From: Candidatus Binatia bacterium | GTDB lineage: Bacteria > Desulfobacterota > Binatia > Bin18 | Direction: 5' to 3' | Length of the DNA stretch: 64,000 bases | Assembly: GCA_022826945.1 (NCBI GenBank) | Contig: JAJDTY010000023.1 | Span: 1 to 64,000 of the forward strand | Shown here: positions 1-64,000 of the stretch, one piece after another | Position numbering within the stretch: the first letter of the stretch is position 1 | How the letters are laid out: every line of letters starts with the position of its first letter | Notes under the pieces: model-generated | What the model was told of the DNA's origin: nothing | The model's input: the letters and a program-made list of their open reading frames with translations, nothing else | Database searches by the model: none | Made by a program: the position numbers and the translations under genes

Positions 1-720
1 ATAGCCGGCAATTTCTTTTTCACAAATCCAGGCGGCGCAATCCACGCCGAGTCCTGGGGCTGAGCCACCGCTGTATTCACCCCAGCTACCCTCGGCTCGA
101 ACCTGGCCGATCTGGCCGGTCCGAATCAGGACAATATCACCCGTCCCCACGCTGACCTTGCCCATCTCCGCAGCCCCGTCGAGGTCTGCGGGATAAATGG
201 CCTCGCCTGGGTCGAGCCACTGTTTGCCTTTATAGCGTGGAATATCGAGTAGCACGCCGCGCGTGGCGATTTTATCTTTCGCGTTTTCCATGCCATTTTT
301 CTTTGCGCCGGTGCTGTTGATTTCACTGGCTTCATAGCCGTTATACATTTTACCCTGGTACAGGATGTGGGCCAGCGCGTCCCACTGGGTGGCGCACTGA
401 AGCGGCATGGTCACGGCGTCGTCCGTGTATTGAAGATTCGGGATATGGTCCTGCGCGCCGACGCTGATATCACCCCCATCTTGGAGCATGAAGTGGATCG
501 GGTTAAAGCGTCCGAACGAGCCAGTCTGAGGACCCTTGTCGTCAAACGGGATGGCAAGGGAAATCACCTTGCCCTGCTTGACCAGTTGGGAGGCGTCGAC
601 AAGTTTCTGCGGGGTAATATAATTCAGGGTGCCAAGCTGATCGTCGGGTCCCCATTTGCCCCAATTCTTGTATTTCTCGGCTAGTGCCTTGACATCGTCC
701 ATCGAGAATTGTTTTGCCAT
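1..720 (-). CDS. Cyclase-family (kynurenine formamidase-like) protein, cut by window edge
   Basis: The minus strand is open from an ATG at 720 to the left edge, giving 240 codons without a stop, so the C-terminus is outside the window. The protein starts MAKQFSMDDVKALAEKY and carries GKWGPDDQLGTLNYITP, then CATQWDALAHILY at about residues 110-122, and later a segment with GVLLDIPRYKG. This is the layout of the metal-dependent cyclase/kynurenine formamidase family (PF04199), where the HxGTHxDxPxH-like motif binds metal; here the first part reads TQWDALAH, a form I recall in one subgroup. These enzymes hydrolyse amide or lactone-like substrates; the substrate here cannot be read. A strong GGAAGGAGA ribosome site lies just before the ATG. 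Confidence 0.8.
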   Translation of the reverse strand, partial: MAKQFSMDDVKALAEKYKNWGKWGPDDQLGTLNYITPQKLVDASQLVKQGKVISLAIPFDDKGPQTGSFGRFNPIHFMLQDGGDISVGAQDHIPNLQYTDDAVTMPLQCATQWDALAHILYQGKMYNGYEASEINSTGAKKNGMENAKDKIATRGVLLDIPRYKGKQWLDPGEAIYPADLDGAAEMGKVSVGTGDIVLIRTGQIGQVRAEGSWGEYSGGSAPGLGVDCAAWICEKEIAGY

Positions 721-839
721 ACTCGTTCTCCTTCCGGCTTTCAGAAGTGTCGGGAATCATATTCTGATTTGCCATTCTCGATACTGCTGTTTGTCTTTCA
801 CATCCCCCGCCCGTCCGTCAACAGTAGAGAAAGTTCAGC

Positions 840-868
840 TTGACGGCTTTTGATGCGCTCAGTATCTT
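840..868 (+). promoter_or_regulatory. Candidate sigma70 promoter for the antitoxin-like gene
   Basis: TTGACG at 840-845 and TATCTT at 863-868 are separated by 17 bases, and the gene starts 60 bases downstream behind an AAGGAG. The -35 matches 5 of 6 and the -10 matches 4 of 6 consensus bases. Prediction by eye only. Confidence 0.4.
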
Positions 869-928
869 CATTTCTCGATCCTGGAGAAAAGGCGTGCACG
901 AGACTCTTACTATCCAAAGGAGTGTCCA

Positions 929-1222
929 ATGAGTAGCGGCGACAAAACAGTGGAAGTGACTCTGCGGCTGTCAAAAGACAGGTATGAGCAGATACAACAA
1001 GCCGCGCGTATGGAACACCGCCCGGTTGAAGACCTCCTGGACAGCTTAATTGTCGAAGGGCTGGATATCCATACAAGCACCCGGGAAATACTGGAACAGG
1101 TTTCCCAGGGCTACCGTGCTCGCTTGGCACGAGAGGGGAAACTGTCTCAGTCTGCCGACGCTGTGAGACAAGAACTCAGCGACCTTCGGGAGCAGATCGC
1201 TCGTGACCTCTATCCGGGATGA
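929..1222 (+). CDS. Antitoxin-like small protein, paired with a PIN remnant
   Basis: This is a 97-residue charged protein. The first ~45 residues (VEVTLRLSKDRYEQIQQAAR, then a second helix) look like a short strand followed by two helices, as in ribbon-helix-helix or CopG-like antitoxins. The rest is helical and charged, as expected for a toxin-binding tail. An AAGGAG sits about 7 bases before the ATG. Its end overlaps the start of a PIN-domain reading frame at 1203, the usual antitoxin-toxin arrangement. In an intact pair it would bind its own promoter and the toxin. I do not recognise a named family, so the role rests mainly on context. Confidence 0.6.
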   Translation: MSSGDKTVEVTLRLSKDRYEQIQQAARMEHRPVEDLLDSLIVEGLDIHTSTREILEQVSQGYRARLAREGKLSQSADAVRQELSDLREQIARDLYPG

Positions 1223-1540
1223 GGCAGTCGCTATAGATACAAATGTGTGGATTTTTGCCCTGCGCAAAGAGCCTACCTATCCTGCCTGCGAAACCCCTGC
1301 TTTTCGACAAGCTTCCAGACCTCCAGATTTACATGCCACTCCAGATTTTTCTGGAATTCCAGCGGATTTACGGCTGGAGAAATGAGACGGGTCGTCCTTG
1401 CCCTGACGAGGGCTCGAACCGTAATTTCGGCTCACCCTGAGGGAGCTGCCATTCCCTACTTGGTGTCTGAGAACCGTGATTTCCTCAAAGCGTTACCTGA
1501 GTTACCTTTTACTGTGCCGAGACGATATCCATTCAACACA
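1203..1540 (+). pseudogene. Broken PIN-domain toxin (VapC-like)
   Basis: The frame starting with GTG at 1203 opens with AIDTNVWIFALRKEP, the first strand and catalytic Asp of a PIN-domain ribonuclease. Homology then jumps frame near the CCCC at 1294-1297 to LLFDKLPDLQIYMPLQIF, and jumps again to a third frame ending with YLVSENRDFLKALPELPF, the C-terminal signature of this PIN group. Roughly 60 residues that should lie between the second and third blocks, including middle acidic residues, are missing. The gene therefore has at least one frameshift and an internal deletion and cannot make a normal toxin. The antitoxin-like gene upstream is intact. Confidence 0.7.
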
Positions 1541-1678
1541 GTGGACTTCCTCATCCTTATCTTTATCTTGAGCGTGCTGTGGCTCTTGTGGCAGCTCCTC
1601 TCCGGTGCCATCTGGGTGATCCTGTACGTGGTGTATTTTGCCATACAGTGGTTCACGGAGAAGGACGACGACGGATGA
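1541..1678 (+). CDS. Possible small membrane peptide
   Basis: A GTG at 1541 opens 45 codons encoding VDFLILIFILSVLWLLWQLL and a further hydrophobic stretch, ending in FTEKDDDG. That is two likely membrane helices and a short acidic tail. It continues the last reading frame of the broken PIN gene without a stop between them, so it could also be the tail of a fused remnant. No clear ribosome site precedes the GTG. I do not recognise a family; treat it as tentative. Confidence 0.3.
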   Translation: MDFLILIFILSVLWLLWQLLSGAIWVILYVVYFAIQWFTEKDDDG

Positions 1679-1689
1679 CTCCCCCTCCC

Positions 1690-1884
1690 TTATCTGATGC
1701 CTTTAATCGTGAAATCTTGAAGCCCCTCGCCCCACTCGACCACGACCGATTGTCCCGACTCGGGAAAGTCCTCTAGCATGTACTCGCCTTTCGCCCCGTG
1801 CAGGAAATCCGGTCCGAACGTCGTGACTGTGACCGTGGCGTGGAGTTGGTCATCCTTTCCGAGCACATCACGATGAGTAAACAT
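1690..1884 (-). CDS. Small hypothetical protein
   Basis: From an ATG at 1884 the minus strand encodes about 64 residues (MFTHRDVLGKDDQLHATVTV and a Glu/Gly-rich remainder ending FTIKGIR). The alternating hydrophobic-polar pattern looks like beta strands and the composition is protein-like. Its start overlaps the last few codons of the upstream PD-(D/E)XK-like gene, so it could be co-translated with it. No family is recognised and no good ribosome site is visible, so it may be spurious. Confidence 0.35.
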   Translation of the reverse strand: MFTHRDVLGKDDQLHATVTVTTFGPDFLHGAKGEYMLEDFPESGQSVVVEWGEGLQDFTIKGIR

Positions 1885-2770
1885 AGTCGCCAAAGCGACG
1901 CCATGCCTCGCCAATCTTGTGAACCCCTTGCTCGTACAGCCCATACCCCATGAAACTCGCAGTGGCGAAACACAGCTCAGCATGGGGGCCCTCCGGAAGG
2001 GACCTCAGTAACTCACATAGCTTCGATTTTCCGGGATCGTGGTTAGCGAACACCAGTAACAATATTGGTGATTCGTTGCTGAAGCTGCTCAAATCTTTCC
2101 CGCAGTCAATGAGCCCCAAGTCTCGCTTCTGGTTGAAAACTTCTACCATCTCTTGCTTCAAATTATCTACTTTAGTTCGGTCAGACAGATAGCTGTTTAC
2201 ATCCTGAATATGCTGATGAAGCCCCGCGTCACCTTCGAGCGCTCCGTCGCCATATTTCATTTCGATGAAAACGAGTCGCCGGCCATGCGGCTGTTTGCGT
2301 GCTGCCAGCTTCGATGGCCAATGCACCGCAACCAAATCAAACCGTCCGCATGCACTCTGGTATTCAATATCGCAGATGTAGTAGTCCGTGCTCCTTGCGA
2401 TACTCCCGAAATTATTATCTCGCAGAAGAATTTGCTGGAACTCACGCTCGTCTTTTCTATGTTCTCCGAGCCATTTGTCTATCGCCTGTTTGAGTTGAGG
2501 TAAAACACCAAGCCAAGCATCAACGCCCTCACCCTCATCGGGAAGCGTAGTCTGCCCTCTAGCCTTGAAGTAATTCTCGTCGAAGAAGACATTATATCCA
2601 TTGCCGGTTTGCGTGACCTTCATCAGGTTTCCACCTCGGTAATAGACGTTGACATAATCTCCTCTCAACTCAAGACAAAGGCTTGGGTCGGATTTGACCG
2701 CATCTGTCAGCGAAAATAGCCTTCCTCCTTCCTTCAGATCGTTCAAGAATATGTCGTTGAGTTTACGCAT
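1868..2770 (-). CDS. PD-(D/E)XK nuclease-like protein of unknown function
   Basis: The product is about 300 residues from an ATG at 2770, chosen because AAGGAAGG precedes it by 5 bases; an upstream ATG at 2797 has no such site. Near the middle are CGRFDLVAVHW and, some 25 residues later, RRLVFIEMKYGDG. A hydrophobic strand with Asp followed by a strand ending ExK is the core of PD-(D/E)XK nucleases and restriction enzymes. Flanking regions have no recognised domain. It lies 35 bases after another PD-(D/E)XK-like gene on the same strand, so the two are probably one transcription unit. A role in defence or DNA processing is inference; a catalytically inert fold is possible. Confidence 0.6.
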   Translation of the reverse strand: MRKLNDIFLNDLKEGGRLFSLTDAVKSDPSLCLELRGDYVNVYYRGGNLMKVTQTGNGYNVFFDENYFKARGQTTLPDEGEGVDAWLGVLPQLKQAIDKWLGEHRKDEREFQQILLRDNNFGSIARSTDYYICDIEYQSACGRFDLVAVHWPSKLAARKQPHGRRLVFIEMKYGDGALEGDAGLHQHIQDVNSYLSDRTKVDNLKQEMVEVFNQKRDLGLIDCGKDLSSFSNESPILLLVFANHDPGKSKLCELLRSLPEGPHAELCFATASFMGYGLYEQGVHKIGEAWRRFGDYVYSS

Positions 2771-2805
2771 TTTTACCTTCCTTAGCTCAGGTATCAAAAA
2801 GCCTC

Positions 2806-3762
2806 TTAGAGTTGGTAGCGGTCACGCATATAGGTTGCCCAGTCCGTCAGTCCTTCGGCTTCACCAATACTTATTATCTTTGACGCAGGTAGAGACGGGG
2901 CCATGCCCACATCTGGCAAAAGGCGTCTCCACTCCTCCCAGCGTTGGGCTATGTCAGGGTTGCTATCGTGCGGACAAAGCGCGAACCATGCCTTCTCGAC
3001 CGTATCCTCCTGTTCGAGTCCTCGGGCGATGGCGAGATTCCGCATTGGTTGCTGCATGTCATCGGCAAAAGGGCATGGCCCATTCAGGTTGGCGTGTGGG
3101 AAGGCGTCCCGAACACTACCGTAGCTCTTTGCAAAAATATCCCAATAACGCCGGTCCCGATTCTTTCCCCACGGTCTACGAAGGTAGCAGGCGCTCGGAT
3201 TGTCAAAGAAGAGCTTGGCGGAGTCACAGATATCTTTCCGGCGGTTTCCACGGCTGGTGCGTCCTTTACAACGCGTGAAGCCTCCTTCACTCAGCTTGAC
3301 CTCTACCAGGACCACAGCGCGGCGGCGGTTGTCCAGCCGGCCCCAAAGTACAACGTCAACCCCCGTCGCAGGCTCATCGCCGACAGGATATTCGCCATCC
3401 AGTTCACTAAGCAACTCACCGGGCGGTATCCACTCGAAACGTATCTTGTCAATGGTCAGGCGGACGCCGATCATCTCGCGAACGCACTCGGACAGTCGCG
3501 TCCGTCTTCCTTCTCGAAACGGCAAGAACAGGTTAAACGCAAACGTCTGAGAACTGAGGATGTGATTGGCGTATTTGTGAAGCTTCACTGAATCAGCGAG
3601 CGCTACCTTCTCAGCCAATTCACGATAGTCGGAATAGATTCCGTCGGTCCAGTTGGCCCACATGGGTGGGTGTCTTCCGACCGTATCGCACCACGTCTCC
3701 ATTCGCTCTCTCAAGGTGACTGCGAAGGACATTGGATGGTAATCGGATATATCGCCCGGCAT
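2806..3762 (-). CDS. PGN_0703-like putative restriction endonuclease
   Basis: The 318-residue product carries HANHILSSQTFAFNLF-like sequence (here YANHILSSQTFAFNLFLPFR) near residue 65, a hallmark I associate with the PGN_0703 family of putative restriction endonucleases. It is followed by GVDVVLWGRLD and VVLVEVKLSEGGF, giving the D...ExK arrangement of the PD-(D/E)XK active site. A Cys- and Arg-rich stretch follows. The ATG at 3762 has AAGGAT a few bases before it. It is the first gene of a two-gene unit with the second PD-(D/E)XK-like gene. No methyltransferase partner is present within the window, so it is not a standard restriction-modification pair. Target and trigger are unknown. Confidence 0.65.
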   Translation of the reverse strand: MPGDISDYHPMSFAVTLRERMETWCDTVGRHPPMWANWTDGIYSDYRELAEKVALADSVKLHKYANHILSSQTFAFNLFLPFREGRRTRLSECVREMIGVRLTIDKIRFEWIPPGELLSELDGEYPVGDEPATGVDVVLWGRLDNRRRAVVLVEVKLSEGGFTRCKGRTSRGNRRKDICDSAKLFFDNPSACYLRRPWGKNRDRRYWDIFAKSYGSVRDAFPHANLNGPCPFADDMQQPMRNLAIARGLEQEDTVEKAWFALCPHDSNPDIAQRWEEWRRLLPDVGMAPSLPASKIISIGEAEGLTDWATYMRDRYQL

Positions 3763-3883
3763 GGTTATCCTTATTCGTCATCTACACTCACATCTTGCGT
3801 TGGCGGTGAAACGATGACGGACCGGTGCCGACCACGTCATTCATAGATGCCTTTCTTCTTCACTTATGGTCATCGTTCCTTAT

Positions 3884-4870
3884 TTAAGCGGACTGCCAAT
3901 GATGGCCGAGGCGATCACCGGGCTTGAGGTTGTGACCGGCGAGGAAGGCGGCTATGGGTAGGGCTTTTTTGCCTTCGAGTTGTACGCGGTCGAGGCTGAG
4001 GCTGCCTTGGCCGGTGGCGACGGTGAGCGCTTTGTCTTGTCGGTCGATGATGGTACCGGGTACAGTGGAAGCTTCGACCGTGCTCAGGTGCGCGGCCAGG
4101 ATTTTCAGCCGCTTGTTTCCCAACCAAGTGTAGGAGGACGGCCAGGGATGAAAGGCGCGGATGCGGCGCTCAATGCTGACCGCGCTGTGGGTCCAGTCGA
4201 TCGCCCCATCTTCTTTTTTCAGTAACGGAGCATAGGTAACGGCAGCGTTGTCCTGGGGCGTCGCAACAAGTTTCCCCTGTTTGAACAGAGTAATCGCTTC
4301 CACCAGCGCCTGTGCGCCAAGTGCCGCAAGGGTGTCGTGGAGGCTACCGCCCGTTTCGTCCGGTTTTAGGATGACTGACTTCTGAAACAGAATATCACCG
4401 GCGTCCAACTCCTCGCTCACCTCCATAATCGTGACGCCCGAGTGAGTTTCGCCGTGGGCAATGGCCCATTGCATGGGCGCGGCCCCACGATATTTGGGTA
4501 AGAGCGAGGCATGAATGTTGATGCAGCCACAGGGCGGCAGGTCCAGAATCGTCTTGGGAAGGATCTTGCCGTAGGCGGCTACAACAATGAGGTCGGGCTG
4601 CCAGCCCTGGAGATGCTCCAGGGCCGCGGGGGTGCGAATCCTTTGCGGCTGAAAAACTGGCACAGCATGGGCTTGGGCGGAGTCCTTGACGGGTGGCGCG
4701 TGCAGATCCAGCCGTCTTCCGGCGGGTTTGTCCGGCTGACACACCACACCGACTACGGTGTCCTCGCTCTCAAGCAGGGCTTGGAGCGCCGGCACGGCGA
4801 ACTCGGGCGTTCCCATGAAAACCAGCCGCAACGGCCGGGCCGGGAGGAGCGGAGAGAACGGTGTGGACAT
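3884..4870 (-). CDS. fmt: Methionyl-tRNA formyltransferase
   Basis: Fmt transfers a formyl group from 10-formyltetrahydrofolate to initiator Met-tRNA in the cytoplasm. The 328-residue product has the usual length. It has VFMGTPEFAVPAL near the N-terminus, CINIHASLLPKYRGAAPMQW with the catalytic Asn and His, and MEVSEELDAGDIL with the catalytic Asp. The C-terminal OB-like tRNA-binding part ends GDRLGHHW. It is followed on the same strand order by def upstream (def at 4932-5477 is transcribed first), so formylation and deformylation genes are neighbours as in many bacteria. priA lies before def, also a common order. Confidence 0.97.
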   Translation of the reverse strand: MSTPFSPLLPARPLRLVFMGTPEFAVPALQALLESEDTVVGVVCQPDKPAGRRLDLHAPPVKDSAQAHAVPVFQPQRIRTPAALEHLQGWQPDLIVVAAYGKILPKTILDLPPCGCINIHASLLPKYRGAAPMQWAIAHGETHSGVTIMEVSEELDAGDILFQKSVILKPDETGGSLHDTLAALGAQALVEAITLFKQGKLVATPQDNAAVTYAPLLKKEDGAIDWTHSAVSIERRIRAFHPWPSSYTWLGNKRLKILAAHLSTVEASTVPGTIIDRQDKALTVATGQGSLSLDRVQLEGKKALPIAAFLAGHNLKPGDRLGHHWQSA

Positions 4871-4931
4871 ATTGGGCAGGCTCCTCGCTGGTGGGAGGGA
4901 TTGGGAACGAGGGGTTGGGGGTGAAGGGATT

Positions 4932-5477
4932 TCAGATTTCGGTAGACTCCGGCTGTTTGCTCCGTTCGAGCGGACGGCCTTCGCGGATCAATTTTTTGAC
5001 CCGACGCGAGTACAGTTCGCGCTTGAGCCGACTGATCCGATCGATAAAGAGCTTGCCCGAGAGGTGGTCGAGTTCGTGCTGGAGACAGACGGCCAGGAGG
5101 TCTTCGGCCTGCACGGTAATCTCCTGTTGATCCAGGGTCCAGGCTTTCACTTCGACCTTGGCCGCCCGTTTGACCTCGGCCGTGTAGTCAACCACACTGA
5201 GACATCCTTCTTCCCAGACGATTGAACCCTCGTTTGCCGTGATTCTTGGGTTCACCAGCTTGAGCAGGTCTTTGCCTTTTTCTTCACGGTTGACATCAAT
5301 GACCACAATGCGGTCTTGCGAGCCGACCTGTGTCGCCGCCAGCCCGATACCTGGGGCGGCATACATGGTTTGGACCATATCCTCGACGAGCGTCGCCAGG
5401 CTACCATCCATGTTTACAACTTCACTGGCCGCCTTTTTAAGGCGGGGGTCGGGGAAGGTTAAAATCTCGCGGATCAT
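4932..5477 (-). CDS. def: Peptide deformylase
   Basis: Def removes the formyl group from the N-terminal methionine of new proteins at the ribosome. All three family motifs are present in the 181-residue product: GIGLAATQ, EEGCLS with the metal-binding Cys, and QHELDHLSG with two metal-binding His and the catalytic Glu. The C-terminal tail is short and basic, as in the type I enzymes. It lies between priA and fmt on the same strand with a 61-base gap to fmt, so the three are probably transcribed together. Confidence 0.97.
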   Translation of the reverse strand: MIREILTFPDPRLKKAASEVVNMDGSLATLVEDMVQTMYAAPGIGLAATQVGSQDRIVVIDVNREEKGKDLLKLVNPRITANEGSIVWEEGCLSVVDYTAEVKRAAKVEVKAWTLDQQEITVQAEDLLAVCLQHELDHLSGKLFIDRISRLKRELYSRRVKKLIREGRPLERSKQPESTEI

Positions 5478-5537
5478 GGCTTTTCTCTAAATATGATTCA
5501 TCCTCTCTCTCATCGAAAAGGTTAGGGTGAATCACAT

Positions 5538-7913
5538 TCATACCACGCTATACGGATCAACATCAATAATCGTCCGCACGGTGCGGGATGGCTTGGCCTG
5601 GACAAAGGCGTCGTGCGCTTTGCCAATGAGGGCGTGTAAGAACGGACGGTCGGGACCCTTGACCAGCAACTGCCAGCGTTCCCGCCCCTTGATGCGTTCA
5701 ATCGGGGCAGGCGCGGGTCCCAATATCTGGAGACCTGCGGCCCTGGCAGACGCAAACTCCTCGGACTGTCGTGCCTGTTCGACCTTCTGGAGAAAGAGGG
5801 AAGCCGTCGTCTCGACCTGTTGTCCGTCTCGTCCCTCGAAGCACACGTTAATCAGACGGGTGAAAGGGGGATAGCCAAGCTGTTTACGATAGTGCTGCTC
5901 TTGAGCGGCAAAGCCGGTGAAGTCATGCCGGGCGGCGCATTGTATGCTGTAATGCCTCGGAGCGTATGTCTGAATAATCACCATCCCAAGGTCTTGCCCT
6001 CGTCCGGCCCGACCCGCAACTTGGGTGAGTAATTGAAAAGTCCGTTCCGCGGCCCGAAAGTCCGGCCGGTTGAGCGTCACATCGGCCAGAATCACGCCAA
6101 CGAGCGTGACGCCTGGGACATCATGCCCCTTGGCAACCATTTGCGTTCCGATTAACACGTCGAACTCGTGCGCCCGCCACGCCCGCAGCATGCGATCAAG
6201 CGCCCCCCGACGCTTCACCGTATCGCGGTCCAGCCGGGCAATACGGACCTCAGGCAGCAAATGCCTCAGGGCGTCCTCGACCTGCTCTGTTCCGATTCCA
6301 CTCCCATCGAGCGCGGGTTCTTTACAACTCGGGCAGACCTCCATGCTGCGCCGGGTAAATCCACAGTAATGGCAACACAATATCTTTCGCTGAAGATGGA
6401 AGGTCAGGCTAACACTACAGTGCGGGCACGAGAGTGTCTCGCCACACAGGCGGCATTGCAGGTAATTCGCATACCCGCGCCGATTCAGAAATAAGACGCT
6501 TTGCTTGCCAGCTTGATAGTTCGCCCGCAATGCTTGTTGTAGACGGGTTGAAAAAATAGGGGCGGTTTTTCCTGAGCGGGCCTCCCGGCGGAGGTCGACA
6601 ATCTCAACCTTGGGTAATGGACGCGCGGCCACACGTGCTGGCAGGGTCAGTGCCGTGTAATGCTGCGTTTGACTATGGGTATAACTTTCCAGAGATGGAG
6701 TCGCGGATCCTAAAATTACAGGACAGGAAGATATTTTACCCCGTACAACAGCGATATCTCTCGCATTATAGCGTATGCCGTCTTCCTGCTTGTAAGCCGT
6801 TTCGTGTTCCTCATCGACGATAATCAAGCCAAGATTCACCAAGGGAGCAAAGACAGCGGAACGTACACCAACAACAATGGATATCTCTCGGCGAGCAATC
6901 CGCTTCCACTCCTCCCAGCGTTCTTTATCGGTCATTGCGCTGTGGAGGACGGCGACGCCCCCACCAAAACGCTGTCGGACCTGAGCGACGAGTTGTTGGG
7001 TCAGGGCGATTTCCGGGACGAGAAAGAGTGCACTTTTGTCCTGACTCACAGCACGGCGAGCCGCCCTGAGATAAACCTCGGTTTTCCCGCTCCCGGTAAC
7101 ACCGTGCAGTAGAAGAACGCGAAATTCTCCCTTTTTCAGGGAATTTTCCACCTCGCTTTGTGCGCTCTGTTGGGCGGATGTCAAGGCGAGCGTTTCCCAC
7201 TGGGCCTGCTCACCATCATCCCCGGAATCATCAGCACTCTCTTCAGTGTAAACCCCTACCTCGGCTATCGATTCAGAGGCTTCAGTGATAGTCCGAGGCC
7301 GGGGAAAAGATTCCACCAGACGAATCAGATTTAGTGATTCGAGGTGTTGAAGCGTGTCTCTTGTGGCCAACTGAGGGAAGCGTCGCTGCAAGGTCTTAAG
7401 GCTCGCTCTTTTCTTTTCTGTGACGTACGCTAGTAGTTCTTTCTCATCTTCTTTCAAACGGTCAACGAGAAGCTGCTTCCTCTGGTCGTCTTCCTCCGTG
7501 GCCGCCTTTTTTCTACGCCCTTTCTTTTTTGGCAATGCGACGGACACGGTGCTCTGATGACGTACTGTCCGAGGAAGAATGGTCTGCAATGCCGTTCCGG
7601 ACGAAGAAAAATAATAATGTGCCATCCATTCCCAAATATTTTTTATGTCTTGAGGAAAAATAGGGACTTCATCTATAATATCGAGAATATCCTTCACTTT
7701 CTGGAGATGAACATCACCAGGATGAGAGGATCGGCCAACGATAATTCCTGTTACTTTTCGGCTACTTACGGGAACAACAACGCGAACTCCATCTTGGACT
7801 CGCGAAAGAAGGGCGTCCGGAACGCGATAAATCAATTCATTCCTTCGACTCATGGGGAGCGGAAGGGCGACAGAAACAAAGCAAGGATTCGTGGAACATT
7901 GGGCGCTAAACAT
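5538..7913 (-). CDS. priA: Primosomal protein N' (replication restart helicase)
   Basis: PriA restarts stalled replication forks by binding D-loops and loading the replicative helicase. The 791-residue product has the N-terminal 3'-binding domain (VALPLPMSRRNELIYRVP), Walker A GVTGSGKTE, Walker B DEEH, and the zinc-binding cysteine cluster (CRLCGETLSCPHC, CCHYCG, CPSCKEPAL) in the helicase core. It is about 60 residues longer than the E. coli protein. Part of this is a charged Lys/Arg/Glu/Asp linker at about residues 128-150. It is the first gene of the priA-def-fmt run and is divergent from the pil remnants. Confidence 0.96.
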   Translation of the reverse strand: MFSAQCSTNPCFVSVALPLPMSRRNELIYRVPDALLSRVQDGVRVVVPVSSRKVTGIIVGRSSHPGDVHLQKVKDILDIIDEVPIFPQDIKNIWEWMAHYYFSSSGTALQTILPRTVRHQSTVSVALPKKKGRRKKAATEEDDQRKQLLVDRLKEDEKELLAYVTEKKRASLKTLQRRFPQLATRDTLQHLESLNLIRLVESFPRPRTITEASESIAEVGVYTEESADDSGDDGEQAQWETLALTSAQQSAQSEVENSLKKGEFRVLLLHGVTGSGKTEVYLRAARRAVSQDKSALFLVPEIALTQQLVAQVRQRFGGGVAVLHSAMTDKERWEEWKRIARREISIVVGVRSAVFAPLVNLGLIIVDEEHETAYKQEDGIRYNARDIAVVRGKISSCPVILGSATPSLESYTHSQTQHYTALTLPARVAARPLPKVEIVDLRREARSGKTAPIFSTRLQQALRANYQAGKQSVLFLNRRGYANYLQCRLCGETLSCPHCSVSLTFHLQRKILCCHYCGFTRRSMEVCPSCKEPALDGSGIGTEQVEDALRHLLPEVRIARLDRDTVKRRGALDRMLRAWRAHEFDVLIGTQMVAKGHDVPGVTLVGVILADVTLNRPDFRAAERTFQLLTQVAGRAGRGQDLGMVIIQTYAPRHYSIQCAARHDFTGFAAQEQHYRKQLGYPPFTRLINVCFEGRDGQQVETTASLFLQKVEQARQSEEFASARAAGLQILGPAPAPIERIKGRERWQLLVKGPDRPFLHALIGKAHDAFVQAKPSRTVRTIIDVDPYSVV

Positions 7914-7942
7914 TTGACAAGTTAGTTTTTATATTACATAGT
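7914..7942 (+). promoter_or_regulatory. Candidate promoter of the former pil operon
   Basis: TTGACA at 7914-7919 is followed after 17 bases by CATAGT at 7937-7942. The sequence is AT-rich and lies in the divergent gap between priA and the pilM remnant. The -35 is perfect; the -10 matches 4 of 6 bases. Prediction by eye. Confidence 0.35.
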
Positions 7943-7973
7943 AAGTACTGGAAATACTTAGATTAAGATTTTT

Positions 7974-8144
7974 ATGGCTTCATTAAACGAAACCCTTGGA
8001 CGCCTTGCCAGCCCCCTGACTTCTCTTGTTCCATTTGAATTGGATAAAGGCTACCTCAGCCTTGACATCGGTTCAAGCTTAATCAAGATGGTCGAGGTTC
8101 GTGTGCAGGGATCGCGTCTCAAGATCACGAACGCAGTGTCCTAA
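7974..8144 (+). pseudogene. pilM: Truncated pilM (N-terminal 56 codons only)
   Basis: The ATG at 7974 opens a 56-codon frame containing GYLSLDIGSSLIKMVEVRVQ and then SRLKITNAVS followed by TAA. LDIGSSxIKxVE is the first phosphate-binding strand of PilM, the actin-like cytoplasmic protein of type IV pilus assembly, normally about 350 residues. Everything after the first two strands is missing. It is followed directly by a truncated pilQ-like gene and then aroK-aroB, the usual order after pilMNOPQ. The simplest reading is a deletion that removed most of pilM, all of pilNOP and most of pilQ. Confidence 0.75.
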
Positions 8145-8150
8145 TTAAGA

Positions 8151-8846
8151 ATGAGGATGCGGAGCTTGTTAGACCGACACGCCATGAAAATAGCAGTCCC
8201 GTTGTGGGTCTGCCTGAGTGCAGGGGCCTGCACTCATCAGTCACGGAGTTTTAAGGGGGGACCTTCAAGCATGCTTCCTCCCGAACCGGCGACTCAGGAT
8301 GCGGGGCAAAAGATTGTCATGTTTCGCCTGGGACGTCTTCCGACCAAGCCACTCCAGCTTCACGATATACGTGTGATTACGGATGCGGGGCAACGGACTG
8401 TCATATTTCGCTTCTCCCGTCCCCCGGAAAACCTGCATTGCTTTCCTCTTAGCGCACCGAGCCGTCTGGTTATTGACATCACCGGCCCGATTGAGGCGCT
8501 GCCTCAGGTCGCAACATATAAACCGGACGATCCTCAGATTAAGGCCGTCCGAGTGGGCAGTTCTGCAGGCCGTATGCGTCTCGTTGTCGAGTTGGCGATG
8601 GATGAGACCCCTCCGGTTTCTGTTGACACCAATGCGGCGATTCTGACTGCCCGGATCGGTCGGAAAACCAAAACAGCCAGTTCGAAGCACGTAGATGCCC
8701 AGATTCTTTTCATTGCCGAGAATGCAGACCTGACGCAGTTAGCCCAGACTCCTTCGATATCTCGGGTGGATGGACCCTCTTCTTCCCCGACACGGTCCCT
8801 TTTGAGGCATCTCTTTGAGAAGAGGAGCGAGTGCGGTGCTGGGTAG
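8151..8846 (+). pseudogene. pilQ: Truncated pilQ-like lipoprotein with AMIN domain
   Basis: The 231-residue product begins with a hydrophobic signal ending LSAGAC, a plausible lipobox. It then has an AMIN-type domain (LVIDITGPIEALPQ, IKAVRVGSSAGRMRLVVEL), the N-terminal peptidoglycan-binding part of PilQ secretins. The secretin domain that should follow is absent and the frame ends in a Ser/Arg-rich tail. The segment DAGQKIVMFRLGRLP is echoed 28 residues later by DAGQRTVIFRFSRPP, and the DNA shows the matching direct repeat at about 8298 and 8382, so part of the AMIN strand has duplicated. It may still be translated and exported; I treat it as a remnant because of its place between pilM debris and aroKB. 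Confidence 0.65.
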
Positions 8847-8941
8847 AGTATGGGTTTTTTATCTTTCTGACGCTAAAGATCGTTGAGAGCTGATCTCTGG
8901 AGGCTGTGGCTAATGTGAGTGGGAGGGAAATCGAAAAACCT

Positions 8942-8999
8942 AGAAGCCTGAGAACCCAGCGGAGACGTATTGGGAGAGTTCTCAGACTTGTGGGCTTCT
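8942..8999. repeat. Interrupted inverted repeat
   Basis: AGAAGCC-TGAGAAC at 8942-8955 is matched by GTTCTCA at 8978-8984 and GGCTTCT at 8993-8999. The two 7-bp arms pair in nested order, with an 8-base bulge on one side only. Transcribed, this would fold into a long bulged hairpin. It could be a terminator-like or insertion-derived structure; there is no U-run after it. Confidence 0.5.
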
Positions 9000-9184
9000 C
9001 GCCCGTCGAAGATCTAAACAAGGAGAGTCTGTAGTGGAAATGGTAGGAACACTCGAAGGCTTGGGCGCCAAGTATGAATATACTGGGGTTGTGGTGAGTG
9101 GTGTCAAGGGTTGGCATCGAGCCTTCGCGCGTCTCTATCAGTGGGGGTATGGGGTTGATGTGGTGGTGGAAATGGAGAGACGAA

Positions 9185-9219
9185 TATAGGGGCGGGCGTA
9201 TACCCCGTCCGCCCCTATA
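9185..9219. repeat. GC-rich hairpin repeat
   Basis: TATAGGGGCGG at 9185-9195 pairs perfectly with CCGCCCCTATA at 9209-9219, and three further pairs can form towards the short loop. It is followed by an A-run, not a T-run, on the plus strand. Short GGGGCGG...CCGCCCC hairpins are common dispersed intergenic repeats in environmental genomes. On the minus strand it would be followed by no obvious U-tract either, so I call it a repeat and not a terminator. Confidence 0.6.
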
Positions 9220-9531
9220 CAAAAAATTCAGTGAAATTGGAGGACTATAGGGCGGTCCCAAGCTTCCATCAAGAAAATTTTCTCCGCCCTGGCTCGTTAC
9301 AGACAAAACACAGGGCGACGTTTTGGGTGGGGCGGTGGTGAAGGCGGCAATCTTTATTGTCGCTAGGGCCAGGGAGTTTTGCTTAGTGGGACAGCGCCCT
9401 GAATGGGCTGCTTAGGTTGGCGCTCTTCAGGTCGCTGTTGATGAAAGAGGTGGTGGTGGGGTTTTGGTTGGCCACGGCAAAGCTCCCTGGCTAGCACACA
9501 AGTCGCACGCCCGAACGTATGAGACATTGTA

Positions 9532-10065
9532 ATGTTCTCTTGGCGTGGACGCAACATTATTTTTGTTGGCTTTATGGGAACAGGAAAAAGCCTGGTCGCC
9601 AGCCGTCTGGCAAAACGACTCGACCGCAGGTTTGTTGACACAGATACCTGTATTGAGCATGAAGCAGATATGTCGATTGCTCAGATCTTCGCCACTGAAG
9701 GAGAAGCAGCCTTTCGTCAACGAGAGCGGCAAGCCATAGCCCGCGCCTGTCAAGAAAAAGAGATGGTGATCGCCACGGGTGGCGGAGCCATTGTCGATAA
9801 AGAAAACGCCAGAACAATGAAAGCGAGCGGCCCGGTCGTTTGTCTGACCGCTCGTCCCGCCGTCATCCTCCAACGCGTCCAGGGTGACACCACTCGTCCA
9901 TTGTTGCAGGAGCCCAACCCGCTCGAAAAGATCCAACGATTGCTGGCAGACAGAGCAGAAGCCTACGCCCGTGCTGATATCACTATTGATACATCGAGCT
10001 TAGGCCCGGATGCGGTTGTAGAGGCCACACTGACAGCCTTGACCCAAGCAGACTCCGCTGTGTAG
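9532..10065 (+). CDS. aroK: Shikimate kinase
   Basis: AroK phosphorylates shikimate with ATP in the chorismate pathway. The 177-residue product has the P-loop GFMGTGKSLVA, the shikimate-binding DTDTCIEHE and FRQRE segments, and the GGGAIV loop. The lid region TTRPLL and the adenine-binding C-terminal part are present. It is followed after 9 bases by aroB. aroK-aroB directly after pilMNOPQ is the standard order in many proteobacteria, which supports reading the upstream debris as pil remnants. Confidence 0.96.
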   Translation: MFSWRGRNIIFVGFMGTGKSLVASRLAKRLDRRFVDTDTCIEHEADMSIAQIFATEGEAAFRQRERQAIARACQEKEMVIATGGGAIVDKENARTMKASGPVVCLTARPAVILQRVQGDTTRPLLQEPNPLEKIQRLLADRAEAYARADITIDTSSLGPDAVVEATLTALTQADSAV

Positions 10066-10074
10066 AAAAGCCCT

Positions 10075-11163
10075 ATGGATACGCTCACGCTGAACCTCGG
10101 GGCGCGATCCTACCCTATCCATATTGGGTCAGACATCCTCGGCACGTTAGGTCAGTTCCTCAAACGGCAAAATTTCCTCACTGGCCGAGTCGGGGTGATA
10201 ACGGATTCCCATGTTGGCAAACACTACCGGAATCCGGTAACCAATATTCTTACCGCCGAGGGATTCGAGCCGGTAGTGATTGAGATTCCTGCGGGCGAAG
10301 AACACAAAAACTTGGCCTGGCTGACCTTTCTCTATGACAAACTCGTTGAGGGACGGATTGAGCGCAATTCGCCGTTAATCGCCCTAGGGGGAGGGGTCAT
10401 TGGAGACCTCACGGGCTTTGCGGCGGCAACTTTCCGGCGTGGAGTTCCATTTATCCAGATCCCGACGACCCTCCTTGCTCAGGTTGACGCGAGTGTCGGC
10501 GGTAAGACGGCCGTCAACCATCCGGCAGGGAAGAATCTGATCGGCGCATTCTACCAGCCACGTATGGTCTTGATCGATGTCGCCGTCCTCAAGACGCTCC
10601 CAAAGCGTGAATTTGTGTCAGGGATAGCAGAAGTCATCAAGTATGGAGTTATTCTGAGTCCGGAACTCTTCGGGTTGCTTGAGGAAGAACTCACAGTACT
10701 CCTGAGTGTTAATCCGGCGCTTCTGGCCTCAGTGGTCAAGACATGCTGCCAACTCAAGGCCCTGGTTGTGGAAGAAGACGAAACGGAAGGGGATTATCGA
10801 GCGATTCTTAACTTCGGTCACACCATGGGACACGCGATTGAAAGTGCGACCAATTACAAAAGCTTTTTACATGGTGAGGCGGTCGCACTCGGTATGGTTT
10901 TCGCCACCCACCTGTCGCAACAACGGGGATTGTGTCGGCCGGCGGTACGTGACCGCGTGGTGCGCCTGATCAAACAGGCCGGATTACCGATCGACATCCC
11001 ACAGGACCTTGCACAAGAGCATCTCCGGATAGGGATCGAAGCGGACAAAAAGGTTACTGCCGGAAAAGTCAAATTCGTCTGTCTGGAAGATATTGGCAAA
11101 ACGCGCTTCGAGTTTATGAGTGCAGCCGAAATTGTCGGGCATTTATACCGGTCGACTTCCTGA
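10075..11163 (+). CDS. aroB: 3-dehydroquinate synthase
   Basis: AroB converts DAHP to 3-dehydroquinate using NAD and a divalent metal, the second step of the shikimate pathway. The 362-residue product has the expected length. It shows GGGVIGDLTGFAAATFRRG for NAD binding, PTTLLAQVDASVGGKT with catalytic Lys, and NFGHTMGHAIE with metal-binding His. It follows aroK closely and is probably co-transcribed; aroC of the same pathway is 19 kb downstream. Confidence 0.97.
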   Translation: MDTLTLNLGARSYPIHIGSDILGTLGQFLKRQNFLTGRVGVITDSHVGKHYRNPVTNILTAEGFEPVVIEIPAGEEHKNLAWLTFLYDKLVEGRIERNSPLIALGGGVIGDLTGFAAATFRRGVPFIQIPTTLLAQVDASVGGKTAVNHPAGKNLIGAFYQPRMVLIDVAVLKTLPKREFVSGIAEVIKYGVILSPELFGLLEEELTVLLSVNPALLASVVKTCCQLKALVVEEDETEGDYRAILNFGHTMGHAIESATNYKSFLHGEAVALGMVFATHLSQQRGLCRPAVRDRVVRLIKQAGLPIDIPQDLAQEHLRIGIEADKKVTAGKVKFVCLEDIGKTRFEFMSAAEIVGHLYRSTS

Positions 11164-11260
11164 GCGGCCGGCCCAGAATTGACATCTCTCATTCTCCTCC
11201 CTGGAGGACTCGACGCGCATCCTTGCTGGCGAACGCCGGGCAGGGGTGTATGGTGGATAC

Positions 11261-11653
11261 ATGCCGACGACAATGCGCAACCTTGCGTTCGGCCTCCTTG
11301 CCTTATTGTGGCTGCCGATCGGCATCGCCGCGACGACCCTGGGCCGTGGTATACCGTGGCCTATGGCACCATCTGCTTGGCTTTCATTAGTTGTGACTGC
11401 GCCTTGTGGCCTGCCGCTTGCCCTGGCCTGTCTCAGGCTCTGGCGGGTTGGATATCCGGGTACGGCCTGGGCCGCCTTCGCCGTACTAGCGCTCGTGACT
11501 GTGGTGGCGTCTCTATTCGCAGGCCTGCTCGGTCCCGTGGCAATTGCAATCTATGCCCTAGTCATCAGCGGACCAGCCTGGATACTATACGCTTTCTTAC
11601 GACGTACACGACGCTCCCGTGTACCGAGAGAGCAGCGCTATTCAGGCCCCTAG
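11261..11653 (+). CDS. Small integral membrane protein of unknown function
   Basis: From the ATG at 11261 the product is about 130 residues with four hydrophobic segments (LAFGLLALLWLPIGIAATTL, then two near the middle, then LGPVAIAIYALVI). It ends in a basic tail (RRTRRSRVPREQR), which suggests the C-terminus faces the cytoplasm. An ATG at 11246 is an alternative start. I recognise no family. It stands alone between aroB and the uracil methyltransferase gene. Confidence 0.55.
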   Translation: MPTTMRNLAFGLLALLWLPIGIAATTLGRGIPWPMAPSAWLSLVVTAPCGLPLALACLRLWRVGYPGTAWAAFAVLALVTVVASLFAGLLGPVAIAIYALVISGPAWILYAFLRRTRRSRVPREQRYSGP

Positions 11654-11799
11654 CTTCCGAAAGCGCCTGAGCACCCTACGCCCATCTATAACAGAGAACA
11701 CCGGTGAGCTTACCGGGTGGGGTGCTGTCGGATCACGTCGTACTCACCTGTGGGCCTCATTCTGTTGACACCCAGGAGCAGGCTTTATAGTCTGCCACG

Positions 11800-13128
11800 G
11801 TGTCAGAACACAAACCCTCGCGACCGTCTCCGTCTCGAAAAAGACACGCCGGCTCCCAGCGTCCCCACCAAGCCCAAAAGCCGAACACTCAGTACAGCAA
11901 AAAGAAGGCGACCTCAGGGTCGTCGCGTGCAAGCGGCCGTGCAGGCGACAAACCCGACTGGAAGCCGCCCTGTCCGCATGCGCCTCACTGTTACGGCTGC
12001 CCCTTTGTCTCCGTTCCCTACGACCAACAGCTTGAGAGAAAACAAACCATAGTGCAGGAGGCGTTTGCCGCATTTCCGTCGCTCAAGGAGATTGATGTTC
12101 CTTTGCCCGTTGCTTCGCCCAAAAAGTTTGGCTACCGCTCCCGCGTCAAACTGGCCGTGCAGGGCGTCAAAGGGCAAATCCGGATTGGCCTGTATGTCCC
12201 TGAAACACATAGGGTTTTTGATATCTCAGCATGTCCCGTCCACCCCAGAGAGATCAACCGTATCGTCGCCTTTCTCAAACAGGCGATAGAACGGCTGCAT
12301 ATTATTCCCTATGACGAAGCGCGTGATACCGGCCAACTCCGCTATATCGATCTGCGCTATAGTTTTTGGCAGCGAAAGACGCTGCTGCTGCTAGTCACTC
12401 GACATATGCACTTTCCCCAGGTGCACGACTTGACCCGTCAGCTTGAACGACGGTTTCCTTTTTTGAGTGGCATTGTTCATAATATCAATGACCAGCCGGG
12501 CAATGTGATCTGGGGAAAACGCTTTCGCCCCTTACGGGGCCGAGACTCTTTACTCGAACAAATAGGGCATGTCCGTCTCAGCATTCCGGTTGACACTTTT
12601 TCCCAGGTCAATCCGCCTATGGCGAAGCGTATTTACGAAACCGCTGTCCGGTGGAGCAATATGACCGGACAGGAAATCGTCCTTGATGTGTATTGCGGAA
12701 TCGGCCCTATCGCCCTGTATTGTGCCTCGCAGACTAAGTTTGTGGCTGGGATTGAGGAAAATGAGCGGGCCGTGAACGTTGCAAAAGAAAACGCCCGGCG
12801 CAATGGCTATCACAATACCCGTTTCTTTCATGGCGATGCAGCGCAGAAGATAGAAGAGATCGCCACCACCCTCCCACCCATCGATAGGATTGTGCTCAAC
12901 CCACCTCGGACAGGACTGAGCCCCGAGGCCTTCTCCTCGGTCATAGAAGTGAACGCGCCCAAACTGCTCTATATCTCCTGTTCTCCCCGGACGCTCGCTC
13001 GAGACCTTGATCGTTTTACCGACGCTGGCTATGCCGTTGGACGGGTCCAGCCATTCGATATGTTTCCGCAAACAGACCAAGTGGAAACGCTCGCCCTTAT
13101 CGAGAAGAGAGGGAGGAGTTCTGCCTAA
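11800..13128 (+). CDS. TrmA/RlmD-family 23S rRNA or tRNA (uracil-5-)-methyltransferase
   Basis: The enzyme methylates C5 of a uridine in 23S rRNA or tRNA with S-adenosylmethionine. The 442-residue product has a basic Ser/Pro/Lys-rich N-terminal extension of about 65 residues. CPHAPHCYGC then follows, with a later Cys in FDISACPVH, which fits the C-x5-C-x2-C...C iron-sulphur cluster of the RlmD group. The SAM site is VLDVYCGIGPIALYC, followed by LNPPRTG and the catalytic-Cys motif ISCSPRTLARDL. The exact target base cannot be read. Its 3' end overlaps the open frame of pgeF. Confidence 0.9.
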   Translation: MSEHKPSRPSPSRKRHAGSQRPHQAQKPNTQYSKKKATSGSSRASGRAGDKPDWKPPCPHAPHCYGCPFVSVPYDQQLERKQTIVQEAFAAFPSLKEIDVPLPVASPKKFGYRSRVKLAVQGVKGQIRIGLYVPETHRVFDISACPVHPREINRIVAFLKQAIERLHIIPYDEARDTGQLRYIDLRYSFWQRKTLLLLVTRHMHFPQVHDLTRQLERRFPFLSGIVHNINDQPGNVIWGKRFRPLRGRDSLLEQIGHVRLSIPVDTFSQVNPPMAKRIYETAVRWSNMTGQEIVLDVYCGIGPIALYCASQTKFVAGIEENERAVNVAKENARRNGYHNTRFFHGDAAQKIEEIATTLPPIDRIVLNPPRTGLSPEAFSSVIEVNAPKLLYISCSPRTLARDLDRFTDAGYAVGRVQPFDMFPQTDQVETLALIEKRGRSSA

Positions 13129-13918
13129 ATCGGCGCTGGGCCCAAAAAAACCGCCCGGGCGGGAACTCTGGATTCGAGACGAGGCGTGGAGTGCGTTTCC
13201 TGGTCTGATCCATGGTTTTTCCCGTCGCTTACCAGAATCCTTCACCGCAGCTTCATTAGGCGCTTCTTTGGGCGCTCCGGACTGTCTACTCCATACCCTC
13301 AGGCAGGTTCATGGGAATACCATCGTGCATATTGGAGGAGGGGAAGCAGCATCCGGGTCGGAAGCAGATGGAATGCTCACAACCGAACAAAACGTCCTGC
13401 TCGGCATCAAGACTGCGGATTGTGTACCGATTCTCCTCGTTGCTCAACAAAAAATGGGCGAAAGAGGAAACGTGTCCTCCAATAGATACAAAAAGCTGGA
13501 CACATTTCCTCTTCTTGGCGCTCTTCACGCTGGATGGAGAGGTACGCAGAAGGCAATCGCCCTCCGAGCAGTTGAACGATGTGCCGAGCGATGGGACGTT
13601 TCCCCCACTCAGCTCTGGGTCGCCCTGGGTCCATCAATTGGCGGATGCTGTTATCAAGTCGGCTCCGAGATCGGAGAGCCACTCTTTGAGCGCTGGGGAG
13701 ACGGACAGCCGACAACCTGGAATCGGCAGGGAGACAAGGGCTATCTCGACCTGCGGGCGATAAACCGCATGCAGTTGATTCAGGCCGGTGTACTGCAGAC
13801 GCAGATTCACTATGTTGGATCCTGTACATTCTGCCATCCAGATGAGTTTACCTCATACCGCAGAGAAGGGGCTCAAGCCGGTCGCCAGCTCAGCGTCATC
13901 GGCTGGCGTCCAAAGTGA
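13031..13918 (+). CDS. pgeF: PgeF/YfiH-type multicopper-oxidase-like purine nucleoside phosphorylase
   Basis: The product has FPGLIHGFSRR, LRQVHGNTIV, IKTADCVPILL, ALHAGWRGT and CTFCHPDEFTSYRR, the metal-binding Cys/His signatures of the YfiH/PgeF (laccase-domain) family. Members act on purine nucleosides and in peptidoglycan-related editing. The start is uncertain: the first ATG is at 13031, inside the preceding gene, and conserved sequence begins only near 13150. No good ATG or GTG lies closer; a CTG at 13121 directly follows GGAGGAG. About 18-20 extra residues containing RGNVSSNRYKKLDTFPLL interrupt the family between IPILL-type strand and HAGWRG. This insert is exactly a palindromic element (13462-13513). 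Confidence 0.88.
   Translation: MPLDGSSHSICFRKQTKWKRSPLSRREGGVLPKSALGPKKPPGRELWIRDEAWSAFPGLIHGFSRRLPESFTAASLGASLGAPDCLLHTLRQVHGNTIVHIGGGEAASGSEADGMLTTEQNVLLGIKTADCVPILLVAQQKMGERGNVSSNRYKKLDTFPLLGALHAGWRGTQKAIALRAVERCAERWDVSPTQLWVALGPSIGGCCYQVGSEIGEPLFERWGDGQPTTWNRQGDKGYLDLRAINRMQLIQAGVLQTQIHYVGSCTFCHPDEFTSYRREGAQAGRQLSVIGWRPK
13462..13513. repeat. Palindromic element copy A, in frame inside pgeF
   Basis: AAGAGGAAACGTGTCC at 13462-13477 is mirrored by GGACACATTTCCTCTT at 13498-13513 (15 of 16 pairs). The central part is CTCCAATAGATAC-like. The same element occurs in mnmG with the same 52-base length and nearly the same sequence. It encodes RGNVSSN...LDTFPLL and keeps the frame open. Confidence 0.9.
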
Positions 13919-13919
13919 T

Positions 13920-14933
13920 ATGCGCGTTGCTGTTATTGGCGGAGGCGGTTGGGGAACCGCCCTGGCGTGTCTCTTAGACTCGGTCGGGCATGAGGCCCAG
14001 GTGTGGGTCAGGCATGAGGTCTTAGCCCAGAAAATTGAAAGGACACGGGAGAATACGGACTATCTGCCTGGGGTGCGGCTCCCGGAGACACTCGGCTTTA
14101 CCCCAGAATTGTCTACAGCGGTCATCGGCGCTGATGTTCTTGTTATCGCCGTTCCCTCCCATGCGATCCGTTCCATCGCCTCAACGCTGGGCTCCCTGCT
14201 CACGACAACACCGCTACTAGTGAGCACCAGTAAGGGTATTGAGCAGGATTCTCTCCAAACGATGAGTGGGGTGCTTACCGAGGTCCTCCCCCCACGGTTC
14301 GTACACAAGATCACCGTGCTCTCAGGTCCTAGCTTTGCCGTAGAAGTTGCACGTGGTCTTCCGACCGCAGTAACCGTCGCAGCGCAAGATCACGCCATCG
14401 CTCAGAGAGTCCAGACATTGTTCTCAGCTCCGACATTTCGCGTCTACACGACAACGGACGTGATCGGGGCCGAGATTGGCGGTGCGGTCAAGAATGTGAT
14501 TGCCTTGGCCGTCGGAGTGAGTGACGGATTGGGATACGGCTATAACGCACGGGCGGCCTTGATCACGCGAGGTATGGCTGAGGTTGTCCGTTTGGCAACC
14601 CGAATGGGCGCACATCCCCAAACATTATCGGGCCTGTCTGGCATGGGTGACCTTATTCTGACGTGCACGAGTGACCTCAGCCGCAACCGAACTGTGGGTA
14701 TTCGGCTCGGAAGAGGAGAGTCCTTGGAGGCTATTCAGCGGACCATGACAACCGTTGCCGAAGGTATCCGGAACTGCCGCTCGATCCTGGATTTAGCCCG
14801 GCGCCTGGCCGTTGATATGCCTATTGTGGAGCAGATATATGAACTCGTCTATTCCGGTAAACCGCCGACACAGGTGGTCACCGACTTGCTGGCACGCCAG
14901 ACCAAGGCCGAGTTTCCACCAAGAGGAAATTGA
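13920..14933 (+). CDS. gpsA: NAD(P)H-dependent glycerol-3-phosphate dehydrogenase
   Basis: GpsA reduces dihydroxyacetone phosphate to sn-glycerol 3-phosphate for phospholipid synthesis. From the ATG at 13920 the product is 337 residues and begins MRVAVIGGGGWGTALA, the dinucleotide-binding fold. Further signatures are LSGPSFAVEVARGLPTA, the catalytic Lys in GGAVKNVIALAVGVSDGLG, and LSGMGDLILTCTS. The ATG is one base after the pgeF stop codon, so the two are translationally linked. The longer open frame upstream of this ATG is only overlap with pgeF. Confidence 0.96.
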   Translation: MRVAVIGGGGWGTALACLLDSVGHEAQVWVRHEVLAQKIERTRENTDYLPGVRLPETLGFTPELSTAVIGADVLVIAVPSHAIRSIASTLGSLLTTTPLLVSTSKGIEQDSLQTMSGVLTEVLPPRFVHKITVLSGPSFAVEVARGLPTAVTVAAQDHAIAQRVQTLFSAPTFRVYTTTDVIGAEIGGAVKNVIALAVGVSDGLGYGYNARAALITRGMAEVVRLATRMGAHPQTLSGLSGMGDLILTCTSDLSRNRTVGIRLGRGESLEAIQRTMTTVAEGIRNCRSILDLARRLAVDMPIVEQIYELVYSGKPPTQVVTDLLARQTKAEFPPRGN

Positions 14934-14992
14934 CATCTTGGGAGTGGTATGGTGGTATGGATGGCTAACCGAGTACAGCACACTAGGAACGG

Positions 14993-15523
14993 ATGAATAT
15001 CGATGAAAAGGACTTATCAACCAAGCAATACCAGTCGAAAGCGCACGCACGGGTTTCTCGTTCGGATGAGGACAGCCGGGGGTCGTGCGGTTATCAAGCG
15101 GCGGCGCGCGAAAGGGCGCAAACTCCTCAGTGTACGGACACCGCTCAAGCCAGCACGCCGCTAGCTGCTCGCACAGTCCGATACACATTTCCCAAAACGG
15201 CGCGTCTGCTGGTTCGCCGAGAATTTCTCGCCTTCCAAAGACGAGGAGAACGCCGGTATAGTCGCAATTTTATTATTATTACTTCGCCTGCTCGTACCGC
15301 TCGTCCCCGCCTTGGGGTGACGACCTCACGGCGCTATGGCAAGGCAGTCATGCGGAATCACATGAAGAGAAGGTTGCGCGAGTTTTTTCGAGTTCGGCAG
15401 GCATGCATATCCCCACCACGTGATATTCTTATTATTCCCAAATCACGCGCGCAGGAGCTCACTTTTGCCCAGATCGTTACCGAACTAGAGAGGGTGCTTC
15501 CCATTGCTCAACGCATGCAGTGA
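14993..15523 (+). CDS. rnpA: RNase P protein component with N-terminal extension overlapping rpmH
   Basis: RnpA binds RNase P RNA and helps process tRNA 5' ends. The conserved core begins near residue 63 ([20 protein letters not shown]) and includes the family motif [16 protein letters not shown]. In this frame the only ATG, GTG or TTG before the core is the ATG at 14993, just after a TAG at 14984; I checked every codon between. The protein is therefore 176 residues, with about 62 extra N-terminal residues, and its gene contains the whole of rpmH in another frame. AGGAA lies 4-5 bases before the ATG and could serve both genes. Initiation at a non-standard codon near 15170 is the alternative. 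yidD and yidC follow, the usual order. Confidence 0.88.
15003..15164 (+). CDS. rpmH: 50S ribosomal protein L34
   Basis: A short frame of 53 codons encodes [20 protein letters not shown] and a basic remainder with [20 protein letters not shown], the highly conserved L34 sequence. L34 is a small basic protein of the large ribosomal subunit. Its ATG lies 10 bases after the rnpA ATG and its stop at 15162-15164 falls before the conserved rnpA core. The whole gene is thus nested in rnpA in the +1 frame. A separate ribosome site is not evident. Confidence 0.96.
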
Positions 15524-15782
15524 AATCGTTCACTTTTTCGGCTCGTCATGTGCTACGGTAGTCTCTCGGCTAGGCCAACTGGTAGTCGTGGGCGGACTCA
15601 AGAGCTATCGCCTCTTCCTCTCTCCGCTGATCGGTCCGGCCTGTCGCTTCTATCCCAGTTGCTCTCAGTACGCTCTGCACGCCGTACGCAAGCATGGGAC
15701 ACTCAGGGGGCTGATGCTCACGATTCGACGTCTCGCCAAATGTCACCCATGGCACCCAGGCGGAGTCGATCTCGTCCCCTAG
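15504..15782 (+). CDS. yidD: Membrane protein insertion efficiency factor
   Basis: YidD is a small membrane-associated protein that assists YidC-dependent insertion. The core SYRLFLSPLIGPACRFYPSC followed by SQYALHAVRKHG and RLAKCHPWHPGGVDLVP is the complete family signature with its conserved cysteines. The likely start is the TTG at 15504, overlapping the rnpA end; a GTG at 15588 would leave an unusually short N-terminus. It sits between rnpA and yidC as in most bacteria. Confidence 0.95.
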   Translation: MLNACSEIVHFFGSSCATVVSRLGQLVVVGGLKSYRLFLSPLIGPACRFYPSCSQYALHAVRKHGTLRGLMLTIRRLAKCHPWHPGGVDLVP

Positions 15783-15808
15783 CTCAGTTTGCGGACGTTT
15801 GAAGTTCT

Positions 15809-17491
15809 ATGGATAACAAGAGTCTCCTCGCTATTGTCCTCTGTATCCTCATTCTTATCGGGTATCAGTCACTGATCTCCTATCTTTACCCGCCGCCTGA
15901 CCCGCTCCAGCCCCAGACTCAACAGCCGTTCGTCGAATCGGAATCAGCCGCTCCTACGGGTCAACAGACCCCACTCCTTGTGGAACGCCGCCAGAGTGGT
16001 GTTGAAAAAGAAGAACAGACTTCTGTTATGCCCCAGCCCTCCTCAACAGCGTCCCCTGCTCCCGTTGAACAGGACATAACAGTTGAAACAGACGCATATA
16101 TTGCTGTTTTTACTTCTATAGGCGGACGTATCAAAAGCTTCCAACTCAAACAGTATCCAGTGACGCTCAACCCAGATAGCCCGCTGTCGGAAATGGTCAC
16201 CCCCGGAACTTATGGAGAGCTCCCCTTCGTCCTGAGCCTAAGTGGCAAGAATATCACTCTCAGTGATGATACGCTACCGTATACCGTGAAGGGGGTCGCC
16301 GCGGGAGAACGGCTCTTTGTGCCAGCGGAGGATGACAAGGATCTGGTATTCAGAGGGTCGCTGGCGAATGGGACAACCTTTACCAAAACCTTTACGTTTT
16401 CTGGAGAAGGGTACGGCATAGGTCTCAGCGTCGATGTCGCGCATATTCCTTTTACGGCTTCTACTCTCTCTTTGTCCTGGCTCGAAGGCTCACGTTCAGA
16501 AGGGAAATCCGCCTATTATGATGTCTACGGGCCGGTTGCGCTGCTTGGTCGGACCTTTGAATATGAAAACTCCTGGGATTGGGAGACCGGAGACTCATAC
16601 GGGCCGGGGGATATTCGTTGGGCCGGGTTCACAAACAGTTATTTCTTGGCCGGTATGATGCCGCAGGACATCGAAACGGCCCAACTCTTCTTTCGCGATG
16701 AAGACGAGACCCTGGAAACACGCCTCTCGACTCCCTGGAACGGGGAAGCTCTCTCCTACACCCTGTATGTCGGTCCGAAGGATACGGATGCCCTGAATGC
16801 AGTTGATCCGGCCTTTGACCGAGCCATCGACTTTGGCTGGTCCCACTTTATTGCCCGGCCATTAGTCTCGTTGCTGAGACTCCTCTATGAGGTGACCGGG
16901 AACTACGGCATTGCTATTATCTTACTGACTGTCCTGGTTAAACTGGTGTTCTTCCCGCTCAGTAATAAAAGCTTTCGGTCTATGTCGGCGATGAAGAAAC
17001 TCCAGCCGCAGATGGAACGACTCCGTGAGCAATATAAGGACGACCGACAAAAGCTGAACCAGGAAATGATGGAACTGTATAAGCGGTACGAAGTGAATCC
17101 GCTCGGTGGGTGCCTCCCCATGGTCGTACAGCTCCCGGTGTTCATCGGCCTGTACCAGGGGCTTTTGTACGCCATTGAATTGAGACAAGCCCCGTTTTTT
17201 GGCTGGATTGAAGACCTGTCTCAGCCTGACCGCTTGGGCGCGCTGGCCATTCCTTTCGTTGATCCTCCGGGTATCCCGGTACTGACCTTGCTTATGGGGG
17301 GATCGATGGTGATCCAGCAGATGATGATGCCAACCACCGGAGATCCGATCCAGCAGAAGATGATGCTCCTCATGCCGGTCATCTTTACGGTGATGTTCAT
17401 TAATTTTCCAGCCGGACTGGTGCTGTACTGGCTTATCAATAATATCCTGAGTGTCGCTCAGCAGCACTGGTATACAAAAACGTATGGATAA
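15809..17491 (+). CDS. yidC: Membrane protein insertase YidC
   Basis: YidC inserts and folds inner-membrane proteins, alone or with SecYEG. The 560-residue product has an N-terminal membrane helix (LLAIVLCILILIGYQSLISY), a Pro/Gln/Glu-rich linker, a large periplasmic domain as in Gram-negative bacteria, and the conserved C-terminal insertase core. The core includes NYGIAIILLTVLVKLVFFPL, a cytoplasmic coiled hairpin with YKRYEVNPLGGCLPM, and LPVFIGLYQGLLYAI. The stop codon touches a palindromic element (copy D). Confidence 0.96.
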   Translation: MDNKSLLAIVLCILILIGYQSLISYLYPPPDPLQPQTQQPFVESESAAPTGQQTPLLVERRQSGVEKEEQTSVMPQPSSTASPAPVEQDITVETDAYIAVFTSIGGRIKSFQLKQYPVTLNPDSPLSEMVTPGTYGELPFVLSLSGKNITLSDDTLPYTVKGVAAGERLFVPAEDDKDLVFRGSLANGTTFTKTFTFSGEGYGIGLSVDVAHIPFTASTLSLSWLEGSRSEGKSAYYDVYGPVALLGRTFEYENSWDWETGDSYGPGDIRWAGFTNSYFLAGMMPQDIETAQLFFRDEDETLETRLSTPWNGEALSYTLYVGPKDTDALNAVDPAFDRAIDFGWSHFIARPLVSLLRLLYEVTGNYGIAIILLTVLVKLVFFPLSNKSFRSMSAMKKLQPQMERLREQYKDDRQKLNQEMMELYKRYEVNPLGGCLPMVVQLPVFIGLYQGLLYAIELRQAPFFGWIEDLSQPDRLGALAIPFVDPPGIPVLTLLMGGSMVIQQMMMPTTGDPIQQKMMLLMPVIFTVMFINFPAGLVLYWLINNILSVAQQHWYTKTYG

Positions 17492-17546
17492 AAAGCGTAA
17501 ACGCGTTCAGCATCCGCATGTTATTGGAGGATACGTTTACGCTTTT
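17491..17546. repeat. Palindromic element copy D, between yidC and jag
   Basis: AAAAGCGTAAACG at 17491-17503 is mirrored by CGTTTACGCTTTT at 17534-17546. Read on the minus strand the inner part is CGTATCCTCCAATAACATG, matching the GTGTCCTCCAATAGA of copy A, so it is the same family in inverse orientation. It begins on the last base of the yidC stop codon. Confidence 0.85.
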
Positions 17547-17563
17547 CAAAGAGGAAAGACACC

Positions 17564-18358
17564 ATGAGTGCAGTTGAAGCGGAAGGATCGACTATAGAAG
17601 CGGCGGTTGCAGCAGCCCTGACCCAACTCCAAGCGGACAGAGAGCAGGTTGAAATAGAAATCCTCTCTCAGGCCACAAGAGGTTTCCTCGGTATTGGTGG
17701 GAAGAAGGCACGCGTTCGGGCGACGCTGAGAAATCCTGTTTCGGTTCAGGAGCCTGAACCTGCGTCTCCGGCCGGGATTGAGAAATCTTCTCAGAAGAGG
17801 GGGAGAGGAGCACGCCGTCGTGCCCCTTCTGGAGAATCGGCCGCTCAGCCCATGCCCGTTTCCAAGGAGACAGGAGAAAATGCCTGCCAGATACTCTCAG
17901 AAACCCTGCGTCTCATGGGCGTAGAGACCCCGGTCTCGCTCAATGTCCAAGGGGCAGAAGCCGTTATCAATCTTGAGGATACCGTCGATGGCTTACTCAT
18001 TGGGCGGAAGGGGCAGACGCTTGATTCCCTGGAATATCTGCTCAACCGTATGGTCGCCCGTGGAGAAGAGGAAGAGGCGCACCTCATCTTGGACGCCGAG
18101 GGCTACCGTGAACGTCGCCGCCAGAGTCTTGAAAGTCTGGCCCTCCGCTTGAGCGAACGGGCCAAGCGGCGACGAAAAACCGTTACCCTGAACCCGCTGA
18201 GTCCCCGAGACCGTCGCGTCGTCCATTTGGCGCTTGAAGACGACCCACTGGTGGTGACAAAAAGCATGGGTCGTGGGTATTTTCGTCGTCTCTCTATTGT
18301 TCCCGAGGAAGCCGGCAGTCCTCGCCGTGATCGAGATCGGCGGACGGCTCGCGCATGA
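17564..18358 (+). CDS. jag: RNA-binding protein Jag/KhpB
   Basis: The 264-residue product has the three Jag parts: an N-terminal Jag_N domain (ATRGFLGIGGKKARVR at about residues 38-53), a KH domain (DGLLIGRKGQTLDSLEYLL) and a C-terminal R3H domain (LNPLSPRDRRVVHLALEDDP). A basic, low-complexity linker joins the first two. Jag binds RNA and is linked to cell-wall growth and division control in Gram-positive bacteria. It usually follows yidC, as here. A purine-rich AGAGGAAAG precedes the ATG. Confidence 0.94.
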   Translation: MSAVEAEGSTIEAAVAAALTQLQADREQVEIEILSQATRGFLGIGGKKARVRATLRNPVSVQEPEPASPAGIEKSSQKRGRGARRRAPSGESAAQPMPVSKETGENACQILSETLRLMGVETPVSLNVQGAEAVINLEDTVDGLLIGRKGQTLDSLEYLLNRMVARGEEEEAHLILDAEGYRERRRQSLESLALRLSERAKRRRKTVTLNPLSPRDRRVVHLALEDDPLVVTKSMGRGYFRRLSIVPEEAGSPRRDRDRRTARA

Positions 18359-18364
18359 CCTGTT

Positions 18365-19816
18365 GTGTACGAGCATGATACGATTGCCGCTATTGCGACT
18401 CCCCCAGGCCAGGGCGGGATCGCCGTCATCCGAGTCAGTGGCGCGGACGCAGAAAGAATAGTCAGACAGCTCTTTCTCCCCCAAACGTCTTGGGAAAAAC
18501 TTCATTCTCACCATTTCTATCTTGGAAAGGTTCAGGACCAGCCGAACGGCCGACCAATTGATCACGCCGGCTTGATCCTGATGCGCTCCCCACACAGCTA
18601 TACTGGTGAGCATATAGCAGAATTGCACCTCCATGGCGGCAGTTTCCTGACTCGCCGGGTATTGGAGGCGATCCTCAATCAGGGAGTTCGGCTCGCCCAG
18701 CCCGGTGAGTTTACAAAACGCGCCTTTCTCAACGGCCACCTCGATCTCATACAGGCCGAGGCTGTACTCGACCTCATTCATGCGAATAATGAGACGGGTC
18801 TACATCTTGCCTGGGAGGATCTATCAGGCCGACTCTCCCAAACGTACTCGGCCATCCGGGACCGCCTCATTACCCAGACGGCCTACCTGGAAGCTTTTAT
18901 CGATTTCCCTGAAGACGATATCCCTGAACACAGCCAACAGGAGCTCAGCTCAGCCTTCTCTTTAATTCGGAGCGATATAGAGGCACTCGCAGCGACTTTT
19001 TCCCAAGGAAAAGTCTATCGAGACGGGATCAGGACCGCTATTATTGGGAAGCCGAACGTCGGTAAGTCGAGTCTGCTCAACCTGCTGGCAGGTACAGAGA
19101 GAGCCATTGTCACCAAGATTCCTGGCACGACACGGGACATGCTTGAGGAGACCGTGATCGTGAACGGGATTCCCCTCGTCATACGGGATACTGCCGGGAT
19201 TCGTCGGGCAGCGGATGAGATTGAGGAGATCGGCATCGAACGCAGCCTGTCCAGCATTGAACAAGCAGAAATTATTTTAGCACTTTTTGACCTCTCCCGA
19301 CCGTTTGATGCTGATGATGCCCTCATCTGTGAAAAGATCAAAGGCAAGAGGTTTATCCTGGTTGGGAATAAGAGTGACCTCCCTCAGAAATTTGATGTGA
19401 CCGACCTGTTAGACAGCCTGGATACTGAAGCGCAACAAACAGGAAACGTGTCCTCCAAATCACATAAAGCTTTTGATACGTTTCCTCTTCTTCGCACGGC
19501 CGCACTGTATGGTACTGGGATAGACGACTTAGGGGACAGCATACAAGAAGTCGCCCTAGGGAAGAAGCAATCTGGAGGAGAAGGTGAAGGGCCGTATAAG
19601 GGCGTTATGATCACGAAAATACGGCATAAAGTTGCTCTGGAAAAAGCTGCGGAAAGTCTCAAATGTGCAGAGCAGGGGTTGGCGGCAGGCCTCCCCCTTG
19701 ACCTGATCGCTGTTGATCTCCACGCCAGCCTTGACCATATTGGCGCAATAACAGGCCAGGTCAGCAGTGAGGAGATACTCGACCGCGTGTTTCAAGATTT
19801 CTGCATTGGGAAATAG
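18365..19816 (+). CDS. mnmE: tRNA uridine-5-carboxymethylaminomethyl(34) synthesis GTPase
   Basis: MnmE works with MnmG to modify the wobble uridine of several tRNAs. The 483-residue product starts at GTG (MYEHDTIAAIATPPGQGGIA), with the folate-binding N-domain (GEFTKRAFLNGHLDLIQAEA). The G domain has GKPNVGKSSLLN (G1), GTTRD (G2), DTAG (G3) and NKSD (G4), and the protein ends in the conserved FCIGK with the essential Cys. It is some 25-30 residues longer than the E. coli enzyme. Part of this is TGNVSSKSHKAFDTFPLL between G4 and the TAAL (G5) segment, which is palindromic element B. mnmG follows after 10 bases. Confidence 0.96.
   Translation: MYEHDTIAAIATPPGQGGIAVIRVSGADAERIVRQLFLPQTSWEKLHSHHFYLGKVQDQPNGRPIDHAGLILMRSPHSYTGEHIAELHLHGGSFLTRRVLEAILNQGVRLAQPGEFTKRAFLNGHLDLIQAEAVLDLIHANNETGLHLAWEDLSGRLSQTYSAIRDRLITQTAYLEAFIDFPEDDIPEHSQQELSSAFSLIRSDIEALAATFSQGKVYRDGIRTAIIGKPNVGKSSLLNLLAGTERAIVTKIPGTTRDMLEETVIVNGIPLVIRDTAGIRRAADEIEEIGIERSLSSIEQAEIILALFDLSRPFDADDALICEKIKGKRFILVGNKSDLPQKFDVTDLLDSLDTEAQQTGNVSSKSHKAFDTFPLLRTAALYGTGIDDLGDSIQEVALGKKQSGGEGEGPYKGVMITKIRHKVALEKAAESLKCAEQGLAAGLPLDLIAVDLHASLDHIGAITGQVSSEEILDRVFQDFCIGK
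19441..19488. repeat. Palindromic element copy B, in frame inside mnmE
   Basis: AGGAAACGTGTCCTCCAA at 19441-19458 is followed by TGATACGTTTCCTCTT ending near 19489. The arms pair except for a few bases and match copies A and C closely. It encodes GNVSSKSHKAFDTFPL between GTPase motifs G4 and G5 and keeps the frame open. Confidence 0.88.
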
Positions 19817-19826
19817 GTAAAGACCC

Positions 19827-21743
19827 ATGGACTATGATGTTATCGTTGTTGGCGCTGGGCATGCCGGGATCGAGGCGGCATTGGCTGCGGCACGTCTTGG
19901 CAGTAAGACCCTGATGCTGACGCTGAACCTTGATCACATCGGTCAGATGTCATGCAATCCGGCCATTGGAGGGATGGGCAAAAGCCATTTGGTGCGGGAG
20001 ATTGACGCGCTTGGTGGAGAAATGGCCCGCGCCATTGATGAGACGGGCATTCAGTTCCGTGTCTTGAATACGCGCAAGGGGCCAGCCGTTCGCGCAACGC
20101 GCGCGCAAGCAGACAAGGCCCTTTACCGGCAGCGTATGAAGAGAGTGGTGGAAACCACACCTAATCTCACCCTGCGCCAGGGCAGTGTGGAACGCCTCAG
20201 GGTTGAAAGAGGAAACGTGTCCCCCAATAGACATGAGATGCTGGACACGTTTCCTCTTCAGAACAGCCGAATCAGAGGAGTGGTCACTCAGATCGGCGAG
20301 TCCTTCTCAGCACAGACCGTTATTTTGACGACCGGAACCTTTCTCAAGGGTCTCATACACGTTGGCCTCAAAAATTATGCAGCGGGGCGGGCAGGGGACT
20401 TTGCCGTTGAAGGATTAAGCAGCCATCTGAGCGAGCTTGGTTTTCATATTGGCCGGCTCAAAACCGGCACATGTCCGCGATTAGACAAGCGAACCATCAA
20501 TTACGACATTTTGGAGCCACAGTGCGGAGATACCCCTCCACCTGCTTTATCCTTTTCAACGGAGGCAATCGCCCAGGAACAATTGCCGTGTCATATAACG
20601 TATACGAATGAGAAAACGCACCAAACCATTGCCGCAGGACTTGATCGCTCACCCCTGTATTCCGGCGTGATTGAAGGCAGAGGGCCGCGCTATTGTCCCT
20701 CGATTGAGGATAAAGTCATCCGTTTTCAGGAGAAGCCGCGGCACCAGATTTTTCTCGAACCGGAAGGGCGGGACACCGTCGAAGTCTATCCAAACGGCCT
20801 TTCTACAAGTCTGCCACTGGATGTACAGCTCGCCATGGTCCGTTCAATACAAGGGTTGGAGGACGCAGAGATCATGCGTCCCGGCTATGCCATTGAATAT
20901 GACTATGCCGACCCAACCCAACTCACACAGACTTTGGAAACCAAGCTGATATCGGGCCTCTACTTCGCCGGTCAGATTAACGGGACAACGGGATATGAGG
21001 AGGCCGCGGCACAAGGAATAATGGCCGGAATCAACGCGACAATGAGGGTTCGGGGCGAACCCCCGCTCATTTTTTCCCGAGATCAAGCCTATATTGGCGT
21101 TCTCCTAGATGATTTGGTCACGAAAGGAGTAGGAGGAGAGCCCTACCGGATGTTTACTTCTCGTGCTGAGCATCGGCTGTTACTCAGGGAAGACAACGCA
21201 GACGTGAGGCTGAGCGAATTCGGACGGAGAATTGGGCTCATAAATGAAGGATCAGCCGAGCGGACGCTCAGGAAAAAAGAAGAAATTGTCCAGGAAGTTC
21301 GACGTCTGGAGGAGACTGTACTAACCCCAAACGAGGCAGTGAATACCCAACTATCGGCTTTAGGTACGACAAAGATCAAAACGCCGACATCCCTGGCGAA
21401 ATTACTCCGCCGGCCTGAGTTGTCCTTTGGAGATATCCAGTCCATCAGCTTGTCGCCCACCCCCCTCTCCACGGGAGTTGGGGCCGAAGTGGAGATAGAG
21501 GTCAAGTATTCCGGCTACATACGTCGTCAGGAAGAAGGGGTCAACAGGGTCCGGCATATGGAAGAGGCCCTTATTCCGAGTGGAATTGATTATACGGATG
21601 TCCAGGGTCTCTCAAACGAAGTCAAAGAAAAACTCCTAACCCTGCGTCCCCGCTCGCTGGGTCAAGCGTCGCGTATCCCGGGGGTAACGCCCGCGGCCGT
21701 GTCGTTACTGGCCATTCACCTGAAACGCACTGGGGCTGCCTAA
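19827..21743 (+). CDS. mnmG: tRNA uridine-5-carboxymethylaminomethyl(34) synthesis enzyme
   Basis: MnmG is the FAD- and NADH-dependent partner of MnmE. The 638-residue product opens with [19 protein letters not shown], the FAD-binding motif. It has [42 protein letters not shown] and the C-terminal tRNA-binding helices with [17 protein letters not shown]. An extra [20 protein letters not shown] sits between two strands of the NADH/insert region and corresponds to palindromic element C. It stands between mnmE and rsmG, the common order near bacterial origins. Confidence 0.97.
20207..20258. repeat. Palindromic element copy C, in frame inside mnmG
   Basis: AAGAGGAAACGTGTCC at 20207-20222 is mirrored by GGACACGTTTCCTCTT at 20243-20258 with all 16 bases paired. 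The centre is CCCAATAGACATGAGATGCT. Length and frame are the same as copy A. It encodes [17 protein letters not shown]. Confidence 0.92.
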
Positions 21744-21746
21744 TTG

Positions 21747-22415
21747 ATGGATAAAGAAGCCTCTTCTCTCTTAGAGCAGGGTGCAGAGACATTGCGAATA
21801 CCGCTTACTCCACAGTCCCTTCGCACCTTATCCCTATATATAGATGAACTTCAGCGCTGGACTCAGGTCTTCAATCTTGTCGGTCAGTATGATGCGAAAA
21901 CAATTATTCGGAAGCATATTCTTGACTCTCTCGCTTTTTCGCACATTCTTCCTGAGCAGGGCGTTTTTGCCGACCTTGGGAGTGGGGCCGGGTTTCCGGG
22001 GTTTGTCCTTGGCGTAACCGGGCAGAAGCGGGAGGTCTTTCTCATTGAAACACGAAGAAAAAGAGCAAACTTTCTGAAACAGGCTGTCAGGACAACAGGC
22101 GTAGAGAATATACGCGTGTTCGAAGGGAGAGCCGAAGAGTTCGCACTACAGGATAGGAGACCCGCTTGGTTCGATACTGTTGTCACACGGGCGACCTGGG
22201 ATATTATTCACTTTCTGACCCTCTGTCTTCCGATTGTGAGGGAAGGGGGCCGTGCGGTAGCAATGCGAGGTCCCCGCAGGAAAGGCGGCGGAACAGCAGT
22301 AGAAGACCACTTCCCTCGTGACAGCTTCGTACAAGAGGCCATAAGTGAATACCGTCTCCCTTTTGGTGAAGGAGACAGATATGCCCTCTTTTTTAGAAAA
22401 AAATGTTTCACGTGA
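21747..22415 (+). CDS. rsmG: 16S rRNA (guanine(527)-N(7))-methyltransferase
   Basis: RsmG methylates N7 of G527 in 16S rRNA. The product of about 222 residues has a helical N-terminus, FNLVGQYDAKTIIRKHILDS, and the SAM-binding FADLGSGAGFPGFVLG. These are the family signatures. I start at the ATG at 21747; a TTG directly before it is the alternative. The last codons (CFT, stop) lie inside a parS site, so the C-terminus is constrained by the ParB target sequence. parA and parB follow. Confidence 0.95.
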   Translation: MDKEASSLLEQGAETLRIPLTPQSLRTLSLYIDELQRWTQVFNLVGQYDAKTIIRKHILDSLAFSHILPEQGVFADLGSGAGFPGFVLGVTGQKREVFLIETRRKRANFLKQAVRTTGVENIRVFEGRAEEFALQDRRPAWFDTVVTRATWDIIHFLTLCLPIVREGGRAVAMRGPRRKGGGTAVEDHFPRDSFVQEAISEYRLPFGEGDRYALFFRKKCFT

Positions 22416-22419
22416 CACA
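22404..22419. promoter_or_regulatory. parS: parS site 1 (ParB-binding), overlapping the rsmG stop
   Basis: TGTTTCACGTGACACA differs from the canonical TGTTTCACGTGAAACA at one base. The rsmG TGA stop lies inside it. ParB dimers nucleate on such sites to organise and segregate the origin region. Confidence 0.9.
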
Positions 22420-22430
22420 TTTGTCCGCCA

Positions 22431-22446
22431 TGTGTCACGTGAAACA
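22431..22446. promoter_or_regulatory. parS: parS site 2 (ParB-binding)
   Basis: TGTGTCACGTGAAACA also differs from the canonical site at one base, at the mirror position of site 1. Together the two sites form a larger inverted repeat with an 11-base spacer, just upstream of parA. Confidence 0.9.
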
Positions 22447-22517
22447 TGGCTCAATTCCTTCCCCAACTAACAGAAGATACACGACATTCTCTATAATCTT
22501 CCTTTGTTTCTGGGAAT

Positions 22518-23417
22518 GTGCTACTGAACCCTGTGGCCAAGACCATTTGTATAGCGAATCGGAAGGGTGGGGTGGGGAAGACCACAACGGCTATCAACCT
22601 TTCGGCCGCCATCGGTATATCTGGAGCAAAAACCCTCCTTATTGACTGTGATCCTCAGGGGAATGCCTCCAGTGGTGTGGGGGCGCGTCCTGGCGAGGAT
22701 GCGGCGACCGTTTATCAGTTCCTCCTCGGAGAGTGTTCGCTCCAGGAAGCGGTTCGAAAGACAGCCATTGAAAAACTTGACGTTCTCCCCGCCAATCATG
22801 ACCTGATAGGAGCGGAAGTTGAGCTCCTCAACATCGAAGACAGAGAATATCGCCTGCGGACTCTTATTCGGCAATATGGCTCTGCCTATCGCTATATTTT
22901 TCTCGATTGTCCACCCTCGCTCGGCCTCCTCACCGTGAATGCTCTGACCGCGGCGGATAGCGTCCTCATCCCCCTTCAGTGTGAGTACTACGCCCTTGAG
23001 GGGCTGCGATCACTAATAGAAACACTCGACATCATTCGTGAGAGACTCAATCCGGACCTTGCCATTGAAGGTCTGTTGCTGACGATGTTCGACGCGCGCA
23101 ATCGGCTCTGCCACCAAGTCGCCGAAGAAATCCGGGAATTCTTTCCTCAATACGTCTTTGAGTCCGTTATCCCCCGCAATGTCCGGTTAAGTGAGAGTCC
23201 CAGCCACGGTCTTCCTATTCTCTTGTACGATCCCTCGTGCCGTGGTGCGAAGAGTTATATGGACCTTGCTCAGGAGATGCTCAGGCGAGAGCCCGAAGAG
23301 TGGATTCATGCAGAGGGAGATTGCGGTTCCACAACAACGGTTGCAGCAACACCAGATACTCACACAACAATGAGCGTTCGCTCACTGGCAGAGGAAGAGG
23401 TGGTGAAGGATGAGTGA
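22518..23417 (+). CDS. parA: Chromosome partitioning ATPase ParA (Soj)
   Basis: ParA is a Walker-type ATPase that moves ParB-parS complexes along the nucleoid. The 299-residue product has the deviant Walker A KGGVGKTTTAINL, the DCDPQGNASSG motif and FLDCPPSLGLLTVNAL. The start is a GTG at 22518; a second GTG a few codons later is possible. A Thr-rich tail follows the conserved part. It overlaps parB by 8 bases. Confidence 0.96.
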   Translation: MLLNPVAKTICIANRKGGVGKTTTAINLSAAIGISGAKTLLIDCDPQGNASSGVGARPGEDAATVYQFLLGECSLQEAVRKTAIEKLDVLPANHDLIGAEVELLNIEDREYRLRTLIRQYGSAYRYIFLDCPPSLGLLTVNALTAADSVLIPLQCEYYALEGLRSLIETLDIIRERLNPDLAIEGLLLTMFDARNRLCHQVAEEIREFFPQYVFESVIPRNVRLSESPSHGLPILLYDPSCRGAKSYMDLAQEMLRREPEEWIHAEGDCGSTTTVAATPDTHTTMSVRSLAEEEVVKDE

Positions 23418-24297
23418 CGTTGCCGTACACGTAAAAAGACGCTCCCTTGGCAGGGGTTTGAGTGCACTGATTCCCAAGGGAAAATCACTCGATACTCCGG
23501 CTGAGCGTCAGGTTTCCATTTCCGAAATACGACCGAATCCCAGACAGCCGCGGCGCTATTTTAATGAAGCGAAGATTGCGGAACTTTCGAAGTCCATCCG
23601 CAACCAGGGTATTTTGCAACCGCTGGTGGTCAGGAAAATACCCCAGGGGTATGAGTTAATACTTGGGGAAAGACGGTTCCGTGCAGCGCAGCGTGCCCAA
23701 CTTGAACGCGTTCCAGTGATCGTTAAAGAGGTCAGCGACGCGGAAAGTCTCGAAATGGCGCTGGTCGAAAATATCCAGCGTGAGGAACTCACCCCTATAG
23801 AAGAGGCCCTTGCCTACCGACAGCTTATGGAGGAGTTTCATCTCACTCAAGAGCAGGTTGCGCAGCGCGTTGGTAAGAGTCGTCCTGTTGTGACCAATCT
23901 TCTGCGCGTTTTGAATCTTCCTGAGGACATAAAAGAGAATGTTGACAAGGGGACTCTCACGGTGGGCCATGCGCGCGCCCTGCTCGCGTTGAATGTGCCA
24001 GAGCAGCAACTGGAAATGGCCCGTCGCATTATGGCAGATGGTCTTTCCGTACGCGCAACAGAAACCCTTGTCTCACAGGCCAATATTATCGAGGGGCCGC
24101 CGGTTGAATCGTCTGCTCTAGAAAAACCGACGCTTATCCAAAGGACGGATGTTTATCTGAAGGCAGTTGAAGAAGACCTGACCCGAACCCTAGGAACCAA
24201 GGTGAGACTCGTTTCTCGGAAGAAGGGGGGAAAGATAGAAATTGAGTATTATTCCAATGAGGAACTAGAGGGGCTTGTACAGCGCTTAAAAGGATGA
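23410..24297 (+). CDS. parB: Chromosome partitioning protein ParB (Spo0J)
   Basis: ParB binds parS, spreads as a CTP-dependent clamp and stimulates ParA. The 295-residue product has the N-terminal box with IRPNPRQPRRYF, the CTP-binding GERRFRAAQRAQLERVPV, the helix-turn-helix LTQEQVAQRVGKSRPVVTNL and a C-terminal dimer domain. It overlaps parA and precedes the ATP synthase genes, an order seen in several deltaproteobacteria. Two parS targets lie 1 kb upstream. Confidence 0.96.
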   Translation: MSDVAVHVKRRSLGRGLSALIPKGKSLDTPAERQVSISEIRPNPRQPRRYFNEAKIAELSKSIRNQGILQPLVVRKIPQGYELILGERRFRAAQRAQLERVPVIVKEVSDAESLEMALVENIQREELTPIEEALAYRQLMEEFHLTQEQVAQRVGKSRPVVTNLLRVLNLPEDIKENVDKGTLTVGHARALLALNVPEQQLEMARRIMADGLSVRATETLVSQANIIEGPPVESSALEKPTLIQRTDVYLKAVEEDLTRTLGTKVRLVSRKKGGKIEIEYYSNEELEGLVQRLKG

Positions 24298-24416
24298 AAA
24301 GAAAAGGAGCGCTAAAGAAAGGGCAACTTGGAGAAGAAGTATTCCTACTTGTTCTTTTATATTGTGTTTGACCCAGTTTTGACTTTGCATTTCTATCGAT
24401 AGGAGACCTTCTTTCG

Positions 24417-24851
24417 GTGCTTTCTTTCCCACCAGACTGGACTTTTATAGCCCAAATCATTCTTTTTCTTATTGTTTGGATCTGCTTACGCCGTTTTCTA
24501 TTCGAGCCTAACCTTGTGGTGCTCAAAACGCGGGCACAGCGGACGGAGGGGGCAATGCGAGAAGCGGTGACAGTCAAGGCAGAAGCCGAGGCTATGGACG
24601 AACAGTATCAAACCCGACTCGCCACCTCCCGGGCGGAAGCACGGCAACGTGTCGACGCTATCTATAAAGACGCGGAAGACCAAGCGCGTTCAGTGGTTGA
24701 GGCAGCACGGAAAGAAGCCGAACAATCCATTGCCAACGTCCGAGCCAGCCTCTCTGAGGATATCCAGCGCACCCGCCAAAGCCTTGAAGCGCAGGTTGGT
24801 CAATTTGCCGATGAAATAAGCGAAAAACTCCTGGAAAGACCTCTCTCCTAG
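24417..24851 (+). CDS. atpF': ATP synthase F0 subunit b' (peripheral stalk)
   Basis: This is one of two b-type stalk proteins joining F0 to F1. The 144-residue product has one membrane helix near the start (FIAQIILFLIVWICLRRFLF) followed by a long charged coiled coil. Start is a GTG at 24417 behind AGGAGACC. It lacks the signal peptide present on the second copy downstream. Two unequal b genes (b' and b) in tandem are typical of photosynthetic and many deltaproteobacterial ATP synthases. Confidence 0.88.
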   Translation: MLSFPPDWTFIAQIILFLIVWICLRRFLFEPNLVVLKTRAQRTEGAMREAVTVKAEAEAMDEQYQTRLATSRAEARQRVDAIYKDAEDQARSVVEAARKEAEQSIANVRASLSEDIQRTRQSLEAQVGQFADEISEKLLERPLS

Positions 24852-24852
24852 T

Positions 24853-25452
24853 ATGGTACAACGTATACTCCCCCGCCTAGGTTTCACCCTCAGCAGCCTT
24901 TTTTTCTCTCTTTCCTGTTCCGACCTGGCGTGGGCCGCAAGTGACGCGCATGGGGGCGGCTCTTCTCTCCTCACCCTAGGCTTTTTTGCCATTAACTTTC
25001 TTATTTTTGCCTTTGTCATCCGGAGATTCACCCGAGACCTTATTCGACGCAAGCTTAAAGAGCGCCACGAGACGGTCGTTCAAGCGCTTGAGGAAGCAAA
25101 AAAGGCCAAGGAGGAAGCCGATAGACTGCGTCAGGAGTATGATACCAGGCTAGCCAACCTCGCCGCCGAAGAAGAAGAATTACGGAATCAAGCCGTTGAT
25201 GCAGCCGAACGCGAGCGCCGGCGCCTGATGGAAGAGGCCCAACAGATGGCAGAAAGGGCAAAGACAGAGGCGCAACTTATCGCCCAACGTGAAGTTGAGG
25301 AGGCACGACGGACCCTTCGACAAGAAGTCGCAACACAGGCGGTAGCGATTGCGACCGAACTGATCCAAAAAAACGTGACGAGAGGTGATAACCGCCGACT
25401 CGTGGAACAACTGGTTCAAGAGGTGAGAAGTGCCGAGAACACAGGCGGCTAG
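24853..25452 (+). CDS. atpF: ATP synthase F0 subunit b with signal-like N-terminus
   Basis: The 199-residue product starts with a hydrophobic leader ending DLAWAASDA, like a cleavable signal peptide. A membrane helix (LTLGFFAINFLIFAFVIRRF) follows, and then a coiled coil rich in Glu, Ala and Arg. It forms the peripheral stalk together with b'. Only one base separates it from the b' gene, and its end overlaps atpH by 23 bases, so translation is coupled. Confidence 0.92.
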   Translation: MVQRILPRLGFTLSSLFFSLSCSDLAWAASDAHGGGSSLLTLGFFAINFLIFAFVIRRFTRDLIRRKLKERHETVVQALEEAKKAKEEADRLRQEYDTRLANLAAEEEELRNQAVDAAERERRRLMEEAQQMAERAKTEAQLIAQREVEEARRTLRQEVATQAVAIATELIQKNVTRGDNRRLVEQLVQEVRSAENTGG

Positions 25453-25972
25453 ACGATATGCCAAAGCCCTCCTGAGTCTCGCCCAAGAGCAAGGAGAGGG
25501 AGAAACGACCGGAGCCCAGCTCGGCCAGGTCGCCGAACTCTTTACCGACCCAGAGTTGGCAAAAATACTGGCACTTCCTGCGCTTCCAGCTAGCGTACGC
25601 CAGGACATGGTAGCCCAGTTGGTAGCCCAGGGCTCTCTACACGATATTGTCGAAAAGTTTCTGCGCGTCCTTGCGGACAGTGATCGACTCCAGGACATCA
25701 GCGCGATTAACGAGGCATACCAACAACTGCTGGATAAAGCTTTGGGGCGGGTTCGTGCGCGGGTTCGCTCGGCGGTCGAGTTGGAAGCAGAAGAAAAGCA
25801 ACTTCTTGTGAATACATTCAGCCAACTCACGGAGAAGACGGTCGAGCCTACCTTTGAGACAGACGCGACACTCTTAGGTGGCGTTGTCGTTGAGGTGGAA
25901 GGGCGGGTGTATGATGCCAGCCTCAAGACACAGCTTGCCAGACTCGGCGATCAATTAGCAAGACAGATATAA
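25430..25972 (+). CDS. atpH: ATP synthase F1 subunit delta
   Basis: Delta connects the peripheral stalk to the top of F1. The 180-residue product begins with ARRYAKALLSLAQEQ and ends with the strand pattern LLGGVVVEVEGRVYDASLKTQL, both typical of the family. Its start lies inside atpF. A short AT-rich inverted repeat (AGTATTT at 25972 and AAATACT at 26002) lies between this gene and atpA. Confidence 0.95.
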   Translation: MPRTQAARRYAKALLSLAQEQGEGETTGAQLGQVAELFTDPELAKILALPALPASVRQDMVAQLVAQGSLHDIVEKFLRVLADSDRLQDISAINEAYQQLLDKALGRVRARVRSAVELEAEEKQLLVNTFSQLTEKTVEPTFETDATLLGGVVVEVEGRVYDASLKTQLARLGDQLARQI

Positions 25973-26024
25973 GTATTTGAATTTGCAAGTTAATTTTATA
26001 TAAATACTATCGCGAGAGGGACGA

Positions 26025-27533
26025 ATGGAACTACGTGCCGCTGAGATCAGCGAAATCATCAAGCAACAGATCCAAGGCTACGACCAACAAGTTGAGCAAC
26101 GCGAGACAGGCACCGTACTCTCGGCTGGAGATGGGATCGCTCGCATTCATGGTCTCGACCGGGTCGCCTCGGGAGAACTACTCCAGTTTCCGGGCGACCT
26201 GTATGGTCTGGCGTTGAACCTCGAAGAGGACAATGTCGGTGCCGCCGTCTTTGGTGAGGTGCAGTCGATTAAAGAAGGCGACGAGGTCCGCCGTACCGGA
26301 CGCATTGCCGAGGTTCCTGTTGGTGCAGCCATGCGGGGTCGTGTGGTCAACTCCTTAGGCCAGCCGCTCGACGGCAAAGGCCCGATTTCAACAACGGAAA
26401 CGCGCCGCATCGAAGTCAAAGCGCCGGGTATCGTCCTACGTCAGCCGGTCACCGAACCGCTACAAACCGGGATCAAGGCGATTGATTCCATGATCCCGAT
26501 CGGCCGCGGACAACGAGAACTGATCATTGGCGACCGCCAAACCGGGAAAACCGCTATTATTGTTGATACGATTATCAATCAGAAAGGCGGCGATGTTTCC
26601 TGTATCTACGTCGCTATTGGCCAGAAACAGTCAACCATTGCTCAGGTCGTGGAGCGACTGACCCGGGCCGGGGCAATGGATTATACCACCATTGTTGTCG
26701 CGTCCGCCTCTGATGCAGCGCCGCTACAATTTATTGCACCCTACTCCGGGACTGCCATTGGCGAATACTTCCGTGATAATGGGCAGCACGCCCTGGTGGC
26801 CTATGACGACCTGTCAAAGCACGCTGTCGCCTATCGCCAGCTTTCCCTCTTGCTGCGCCGCCCGCCCGGCCGTGAGGCCTTTCCCGGCGACGTGTTCTAT
26901 CTCCATTCACGCTTGTTGGAACGTGCCGCAAAAATGGGCGATGACCAGGGTGGCGGGTCGTTAACCGCCCTTCCGGTGATTGAAACCCAAGCCGGCGATG
27001 TCTCGGCCTATATTCCGACCAATGTCATTTCCATTACCGATGGGCAGATTTTTCTGGAGTCGGATCTCTTCTTCTCCGGTGTACGACCGGCGGTCAACGT
27101 TGGTATCTCCGTTTCCCGAGTGGGTGGTAACGCGCAAATCAAGGCTATGAAGCAAGTTGCCGGGTCGTTACGCCTTGACTTGGCGCAGTATCGTGAGATG
27201 GCGGCCTTTGCTCAATTCGGGTCTGACTTGGACGTTGCCACGCAACGGATGTTGGCCCGCGGCACGCGCCTGGTTGAGATCCTCAAGCAGGGACAGTATG
27301 AGCCGCTTCCGGTCGAACGCCAGATTGCCATTATCTACGCTGGGACCAATGGCCACTTGGACGATATCTCCGACACGGCGATTGCTCAATATGAGCCAGA
27401 ACTCGCTCGCTTTATCGAGAATTCTCACCCGGACATTTACGCCGATATTCTCGCCAGGGGCGCGTTGGACGACGATCTCACCGGGCGGCTGGACACCGTG
27501 CTAAAGGAATTCAACGAGAGCTTTTCCGTATAG
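26025..27533 (+). CDS. atpA: ATP synthase F1 subunit alpha
   Basis: Alpha forms the F1 hexamer with beta and has non-catalytic nucleotide sites. The 502-residue product has the P-loop [11 protein letters not shown], the [20 protein letters not shown] stretch and the arginine-finger region [14 protein letters not shown]. Length is normal. It is preceded by GAGAGGGACG and followed after 7 bases by atpG. Confidence 0.98.
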
Positions 27534-27540
27534 TTGAACC

Positions 27541-28401
<861 letters not shown>

Positions 28402-28422
28402 GGCGAGCATGGTCTCGCGTAG

Positions 28423-29856
<1,434 letters not shown>

Positions 29857-29870
29857 GCAAGACGAGCATT

Positions 29871-30278
29871 ATGGCCGATATCCTGCGTCTGCGTTTAGTC
29901 ACCCCAGAGCGGCTCCTGCTTGACGAGGAGGTCGATGAGGTCACCGCTCCTGGCACAGTGGGAGAGTTTGGCGTGTTTCCCGACCACGCCACGTTTCTGT
30001 CTTCGCTCCAGCCTGGGCGCTTGTCCTATAAACAAAACGGACAAAGCCGGTCATTGGCGGTCAGTGACGGCTTCGCCGAGGTGGTGGACAACCTGATGAC
30101 CGTCCTGTGTACGGAAGCCGCATACGCCAACGAAATTGACGCAGCCCAAGCGCAAGAAGCGGTGCGCGAAGCGGAAGCCGCCCTCGGTAATCTTTCGCCA
30201 ACCGATGCCGGCTTTGAGAACGCTCAAAATACGCTCCGTCTTGCTCAGGTCCGCTTGGACGTTGCGTCCGATAGATAA
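29871..30278 (+). CDS. atpC: ATP synthase F1 subunit epsilon
   Basis: Epsilon is the small rotor subunit that can inhibit ATP hydrolysis. The 135-residue product has the beta-sandwich (LRLRLVTPERLLLDEEVDEV, GTVGEFGVFPDHA) and a C-terminal helical hairpin. It is the last gene of the seven-gene run and is followed by a strong terminator. Confidence 0.95.
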   Translation: MADILRLRLVTPERLLLDEEVDEVTAPGTVGEFGVFPDHATFLSSLQPGRLSYKQNGQSRSLAVSDGFAEVVDNLMTVLCTEAAYANEIDAAQAQEAVREAEAALGNLSPTDAGFENAQNTLRLAQVRLDVASDR

Positions 30279-30313
30279 ACTGCTCAACTTCACTCAGACA
30301 CTGTACGTTCGAC

Positions 30314-30340
30314 AAGGGGCCGGTCCATCGGCCCCTTTTT
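30314..30340 (+). terminator. Rho-independent terminator after atpC
   Basis: AAGGGGCCG at 30314-30322 pairs with CGGCCCCTT at 30329-30337 around a 6-base loop, and the T-run continues to 30340. It closes the atpF'FHAGDC operon. Confidence 0.9.
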
Positions 30341-30417
30341 CGTTGCGACACACGTGGTAGTATCACCCACGATGAGAGGCGTGCTGAAGAAGCAATACTC
30401 ATCTTTAGGGTAAATCG

Positions 30418-31521
30418 ATGACAGGTAATACTTTCGGCACCAGCTTGCGCGTCACAACCTTTGGTGAGAGCCATGGCAGGGCGGTCGGCGTCGTGATCGA
30501 TGGTTTTCCGGCTGACTTCGAGATCGACGAGGCCGGTATTCATACCGAGTTGCAGCGGCGCCGGCCCGGTCAGTCCAAGCTAGTGACCCAACGTCAAGAG
30601 AGAGAACAGTTTGAAATTTTCTCTGGCGTCTATGAAGGCAAAACCACCGGAACACCGATGATGATCATGGTCTTCAACGAAGACACCCGCTCAAAAGACT
30701 ATGCGGATATCAAAGACCTCTTTCGTCCCGGCCACGCAGATTTTACGTATTTTGCCAAATACGGTCATCGCGACTATCGCGGCGGAGGAAGGGCGTCAGC
30801 CCGCGAATCGGTTGGCCGCGTGATTGCCGGAGCCCTGGCAAAACAACTCTTGGTGAAATTCGGCATCGCTATAGTTGGCGGCGTCGTTCAGGTTGGCCGC
30901 GTTCGAGCACAGCACTATGTGTGGGATCAGGTTGAGCATAACGAGCTGCGCAGCGTTGACCCGGACACTGTATCGGCCATGCGCGAGGAAGTCGAACAGG
31001 CCCGAAAAGAACGGGACTCGGTTGGCGGAATCATTGAAGTGGTCGCCACCGGCGTTCCGCCCGGTTTGGGTGAGCCGGTCTTTGGGAAGCTCGACTCCGC
31101 CGTTGTGAGCGCCCTCATGTCTCTTCCCGCAGTGAAGGGCGTAGAGATTGGGGCTGGTTTTGCCGCCGCAGCCATGCGGGGCAGCGAGATGAACGACGAG
31201 ATGGACGCCAGTGGCTTTCGCAGCAATAATCACGGCGGTATTCTGGGCGGCATTTCGTCTGGCGCTCCTATTGTGGCCCGCGTTGTGGTGAAACCGACGT
31301 CTTCGTTGCCACGCGAGCAGCAGACGCTGGACACACAGTTGCAGCCCAGGACAATCAGCACCAAGGGTAGACACGACCCCTGTGTTGCCATACGCGGCCT
31401 ACCGCTGGCCGAGGCCATGCTGGCTCTCGTTCTCGGTGACGCCCTGCTCCAGGACCTGGCGACCCGAGGAGCTAGAGAGTCGTACTCTCCGCGGCCCTAT
31501 CTCAAGCTCGGGAAATCCTAG
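30418..31521 (+). CDS. aroC: Chorismate synthase
   Basis: AroC makes chorismate from EPSP using reduced FMN, the last common step of aromatic amino acid synthesis. The 367-residue product has TFGESHGRAVGVVIDGFP, YRGGGRASARESVGRVIAGA and NHGGILGGISSGAPIV, the family signatures. It lies after the ATP synthase terminator, so it has its own promoter. aroK and aroB are about 20 kb upstream. Confidence 0.97.
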   Translation: MTGNTFGTSLRVTTFGESHGRAVGVVIDGFPADFEIDEAGIHTELQRRRPGQSKLVTQRQEREQFEIFSGVYEGKTTGTPMMIMVFNEDTRSKDYADIKDLFRPGHADFTYFAKYGHRDYRGGGRASARESVGRVIAGALAKQLLVKFGIAIVGGVVQVGRVRAQHYVWDQVEHNELRSVDPDTVSAMREEVEQARKERDSVGGIIEVVATGVPPGLGEPVFGKLDSAVVSALMSLPAVKGVEIGAGFAAAAMRGSEMNDEMDASGFRSNNHGGILGGISSGAPIVARVVVKPTSSLPREQQTLDTQLQPRTISTKGRHDPCVAIRGLPLAEAMLALVLGDALLQDLATRGARESYSPRPYLKLGKS

Positions 31522-31585
31522 TCCCTTCTGCTGAGAGACTCATCGCCGATACGCTATTCTTCGCCGCACGAGTCTCCTCCACGCC

Positions 31586-31909
31586 ATGCGTCCGCTTATT
31601 CATATGATTCTCCATTTCGTTGTTCCGGCGCTGGTCGCCCGGATATGGTATTTGGAGCGCTGGCGGTGGGCCTTCCTGATCATGGTCGGAACGATGGCTG
31701 TTGATATTGACCATCTGCTCGCCGACCCTATTTACGATCCGAACCGCTGCGGCATCGGCTTTCATCCGCTCCACTCCTACCCGGCCATTGCAGTCTATCT
31801 GCTCCTGCTCGTGATCCCCTGGGTAAACTGGCTGAGACTGATCGCCCTGGGACTGATCATTCACATGTTTCTGGATGGGGTGGACTGCTTCTGGATGCGA
31901 CTCGAATAG
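31586..31909 (+). CDS. DUF6122-like small membrane protein
   Basis: The 107-residue product has about four hydrophobic segments and conserved His/Asp pairs: MILHFVVPALVARIWY, TMAVDIDHLLADPIYDPNRC, GFHPLHSYPAI and HMFLDGVDCFW. This resembles the DUF6122 family, related to metal-dependent membrane hydrolase-like proteins with His-rich membrane faces. The function is unknown. It precedes an ABC ATPase by 12 bases and may be co-transcribed with it. Confidence 0.65.
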   Translation: MRPLIHMILHFVVPALVARIWYLERWRWAFLIMVGTMAVDIDHLLADPIYDPNRCGIGFHPLHSYPAIAVYLLLLVIPWVNWLRLIALGLIIHMFLDGVDCFWMRLE

Positions 31910-31921
31910 AAGGAAGACTCT

Positions 31922-32710
31922 ATGCAAAAAATTATCGAGATTAAAAATGCGACCGTCTATCGTGGTCAAACTTGCGTGTTCGAGAATTTCTCTCTCGATC
32001 TGATCGAGGGTCAAAACACGGTCATCCTTGGCCCCAATGGTGCGGGCAAATCAACCTTGCTCAAGCTCCTATCTCGCGACCTCTATCCCGTTGCCCAAGC
32101 AGAGAGTTACGTGCGTCTATATGGGAAGGAACGCTGGGATGTATGGGAGCTGCGCTCCCGCTTTGGCCTTGTGTCCCACGATTTGCAGCAGCAGTATGTT
32201 GGCAATGCCCGTGGGCTGAATATCATTTTATCGGGCTTCTATTCGAGCATAGATATCGCCTGGCACCACAGCTTTAGTGACGACGAGAGGGCGCGCACAC
32301 AAAAAGTCCTGGACACGCTCGGGATCAGCGCGCTGCAAGAGAAAACCTATGCGACCATGTCGACAGGTGAGCAGCGGCGCTTTCTCCTGGGGCGCGCGCT
32401 GATTAACGATCCTGAAACCCTGGTCCTGGACGAACCCACCAGTGGACTCGACCTGCAAGCGTGCTTTCAATACATAGAGACCATTCGGCATCTGATGCAG
32501 GCCGGCAAGACGGTGGCTCTGGTGACCCACCACATTCACGAAATCCCGCCAGAGGTCTCACGCGTTGTCCTGTTAAAACAGGGCAAGGTTATCGCAGACG
32601 GCGAAAAGCAAGAGGTGCTCACCAGCCCACAGCTCAGTGCCCTGTTTGAAACACCGGTCGAGTTGGTTCAGACCAATGGCTTTTACCAAGCCCTACCGGG
32701 CGCGGCCTGA
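31922..32710 (+). CDS. ABC-type ATP-binding protein (ModF/YlmA-like)
   Basis: The 262-residue product is a single nucleotide-binding domain. It has Walker A GPNGAGKSTLLKLL, a signature loop reading MSTGEQRRFLLGRAL in place of LSGGQ, Walker B TLVLDEPTSGLD and the switch His in VTHHIHEI. No permease or binding protein gene is adjacent. Such stand-alone ATPases with ModF/YlmA-like sequence exist; their substrate is not known. It could pair with a permease encoded elsewhere, or act on RNA or the ribosome. Confidence 0.8.
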   Translation: MQKIIEIKNATVYRGQTCVFENFSLDLIEGQNTVILGPNGAGKSTLLKLLSRDLYPVAQAESYVRLYGKERWDVWELRSRFGLVSHDLQQQYVGNARGLNIILSGFYSSIDIAWHHSFSDDERARTQKVLDTLGISALQEKTYATMSTGEQRRFLLGRALINDPETLVLDEPTSGLDLQACFQYIETIRHLMQAGKTVALVTHHIHEIPPEVSRVVLLKQGKVIADGEKQEVLTSPQLSALFETPVELVQTNGFYQALPGAA

Positions 32711-32716
32711 GAGCCG

Positions 32717-33742
32717 CTACCGGAGCTGGGCAGCGAGTTGTATTTTATAGAACCGCGCAGCCGTATCATGGAAGAGCGCTATCCGCTCGTCGGGTGAGAA
32801 GTCCTGGACGATGCGCTTAAACGAATTCCACAGTACGGTGTACGAGCACGACGCCTTATCAACCGGGAAGTTACTCTCAAACATACAGCGGTCTACGCCG
32901 AACTGCTCAATACAAAAGAGGTAATACGGGGCGGTTGCCCGAGCAACTTCCTCAGAAGTCGGCGGTTTTTCCCACTTATGCCAGCCGAAGCCACACATCG
33001 GCATGGTGACGCCACCGAGTTTGACCACCACATTCTGACAGCGCGCGAGATCGACAATGCCCTTTTTCCAGACCTGCATGACCTCGTCCTGTTTGCCCGC
33101 GTACGGTCCAATACCGAGCGGTCCGCCAATATGATCCAGGATGATGGTTGCATCCGGGAACGCGTGGGCCAGATCAACCAAGTCGGCAAGCTGGGTGTGA
33201 TACATCCATGCGTCAAAACTCAGGCCAAGCTTGTGTAAACAGGCAAACCCTTGCCTGAAGGTCGCGTCCAACAAGAGTCCTTCCGGCGGATGCGTATGCG
33301 CATTTCTGATCTTCTCATGCGTATGCCAGCTTGAGGCGTGCCGGATCCCACGAAACCGGTTGCGGCTGGCCGCCATATGCGCTTCGAGGACCGGCTCGAC
33401 CGCTGGACCGAGAGCGAGATTGGCCAGACTGACGATTCCGGCGGCGACCGCGGTCGGTCCGTAGTTTCCACTCGCACTCTGGGCGGCGATGCCCTGCACA
33501 AATTCGGTCTCCCCGACCGGCTTCATCTCTTCGGGGCCGTCCTTTCGGTACATGGACACACACTCGACAAAAACCGTCTGAGTTACCCGATGCCCACCTC
33601 CGAGGTCTTGAAGCAATTCGTCCAGCAAGTATCGATTATTGGGATAGTCCCAGAGATGATGATGGGGGTCGCAAATAGGGAGGTCCGGTTCAAGCGCTTC
33701 TTCCTGGGTCAGTGTAAGCCAGGTTTCATGGTCGGTTGCCAT
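32717..33742 (-). CDS. Amidohydrolase-2 family metal-dependent hydrolase
   Basis: The 341-residue product starts with ICDPHHHLWDYPNNRYLLDE, the HxH metal-binding strand of the amidohydrolase-2 (PF04909) family. It continues with ILDHIGGPLGI and MFESNFPVDKAS, the other metal- and proton-handling segments. The group includes 2-pyrone-4,6-dicarboxylate lactonase and many uncharacterised lactonases and decarboxylases. The substrate is not visible. GGAGA precedes the ATG. It converges on the ABC ATPase gene with a 6-base gap. Confidence 0.8.
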   Translation of the reverse strand: MATDHETWLTLTQEEALEPDLPICDPHHHLWDYPNNRYLLDELLQDLGGGHRVTQTVFVECVSMYRKDGPEEMKPVGETEFVQGIAAQSASGNYGPTAVAAGIVSLANLALGPAVEPVLEAHMAASRNRFRGIRHASSWHTHEKIRNAHTHPPEGLLLDATFRQGFACLHKLGLSFDAWMYHTQLADLVDLAHAFPDATIILDHIGGPLGIGPYAGKQDEVMQVWKKGIVDLARCQNVVVKLGGVTMPMCGFGWHKWEKPPTSEEVARATAPYYLFCIEQFGVDRCMFESNFPVDKASCSYTVLWNSFKRIVQDFSPDERIALFHDTAARFYKIQLAAQLR

Positions 33743-33887
33743 AGCGTCTCCTGTCCAAAAAACGTTTTAGCGACCTCCCTGTCTTATGCCGCGCCCTTGT
33801 CCGGCGCAATATCCATCAGAGGTGAATTGACGTATCCCCCAATAGCTATACACTTCCTGTGGAGACGTAAGCGTTTTGGAAGCGTGT

Positions 33888-34688
33888 ATGAAGGGATGGC
33901 AAATCTGGAGGATTTTTGCGGCCGCCGTGGTTATATCTGTGCTCTCTGGGGCCAGGGCTTGGGCGAACGATATCTATGTGCGGGCCGGGGTCGGTCTCGA
34001 TTGGTCTGAGGACACGCGGTTTAAGGACAGGGACTGTACGAACCATACTCCGCCGGCCATATACGCCCTGTACGGCTGCGGGATGGGGAACGACGGAGCG
34101 CCCTTGAGCACGCACGGAGATTTCAGCGCTCCGGCCGGCTTCGAACTCGGACTCGGCCACGCCACCCTGCCGGCCTTGCGGATTGAAGCGTTGGTTCAAT
34201 ACCGCCCGCGATTCACCCTCACCGGCCGCGCCAACTTTTTGCAAACTCAGGGCCGGCAGGAGGTCTCGGCGAGAGTGTCCTCCCTATCCGGCATGTTCGC
34301 CGCCTATGTGGACCTACCGCAGTTAGGGATGCCGCGGCTCGGGCCGTTCAGCCCGTTCGTCGGTGGTGGCGTCGGTGCTTCATATATCGATATCGGCAAA
34401 ACCCGCATGAAGTTCACGAGAACGCGGACTATCGTTCCGGGTGGACACCAAGTCAATTTCGCCTGGATGCTAACGGCCGGTGTCGGTACATCGCTGACCG
34501 ATAAACTGACGCTTGATCTCGCGTATCGCTACACGGATTCTGGCTCTGTCGAGACCGACGAGGGAATCGCACGAGTCGTTAATCGGGCCGGAGATATCTT
34601 GGTTCCGCTCAGTGTAGGGCAAACGCGCGCCCATCTGTCGAGCCACGGGGTGTGGGTATCTCTACGCTACGCCTTCTACACGCTCTAA
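33888..34688 (+). CDS. Outer-membrane beta-barrel protein
   Basis: From the ATG at 33888 the product is 266 residues. It has a signal peptide (a basic start, then IFAAAVVISVLSGARAWA) and alternating strands typical of small OmpA/OmpW-like barrels, for example DIYVRAGVGLDWSED, FELGLGHATL and LTLDLAYRYTDSG. It ends with GVWVSLRYAFYTL, a barrel-type terminal strand but with Leu as the last residue, not Phe. This supports a Gram-negative envelope. The function is unknown; it is transcribed divergently from the amidohydrolase. Confidence 0.75.
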   Translation: MKGWQIWRIFAAAVVISVLSGARAWANDIYVRAGVGLDWSEDTRFKDRDCTNHTPPAIYALYGCGMGNDGAPLSTHGDFSAPAGFELGLGHATLPALRIEALVQYRPRFTLTGRANFLQTQGRQEVSARVSSLSGMFAAYVDLPQLGMPRLGPFSPFVGGGVGASYIDIGKTRMKFTRTRTIVPGGHQVNFAWMLTAGVGTSLTDKLTLDLAYRYTDSGSVETDEGIARVVNRAGDILVPLSVGQTRAHLSSHGVWVSLRYAFYTL

Positions 34689-34711
34689 GGCAAAAGAGCC
34701 TCTCGTATCGC

Positions 34712-35989
34712 TCACGCTTCCTGCTCTGAAGGGCTTGCTTTGGTCTGAAGGGAAGACGTGTTCTTCTCGGCCTGAACAATCCACATACGGACCCACGGCA
34801 AAAGGACAAAAGCCGGCCAAGCCAGAAAAAAAGTCAGGGTGAAGTACGTCGCGTAGCCGAAACTTTGCGTGAGCACTCCGGAAAAGCCGCCTGACAGCGA
34901 TCGCCCCAGACCAAAGAGCGCGCTCAGCAGGGCATACTGGGTAGCGGCCTGGCGTTTGTCACAGATACTCATCAGAAAAGCTAAAAATGGAGCAGTCCCC
35001 AGCCCCCCACAAAACGACTCGACGATGGAGGCACCATACATAAGCAGGTCAGAACGGGGGAGAGCCGCGGTCACAGCATAGAATAAATTGGACCCTGCTT
35101 GGGCCACTCCCAGCACCCACAATGCCCGAAAAAGCCCCCATTGTTTGGTGAGGTGACCACCAAGCAACGCACCGATGATCGTACTGACGACGCCAACCGT
35201 TCCCGGAATGATGCCGATCTGGAGCGGAGTAAACTCCCGGTCTACCCAGAACGGCCGGACCATCGGCCCTAACGCCATGTCCCCGAGTTTGAAAAGCAGG
35301 ACAAAGAGAAGAACCGCAATCACACCGGGCCGCTGCCACAAGCTTCTGAGCGGGTTGAGGAAGCCGCGAGTGAGCGTGGTGGACCAGGATTGTGTCACTG
35401 GCGGACGTTGTAGTCCCTGCGCAATCCGCGGCATGTGGCTTGAGATCAGAGCCAGTCCGGCTAAGAGGACGGCCGCAGTCAGAAATGCCACCTGCCAACC
35501 GACAAGACCGGCAGCTCCAACAAACACTCCCCCGGCAATGATCAGTGCGGCACGATAGGTACTTACGCGGAGCCCATTGGCAGGCCCCATTTCTTTTTGA
35601 TCCAGGAGTTCAATCGTATAGGCGTCAATAGCGATATCCTGGGTTGCCGCCAATATGGCAAGCGCAATCAGTCCGCCCCAGACCAGACCGCCACCTGTGG
35701 TTGGATCGAGAAAAAGAAGGAGGCCCAAGTCGAGCGCGAGCAGGCCCTGGCAGGTCACAATCCAGCTTCGCCGCGACCCCCATACGTCAACTAATGGAGC
35801 CCACAGAAATTTCAGCGTCCACGGCAAGCCCACCACGCTCAGCAGACCAATTTCCGTCAGGCTCATCCCATGTATCCGGAAGTACACCGGAAACGCGTCG
35901 AACAGGAGTCCGAACGGAAAGCCCTCGGCAAAATATAACAGGGCCACCCACAGTAGTTTCGTCCGAGTTGTTACGGGTTTCAGAGCCAC
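34712..35989 (-). CDS. AmpG-like MFS permease
   Basis: The 425-residue product has about 12 membrane helices and begins LLWVALLYFAEGFPFGLLFD, continuing with GLPWTLKFLWAPLVD and AATQDIAIDAYTIELL. These are conserved in the AmpG family, which imports anhydro-muropeptides for cell-wall recycling. Start is a GTG behind AAGTAGGG. It begins 6 bases after the nth stop on the same strand, so the two are probably one unit. The substrate assignment is by family resemblance; the group also contains other transporters. Confidence 0.8.
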   Translation of the reverse strand: MALKPVTTRTKLLWVALLYFAEGFPFGLLFDAFPVYFRIHGMSLTEIGLLSVVGLPWTLKFLWAPLVDVWGSRRSWIVTCQGLLALDLGLLLFLDPTTGGGLVWGGLIALAILAATQDIAIDAYTIELLDQKEMGPANGLRVSTYRAALIIAGGVFVGAAGLVGWQVAFLTAAVLLAGLALISSHMPRIAQGLQRPPVTQSWSTTLTRGFLNPLRSLWQRPGVIAVLLFVLLFKLGDMALGPMVRPFWVDREFTPLQIGIIPGTVGVVSTIIGALLGGHLTKQWGLFRALWVLGVAQAGSNLFYAVTAALPRSDLLMYGASIVESFCGGLGTAPFLAFLMSICDKRQAATQYALLSALFGLGRSLSGGFSGVLTQSFGYATYFTLTFFLAWPAFVLLPWVRMWIVQAEKNTSSLQTKASPSEQEA

Positions 35990-35995
35990 CCCTAC

Positions 35996-36655
35996 TTACC
36001 GACTCCGCTCAACTCCGATTTTTTCGCAAAACCGCTCGATCGGACAGAGGCTACATTTGGGAGAGGTTGGGTGACATAGAGTCTGTCCAAATGCGACCAG
36101 CAGGTCGTTATAGCCGATCCAGAAACGCTTGGGCAGACTTTTGCGGAGGGCCATTTCCGTTTGTTCCGGATTTTCCGTTTCAACATAGCCCCAACGGTTC
36201 GAGATGCGGTGAACGTGTGTGTCCACACAGATACCCGGTTTTTGGAAGCCCAAGGTCACAACCAGGTTGGCAGTCTTCCGGCCCACGCCCTTAAAGGTCA
36301 GGAGTTCGTCTATGTCGTCAGGGACTCGCCCCGCATAGACATCGAGTATCCGCTGTGAGACATCGAGCACGGTTTGCGCCTTGGTTTTATAAAACCCGAC
36401 CGGATAAATCGCCTTCTTCACCTGAGCGGGTGTCAGGGTCACCATCTTTTCAGGCGTATCCGCCAGGGCAAACAGCCGCCGGGCCGCCGGACCGGTTGTT
36501 TCATCCTTGGTCCGCAAACTCAGCAGACAGGCGATCAACACCTGATAGGGGTCACGTGAAAACCCCGCCATTTCTGTCACTACAGGCGCGTTCCAACCCT
36601 CAGATACGTGACGCAGGATACCAATAACCCGAGAAATTGTTCTATTCGTCACCAC
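35996..36655 (-). CDS. nth: Endonuclease III (DNA glycosylase/AP lyase)
   Basis: Nth removes oxidised pyrimidines from DNA. From the GTG at 36655, chosen because GGGAGGGG lies 6 bases before it, the product is 219 residues. It has the helix-hairpin-helix LLTFKGVGRKTANLV with catalytic Lys, VDTHVHR with catalytic Asp, and the 4Fe-4S cluster CHPTSPKCSLCPIERFC (C-x6... spacing C-x7-C-x2-C-x5-C counted from this stretch). The open frame extends further upstream but overlaps the methyltransferase gene. It lies between that gene and the AmpG-like gene. Confidence 0.95.
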   Translation of the reverse strand: MVTNRTISRVIGILRHVSEGWNAPVVTEMAGFSRDPYQVLIACLLSLRTKDETTGPAARRLFALADTPEKMVTLTPAQVKKAIYPVGFYKTKAQTVLDVSQRILDVYAGRVPDDIDELLTFKGVGRKTANLVVTLGFQKPGICVDTHVHRISNRWGYVETENPEQTEMALRKSLPKRFWIGYNDLLVAFGQTLCHPTSPKCSLCPIERFCEKIGVERSR

Positions 36656-36672
36656 TTCTTTCCCCTCCCCCT

Positions 36673-37371
36673 CTATCTCTGTATGGTGACAATAGCGACG
36701 GGCAGGGGCAAGTGGTCTTCCCGTTCTCGCACCTCTTCCTGGGTCCACTGCAACCCCGCTCGGTCAAGCTGCTGATAGAAGTCTTGGGTATTTGTCCGTT
36801 TGGCATCGGCAAGGATGGCCCGCCCAGCGGGGGAGAGATGCGTGGCAAGAAAACGCACCAGAGCGGGGAAGGTCGGCCGGTCGTATAAAATCTCCGCGCC
36901 AAGGATGAGCGCGAAATCTGTCTCCAATATATCATGGGTAAAGTCGAGCTGGCGCGCCTCGTATTGCGCACATCCATTTAACCACGCGTTCTCCCGCGCA
37001 AAAGACACCGCGCCAGCTTCTTTGTCGGCAAAGATGACCCGCCCCCTTTTTTGCGCGGCGACGATGCCGGTCAACCCGAGTCCACAGCCGAGATCAAGCA
37101 CGGTTTGGTCTCGTACGTCGATAAAGCTGTCTATATAGCGGGCCAGGGTCAGCGCACCGGTCCACAGGTGCGCCCAGTATGGCGGCTCCTCCGTGTCGTC
37201 GCGCATCAGGGCCTCGCGGTCGACCAGCCGCTCAAGGTCTTTGACGCGGAGCAGGGTCAGCGAGCGTGAGCCTATGACCACCTCCATAGGCTCCGAGGAG
37301 TAAACGTGCCCTCCAACATAAACAAGGCGGTTGGCACGTTGACTCTTTGCCTCATATGCCAAGGCGTTCAC
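36673..37371 (-). CDS. Class I SAM-dependent methyltransferase (lysine methyltransferase-like)
   Basis: The 232-residue product has DTEEPPYWAHLWTGALTLAR just before the SAM-binding VLDLGCGLGLTGIVAA, an arrangement seen in METTL20/ETF-beta-lysine-type and nicotinamide-like methyltransferases. Later motifs are VIFADKE and LILGAEILYDR. Its ATG overlaps the stop of the acyl-CoA dehydrogenase gene, so they are coupled. An ETF-type substrate would make sense beside an acyl-CoA dehydrogenase, but this is inference. Residues 9-25 are encoded by palindromic element F, so the N-terminus is unusual. Confidence 0.75.
   Translation of the reverse strand: MNALAYEAKSQRANRLVYVGGHVYSSEPMEVVIGSRSLTLLRVKDLERLVDREALMRDDTEEPPYWAHLWTGALTLARYIDSFIDVRDQTVLDLGCGLGLTGIVAAQKRGRVIFADKEAGAVSFARENAWLNGCAQYEARQLDFTHDILETDFALILGAEILYDRPTFPALVRFLATHLSPAGRAILADAKRTNTQDFYQQLDRAGLQWTQEEVREREDHLPLPVAIVTIQR
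37298..37345. repeat. Palindromic element copy F, in the 5' end of the methyltransferase gene
   Basis: GAGTAAACGTGCC at 37298-37310 is mirrored by GGCACGTTGACTC at 37333-37345 (12 of 13 pairs). The inner CTCCAACATA matches the CTCCAATAGA of copy A. It is read by the minus-strand gene as SQRANRLVYVGGHVYS, a frame different from copies A-C. Confidence 0.85.
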
Positions 37372-38549
37372 TCAAAGGCACTCAGGCCGGTAATATAGCG
37401 GCCGAGCGTCAGACGGTGGATATCCTCGGTGCCTTCGTAGGTATTGACCGTCTCAAGGTTAAGGAGATGACGAATGACCGGATACTCATCCGTGATACCG
37501 TTTCCGCCGAGAATGTCCCGAGCGAGCCGCGTAGTGTGCAATGCGGTCGAAACATTGTTCATCTTGGCCATACTGACTTGGTCCGGCCGCATTTTGCCCG
37601 CATCCTTGAGTCGACCCAGCCGGTACGCCAAAAGCTGCGCTTTCGTGATCTCGGTCAGCATGGTCACGAGTTTGGCCTGTACGAGCTGATAGCCGCCGAT
37701 CGGTCGCGAGAACATCTTGCGGTTTTGGGCGTAATCGACTGCGCACTCATAGCAGGCTATGGCCGCCCCAATCGCACCCCAGGAAATCCCGTAACGCGCT
37801 TGGGTCAGACACATGAGCGGAGATTTGAGGCCACCGGACTTCGGCAGCAGATTGTCCTCAGGAATCCAACAATCCTCGAAAATCAGCTCCGAAGTCACGG
37901 ACGCTCGAAAACTGAATTTTCCGTCAATGTTCTGCCGGGCAAAGCCTTCGCGCTCTTTTTCAACCAAGAATCCGCGAATCACATCTTTGCCATCCTCTTC
38001 GAGCTTGGCCCACACTACGGCCACATCGGAGATTGAGCCGTTGGTGATCCAGCGCTTGGTACCGTTGAGCAAGTAGCCGCCGTTTTCTCGCCGCGCGCGG
38101 GTTATCATCCCGCCCGGATTCGAGCCAAAGTCCGGTTCGGTCAGTCCAAAGCACCCAATGGCCTCGGCCCGTGCCAGACGGGGCAGCCAGAATTTCTTTT
38201 GCTCCTCCGAGCCGAACGTCAGAATCGGATACATCACCAAGGACGACTGCACACTGGCGAACGAGCGCAACCCACTATCCCCGCGCTCAAGCTCCTGGCT
38301 GATCAGACCGTAGACAACGCTGCTCATCCCGGCGCCGCCGTACTCGGCTGGCACCGTCACGCCCAGAAAGCCCAGTTCAGCCAGTCGAGGAACAAGTTCC
38401 ATGGGAAAAGAGCCTTCGCGGAAGCACTGCTGCACCCTGGGTAGGAACTCCTCATCCACGAAGCGGCGCGCCACATCACGGACCAAGCGCTCTTCTTCAC
38501 TCAAAAATTCTTCAATCTGGTAGAAATCGGTGTCTATAAGATCCGCCAC
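37368..38549 (-). CDS. Acyl-CoA dehydrogenase, glutaryl-CoA dehydrogenase-like
   Basis: This flavoprotein oxidises acyl-CoA thioesters and passes electrons to ETF. From the GTG at 38549 (AAGGGAG six bases upstream) the product is about 393 residues. It shows SVQSSLVMYPI, CFGLTEPDFGSNPGGM, the FAD-binding KRWITNGSISDVAVVWAK and the C-terminal YEGTEDIHRLTLGRYITGLS with catalytic Glu. These resemble glutaryl-CoA dehydrogenase more than chain-length enzymes. The actual substrate is unproven. It is the first gene of a unit with the methyltransferase, nth and the AmpG-like gene. Confidence 0.87.
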   Translation of the reverse strand: MADLIDTDFYQIEEFLSEEERLVRDVARRFVDEEFLPRVQQCFREGSFPMELVPRLAELGFLGVTVPAEYGGAGMSSVVYGLISQELERGDSGLRSFASVQSSLVMYPILTFGSEEQKKFWLPRLARAEAIGCFGLTEPDFGSNPGGMITRARRENGGYLLNGTKRWITNGSISDVAVVWAKLEEDGKDVIRGFLVEKEREGFARQNIDGKFSFRASVTSELIFEDCWIPEDNLLPKSGGLKSPLMCLTQARYGISWGAIGAAIACYECAVDYAQNRKMFSRPIGGYQLVQAKLVTMLTEITKAQLLAYRLGRLKDAGKMRPDQVSMAKMNNVSTALHTTRLARDILGGNGITDEYPVIRHLLNLETVNTYEGTEDIHRLTLGRYITGLSAFE

Positions 38550-38596
38550 GGCAGACTCCCTTCGCAAAGAAACTGTATTGATCCTAGCCCCTTCCG

Positions 38597-40378
38597 CTAC
38601 CCGGCGTCCAGGCCGCGCGGTTGTCCTTCTCCGCGAGGGTCGGAGACTCCGGTTATCAGGCCGGACTCCTGGTCAACATGAATTGCCTGGATGTTGCCAA
38701 AGCGGGAGCGTTTGCCGGGACCCCATTCCACGACCTTCACATGGTGGCCCATAGCCTGAAGCTTTTCGACGAGACCATTCGATTCACTCCCCGTTTGGAC
38801 TTCCAGGTTCAGTCGGTCCGGATACCACTGATGGTGAATGCGCGTGGCAAACATGGCATCGGGCAAGGACATCTGGTAGGCGAGGACATTGAGCAGGACT
38901 TGCAGAACCGAGCTGATAATGCGCGACCCGCCGGGTCCGCCAATCACGAGTTCGACCTTTCCGTCCCGGGTCACAATGGTTGGACTCATGCTGCTCAGCG
39001 GCGTCTTTCGGGGGGCAATAGCATTCGCATCCGTGTTGCCGACCAGGCCAAAGGCGTTGGGATGGTCGGGCTGGGCGTTAAAATCGTCCATCTCGTCGTT
39101 GAGCAGAATACCGGTTCCAGGAACCATGACCCCGCTGCCGAAATACAAATTCACCGTCTGGGTTGTGGCCACAGCGTTACCATCTTTGTCAATGACGGAC
39201 AGATGGGTGGTACTCGTCGACTCTAGCGGCCCCGTTGGTGTCTGTGGAATACCCTGACTGGGCGTGGCTTTGGAGACATCTATCTTCGCCCGTATGTCTT
39301 CGGCGTATGCGGGAGAGATAAGGCGCTCCACAGGAACGAACACAAAATCCGTATCGCCCAAGTAGCGAGCTCTGTCGCGAAAGGCTCTGCGCAGGGTTTC
39401 TGTCAGGATATGCGTGGTGCCGGGAGTTTGGAAACCGAGTTTCTGCAAAGGAAATCCCGACAAGACATTCAACATCTGAACGAGCAGAACGCCTCCAGAG
39501 CTCGGTGGCGGCATAGAATAGATACGCCTCCCCTGGAAACTTCCCGTCACCGGCGCACGGTCAATCACGGTATACTGATCCAAATCTTCCTGGGTCAGCA
39601 AGCCGCCTATCCGTTGCATTTCCGCAACAATTGCCTCTGCCACCCGACCGGTATAAAAGGCGGCTTTACCGTCCTTGGCAATGGCGCGCAGGGTGTTGGC
39701 TAGATCTCTTTGGACAAAGAGGTCGTCCTGTTTGAGCGGCTGATCGTTCCGATAATACACCGCCCGAGTTGCGTCGGATTCCCCCAAGACCTCAGCTCGG
39801 TAGGCTATGGCGCGGGCCAAATGCGGATAGACCGGAAATCCCTCGTCTGCCAGACGAATGGCGGGCTGCATGACCTCTTCGAGCGATAAACTGCCGTATC
39901 GCTGCTGGACCTCCACCAGTCCTGCAACGATACCTGGTACGGCGACGGCCAGCGGTCCGGTCCGGCTCAGGGAGGAAACGGCTTCTCCGTCCCGGACGAA
40001 CATGTCTCGGGTGGCTTTGAGCGGGGCCCGTTCGCGGAAATCAAGCGCTAGGGTTTTGTGCTCCTTCGCCAGATAGAGCAGCAGAAAACCACCGCCGCCT
40101 ATTCCGGTGGACTGTGGCCGGAGCACGCTGATGGCAAAGGATGTCGCAACCGCAGCATCAACCGCATTGCCTCCTCCACGGAGCATGGCGACGCCGGCTT
40201 CACTCGCCTGCGCGTTCGCGGCAGCGGCCATGCCGTGCTTGGAGGTTGAGACGAAGGGAGAGCTTTCTCCAAAGCCGGGCGCATCCGCGCCATACACCAT
40301 TCCGGTAAAAGGGATGAATACGACCAGCAATAAGAGAATCTTCTTTCCTATTCGGACAATGCGAGCCTTCAGCATCAT
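38597..40378 (-). CDS. ggt: Gamma-glutamyltransferase (glutathione hydrolase)
   Basis: GGT cleaves glutathione and other gamma-glutamyl compounds in the periplasm and matures by self-cleavage. The 593-residue product has a signal peptide (ILLLLVVFIPFTGMVYGADA), RGGGNAVDAAVATSFAISVL and GGGGFLLLY. TTHLSVIDKDGNAVATT, whose first Thr is the expected nucleophile, follows, and then PTIVTRDGKVELVIGGPGGS. Length matches the family. It is not obviously in an operon. Confidence 0.95.
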   Translation of the reverse strand: MMLKARIVRIGKKILLLLVVFIPFTGMVYGADAPGFGESSPFVSTSKHGMAAAANAQASEAGVAMLRGGGNAVDAAVATSFAISVLRPQSTGIGGGGFLLLYLAKEHKTLALDFRERAPLKATRDMFVRDGEAVSSLSRTGPLAVAVPGIVAGLVEVQQRYGSLSLEEVMQPAIRLADEGFPVYPHLARAIAYRAEVLGESDATRAVYYRNDQPLKQDDLFVQRDLANTLRAIAKDGKAAFYTGRVAEAIVAEMQRIGGLLTQEDLDQYTVIDRAPVTGSFQGRRIYSMPPPSSGGVLLVQMLNVLSGFPLQKLGFQTPGTTHILTETLRRAFRDRARYLGDTDFVFVPVERLISPAYAEDIRAKIDVSKATPSQGIPQTPTGPLESTSTTHLSVIDKDGNAVATTQTVNLYFGSGVMVPGTGILLNDEMDDFNAQPDHPNAFGLVGNTDANAIAPRKTPLSSMSPTIVTRDGKVELVIGGPGGSRIISSVLQVLLNVLAYQMSLPDAMFATRIHHQWYPDRLNLEVQTGSESNGLVEKLQAMGHHVKVVEWGPGKRSRFGNIQAIHVDQESGLITGVSDPRGEGQPRGLDAG

Positions 40379-40523
40379 ATTTTCCTCATGCAGACAGGAA
40401 CGAATATAAGCGAGCCAGAGAAGCGCGACAATCCCTCTGGTCGATCAGATTGACTTCAAAAGACGGGGTTGGTACGGTTTCCGCTAGGCCCTTCGACAGG
40501 CTCAGGACAAGGAGGAGGACGCC

Positions 40524-40961
40524 ATGGCTTCGGTGAACAAAGCGATTATTGTTGGAAATCTTGGCAGAGACCCGGAGGTACGCTACACGCAGAGTGGGCA
40601 GGCCATGGCACGCTTCACCGTGGCCACGACCGATACCTGGATGGACCGGGACAATAGCCGTCAGGAACGCACGGAGTGGCACAACATCGTGGTCTGGGGC
40701 AAGCAGGCCGAGACGTGCGGCCAATATCTGTCCAAAGGTCGTCAGGTCTATATCGAAGGGCGTATCCAGACACGAAAATTTGAGGACAGGGAAGGCAAAG
40801 AGCGGTATTTTACTGAGATCAACGCCCAGCAAGTGACGTTCCTCGGTGGCCGTGACGGCGGGGGCGCACGTTCGGGCCAGTCGTTTGATGACGAGCCAAG
40901 CGGCGGGTTTGATGATGTTGGGGCGGGCTCAGTTCCCCCGGATGATGATGTGCCGTTCTAG
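40524..40961 (+). CDS. ssb: Single-stranded DNA-binding protein
   Basis: SSB coats single-stranded DNA in replication and repair. The 145-residue product has the OB fold ([59 protein letters not shown]). A Gly/Asp-rich linker leads to the acidic DDDVPF tip that recruits partner proteins. AGGAGGAGG precedes the ATG. It is a single plus-strand gene between two minus-strand units. Confidence 0.96.
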
Positions 40962-40970
40962 CTTGGTAAG

Positions 40971-41819
40971 TTACACCGCCTCCGTTGCAACCTCTGCGTA
41001 GCCCGGCCTGATGACGGCCCGTCCATTAGGGTTGACCGTCTCATATCGATAAGAGCCTGAATTCGTATCCGGCCATATAGCCGTGGTAATCGTCTGACCG
41101 GGGAGTACCGGTCGGGCGAATCCGGCGCTGAGTCGCCTGAGACGGCGAGGGTCCTTCTCGCAGACACTATCGATAAGAGCTTTTGATGCAAACGCCAGGG
41201 TGCACAGGCCGTGGACGATAATGCCCGGCAGTCCTGCCAGCTTGGCGACGTTTTCATCGATGTGAATGGGATTGCGATCTCCTGACGCTTTCGCGTAGCG
41301 AAATGTTTGATCCGCGTCGATGGTTTGGGAGACGCGATGCAGGGGGTCGCTATCGGGAGTCTCGTTGGCCGCGGTTCTCTTCCGAGGGCGACGTCCTTGG
41401 TCTCGGATAAAGGCGGTAAACGTGATGCGCTGAACAGTCTCTCCCGTCTGATTACAGCAGTGGAGATCAACGGCCAGGGACTCCCCCCCAGGCTGTTCTT
41501 CAATGGCGACAATTTGCGCTGTACTGTTGATCGTGTCTCCCGGGACAATCGGACGGAGGAAGCGCATGTCTTGCCAGCTGTGAACCAAACGGAGGACGTC
41601 GACATTCAGCTCGGTGTCAGTCACGACCATCATCAGCGAGAGCCAGCTTGCCACGGCACCAAACAGCGGTGGCGCAATAATGCCTTCGGGTCTGTCTACG
41701 TCAAAAAACCAAGCGTTATCCTCATTGTACGCGTGTGCATAGGCCATGGTTGCCTCAGCGCTGACGGCATATGACTGCGGGTCGTACTCTTTGCCAAGCA
41801 GGCTCCTATTGAGTCCCAT
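40971..41819 (-). CDS. MaoC-family double hot-dog hydratase
   Basis: From the ATG at 41819 the product is 282 residues. The N-terminal half has the FAS1/MaoC dehydratase-N fold (AYAHAYNEDNAWFFD). The C-terminal half has the MaoC hydratase motif FRYAKASGDRNPIHIDENVA followed by GIIVHGLCTLAF, with the catalytic Asp and His. Such proteins hydrate enoyl-CoA thioesters. It starts 4 bases after the radC stop and is probably translated from the same message. The substrate is unknown. Confidence 0.83.
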   Translation of the reverse strand: MGLNRSLLGKEYDPQSYAVSAEATMAYAHAYNEDNAWFFDVDRPEGIIAPPLFGAVASWLSLMMVVTDTELNVDVLRLVHSWQDMRFLRPIVPGDTINSTAQIVAIEEQPGGESLAVDLHCCNQTGETVQRITFTAFIRDQGRRPRKRTAANETPDSDPLHRVSQTIDADQTFRYAKASGDRNPIHIDENVAKLAGLPGIIVHGLCTLAFASKALIDSVCEKDPRRLRRLSAGFARPVLPGQTITTAIWPDTNSGSYRYETVNPNGRAVIRPGYAEVATEAV

Positions 41820-41823
41820 GGCC

Positions 41824-42516
41824 TCAATCCCAGTACCCGTCATCGACAAAACTAATATAGCGGCCTTTGCCAATAATCAGGTGGTCCAGAATGGGGACAC
41901 CCATAACCTCTCCGACCTCCCTGAGGCGTTGGGTAATCTTCAGGTCTTCCTGACTCGGTATCGGATCGCCACTGGGGTGGTTATGCACGAGGATAGCCGC
42001 GGCGGCTGACTCGCGGATGATGGGCTGAAAAACCTCCCGTGGGTGGACTAAGGAGGAGGTCAAAGACCCCTCAGAGACACGGACGTCTTTGAGTTTTCTG
42101 TTCTTGGCGTCCAGGAGAAGCACATGAAACTCTTCTTTTTTAAGACTGCCGAGTTGTTCACGGTAGTGATTGAAGACATCAAGGCTGGAACTAAACAACT
42201 CGCCCCGACGAATTTCTTCTTGTGAGAAACGCTTCGCAATCTCCAAAGAGGCTTTTATCTGCGCGGCCTTTGCCGGCCCGACCCCTTTGACCTCACACAG
42301 TTCGGCCGTGCTCGCTTCTTCCAGTTTTCGGAATGAGTCACCAAAACGGGAGACAAGCGCCCGACCGTGGTCAAGCGCACTCTGTCCAGAGCTTGCGTCA
42401 CCGGTACGGAGGATGATGGCGAGCAATTCTGCATTGGAAAGAGTTGCCGCTCCGTGCTCGATCAGCTTCTCTCGCGGCCGGTCAGATTCGGGCCAAGTGC
42501 GGATGGGCGACGCCAT
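41824..42516 (-). CDS. radC: RadC-family JAMM-domain protein
   Basis: From the ATG at 42516 the product is 230 residues. It has an N-terminal UPF0758 region (WPESDRPREKLIEHGAATLS), a helix-hairpin-helix (LCEVKGVGPAKAAQIKAS) and a JAMM metalloprotease-like motif (ILVHNHPSGDPIPSQED). RadC was once thought to be a repair protein; its role is still unclear. The reading frame extends upstream in a Lys/Arg-rich stretch but conserved sequence starts at this ATG. Confidence 0.93.
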   Translation of the reverse strand: MASPIRTWPESDRPREKLIEHGAATLSNAELLAIILRTGDASSGQSALDHGRALVSRFGDSFRKLEEASTAELCEVKGVGPAKAAQIKASLEIAKRFSQEEIRRGELFSSSLDVFNHYREQLGSLKKEEFHVLLLDAKNRKLKDVRVSEGSLTSSLVHPREVFQPIIRESAAAAILVHNHPSGDPIPSQEDLKITQRLREVGEVMGVPILDHLIIGKGRYISFVDDGYWD

Positions 42517-42547
42517 GACTGAGGACTCACCACAATTGCAGGCTTTC

Positions 42548-42886
42548 TTATTTTTTCTTCTTTTTTTTACCGGCGGAGCGTCGGGACGTCTTGTTTTTTT
42601 TCGCGAGCAAACGGTCAAGTTTCATATTGAGGTTGATCAGGTTGCCTTGGACTTCTTCAACTCTTTCAACCAGATGCTCGTAGTCCGTCCTAGAGGGTAT
42701 ATTCAGCAGGGAGAGTATCGCCGCCATATTGCGGGCAACTTCTTCCCTTGCCTGGGCAGCATCCCGAAACGTCTTCTCCATAACGTCGTGCATGCAAACT
42801 TGTGCGAGGAGGTCCTTTACAAGATTGGCAAAGTTCTCTCTATTTGCCTCGTAGAGCTGTTCGAAAACTGTTTTCTCTTCATCCAT
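42548..42886 (-). CDS. Phasin-like coiled-coil protein with poly-lysine tail
   Basis: The 112-residue product is almost all helix: an acidic N-terminus (MDEEKTVFEQLYEANRENFA), an amphipathic stretch and NIPSRTDYEHLVERVEEVQG leading to a coiled coil ending LNMKLDRLLA. The tail is KKNKTSRR...GKKKKKK. The NxPSRxDxxxLxERVE pattern resembles phasins or PHA-synthase-associated proteins, which coat polyhydroxyalkanoate granules. No pha genes are in the window. The basic tail could bind DNA or membrane. It probably starts the radC-MaoC unit. The function is not certain. Confidence 0.5.
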   Translation of the reverse strand: MDEEKTVFEQLYEANRENFANLVKDLLAQVCMHDVMEKTFRDAAQAREEVARNMAAILSLLNIPSRTDYEHLVERVEEVQGNLINLNMKLDRLLAKKNKTSRRSAGKKKKKK

Positions 42887-42954
42887 ACTCTGGGAGTCAG
42901 ATGTTGCTCGGGAAAATCCGATAGAAACGGCTTAGTCAGAAATAGGGAGATCGT

Positions 42955-43209
42955 GTGGATTTCGCAGTCTTTCTCGGGTATTTCACCGGCTTACGTTTCC
43001 TCGACGAAACCATTGACCTTCCGGCGCTTGTTGGGACGACGCTCTTCATTCACTTTCTTGACGGGATTGCCTGCGGCCTCATGGCCAAGAGGAGTCACCG
43101 CCCGCTCTATCCCTGGGTTGTGAGTGGATTGCTGTTTGGCATATGGGCCCTCACACTGCTCCTTCTCCTGGTGATACAGGGAAGAGGAAGAGCAGGCGAG
43201 AAAGAGTAA
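42955..43209 (+). CDS. Small integral membrane protein of unknown function
   Basis: A GTG at 42955 opens 84 codons with three hydrophobic segments (FAVFLGYFTGLRFL, TTLFIHFLDGIACGLMA, WVVSGLLFGIWALTLLLLLV) and a basic-acidic tail ending RAGEKE. The stop codon TAA lies within the first arm of palindromic element E, so the C-terminal end of the protein was probably set by the element's insertion. No family is recognised. It is transcribed divergently from the phasin-like gene. Confidence 0.5.
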   Translation: MDFAVFLGYFTGLRFLDETIDLPALVGTTLFIHFLDGIACGLMAKRSHRPLYPWVVSGLLFGIWALTLLLLLVIQGRGRAGEKE

Positions 43210-43257
43210 ACGTGCCCTTCAATTCCAAGAGGCAGAAGTCAGGCACGTTTACTCTTT
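43201..43257. repeat. Palindromic element copy E, at a gene end
   Basis: AAAGAGTAAACGTGCC at 43201-43216 is a perfect 16-base mirror of GGCACGTTTACTCTTT at 43242-43257. It provides the stop codon of the small membrane gene and ends 37 bases before the prxU stop on the opposite strand. As RNA it would fold into a stable hairpin and could act as a bidirectional 3' end. Confidence 0.92.
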
Positions 43258-43294
43258 GCTAAGTGAGCCCCGCCTTTCAGTATGCGATGCCGCC

Positions 43295-43765
43295 TTATCC
43301 GCAATTCTGGAGGCAGTCCCGTATGGGGTCCAGGTCAGGAAGTTGGCGGGCGTCCTCTGTAATCCAGGCGTACCGGACTGTCCCGCTCTTATCCACGACA
43401 AAGGCCGAACGTTTGGAAACGCCTTTGAAGCCGATCAAGTCTTCATAGAACGACCCATATGCCTGAGAGACTTCTTTACTGAAGTCACTCAGCAGTGGAA
43501 AATCATAGCCTTCTTTCGCCGCCCAGGCATCAAGCGAGAAAGGGCTGTCCACGCTAATGGCCACAACCTGAGTATCGTCATTCTGCAAGGTGTTGATATT
43601 GTCTCGAACCGAGCACAATTCCTTCGTTCAACCATCGGTAAAGGCAAAGGGAACAAAGAGGATGACGGTATTCTTCTTGCCCTTTGCCTCACTGAGTGCA
43701 AAATCCTGCATCTTATTGGTCTTGAGTGTAAAATCCGGTGCCGTTTGGCCTACCTGAATGCTCAT
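43295..43765 (-). CDS. Selenocysteine-containing peroxiredoxin (UGA = Sec46)
   Basis: The minus strand from ATG at 43765, behind GAGGAGGAG, encodes MSIQVGQTAPDFTLKTNK, then TVILFVPFAFTDG. A TGA stands at 43628-43630 (codon 46). The same frame continues for 110 codons as TKELCSVRDNINTLQNDD to the TAA at 43295. In AhpE/Bcp-type peroxiredoxins the motif is FxxTxxCTxExC; the TGA falls exactly on the peroxidatic Cys. A hairpin with bacterial SECIS geometry follows it. The protein would be 156 residues and would reduce peroxides with Sec. Translating TGA as stop gives a 45-residue useless fragment. It starts 2 bases after gyrA and must share its message. Sec machinery is not in the window. Confidence 0.9.
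43598..43619 (-). promoter_or_regulatory. Bacterial SECIS-like hairpin after the prx UGA
   Basis: In the mRNA, AUUGU starting 9 bases after the UGA pairs with ACAAU, and CUCG pairs with CGAG, with one bulged G and the loop GUU. The first loop base is G, 19 bases after the UGA. Bacterial SECIS elements have a small apical loop with G in its first two positions, 16-37 bases downstream of UGA. Confidence 0.85.
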
Positions 43766-43767
43766 AG

Positions 43768-46266
43768 CTACTCCTCCTCTATACTTTGTGCATTAAGAAC
43801 TGCTTCTTTGTTTTCGGCTCTTCTGCGCTCGTCTTTCTCCTCTACGACCAACGCGATGCTGGAGACGTACCCATCCGCGCCAACGTTAAAGAGTTTAACA
43901 CCTTGGGTGTTCCTGCCTATCACCCGTAACTCAGCGATCCGAATCCGTATTATCTTGCCGCTATCTGTCACGAGCATCAAGTCATCGTCCTCCTTCACCT
44001 GGAGCACACCGCAGACCAATCCGGTCTTGTCCGTGGTGCGCAGTGTACTGATTCCTTTACCTCCACGCGACTGTAACCGATAGTCCTCTATCCTGCTCCG
44101 CTTCCCATACCCTTGGGACGATACCGTGAGAAGCGTTGCTTCTTGGTTGAGGATTTCAAGAGAGACAACCTCGTCCCCCTCTTCCAGCGTCATCCCCCGA
44201 ACGCCAGATGTGCCGCGGCCGGTTGCTCGGACCCCGTCTTCCGTAAATCGAATCGCCTTTCCGTTTCTGGTCGAAAGGAGGATTTCCTGTTTCCCGTCCG
44301 TTAACTGGACACCGATCACCTCGTCGCCGACACCAAGATTAATGGCAATGATTCCACCGCGACGAGGATTAGCATAAGCCATGAGTTTCGTCTTCTTGAC
44401 CTGTCCCTTGCGGGTCGCAAAGACAATAAAGCCATCGTCCTGGAACTCTCGAATGGGGAGAAAGGCGGAAATTTTCTCTCCTTCTTGCAGCGGCAGAAGA
44501 TTCACGATGGCTTTTCCTTTTGCAGTGCGGCTGCCCTGAGGAATTTCATGAACCTTAACCCAGTACACTTTGCCGATTGAGGAAAAAAACAGCAGGAAAG
44601 CATGCGTGGAGGAGATAAAGAGGTGTTCAACAAAGTCCTCTTCTCGGGTTGTTGCGCCAACAACCCCCTTTCCTCCTCGCCGCTGGGAGCGGTATTCAGT
44701 CAGTGGATTTCTCTTAATGTAGCCAGCATGGGATATGGTTACCACGACATCTTCTTCAGCTATCAAATCTTCGTCCGAGAGATCTGCGCTGGCGGACTGA
44801 ATCTGTGTTCTGCGCTCGTCGGAAAATCGGCTCCGTAGATCAGTCAGCTCTTCTTTGATGACGCCGTCAATCTTCTCCGGACTGGCCAGAATACTTTGCA
44901 GCGAATCAATAACACCGAGCGTTTCTCGGTGCTCGGAGAGAATTTTTTCCTGTTCGAGCTGGGTGAGTCTCTGCAAGCGCATATCAAGAATAGCCTGCGC
45001 CTGTGTCTCAGTCAGCGCAAATTGGTCCTGAAGGGCTTGCCGCACACTCGCCGGATTCTGCCCGTGGCGAATGGTGTGGAGCACAGGATCGAGATTATCC
45101 AACGCGCTTTTGAGCCCTTCGAGCAGGTGGAGGCGCTCGTTGGCTTTCTGCAGATCAAAGGCAGTCCGGCGGCGGACCACCTCTCGGCGATGTTCAAGGA
45201 AATGCAGGAGGGTGGCTTTGAGGGTCAAGAGGCGCGGGCGGCCATCGACGATGGCCAGAAGAATGACCCCAAACGAATCCTGAAGAGGGGTCATTTTATA
45301 CAGCTGGTTGAGGATGACGTGTGGGACAACGTCCCTTTTCAGCTCGATAACGATGCGCATGCCCTCTCTGTCGGACTCGTCACGCAGGTCGGAGATTCCC
45401 GTAATACGCTTCTCGTTGACCAGATCAGCAATACGCTCAATCAAACGAGCCTTATTCACCTGGTAGGGGATCTCATGCGCAATAATGCGACTTTTTCCGG
45501 TCTTCTCATCTTCTTCTATAGAGGTCCGAGCCCGCATCTGGACGATCCCCCGCCCGGTTTCATAAGCGCTCCTCACTCCAGAGCGTCCATGAATATACGC
45601 TCCGGTAGGAAAGTCTGGACCAGGGATGTACTCCATCAGATCGCGGTTTTTGAGGTCCATGTTATCGGTCAGAGCCAGAAGAGCCTCAATCACTTCGCCA
45701 AGGTTGTGGGGAGGAATATTGGTTGACATCCCCACAGCAATTCCAGAAGAGCCGTTGACCAGCAGATTGGGAAATTTACTTGGGAGAACAGCTGGTTCGT
45801 GGCTGGTATCGTCATAGTTCGGGACGAAATTAATAGTCTCTCGATCAATGTCGGCAAGCAACTCCGAGGTGATTCGGGTCATGCGAACTTCGGTATATCG
45901 CATGGCGGCGGGAGGGTCGCCATCAACCGAGCCAAAGTTTCCCTGGCCGTCAATGAGTGGGTAGCGCAACGAAAAATCCTGCGCCATACGCACAAGGGTG
46001 TCATAGACGGCCGCATCTCCGTGTGGATGGTATTTGCCAATCACGTCACCCACGACACGGGCGGATTTCTTATAGGGACGATTCCATTCATTCCCAAGGT
46101 CATGCATGGCGTACAGGACGCGTCGGTGGACCGGCTTCAATCCGTCACGAACATCGGGCAACGCTCGACCAATAATCACACTCATGGCGTAGTCCATATA
46201 GGACTGCCGCATCTCCTGCTCGATATTGACAGAAGGAAGGGGGTGGGAGTCAGTATAGTCTTCCAT
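43768..46266 (-). CDS. gyrA: DNA gyrase subunit A
   Basis: GyrA breaks and rejoins DNA in the supercoiling reaction. The 832-residue product begins with [20 protein letters not shown] and [20 protein letters not shown]. The active-site Tyr is in AMRYTEVRM, and the C-terminal beta-pinwheel has the GyrA box [12 protein letters not shown]. That box distinguishes it from ParC. It follows gyrB by 44 bases and precedes prxU by 2 bases on the same strand. Confidence 0.98.
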
Positions 46267-46310
46267 ACGAAGGGGAGTCCTTTTTGATTATGACAGGGAG
46301 CGTGATGGGA

Positions 46311-48782
<2,472 letters not shown>

Positions 48783-48819
48783 TTACGTAAACCACGATCA
48801 GAAATAAAACAGTTTTCTA

Positions 48820-49971
48820 TCAATTTATTTTCATAGGCATTATGACATAGGAAAATTCATGACTCTCCTTTTGCTGAAGGAGTCCCGGACTCATCTCATC
48901 TTTAAGAAAAAGGACGACAGAATCCCCTTCATTCATGACGTTTAATGCCTCGGTCAGATATCTTCCATTAAACCCAATCGATAAGCCCTCTCCAGCGTAT
49001 GAGGAGGCAATCTCCTCTGTTCCCTCGCCCACATCCGGAGTATTAACGGAAATCTCGATCTTGTCTTTTTCAAACTGTAATTTTATCCCCCGGGATCTTT
49101 CTGTTGTGAGAATCAAAATACGGCGGAGAGCACTGAGTAATTCATCGCGGGGAAACTCAATACGGTGCGTATGCTCTTTTGGAACAACTTGCTGGTAGTC
49201 AGGAAATTCTCCTTCTATGAGGCGCATAAAGAGTTCAGTTGTCTCCTTCTTGAGGTTGACAACCGAATCGTTGACGGAAACGTCTATTGTTCCCTCGCTC
49301 TTCTCAAGGAGTTTCCGTGTTTCAACTAAGCCTTTTTTTGGAAGTATGACGCTTGGCCAGTCTGGCAGCGAAGGGGTATCGACCTCTCGCTCGATGAGGG
49401 ACAGGCGGTGCCCATCGCTGGCAACCATACGTATCTTTCCCTCGTCCTGGGTCTCGAGATAGACACCGCTGAGGTTCAGGCGAGTCTCATCGGGTGAGGT
49501 TGCAAAGAGGGTTTTTTCGATCATCTCCCGTAGGGTCGGACCAGGCAAAGATATGAATTGATCAGAAGAAGAGGATTCCTCCTTCTTCTCTTTTTGCCCA
49601 GTTATTGTGGGAAACTCTTTAGGATCCAGACTGGCGATTCTGAAGTGGGACTTTCCACTATTGACGTCCACCCATCCATTTCCACTTGAGCGTAAACGAA
49701 CCTGGCCAGACGGCAGTTCACGAATGATCTCATACAACTTCCGTGCATCCGCAGTCATTGATCCTGATGCTTTCACTTCTGCCTGGCACTGCTGGCGGAT
49801 TCCAATTTCAAGGTCTGTTGCCCCAAGGGAAATAACGCTCTCGTTCTCTCCTGTAGAGTTTGATTCTATGAGAACATGAGAGAGCATGGGAAGAGAGGAT
49901 CGTCTCTCAACAACACCTTGGACGAGATACAAACATTGAAGGAGGTCTTCCTTACCGACACTGAATTCCAT
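48820..49971 (-). CDS. dnaN: DNA polymerase III subunit beta (sliding clamp)
   Basis: DnaN forms the ring that holds polymerase III on DNA. The 383-residue product has three repeated clamp domains; recognisable parts are LPMLSHVLIESN, GHRLSLIERE and the C-terminal SPGLLQQKESHEFSYVIMPM near the partner-binding pocket. The dnaA-dnaN order is standard. The origin lies between dnaA and this gene, and gyrB and gyrA follow. Confidence 0.97.
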   Translation of the reverse strand: MEFSVGKEDLLQCLYLVQGVVERRSSLPMLSHVLIESNSTGENESVISLGATDLEIGIRQQCQAEVKASGSMTADARKLYEIIRELPSGQVRLRSSGNGWVDVNSGKSHFRIASLDPKEFPTITGQKEKKEESSSSDQFISLPGPTLREMIEKTLFATSPDETRLNLSGVYLETQDEGKIRMVASDGHRLSLIEREVDTPSLPDWPSVILPKKGLVETRKLLEKSEGTIDVSVNDSVVNLKKETTELFMRLIEGEFPDYQQVVPKEHTHRIEFPRDELLSALRRILILTTERSRGIKLQFEKDKIEISVNTPDVGEGTEEIASSYAGEGLSIGFNGRYLTEALNVMNEGDSVVLFLKDEMSPGLLQQKESHEFSYVIMPMKIN

Positions 49972-50040
49972 ATCCTCCTCCCTTCTCTTTTTCTTTCTCT
50001 ACTTACTACTACTTATTTTTTATATTTATATATAAATAGA

Positions 50041-50058
50041 TAATAATAGTAGTAGTAG
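50041..50058. promoter_or_regulatory. DnaA-trio array
   Basis: TAATAATAGTAGTAGTAG is six consecutive trinucleotides, followed by GGCC and then the first DnaA boxes at 50063. Read from the boxes on that strand 3'-5', this is (GAT)4(AAT)2, the published DnaA-trio form for strand opening. Confidence 0.8.
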
Positions 50059-50062
50059 GGCC

Positions 50063-50236
50063 TGTGGATATGTGGATAAGTGGGTTAAATGGCTGTTTAT
50101 ATTGAAAAAGTTATCCACAGGGGGGTGTGGATAACTCCAATAAACCTGTGGATAACTTTTTTTGCCTCTTTCCCAGGCTCATTGTTCTCGCGAGTTATCC
50201 ACAGGTTATCCACAGGTTATCCACAGGTTATCCACA
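50063..50236. promoter_or_regulatory. Nine DnaA boxes of oriC, four in 11-bp tandem
   Basis: Forward TTATCCACA boxes are at 50111, 50195, 50206, 50217 and 50228. Reverse TGTGGATAA boxes are at 50071, 50126 and 50147, and a variant TGTGGATAT is at 50063. The last four forward boxes are exact tandem repeats of TTATCCACAGG with 11-base period, about one DNA turn, so DnaA would bind on one face. Confidence 0.92.
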
Positions 50237-50251
50237 GGAAGAGAAGTCTGC

Positions 50252-51577
50252 CTACTCATAAATCATGATCTCTATTCTATTGATAATATCGCGCAGCTCT
50301 TCGTCTTTTTTAAACCGATTTTCAATTGCATGACAGGCATGCAGAACCGTCGTGTGATCCTTTCCTCCAAATCGCATACCGATCATCGGGTAGGAGGCGC
50401 CGGCAAGCTTGCGGCAGAGAAACATACCAACCTGCCTCGGAAACGAAACGATCTTTGTTCGTTTCTTTGAGATCATATCGGCAATGCTGACACCAAAATA
50501 CTTACTCACCGTTCTCTGTACGGTCTCAATCGAGACTTTCTTTTCCTGGTCTGTGACTAAATTTTTGAGAACCTGTCGAGCAAAGTTGACGGTGATATCA
50601 GCCTGATTTAAGGCGGCCAGCGCTCCTAATCGTGTCAGACCACCCTCAAGTTCTCGGACGTTTGACGTCACATGAGAGGCAATAAAAAGAGCAACATCGT
50701 TGGGGAGGTGGATACGTTTTGCGCGTGATTTTTTTTGCAGAATTGCGACCCGAGTCTCGAGATCGGGTGGCTGGATATCGGCGATCAGTCCCCACTCGAA
50801 GCGGTTTCGTAATCGCTCCTCGAGTCCACCAATTTCGTTTGGGAACTTATCGGATGTTAATATAATTTGCTTATTTGACTCATGAAGGGAATTAAAGGTG
50901 TGAAAAAATTCTTCTTGTGTTCGCTCGCGGCCGGACAGAAACTGCACATCATCAAGAATAAGAACATCTGCGCGACGGAATCTATTTTTAAATTCCGTCA
51001 TTCGATTCTTTCGTAAATGAGTAATCAATTCATTGGTAAAAGACTCTGAGGACAGATAAACAATACTGTCCTTTCCTTGCTTTGCCGATGTCTCGTGTCC
51101 GATCGCATTAATGAGATGCGTCTTTCCTAACCCAACCCCTCCATAGATGAATAACGGATTATAGCTTTTCCCTGGATGTTTGCTGACCGCCCTCGCCGCA
51201 GCATGAGCAAACTGATTGCCGCCACCGACCACAAAGGAGGAGAAGGTGTAATTCTGAATCAGTCCGTCTTTTTTTCCCCTCCCTTTTCCCTGGGCTGGTT
51301 GTTCTTGCTCTTCTGCTGGAAAGAGTTCTCCTTGGGGTTTTTCCTGGACATGCAGGACAAGGTGCGTTGGCTGACCAAGCACCTCAGTCAATGCATTTTC
51401 CAGGGGGCCGACGAGATTACTGAGTAGCCAATCCTTAAAGAGCGCGCTTGGGACCTCAAGATGGAACACGTCATCTTGGAGCCCAAGGGGCCGAATCGGT
51501 TTCAGCCAGGTTTCACTATTCGTCTTTCCTACTTGTCCCTCAACAATCCCCAACACTCGTTCCCACACCCGATACAT
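50252..51577 (-). CDS. dnaA: Chromosomal replication initiator protein DnaA
   Basis: DnaA binds the boxes in oriC and opens the duplex. From the ATG at 51577 (GGAAGGA six bases upstream) the product is 441 residues. It has domain I (VWERVLGIVEGQVG, ETWLKPI), AAA+ with Walker A YGGVGLGKTHLINAIG and Walker B VLILDDVQFLSG. The domain IV signature GMRFGGKDHTTVLHACHAIE contacts the box. An ATG at 51595 is an alternative. DnaA boxes on both sides suggest autoregulation. Confidence 0.97.
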   Translation of the reverse strand: MYRVWERVLGIVEGQVGKTNSETWLKPIRPLGLQDDVFHLEVPSALFKDWLLSNLVGPLENALTEVLGQPTHLVLHVQEKPQGELFPAEEQEQPAQGKGRGKKDGLIQNYTFSSFVVGGGNQFAHAAARAVSKHPGKSYNPLFIYGGVGLGKTHLINAIGHETSAKQGKDSIVYLSSESFTNELITHLRKNRMTEFKNRFRRADVLILDDVQFLSGRERTQEEFFHTFNSLHESNKQIILTSDKFPNEIGGLEERLRNRFEWGLIADIQPPDLETRVAILQKKSRAKRIHLPNDVALFIASHVTSNVRELEGGLTRLGALAALNQADITVNFARQVLKNLVTDQEKKVSIETVQRTVSKYFGVSIADMISKKRTKIVSFPRQVGMFLCRKLAGASYPMIGMRFGGKDHTTVLHACHAIENRFKKDEELRDIINRIEIMIYE

Positions 51578-51605
51578 GCCGCGTCCTTCCCCCACTCAAC
51601 AAAGG

Positions 51606-51683
51606 TTATCCACACCTGTGGATAACTCGATAACTTCCTCTTTGAACTAAAGAAATATCCGTCAGGCGACAGGGTTATCCACA
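51606..51683. promoter_or_regulatory. Second DnaA-box cluster, upstream of dnaA
   Basis: TTATCCACA at 51606-51614 and TGTGGATAA at 51617-51625 face each other with a 2-base gap, forming a 20-base perfect palindrome. A third TTATCCACA lies at 51675-51683. They are 30-110 bases upstream of the dnaA start and could repress dnaA or form the other half of a bipartite origin. Confidence 0.8.
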
Positions 51684-52180
51684 CGCATTTGTCTATCTGC
51701 CTCGCCTTCTGCCCCAGGAAGTTCCTGTTCACCAACCGTGTAGTCAGAGGGGCGAGAAAAAGACCCATGTCTATCCGAATCAATGTGCCGCTTAAATTTT
51801 ATGAGGCCAGAAAGGATAGTGTTACTGCGTCTTAAAATTTTTCTCTCAAGAATGCAAGGAAGAGGGTAAACTTTTTCCAAAGCGGTGAATATTACTAAAA
51901 AAAATTAAACTCATAACACGATGTGATATTATAAAAACTGGAAGATTGAAAGATCGTATTCACATTCCCTTGTTTTTCTTATCATTTCTGGAAACGTCTC
52001 TTGTAAAAAGATACGTTGTTCTCTCACATATTGTTATTTATACTTCTAGGAGAGCCCGTGCAGGGTGAGGGGATTCTCATAATTCCAGATCATTTGTGAG
52101 AGGGTTGCTTTTGTCTTGACTCTCTTATGGGTGGGTGGTAGCAGGGGGAATCTTCACAACTGGAACATGGGTAGACTCAG
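51684..52180. other. Intergenic region between dnaA control region and hemL
   Basis: About 500 bases hold no convincing gene. The middle (51880-52030) is AT-rich with several A- and T-runs and presumably carries promoters for hemL and dnaA, but I cannot place them with confidence. No RNA gene is recognised. Confidence 0.4.
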
Positions 52181-53464
52181 ATGTCGACATCGCAAAAACT
52201 CTTCAATGAAGCGCAAAAATATATTCCAGGGGGAGTGAACAGTCCGGTTCGTGCGTGGCGGGCTGTTGGGGGTGATCCTCTTTTCATCCACCGAGGGAAA
52301 GGCTGCCGTGTTACGGATGCGGACGGGCGCGAGTATATAGACTATGTCGGTTCCTGGGGACCGTTAATAGCCGGGCATGCTCATCCGCAGGTTGTTGGGG
52401 CACTCGAGCGAGTAGTGAAGAGTGGAACCAGTTTTGGTGCTCCAACGGCAAAAGAGATTGAACTGGCAAAAACGCTGACTCAGACCATTCCGTCCATTGA
52501 GAAGGTCCGCCTGACCTCCTCGGGCACAGAGGCGACCATGACCGCCCTGCGTCTCGCCCGTGGCTATACTGGTCGCGCGAAGATCATCAAGTGCTCTGGT
52601 TGCTACCACGGCCACTCTGATGCGCTTCTGGTGAGAGCTGGGTCAGGAGCGCTGACGTTTAGTACTCCGGACAGTCAAGGAGTTCCCGAGGCCTTTAGCA
52701 GCATGACCCTTGTGGCTGAGTATAACAGTCTCTCCAGTGTACGAGCGTACCTAGAGGCGGACCCAGAGGGAGTGGCCGCTGTTATACTGGAGCCTGTTCC
52801 CGGAAATATGGGTCTCGTCCTGCCCGAGCAGGGCTTTCTTGAGGGCCTCCGGGAGCTCACCCGGGAGTTTGGAGTTGTGCTCATCTTTGATGAGGTCATG
52901 ACCGGCTGCCGTCTCACCCGTGGTGGAGTTCAAGAGCTCTACCATATCGATCCAGATCTTACCTGCCTTGGGAAAGTGGTGGGTGGTGGTCTGCCATTAG
53001 CCGCGGTTGGCGGAAAGGCGGTGATAATGGATGGGCTTGCCCCTTTGGGGGGAGTCTACCAAGCTGGGACGTTGTCCGGAAACCCGTTAGCTGTAACCGC
53101 TGGGATTGAAACCCTAAAGCTTGTCCACACCGCCGGAGCCTATGAGCGGTTGAATATGCTCGGAGATATGCTGGCCGAGGGATTACGCGCCGCCATTCGT
53201 GAGACTGACATCAAAGCCTGTGTGAACCAACTAGGTTCGATGTTCACCATCTTTTTTGGGGTCGATCACGTTCGCGACTATGAGTCAGCCACCCGAAGCG
53301 ACACTGAAATGTTCGCTCGTTACTTTCGCGGTATGAGCGAGCAGGGCATATATCTTCCCCCCTCTCAATTCGAATCCGCCTTTATTTCCCTGGCACACGG
53401 TGAGGATGAAATCCAGGAAACCCTACGAGCGGCAAGAGCGGTACTGAAGACCCTCGGTGGCTGA
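52181..53464 (+). CDS. hemL: Glutamate-1-semialdehyde 2,1-aminomutase
   Basis: HemL makes 5-aminolevulinate for heme and other tetrapyrroles in the C5 pathway, using PLP. The 427-residue product has YIPGGVNSPVRAWRAVGG, LTSSGTEATMTALRLARG, FDEVMTGCRL and the PLP-lysine segment LGKVVGGGLPLAAVGGK. Length is standard. It is the first rightward gene after the origin and is followed after 6 bases by atpZ. Confidence 0.97.
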   Translation: MSTSQKLFNEAQKYIPGGVNSPVRAWRAVGGDPLFIHRGKGCRVTDADGREYIDYVGSWGPLIAGHAHPQVVGALERVVKSGTSFGAPTAKEIELAKTLTQTIPSIEKVRLTSSGTEATMTALRLARGYTGRAKIIKCSGCYHGHSDALLVRAGSGALTFSTPDSQGVPEAFSSMTLVAEYNSLSSVRAYLEADPEGVAAVILEPVPGNMGLVLPEQGFLEGLRELTREFGVVLIFDEVMTGCRLTRGGVQELYHIDPDLTCLGKVVGGGLPLAAVGGKAVIMDGLAPLGGVYQAGTLSGNPLAVTAGIETLKLVHTAGAYERLNMLGDMLAEGLRAAIRETDIKACVNQLGSMFTIFFGVDHVRDYESATRSDTEMFARYFRGMSEQGIYLPPSQFESAFISLAHGEDEIQETLRAARAVLKTLGG

Positions 53465-53470
53465 GGAAAA

Positions 53471-53695
53471 ATGGCCCGGGAGAGTCCATTCATAACCTAT
53501 GGAAAGTATGGGGCGCTTGGATTCGAGTTCGCTGGAGCCATCATCGCCGGTCTCTTGATTGGCAACTACGCAGACACTCAGTTTGGCACGACACCCCTCC
53601 TGATGGTCATCGGGGTGATCGTTGGCATGTCAGGAGCGGTATATCGTCTGATCATCGTGCTCCAGCGCCTTTCTGCCCGTGACAAAGACAATTGA
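53471..53695 (+). CDS. atpZ: AtpZ-like F0 accessory protein
   Basis: The 74-residue product has two membrane helices (LGFEFAGAIIAGLLIGNYAD and LLMVIGVIVGMSGAVYRLII) in the layout of AtpZ/AtpI-type proteins that precede F0 genes and aid assembly or cation supply. GG-rich sequence precedes the ATG. Its end overlaps the next gene by 17 bases. It is separated from the F1 genes by about 23 kb. Confidence 0.85.
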   Translation: MARESPFITYGKYGALGFEFAGAIIAGLLIGNYADTQFGTTPLLMVIGVIVGMSGAVYRLIIVLQRLSARDKDN

Positions 53696-54059
53696 GAGAA
53701 TAGAAGTCCTGAACCTTGTTTTGGTTGGGATTGGTGCCGTTATCGGCTGGATAACCGGAATTATTCACGTGCCCAGCTTTGTACTTGGCGGTGGTGTGAT
53801 GCAGGCCAACTTCTGGCTGCTCAAAAAAGTGGTTCGCTGTGCACTCGCTCCAGTCGATTCGCGCCGTAAAATTCATGCTGCCCTGTGGCTGACTGTCAAA
53901 GGCGGATTCTATTTATTCCTTTTAAGCGCGGTTTTTATTCGGTATCCCATTGACGCCAAGAGTTTTGTCGCCGGGGTCCCTTTACTGCTTATTGCCTGCA
54001 TGATAATCGGCCTGAGCAGACCGAAGGATCAATCTGACCCCCCCCTGACTCCATGCTAA
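53679..54059 (+). CDS. atpI: ATP synthase subunit I-like protein
   Basis: The 126-residue product has four likely membrane helices. The second is preceded by FVLGGGVMQANFWLLKKVVR, which is characteristic of AtpI-like proteins upstream of atpB. It probably helps c-ring assembly. It overlaps atpZ in another frame and precedes atpB by 44 bases, so the F0 unit is compact. Confidence 0.78.
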   Translation: MTKTIERIEVLNLVLVGIGAVIGWITGIIHVPSFVLGGGVMQANFWLLKKVVRCALAPVDSRRKIHAALWLTVKGGFYLFLLSAVFIRYPIDAKSFVAGVPLLLIACMIIGLSRPKDQSDPPLTPC

Positions 54060-54103
54060 TCAGTCTAAAAGACGAATATTGGCGAGCATATTGAACCGAA
54101 TTT

Positions 54104-54805
54104 ATGGAACACCATATCTTTCTCTGGGTCGAACATATTCCTGGGCTCAGCCTTCTCCCAGGTCATATCGCTACCTCCCTTCTTGTCTCTGTCGCCCTTA
54201 TTCTCTTTGCTTATATGGCAAAGAGGCAGTTGGCCGCCGCAGATGATGTGGCGGTCCCGGATGACTCGCTGACCTGTCGGAACATGGCCGAACTCCTCAC
54301 TCAGGGCATCTCTGATATGGCCGAGGGCGTGCTGGGGGACCGGGCGCAGAAATACGTCCACCTCTATGGTAGTTTTTTCCTCTTTATTCTGATCGCAAAC
54401 CTCTCCGGGCTGTTGCCTGGATTTTCTCCCCCCACCAGCAATTTTAACGTGACACTCGCCTTAGGCGTGCTTTCCTTTGTCGCGTACAATTTCTATGCCT
54501 TCCAAGAACAGGGCTTGGCCTATTTGAAGCATTTTGTCGGCCCGATCTGGTGGCTGGGCATTTTGATGGTTCCGCTCGAACTCATTGATAATTTTGTCCG
54601 GCCTTTCTCTCTTTCCCTGCGGCTTTTTGGGAATATGACCGGCGACCACGTCGTTTTAGAGATATTTACGGATCTGACGAAAGTTGTGATTCCAGTCGTC
54701 TTTTATGCGCTTGGGGCTTTTGTTTCTCTTGTACAAGCGTTTGTTTTTACTCTGCTCAGCATGGTGTACGTCTCCTTGGCCGTTGCCCATGATGAGCATC
54801 ACTAA
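54104..54805 (+). CDS. atpB: ATP synthase F0 subunit a
   Basis: Subunit a forms the proton half-channels beside the c-ring. The 233-residue product has five to six helices. The essential Arg is in the helix FSLSLRLFGNMTGDHVVLEI, followed by the C-terminal helix with LVQAFVFTLLSMVYVSLA. It is followed by atpE after about 130 bases. Confidence 0.96.
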   Translation: MEHHIFLWVEHIPGLSLLPGHIATSLLVSVALILFAYMAKRQLAAADDVAVPDDSLTCRNMAELLTQGISDMAEGVLGDRAQKYVHLYGSFFLFILIANLSGLLPGFSPPTSNFNVTLALGVLSFVAYNFYAFQEQGLAYLKHFVGPIWWLGILMVPLELIDNFVRPFSLSLRLFGNMTGDHVVLEIFTDLTKVVIPVVFYALGAFVSLVQAFVFTLLSMVYVSLAVAHDEHH

Positions 54806-54932
54806 GGGAAAGAGAAGAAAAACAGTCTATAAAACCATTGTCCAGGTGGCGGAGCGGGTACGAAGCGGTGAGGAGGATTAAGAGGAGGTGGACTCAACAC
54901 TGCGCCATGGGGACATGAAAGGAGTAGGGCGT

Positions 54933-55250
54933 ATGAAGAAACTATGTGTAACTGGTGTGCTGGCGGTCTGTATGATGCTGCTCACCGCCGGAGCTGCTCT
55001 CGCGGCTGACGGAGACGGCGATTCCTCAAGAGGAATGATCGCTCTCGCGGCCGGCCTCGGTATCGGCATCGCTGCCGTTGGCGCTGGCTTGGGTCAGGGC
55101 CGTGCGGTGGCTGCCGCTATGGAGTCTATCGGCCGGAACCCAAATTCGGCTGATCGCATCCAGACCCCGATGATCATCGGTATCGCCTTCATTGAGGCGC
55201 TGGCTATTTACGCGCTGGTTATTGCGTTTACGCTATCCGGAAGCGTGTAG
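54933..55250 (+). CDS. atpE: ATP synthase F0 subunit c with signal peptide
   Basis: Subunit c forms the rotor ring. From the ATG at 54933, behind AGGAGTAGGG, the product is 105 residues. It has a signal-peptide-like leader ([20 protein letters not shown], then ALA), then helix 1 ([20 protein letters not shown]), the loop MESIGRNP and helix 2 with the ion-binding Glu in [18 protein letters not shown]. Glu followed by Ala, not Ser or Thr, suggests proton coupling. A leader on subunit c occurs in several deltaproteobacteria and others. Confidence 0.94.
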
Positions 55251-55270
55251 ATTGCCGAGTTCGGAAAAAG

Positions 55271-55303
55271 AAAAGGGCGCCGTGTCTAACGGTGCCCTTT
55301 TTT
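55271..55303 (+). terminator. Terminator between atpE and the Nramp-related gene
   Basis: AAAAGGGCGCCGT at 55271-55283 pairs with ACGGTGCCCTTTT (one G-T) around GTCTA, followed by a T-run to 55303. The A-run on the other side gives a U-run on the minus strand too, so it can serve both converging units. Confidence 0.9.
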
Positions 55304-56723
55304 ACAAGAGCTGCTGTCCGAGCCGAACAATCGAAAAGACGGCAAAAATAACGTAAAAACAGCTAATTCCAACGAGGAGAGCGGTTTTCGTCGGGCCGGG
55401 CCGGAGCGCCGGTGGGAGCAGCTTGCGGTTGATCACCAGAGTCAACGGCGTATAGACGGCCATCGCAATCCCGCCAAAAAACGCCGACCCCATCAAAAAA
55501 AGAATAGGTGGCAGGCTTTCGTACACATAGGTCAAGAAAGTCCCGAGTACGATCCAACCCACGGCAATGACCCCGTACCACCAACTCAGCGGTTTCTCCT
55601 GTGCCCAGGCATAGTTGGTATGTAGGATATCCGCGCCGGTCCGGGCGACTCCATCGATCAGCGTCAGTTGGGTGCTGAACAAACACGCGATCCCAACGAG
55701 AAGAAAAAGAATTTTTCCAAGCCCTCCCCCTACGCTGCCTAAAATCTCGGCCTCCTCCCAGACCAGCATCTCCTGGCTCGGCACGATGCCTTGCGGGTGG
55801 AGCACCGCCAGCGCGCCAAAGATAAACAAGAGAATGGTGAAGGTGTTAAGGAGCCAGAAAAAGAGCATTTGATCCACAGACAGATGTCTGAACCATGCAC
55901 GCCAGTGCGCTAGGTTCGACTCAGTCTCGGCAATCTGAAACGCCCGTTCTGAAACAACTTCCTCCTGTGCTCGGAGTGGATTGACTACCTTGGGCATGAG
56001 CGCTCCCATACCCCACCCCTTGTCTCGGATATAGAACGAGAAAAAAAGATTCGCCGTTCCCCCGGCTCCAGCAAAAACAACAGAAGAGAACAGAATATAC
56101 GTCGGCATATCAGGATGTTTGAACGGAAAGTTCAGCATCCCGTGTCCCAGCGCTGTCCAGGTTTCCGTATTGCCGACGACACAGGCAACCAAAATAAGAC
56201 CGATCGTTACCAAAACGACCAGCAATTCCGTTGTCTTCTCAACCGAGGCATACACGCGCTTCGGGCCGAATAAGACAAAGGCAACACCCGCAAAGGTAAT
56301 AGCCGTCCAGACCCAAGGCTCCCCCCAGCCCTGAGGGCCGACCATGAGCGCCTTGAGCGCGCCGCCGCAGGCCCGCGCCCATCCCGGAAGAATCCAGCCC
56401 AGTATGTTGAGCAGAATAAAGATCCAGGCAAAGTGCCGCGAGATTCGGCTGAATCCGGCGTAAATACTTTCTCCCGTCGCTAAGGTATAGCGACCAATCT
56501 CGCAATTAATCCAAAATTGAAGAAAAATGCCGAGCAGCGCCGCCCAAGTCATGCCGGCGCCAAATTGTGCGGTATTCCGCGGCCAGACAATCAGCTCACC
56601 CGCGCCGATTGAGAGTCCGACGAGAACAGCCCCAGGCCCTGCGAGCTTCCAGAAGCCACGAGCTTTTGGAGGAAGGTCCGCGGTTGTGAAGGCTGTGGGC
56701 ATCTCTGCGGTGGACTGTTTCAA
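55302..56723 (-). CDS. Nramp-related transporter lacking the metal-site motifs
   Basis: The 473-residue product has about 11-12 membrane helices and starts FWKLAGPGAVLVGLSIGAGE, the first-helix region of the Nramp family. Canonical Nramp metal transporters have DPGN there and MPH in helix 6. Here they read SIGAGE and GAGGTANLFF. The metal ligands Asp, Asn, Met and His are therefore missing, as in the Nramp-related outgroup with other substrates. The substrate is unknown. It converges on atpE across a shared terminator and is followed (upstream) by asd on the same strand. Confidence 0.75.
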   Translation of the reverse strand: MKQSTAEMPTAFTTADLPPKARGFWKLAGPGAVLVGLSIGAGELIVWPRNTAQFGAGMTWAALLGIFLQFWINCEIGRYTLATGESIYAGFSRISRHFAWIFILLNILGWILPGWARACGGALKALMVGPQGWGEPWVWTAITFAGVAFVLFGPKRVYASVEKTTELLVVLVTIGLILVACVVGNTETWTALGHGMLNFPFKHPDMPTYILFSSVVFAGAGGTANLFFSFYIRDKGWGMGALMPKVVNPLRAQEEVVSERAFQIAETESNLAHWRAWFRHLSVDQMLFFWLLNTFTILLFIFGALAVLHPQGIVPSQEMLVWEEAEILGSVGGGLGKILFLLVGIACLFSTQLTLIDGVARTGADILHTNYAWAQEKPLSWWYGVIAVGWIVLGTFLTYVYESLPPILFLMGSAFFGGIAMAVYTPLTLVINRKLLPPALRPGPTKTALLVGISCFYVIFAVFSIVRLGQQLL

Positions 56724-56738
56724 GACGGGCGTACGGAA

Positions 56739-57818
56739 CTATACATACCCCTGCTGATACAGATACTCCGCCGTCAGGACTGCCCCTTTGGCTGCTCCCA
56801 TCTTGGTATTGTGGCTGACAAGAAGATATTTCACGGCATTCTCAAGCGTCTGATCCGCCCGTAGACGACCAACCGACGTCGCCATGCCGTCTTCGGCATC
56901 ACGGTCCAAGCGCGGCTGGGGTCGAAACGGGTCATCGTGCACGATGATCATATGCTGCGGAGAAGAGGGTAGGCCCATTTCGATAAACTCTTTGCCAAAC
57001 TCGACCATCGCTGCCCGAACGTCCTCAACCGAACTGGGGGTGTCCATGGAGACCAACAGCGCCTCGGTATGGCCTTCAAGAACCGGCACACGCGTACAGG
57101 TCGCACTCACCAGAAAATTGGCGGGTGTAATGGCTCCATTTTCGAGAGTTCCAAGAATTTTGTGCCCTTCCTTTTCGACTTTCTCCTCTTCGCCGGCAAT
57201 GAAGGGAATGACGTTGTCTATGGTGTCCATTCCGATCACACCCGGCGAGCGACCGGCCCCGGACAGCCCCTGCATGGAGGTCATGATGACTTTTCTCAGA
57301 CCGAATTGATCGAACAGCGGCCGGAGGGTAATCGCCAGCCCAATCGTGGTACAGTTTGGCTGCGTGACAATATAGCCCTGCCAGTCGCGCTTTTCCTTTT
57401 GGGTATCAATCAGATAGATATGCTCCAGATTGACCCCCGGAATAAGCAGGGGAACGTCTGCTTCTTGCCGAAAGGCCGAGGCCGTGCTGACTACCGGCGT
57501 TGTTTTGGCGTACACCGGCTCTAGTTCCCGTGCCGGTCCTGATTCGACGGCTGTAAAAACGAGATCGATGCCCTGCAGGTTCAGAGAGGAAGCTTCGTGA
57601 ACCGGAAGCGGCAGCATGGACTGGGGGGGCTCCTCCTCGCACCACCACCTCCGCGCCCCGGTTTTGGAATCGCGGATGGCTTCCGTATAGCTCTTGCCAG
57701 CCGAGCGCTCTGACGCAGCCAGCAAAGCAACCTCAAACCAGGGGTGGTCCTGGAGCGCAACAAGGAATTGCTGACCCGCAATCCCGGTTGCTCCAACAAC
57801 GGCGACACGCTTTTTCAT
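56739..57818 (-). CDS. asd: Aspartate-semialdehyde dehydrogenase, archaeal/fungal type
   Basis: Asd reduces aspartyl-phosphate to aspartate semialdehyde in the lysine, methionine and threonine pathways. From the ATG at 57818 the product is about 359 residues, opening KKRVAVVGATGIAGQQFL. The catalytic Cys is in IVTQPNCTTIGLAITLRPL, with GLSGAGRSPG and a late HMIIVHDDPFRPQPR region. The PNCTTIGL form and spacing match the archaeal/fungal class, not the E. coli class. Such genes occur in several bacterial phyla. It precedes the Nramp-related gene on the same strand. Confidence 0.88.
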   Translation of the reverse strand: MKKRVAVVGATGIAGQQFLVALQDHPWFEVALLAASERSAGKSYTEAIRDSKTGARRWWCEEEPPQSMLPLPVHEASSLNLQGIDLVFTAVESGPARELEPVYAKTTPVVSTASAFRQEADVPLLIPGVNLEHIYLIDTQKEKRDWQGYIVTQPNCTTIGLAITLRPLFDQFGLRKVIMTSMQGLSGAGRSPGVIGMDTIDNVIPFIAGEEEKVEKEGHKILGTLENGAITPANFLVSATCTRVPVLEGHTEALLVSMDTPSSVEDVRAAMVEFGKEFIEMGLPSSPQHMIIVHDDPFRPQPRLDRDAEDGMATSVGRLRADQTLENAVKYLLVSHNTKMGAAKGAVLTAEYLYQQGYV

Positions 57819-57924
57819 AGCGGGTAAAACAACGCGAGAGCGGACCAATTGTCAACACCCTGCGGTTGACTTCTTCGGCACAAGCTCGCAGACTCCTAGC
57901 TGACGTCTGGCACGAGGAAATCAT

Positions 57925-58374
57925 ATGGCCCTTGAGTACTTTGAAGAATATGAAGTCGGTACAGAGTTCGAGACAAAAGCGCGAACAGTCACCGAAGCGG
58001 ATATCGTCAACTTCGTGAATCTGTTCGGTTTTCACGAGCCCCTGTTCATGGACATGGAGTTCGTCAAAAACAACAGTTTATTTGACGGCCGGATCTCGCC
58101 AGGCTCATTTACCTTTGCCCTGGCCGAGGGCCTAGCCGTGCAGTCCGGCATGGCCAAAGGTGGTATGGCCCTGCTCGGCATTGAAAACATGAACATCCCG
58201 GCCCCCCTGCGCTGCGGAGATACCGTCCGGGTCAAAGTCCGCATTCTCGGAAAACGTGAGACTTCTAAGCCAGACCGTGGGGTTGTCACCTCACTCACCC
58301 AGGTTCTGAATCAGGCCGATACGGTCCTCCTTGAGTATACCGTTAAACGTATGATCCGCCGCCGGCCAGTATAG
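57925..58374 (+). CDS. MaoC-like hot-dog dehydratase
   Basis: The 149-residue product is a single hot-dog domain: YEVGTEFETKARTVTEADIV, a His-containing segment FGFHEPLFMD, then GRISPGSFTFALAEGL and LRCGDTVRVKVRILG. This is the layout of MaoC enoyl-CoA hydratases, but the catalytic DxNPxH stretch is FHEPLFMD here, so activity is uncertain. AGGAAATC precedes the ATG. It lies 22 bases before glcD on the same strand, and could take part in the same pathway. Confidence 0.75.
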   Translation: MALEYFEEYEVGTEFETKARTVTEADIVNFVNLFGFHEPLFMDMEFVKNNSLFDGRISPGSFTFALAEGLAVQSGMAKGGMALLGIENMNIPAPLRCGDTVRVKVRILGKRETSKPDRGVVTSLTQVLNQADTVLLEYTVKRMIRRRPV

Positions 58375-58396
58375 TCGACGGGAACAAGGAGTGTGC

Positions 58397-59821
58397 ATGG
58401 ATCAGAAAATTCTTGAGCGCTTGTATGACATCGTTGGTCCTGATGGGGTGGTCGCGCATAAGAGCGCCCGCTCCGTCTACGACTGTGACGGCTATACCTT
58501 GGAGAAGGCCGTCCCTGAGATTGTCGTCCTGCCTCACTCAACGGAAGAGGTGGCGGCGGTCGTCAAATTCCTCAACAAAGAAAAGATCGCCTTTGTCCCG
58601 CGCGGAGCCGGGACCGGCCTCAGCGGGGGCTGCCTGCCGGTCGAAGCTCCGGTTATGATCGGGACCAGCCGCCTTAACAAGATTGTCCATATAGACCTGC
58701 TCAACCGCTATGTCGTAGCCCAGTCCGGCGTAGTGAATCTGTGGGTCAGTAATGCGGTCAAGGATCAGGGTTTTCAGTATGCTCCTGACCCGTCCAGCCA
58801 GCAGGCGTGTACCATTGGCGGTAATATCGCTGAAAATTCCGGTGGGCCGCATACGCTCAAATACGGCGTGACCACCAATCACGTGCTCGGGCTGGAAGTC
58901 GTTCTGCCAGATGGAGAAATCGTCACCTTAGGCGGGACGGTCGAGGACGTTCCCGGCTATGACTTGCGAGGGATTACCATAGGTGCGGAAGGCACGTTCG
59001 GGATTGTGACCCAGGCCGCTCTCAAGCTCACCCGCCAGCCGCAGTCCTACCGAACGTTTCTGGCCGTGTTCGAGTCGGTCCACCACGCCACCCAAACCGT
59101 TTCTGGCATTATCGCTTCCGGTATTGTCCCGGCGGCACTGGAAATGATGGATACGCTGATTATCCAAGCGATCGAAGAAGCCTTTCACTTTGGCTTTCCA
59201 ACCGACGCTGGAGCCGTTTTGATTATTGAGATTGATGGTCTGGCCGCCAGTCTCGATCCCCAAACTGACCGGATTCAGGCGATTTGCAAACAGAATCAGG
59301 CCCGCGAGGTCCGGGTCGCGCGGGATGATGCGGAACGGACGGCACTCTGGAAGAGTCGCAAGCGCGCCTTTGGCGCCATTGGCCGTTTATCGCCCAATTA
59401 CTGCACCCAGGATGGCGTTGTCCCGCGGACCAAGGTTCCTGACATTCTGCAGCGGATTACTGAAGTTTCAGAAAAATATCAACTACGGATTGCCAATGTG
59501 TTTCACGCTGGGGACGGCAACATCCATCCGATCCTGATGTACGATGAGCGCAATGCCGACGAAACCCGGCGTGTGGTCCAAGCCGGGAAGGAAATCTTGA
59601 ACGCCTGCGTAGACTTGGGGGGCAGTCTGACCGGCGAGCACGGGATTGGTGTCGAAAAGATGGGCCAGATGCCGCTTATCTTCAGCCCTGAAGATCTGAT
59701 GGTCATGACCCAACTCCGGTCCGTTTTTAATCCAGACAACCTGTGTAATCCCAATAAGATCATCCCGACACCCGGCGGCTGTATTGACGTGAGGACGCCT
59801 CGCCGCCAAGTCCCGCTCTAG
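58397..59821 (+). CDS. glcD: Glycolate oxidase subunit GlcD (FAD-linked)
   Basis: GlcD is the FAD subunit that oxidises glycolate or D-lactate. From the ATG at 58397 (AAGGAG five bases before) the product is 474 residues. It has FVPRGAGTGLSGGCLP for FAD, YAPDPSSQQACTIGGNIAEN and the C-terminal NVFHAGDGNIHPILMYD with metal-binding His, plus LTGEHGIGVEKMGQMP. It leads a glcD-glcE-glcF run, which forms a membrane-associated complex feeding the quinone pool. Confidence 0.94.
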   Translation: MDQKILERLYDIVGPDGVVAHKSARSVYDCDGYTLEKAVPEIVVLPHSTEEVAAVVKFLNKEKIAFVPRGAGTGLSGGCLPVEAPVMIGTSRLNKIVHIDLLNRYVVAQSGVVNLWVSNAVKDQGFQYAPDPSSQQACTIGGNIAENSGGPHTLKYGVTTNHVLGLEVVLPDGEIVTLGGTVEDVPGYDLRGITIGAEGTFGIVTQAALKLTRQPQSYRTFLAVFESVHHATQTVSGIIASGIVPAALEMMDTLIIQAIEEAFHFGFPTDAGAVLIIEIDGLAASLDPQTDRIQAICKQNQAREVRVARDDAERTALWKSRKRAFGAIGRLSPNYCTQDGVVPRTKVPDILQRITEVSEKYQLRIANVFHAGDGNIHPILMYDERNADETRRVVQAGKEILNACVDLGGSLTGEHGIGVEKMGQMPLIFSPEDLMVMTQLRSVFNPDNLCNPNKIIPTPGGCIDVRTPRRQVPL

Positions 59822-59856
59822 CCCGCCGTAAGAGGATTGGAGCGAAAGCCAGCCCG

Positions 59857-61134
59857 ATGACGCAGGCCGCAGATCGTCCGCCACCCAGCCAGTTCATCAT
59901 CGATGGGCAAGTACCCGAGACGGTGGTCTACCCCGCGTCGACTGAAGAGGTTTCTCGCCTGCTGAAAGAGGCAAATGAACACGGTCGCGCCATAAGTCCT
60001 GTGGGGCACGGCGCGTTTCTTCATTTGGGTGGCGTACCGAAACGATACGAGCAGGCGCTGTGTACGACGGAGCTGAGTGCGATTGTCGACTATCAGCCGA
60101 CCGATATGACCATTACCGTCGGGGCTGGCATGTCTCTGGCCCAACTCCAGGCTATTCTTGGAGAGAACGGCCAATGGCTGCCGCTCGACCCGCCGTGTCC
60201 GGAGCGGGCCACGGTCGGCGGAGTCATTGCCGCCAATCTCAACGGTCCCACCCGCTTCTCTCAAGGTACGGTCCGTGATTTTCTGATCGGCATAAAAGTG
60301 GTTCGCGCGGATGGGACGCTCATTAAAGGTGGCGGGCAAGTCGTGAAAAACGTGGCCGGCTACGATCTGCCGAAGCTCTACTGTGGGTCGTTTGGGACGC
60401 TTGGCGTTATTGTCGAGGCGACCTTTATGATCCGTCCCCGGCCTGAAGCTCAAACAACGTTCGCCCTAACCTTCTCCTCGGCGGAAAAAGCGGGCGAAGC
60501 CGCGCTGAAATTGACGGGCTCGGACATGCAGCCCTTTTTCCTGGAACTGGCCAATTTTTCTCCGCTTTCGTCATCCAGAGACCAACAGGGAGACGCCTAT
60601 TGCCTCTTCGTCGGCTTTGCTGGGATTCAGGAAGAAATCGACGACCAGCGGAATCATCTCCGTGATGTGGTTGGGGATGATATCGGTAGTATTGAGGAGC
60701 TGAGTGTCGACGAGGCGCAGACGCTCTCCCAGGCCCTTCGTGATTTTCCTGTGTCCGGCCCGGCGACGCTTCGGTGTAAAGTCAGCCTGCAGCCAACCCA
60801 GCTCGCGGCATTCTGCACAGACCTGGAATCAGAAGCCCAGCGTCGCCATGCTCCAGTCCGTTTATTGGCCCGGGCCGGGAATGGCATCCTGTATGCGACT
60901 TTTGAAGGAGAGGCTGTCCCTGACGACCAGATTCTGTCCCTTGTTGACTGGATACGCGTCCACGCAACCGGTAGCAACGGATTTGTCGTTGTGGAAGAGA
61001 TCCTCTCGGCGCTCAAGGAACGGGCGAATGTTTGGGGTAGTGTGGGCAAGGCATTTCCGCTTATGCAGCGGCTTAAAGACACCCTGGATCCCAACGGTAT
61101 TTTGAATCCCGGTCGCTTTGTTGGTGGCATATAG
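59857..61134 (+). CDS. glcE: Glycolate oxidase FAD-binding subunit GlcE
   Basis: GlcE is the second flavin-type subunit, smaller than GlcD. The 425-residue product has VYPASTEEVSRLLKEA, the FAD-fold TITVGAGMSLAQLQAIL, PERATVGGVIAANLNGPTR and GGGQVVKNVAGYDLPKL. It ends DPNGILNPGRFVGG. It lacks GlcD's C-terminal metal site, as expected. It sits between glcD and glcF with gaps of about 35-45 bases. Confidence 0.92.
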   Translation: MTQAADRPPPSQFIIDGQVPETVVYPASTEEVSRLLKEANEHGRAISPVGHGAFLHLGGVPKRYEQALCTTELSAIVDYQPTDMTITVGAGMSLAQLQAILGENGQWLPLDPPCPERATVGGVIAANLNGPTRFSQGTVRDFLIGIKVVRADGTLIKGGGQVVKNVAGYDLPKLYCGSFGTLGVIVEATFMIRPRPEAQTTFALTFSSAEKAGEAALKLTGSDMQPFFLELANFSPLSSSRDQQGDAYCLFVGFAGIQEEIDDQRNHLRDVVGDDIGSIEELSVDEAQTLSQALRDFPVSGPATLRCKVSLQPTQLAAFCTDLESEAQRRHAPVRLLARAGNGILYATFEGEAVPDDQILSLVDWIRVHATGSNGFVVVEEILSALKERANVWGSVGKAFPLMQRLKDTLDPNGILNPGRFVGGI

Positions 61135-61177
61135 AAAAGACGTTTTGCGATTCATGTGATAAGGCTCACCGCTCCCT

Positions 61178-62455
61178 ATGGAACCCCTCTCTTTTGTAGA
61201 CCACGAAAAATTTTTTGACTGCGTGCATTGCGGGTTGTGTCTGGCCTCGTGTCCAACCTATGTCGAATTAGGCACGGAGATGGATTCCCCCAGAGGACGC
61301 ATCGTCATGTTGCGCGCGCTGCAAGAGGGACAGGCACAGCTCAACGACGAGGTCGTTCAGCATCTTGATCTCTGCCTTGGGTGTCGGGCGTGTGAAACCG
61401 CCTGTCCGTCCGGGGTGCAATACGGAGAGCTCATCGAAGGCGCCCGGCCCTTTATTGAGCAACACTATCGCCGGCCTGTGCTGGAGCGCGGCAAGCGCTG
61501 GCTCATGAACAAGACCTTCCCCAATCCATGGGGGGCATGGCTTTTCGCGCTGTCCCTCAAAGTCGGGGCCGCCCTTGGCCTGGCTCGTTTCGCACACTCC
61601 GAAGCCGTGCCTGCCACATTGCGCTATTGGTTCGGACTCTTACCGGAACGTGGCAGCGTTTCTTCCCAGCCCCTCTTGGACCACTATCCGGCCATTGGTG
61701 AAAAACGCCGCACCGTTGCCGTGCTGTCGGGCTGCGTGATGTCGGCGGTCTTTGGGGCGACCAATCAGTCCACGGTGAAGGTCCTTCGCCACAACGGCTG
61801 TGAAGTCCTCATTCCCAAGGCTCAATCCTGTTGCGGCGCACTCCTCCTGCATAACGGAGAGAAGCAGACGGCCCTGGCGCTAGCCAAACGGAATATCGAT
61901 GTCTTCGACCAACTTGATCTAGACGCCCTTATCATCAACGCGGCCGGTTGCGGAGCGATGATGAAGGAATACGGCGAGTTGTTCAAAGATGACCCCGTCT
62001 ACCGAGACAAAGCCGCCCGCCTCACGGGAAAAATGAAGGATGCGGCCGAGTTTGTGGGTGGCCTAGAGCTCAGGACACCCACCCGAGAAGTGCGGGTCAA
62101 GGCGACCTATCACGACGCCTGCCATCTGGCGCATGGCCAAGGGGTGCGCGATCAACCTCGTGCTCTGCTGCGGGCTATCCCCGGATTAAGAATGACCAAC
62201 TTACCCGAGTCAGACTGGTGCTGCGGCAGCGCCGGTACGTATAATTTGACCCAACCGGAGATGGCGGCCCGGCTGCTGGAGCGGAAAGTCGGTAATATTC
62301 AGGCAACCGAAGCCGACGTTGTCGTGACCGGTAACCCTGGCTGCTTAATGCAGATACAGGCCGGATTACGGCAGAGTGGGCTGCCGATGAAAGCCGTGCA
62401 CACTATGGACCTGCTGGCCCTGGCCTATGAAGACGAGCCGGGGAGCAGTCACTAG
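61178..62455 (+). CDS. glcF: Glycolate oxidase iron-sulphur subunit GlcF
   Basis: GlcF passes electrons from the flavin subunits to the membrane. The 425-residue product has two ferredoxin-like clusters, CVHCGLCLASCPTY and CLGCRACETACPSG, in the first 80 residues. Two cysteine-rich CCG domains follow, the first with CGALLLHNG and the second with DWCCGSAGTYN and GNPGCLMQI. Length is normal. It ends 18 bases before the convergent Fic gene. Confidence 0.94.
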   Translation: MEPLSFVDHEKFFDCVHCGLCLASCPTYVELGTEMDSPRGRIVMLRALQEGQAQLNDEVVQHLDLCLGCRACETACPSGVQYGELIEGARPFIEQHYRRPVLERGKRWLMNKTFPNPWGAWLFALSLKVGAALGLARFAHSEAVPATLRYWFGLLPERGSVSSQPLLDHYPAIGEKRRTVAVLSGCVMSAVFGATNQSTVKVLRHNGCEVLIPKAQSCCGALLLHNGEKQTALALAKRNIDVFDQLDLDALIINAAGCGAMMKEYGELFKDDPVYRDKAARLTGKMKDAAEFVGGLELRTPTREVRVKATYHDACHLAHGQGVRDQPRALLRAIPGLRMTNLPESDWCCGSAGTYNLTQPEMAARLLERKVGNIQATEADVVVTGNPGCLMQIQAGLRQSGLPMKAVHTMDLLALAYEDEPGSSH

Positions 62456-62473
62456 GGCCCCAAGTCGCGAGCC

Positions 62474-63811
62474 TCAGGAAAGAGCCCGCAGCCTCTCTGG
62501 AAGATCATTCGGAGCGGTGAAGACGAAAGCGCGTCCGGACTTCGTCATGACGAGCAGTTTCCGGTCTGCAAGATCAAGCAGGTCTGTTCGTGCCGTTTGA
62601 TACGTTACCCCCTGGCTCTTCTCATGTGATGCGATCGTATAGCGCATACCTGGGTGGCGGAGCGCATGCCCGAGAAGATCGACTTGGCGATGGTTGATAG
62701 TAGCGGAAGACTGGAGAAACTGCTCAGTCTTTTGAATCTCGTCAGCCTTCTTGTCGAGATAGGTATATAATTCGTTGATAGCCCGCTGGATGACTCGAAG
62801 CTGGGCCAGAATAAAATACGTCAGGTCATTCTCGTCTGTCTCCGTATAGAGGAAAGATCGGACATATTTTGCCGGTGCCTTTCGAATAATACTGGAAATC
62901 GAAAGGAACTCGAACATCCAGAACCCCTGCGAGAGTACGGACCAGTAAAAGAGCGTCCTTGCCGCTCTTCCATTGCCGTCAATAAAGGGGTGATCGTAGG
63001 CGAGCCAAAAATGGAGAATAATGGCCTTTAGTATTGGGTGGAGAAAGGCTCCTGTCTGGGTTTGATTTGCAAAGTCGAACATGGCGGCCATCCGACCTGG
63101 AATGTGCTCGGCAGGCGGAGGCTGATACACGATGGTGCCATCACGCTCATCGACGACCGCGATTTGGTTACTGGGAGCTCTGAGGAAGTTCCTCTCAGCA
63201 CCCTTCTCCAGGGTATCGCGGATTAGCGTTTCATGGATGATGAAGAGCAGCTCACGAGTGAGTGGCTGCTCTTTCAATTTGTCTATCAGACGAATGGCCC
63301 GGTAATTATTGAGGATCATCAGTTCACTTTGATCAATGGGTGCCCGCCCCGAGCGAATCATATCTTTTGCGACTTCGCGTGTCGTCGATGCACCTTCAAG
63401 TTGGCTCGAAGTAATGGCCTCCTCTATGAGAGAACGTTCTATATAGCGGTCTCTCGTCTGCGGGTTTGTAATCTGGTCCTGAGTAGTTATCCTGCCGCTT
63501 GCGTCTCGATCTATCTCATGCAGGAGTTCCAGTACTGGGTCAGCTAGGGAGTATGTGAAGGGCTTGCCGCCCTTGTCCTGTAGGAGAGGAACTTCCCTTC
63601 GTATCTGGAAGCGGGAAAATTTAATCCCTGTCCACCACTCTCGCAAAGAGAGTCCGTCTGGAGGTTCGAGTCTTTTCAACTTTTCCCAGTGCCGATACTT
63701 TCCCTGCGGGGAGGAGGAAATGCCTCTCGCAAGAACCTCCCCCAACCGCTCTGGATTTTTTACCTTTGAGAATAGGTCAGCCAGGGTTGGTGGAGTTGCA
63801 GGAATTTTCAT
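62474..63811 (-). CDS. Fic-family protein with C-terminal DNA-binding-like part
   Basis: Fic proteins transfer AMP or similar groups to target proteins. The 445-residue product has a Fic/DOC N-terminal part, the inhibitory-helix motif ITSSQLEGAST (S/TxxxEG) before the core, and the catalytic motif AYDHPFIDGNGRAARTLFYW with His. A C-terminal ~90 residues resembles a winged helix (INHRQVDLLGHALRHPGMRY, then a short wing). The inhibitory motif upstream of the core makes it a class II type. The AT-rich region upstream has repeated inverted motifs, suggesting self-regulation. Confidence 0.92.
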   Translation of the reverse strand: MKIPATPPTLADLFSKVKNPERLGEVLARGISSSPQGKYRHWEKLKRLEPPDGLSLREWWTGIKFSRFQIRREVPLLQDKGGKPFTYSLADPVLELLHEIDRDASGRITTQDQITNPQTRDRYIERSLIEEAITSSQLEGASTTREVAKDMIRSGRAPIDQSELMILNNYRAIRLIDKLKEQPLTRELLFIIHETLIRDTLEKGAERNFLRAPSNQIAVVDERDGTIVYQPPPAEHIPGRMAAMFDFANQTQTGAFLHPILKAIILHFWLAYDHPFIDGNGRAARTLFYWSVLSQGFWMFEFLSISSIIRKAPAKYVRSFLYTETDENDLTYFILAQLRVIQRAINELYTYLDKKADEIQKTEQFLQSSATINHRQVDLLGHALRHPGMRYTIASHEKSQGVTYQTARTDLLDLADRKLLVMTKSGRAFVFTAPNDLPERLRALS

Positions 63812-63818
63812 CTTTCAA

Positions 63819-63950
63819 AATACTAATTTACTACTAATTAATTTATAATTAGTAATTAAACCTTGTTATAATGCATGATTGTACGGGGTATTAAATATAA
63901 ATCTAATGACGATAGTATAATTAAATACTAATGAATGTACAATTAGTATT
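63819..63950. promoter_or_regulatory. AT-rich control region with repeated TACTAAT motifs
   Basis: AATACTAAT at 63819, TACTAATTA at 63832 with its mirror TAATTAGTA at 63846, and AATACTAAT at 63924 with its perfect mirror ATTAGTATT at 63942 lie just upstream of the Fic start. The region is far more AT-rich than the rest of the window. Repeated operators for an autoregulator are likely; a phage or plasmid origin of the segment is possible. Confidence 0.6.
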
Positions 63951-64000
63951 TTGTATGGGAAAAGAAAGGTGAGCCTGTCAGAAGGCTCATGGAGAGAAGG

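Follow-up and report, generated by a model that had tools for sequence, protein, structure and literature searches.

A 54-bp palindromic element inserted between genes and in frame within conserved genes of a Candidatus Binatia bacterium

Results

Six copies near a probable replication origin

The window analyzed here, a 64,000-nucleotide stretch of contig JAJDTY010000023.1 from a Candidatus Binatia bacterium (GCA_022826945.1), carries six copies of a palindrome 54-57 bp long (Table 1); an initial annotation had proposed six copies of about 50 bp, and all six were found. Three are in frame in the conserved protein genes pgeF, mnmE and mnmG, as that annotation had it, and both the inverted copies and the use of other reading frames that it described do exist. 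Its statement that half of the copies sit in essential genes is right as to the half (three of six are in genes) but not as to “essential,” as cells can generally do without pgeF, mnmE and mnmG, conserved though these genes are; other copies in the genome lie inside murF and lnt, which are usually essential. The pgeF copy supplies a ERGNVSSNRYKKLDTFPLL-type peptide.

The other three copies are treated as non-coding. The one at 37295 had been assigned to the 5' end of a methyltransferase gene and does overlap the called ORF, but it was taken as non-coding because its length varies among the four genomes carrying it (54, 54, 55 and 61 bp) and it is absent from the relative G003. The remaining two are the copy between yidC (a label that follows the initial annotation's name and the gene position) and jag and the copy at 43201, an intergenic site filled in all five genomes compared (site group 5). 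The probable oriC falls between dnaN (48820-49971) and dnaA (50252-51595).

Table 1. Palindromic elements and probable origin in the window
Feature	Position	Strand	Context
Palindromic element, G-type	13461..13514	+	54-bp insertion in frame in pgeF (ORF 13007-13918)
Palindromic element, T-type	17492..17545	-	Between yidC (15809-17491) and jag (17564-18358)
Palindromic element, G-type	19437..19490	+	In frame in mnmE (18365-19816)
Palindromic element, G-type	20206..20259	+	In frame in mnmG (19827-21743)
Palindromic element, T-type	37295..37348	+	Overlaps 5' end of called methyltransferase ORF (36673-37371, -)
Palindromic element, T-type, 57 bp	43201..43257	+	Between radC (41824-42618, -) and gyrA (43768-46266, -)
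Probable oriC	49750..50250		Densest 500 bp of DnaA-box-like 9-mers (9 sites)

Structure and detection of the element

The element consists of two 17-bp inverted arms around a loop of about 20 nt, AAAGAG[G/T]AAACGTGTCC ... GGACACGTTT[C/A]CTCTTT, and its ends are sharp (AAAGAG...CTCTTT). The 99 own copies range from 43 to 58 bp, and 58 of them are 54 bp long. The arms change together and the palindrome is kept: 92.5% of 697 cells in the 17-bp arms are paired, changes on both sides occupy 22 cells against a shuffled mean of 9.1 (41 copies), and arm position 7 is T-A in 22/41 copies and G-C in 14/41, with two of five covariation measures lying within the shuffles (reached by 23/500 and 51/500).

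A covariance model trained on 41 own-genome copies, the six window copies included, scored those six at 53-75 bits (E 2e-12 or better), and the next-best other place in the window reached only E 0.11. The exact two-arm pattern occurs at 14 places in the genome and its reversed control at none; a two-arm scan of 827 kb from seven genomes gave 107 copies, against none in one base-shuffled version of each. The single arm GGRCACGTTT (at most one mismatch) is not above chance, with 11 matches against 7.25 expected, a number reached by 12 of 100 shuffles.

Distribution across genomes

The expectation of further copies was borne out, with at least 101 in this genome and about 25-170 (arm counts minus control) in each of eight other carriers. 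The carriers, with genomes of 4.3-5.2 Mb, comprise all seven genomes examined in the own genus and both of the sister genus; the element was absent from seven further genomes in the family and from 42 in the class, and among 395 genomes drawn from the phylum the own genome was the sole carrier. None of the best 80 named MnmG relatives (of at least 591 matched stretches) carries a Rickettsiales label; the nearest two listed are MAGs labeled Deltaproteobacteria (65%) and uncultured bacterium (63%), and these adjoin the window in a one-gene MnmG tree of 93 rows from which Alphaproteobacteria are absent. No paper on this palindrome was noticed in open-licence PubMed Central. Among 241 unique congener indels of at least 18 bp, no second mobile palindrome family was noticed, a weak null given that the palindrome test was crude and scored 0 even for pieces of the element; 82 of the 241 carry an arm of the element, and the remaining 159 include a few additional pieces of it.

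Filled and empty sites

Within a single genus, unrelated genes have both filled and empty alleles, and sister species offer natural before-and-after pairs for MnmG, MnmE and MurF. In pgeF, mnmE and mnmG the copy is an insertion of 54 bp (18 codons), and for each gene at least one empty relative joins at gap 0: G003 and G006 for pgeF, G001, G003 and G006 for mnmG, and G005 for mnmE, where the empty site has 6 extra bases in G001, G003 and G006. The yidC-jag copy varies in orientation among species and is missing from G005 (gap -6). Across 53 site groups, drawn from five genomes (90-180 kb) and short stretches of another two, an empty relative was available for 39, and the gap, taken as the least per group with -12 to +6 admitted, was 0 in 25 of these; the other 14 had gaps of -12 (1), -7 (1), -6 (2), -2 (1), -1 (4), +1 (4) and +4 (1), which may stem from flank divergence or boundary ambiguity. 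Comparison with insert-free orthologs, suggested earlier as a check for target-site duplications, revealed none: no duplication of fixed length appears across the 39 groups, and the left and right flanks of 94 own copies agree over 1-5 bases about as often as by chance. Insertion is of the whole unit, at many chromosomal sites and mostly without gain or loss of target bases, and the filled and empty alleles in sister species support the earlier suggestion of a mobile, protein-tolerated repeat like the Rickettsia palindromic elements (RPE) in another host.

A functional hairpin (terminator, RNA element or protein domain) that is under selection and not mobile would suit the two-sided arm changes and the intergenic site filled in five of five genomes, but presence and absence among sister species in unrelated genes, the use of several frames and both orientations, and the lack of any Rfam match at gathering threshold within the window speak against it; as a full explanation it is already refuted by the empty sites, and we give it almost no credence. 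An ordinary MITE, mobilized by the DDE transposase of an insertion sequence whose ends match, would account for the terminal inverted repeats, small size and high copy number. DDE transposases leave short target duplications, however, and none of fixed length was seen here; nor did 797 kb of five genomes hold a convincing long version bearing these arms (60-4000 bp apart), the two candidate pairs each joining a weak arm to one arm of a known short copy, so that a MITE of this kind appears improbable. Some strong single arms in the same scan are probably truncated copies.

Insertions inside genes

Copies are found between genes and also, in frame, within conserved protein genes; several frames and both orientations are used. 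Coding context was judged by open frames and by the ORFs of the empty allele; a codon-usage classifier proved too harsh, calling 87 of 99 copies non-coding, the mnmG copy included. Among 22 insertions into ORFs of at least 200 codons in the empty allele (several of them probably spurious antisense ORFs), 19 are multiples of three, and an ORF at least as long is kept in 15, 14 of which are multiples of three. The corresponding length test (14/15 vs 14/24, Fisher p = 0.028) is weak alone, because multiples of three are also commonest outside genes (as in the 58 of 99 own copies of 54 bp). In-gene insertions are mostly a multiple of three nucleotides that leaves the frame open, which is possible since the usual 54 bp is 18 codons and most G-type frames are free of stops.

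These inserts are not universal in orthologs: sister species lack them, and the best PDB orthologs of PgeF, MnmE and MnmG miss 17-18 residues at the insert. The surface-loop modeling proposed earlier gave a compatible picture for MnmG (mean pLDDT 88.1), in which the insert is predicted as a low-confidence loop (pLDDT below 50 at residues 131-143) in a beta-hairpin, between strands 121-127 and 147-154. Judging from their intact genes, MnmG, MnmE and PgeF are presumably functional despite the insert.

A symmetric target

The insertion point is the center of a weak symmetric target, BGCNNN^NNNGCV, which, like the in-place inversions and origin clustering described below, the initial annotation had not foreseen. 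At the 97 own sites, on which the target was chosen and whose p values are therefore post hoc, p = 6.5e-11, 4.1e-10 and 7.1e-7 at positions 6, 5 and 4; at 56 independent sites the target was confirmed (p = 1.9e-8, 8e-5 and 3.6e-5). The preference is present whether or not a copy has an open frame, and both subtypes show it (weakest at position 4 in the G-type, p = 0.04); it vanishes on an outward shift of 12-50 bp. Empty alleles (n = 25) already show it (p = 1.3e-4, 2.2e-4 and 8.9e-3), and it was therefore not brought by the element. A palindromic (self-pairing) target was rejected, as half-sites match each other no better than shuffles, which points to protein contacts. At position 4, own half-sites agree even less than shuffles (16/97 against a mean of 29.8); weaker excesses that did not repeat were A at -2 (own set only) and C at -3 (independent set only).

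This preference also bears on passive capture, in which end joining or template switching would take up hairpin DNA at broken or stalled forks with no dedicated enzyme. Such capture would agree with the lack of target duplication and with clustering at the origin, and template switching, which a passage of PMC6649704 considers for the coding palindromes in nematomorph mitochondria, could give both matched arms and inversion. Passive capture would not be expected to give exact ends, however, nor a symmetric base preference that is reproducible at +/-4 to 6, and we judge it unlikely, if slightly less so than the MITE.

Inversion, loss and origin clustering

Seven of 31 site groups contain copies that have been inverted in place (the case being weak for one group); in group 24, turning one copy makes those of G003 and G006 identical. 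Groups 26-29 and 33 are filled in G004 and G001; in G000, which is closest to G004, they are empty. Gene exchange was tried as the source of such discordant presence and absence and was not adopted: the sequence next to the site agrees with the species relationships for groups 27 and 33, and the nearest 50 bp of flank are ambiguous for groups 7, 26, 28 and 29. As these flank results are mixed, we only infer exact loss of the element. Copies are strongly clustered around oriC, in part, it may be, through retention of old copies in conserved regions.

Search for a mobilizing enzyme

The proposed search for a transposase, covering four families in present-day, partly draft genomes, identified no mobilizer. 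Matches were found in 4/9 carriers and 7/7 family non-carriers for Y1, 2/9 and 5/7 for IS110, 4/9 and 6/7 for serine recombinases, and 6/9 and 6/7 for reverse transcriptases; none of these was in all carriers and none was confined to them. The mobilizing enzyme may be lost or divergent.

A REP/RAYT- or IS200/IS605-like process, in which a Y1 (HUH) transposase lifts a hairpin from one strand and inserts it with no target duplication, would be in keeping with a hairpin element, with the absence of such duplication and with copies near the replication origin. PF01797 (Y1_Tnp), however, has no match in G000, G003, G005, G006 or G007 (G006 being a single contig, 98% complete), and all seven family non-carriers do have matches. 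Y1 targets are asymmetric tetranucleotides, unlike the symmetric target here, and no orientation bias relative to forks was detected in G006 (51 copies with forks, 39 against, p = 0.25); we see little likelihood in this route.

Discussion

In-frame genic palindromes have been described mainly in Rickettsia and Wolbachia. The explanation that we favor, and consider fairly probable, is a non-autonomous mobile palindrome inserted cleanly by a symmetric enzyme and tolerated by the host in genes. A dimeric enzyme would bind the arms and catalyze insertion, joining both target strands without stagger; the same activity, or exchange between arms, would turn the element round in place and might excise it exactly, while the added peptide would be tolerated as a flexible surface loop. 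Because no enzyme was found and we know of no nameable class of zero-stagger symmetric integrase, the zero-stagger step is argued wholly from insertion anatomy. A bolder version, which we put forward tentatively and think rather less likely than not to hold, is a new mode of DNA transposition, in which a zero-stagger symmetric enzyme inserts, inverts and exactly removes the palindrome near the origin, with an 18-codon, mostly stop-free design for genes; if so, groups 26-29 and 33 would be exact excisions in G000. With filled and empty alleles across the genus, a target signature that replicated and copies inverted in place, the insertion step can be tested directly, and the element offers a route for bulk addition of short peptides to core enzymes (MnmG, MnmE, MurF, RimO and Lnt).

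Like the REPs and REPINs with RAYT, the element is a short, high-copy, non-autonomous palindrome that forms hairpins. REPs are mostly extragenic, whereas a good part of the insertions here are coding; the target here is symmetric, and five of nine carriers have no Y1 match. Correia/NEMIS and ERIC are likewise small, non-autonomous repeats that sometimes make in-frame gene fusions (in portions of PMC2229807 and PMC10969869), but a table in PMC2229807 lists them with target duplications and TA termini, neither of which is seen here. The coding palindromes of nematomorph mitochondrial genes, perfect inverted repeats of up to 284 bp, also lie inside genes with arms kept matched; the relevant section of PMC6649704 describes no mobile family of shared sequence, which the element here is.

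The closest likeness in behavior is to the Rickettsia and Wolbachia palindromic elements, which also lie both between genes and in frame in protein genes that stay unbroken, with some RPE families favoring genes (according to passages of PMC3767692, PMC10969869 and PMC2229807). RPE are about 100-150 bp and belong to Rickettsia; the element here is 54 bp and belongs to another lineage. A table in PMC2229807 marks RPE target duplication with “?”, and a statement in PMC3767692 has each rickettsial ortholog carrying the insert at the same locus, unlike the filled and empty alleles found here within one genus. RPE arms are described as losing identity over time (a passage of PMC6649704), whereas the arms here change together, and this element shows a symmetric target, in-place inversion and origin clustering. 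It works like RPE and differs from them in length, host and insertion anatomy, a distinction drawn on these features.

Structure and distribution of the element

The six copies that the initial annotation placed in the window are all real and have sharp ends. In each, a loop of about 20 nt, with edges (TCCAATA...AGATGCT) that are commonly conserved, separates two complementary 17-bp arms, the first reading AAAGAG[G/T]AAACGTGTCC. Arm position 7 splits 41 aligned copies from the same genome (GCA_022826945.1, here G000) into two main subtypes, T-A in 22 (T-type) and G-C in 14 (G-type), so that the two arms change together. In this alignment 92.5% of arm cells are paired and 22 cells are changed on both sides vs. 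a shuffled mean of 9.1, with two of five covariation measures reachable by shuffles.

A covariance model recovers the six window copies (next other place, E 0.11) and, across the 4.7-Mb genome, at least 101 distinct places, 99 of which were read; the total is a lower bound, as scoring covered 150 of 1034 candidates. In the window, Rfam yields no family at its threshold and a single short arm is in no excess over chance. Among 58 genomes, with at most 99 candidates scored in each, nine were positive: 7/7 of the host genus (g1, G000-G006) and 2/2 of its sister genus (g2, G007 and G012), with none in the remaining seven family members or 42 genomes of the class. In a phylum sample of 395 genomes (at least 14 shared with those 42), G000, itself included, was the sole match. 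None of 36 named MnmG loci searched, from the best 80 of at least 591, holds a copy; the host lineage is uncultured, and its nearest named MnmG relatives among the matches listed are MAGs labelled Deltaproteobacteria (65% identity) and uncultured bacterium (63%). Arm counts (up to two mismatches, reversed-pattern control subtracted, then halved) suggest about 70-170 copies per g1 genome and, for the g2 pair, about 60 in one and 25 in the other, with the seven other family members at background.

Some copies depart from the common form (see table). Five form a loop subfamily distinct from the main one. Two have flanks in common, TCCCCTC..GGAGG before and GTGCC..CGTAGCGG after, as though a larger repeat enclosed the element. 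Strong single arms without a partner are probably truncated copies.

Location of features in the window, in G000 contigs (C17, C67, C78) and in extracted stretches (L numbers)
Feature	Location	Strand	Remark
gyrA, gyrB, dnaN, dnaA in a row	window 43768-51595	minus	replication-origin neighbourhood
Densest cluster of DnaA-box-like sites	window about 49750-50250		within gyrA-dnaA neighbourhood
Element in mnmE	window 19437-19490
Copies with loop like TTCCTCGATCGGCAGATGCG	C78:37620, C78:44436, C78:46109, C67:115925, C17:236451
Copies with common flanks	L003 and L022, about 1485-1570
Single arms	C67 about 69380 and about 117564 (L267, L269)		also in a G004 stretch
Tetratricopeptide-like lipoprotein gene	C67 118.9-119.6 kb (L269)		syntenic in G001, G004

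Filled and empty sites

Alleles lacking the element were found for pgeF (G003, G006), mnmG (G001, G003, G006), mnmE (G001, G003, G005, G006) and the yidC-jag site (G005, gap -6). In mnmE, G005 joins with gap 0 and the other three retain six extra bases, GCATTC, which may be the ancestral state or a scar left by excision. The 827 kb of syntenic DNA compared (five genomes at 90-180 kb each plus short G005 and G002 pieces; 87-93% nucleotide identity between species) holds 107 copies, vs. zero in shuffled sequence, and the 106 with sufficient flank form 53 groups of orthologous sites. An empty relative whose gap lies between -12 and +6 bases exists for 39 groups, and 25 of these rejoin at gap 0; the count omits empty alleles shifted further, seen in a few groups (e.g., group 35, -15 to -21).

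At 97 distinct G000 sites, A is avoided at position -6 (9/194 half-site positions vs. 41 expected), G is favoured at -5 (97/194 vs. 56) and C at -4 (88/194 vs. 56), and the right flank mirrors the left. These positions were chosen on the same sites; an independent repeat on 56 sites of other genomes, none shared with G000, gave p = 1.9e-8, 8e-5 and 3.6e-5. The preference holds whether copies have an open frame (26) or lack one (73) and in both subtypes (weakest at G-type position 4, p = 0.04), vanishes on outward shift and is already carried by 25 empty alleles. The two half-sites match each other no more than in shuffles. Our reading is that a two-fold symmetric protein may contact the target, the point of joining coinciding with the dyad.

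Clustering around the origin

In G006, a single contig, scoring 150 of 1023 candidates gave 134 matches at 90 distinct places, and these show strong clustering (R = 0.576, p about 1e-13), with 59 in the origin-proximal quarter and eight in the terminus-proximal one; oriC was located through the DnaA-box cluster adjoining dnaA. The 28 listed places in G001 cluster likewise (p = 7e-4), and the oriC contig of G000 carries 24 of 101 copies vs. 3.7 expected. No fork-strand bias was seen in G006. Part of this clustering could reflect better survival of copies in conserved regions.

Insertions inside genes

With the empty allele as reference, ORFs of at least 200 codons contain 22 of the 39 insertions. 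In 19 of these the net length is a multiple of three, and in 15 (one of them not a multiple of three) the ORF stays as long or becomes longer. Some of the remaining ORFs are probably spurious. Of the 16 groups picked as open and read, 13 always have the element in sense orientation relative to the gene, under a mechanical ORF choice that gave G001 another strand in group 29. The commonest frame encodes RGNVSS...DTFPL; others give KRxxVL...AGHVSS or KEETCP.... Frame +0 is open in 9/63 T-type and 23/27 G-type copies, and G-type copies are enriched in genes (12 G and 2 T vs. 9 G and 13 T elsewhere; Fisher p = 0.014, three C omitted). Since T-type copies carry TAA in one frame per strand, this excess is partly selection.

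Family searches on nine further hosts, drawn from the 26 open-frame G000 copies, identified MurF, RimO, Lnt, a DUF4147/MOFRL protein, cytochrome c, an APH-type phosphotransferase, UvrC and a response regulator; one had no family match. The insert falls within a family match in RimO, Lnt, MurF and the DUF4147 protein. In UvrC (residues 65-82) and the response regulator (36-53) it precedes the first match, and may therefore lie upstream of the true start. MgtE, PstA, a TonB receptor and a tetratricopeptide lipoprotein are putative hosts, named by reading of the sequence. The lipoprotein gene has copies at three sites (groups 30, 43, 44): one in G004, two in G001 and none in G000.

The best PDB orthologs show an 18-residue gap for both MnmG and PgeF and, for MnmE, two gaps summing to 17. 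In an AlphaFold2 model of MnmG (27 sequences, mean pLDDT 88.1), residues 131-143, at pLDDT <50, lie in the turn between strands 121-127 and 147-154.

Inversion, loss and possible mechanism

Copies are inverted in place in 7 of 31 groups with recognisably homologous copies (1, 4, 14, 17, 22, 24 and 27; group 4 weakly, at loop identity 0.65-0.70), none among the open coding groups read. In group 24 the turned G003 copy equals that of G006 across the entire element. In groups 26-29 and 33, G004 and G001 are filled and G000, the closest relative of G004, is empty, as are G003 and G006 where data exist (G006 lacks data in group 29, G003 in 28, 29 and 33); in group 7, G000 and G006 are filled and G004 and G001 empty. 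Imported DNA might produce such discordance; the flanks speak against it in groups 27 and 33 and can be read either way in the remaining groups. Discordant presence together with these flanks thus suggests exact loss of the element. Two G006 copies (L300, L298) have shrunk to 22 bp (AAAGAGGAAACGTGTCCTCTTY), in both cases apparently through a deletion between TCCTC repeats.

The exact ends, palindromic arms, lack of duplication, symmetric target and presence of both orientations at one site fit an enzyme dimer that treats both ends alike, with zero stagger. Of the four mobiliser families searched for (Y1, IS110, serine recombinase, reverse transcriptase), none is distributed like the element.

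Comparison with known palindromic elements

Judged by description, the element differs in length and host from the Rickettsia and Wolbachia palindromic elements, and we do not class it as an RPE. In behaviour it is the same as these elements (PMC3767692, PMC10969869, PMC2229807).
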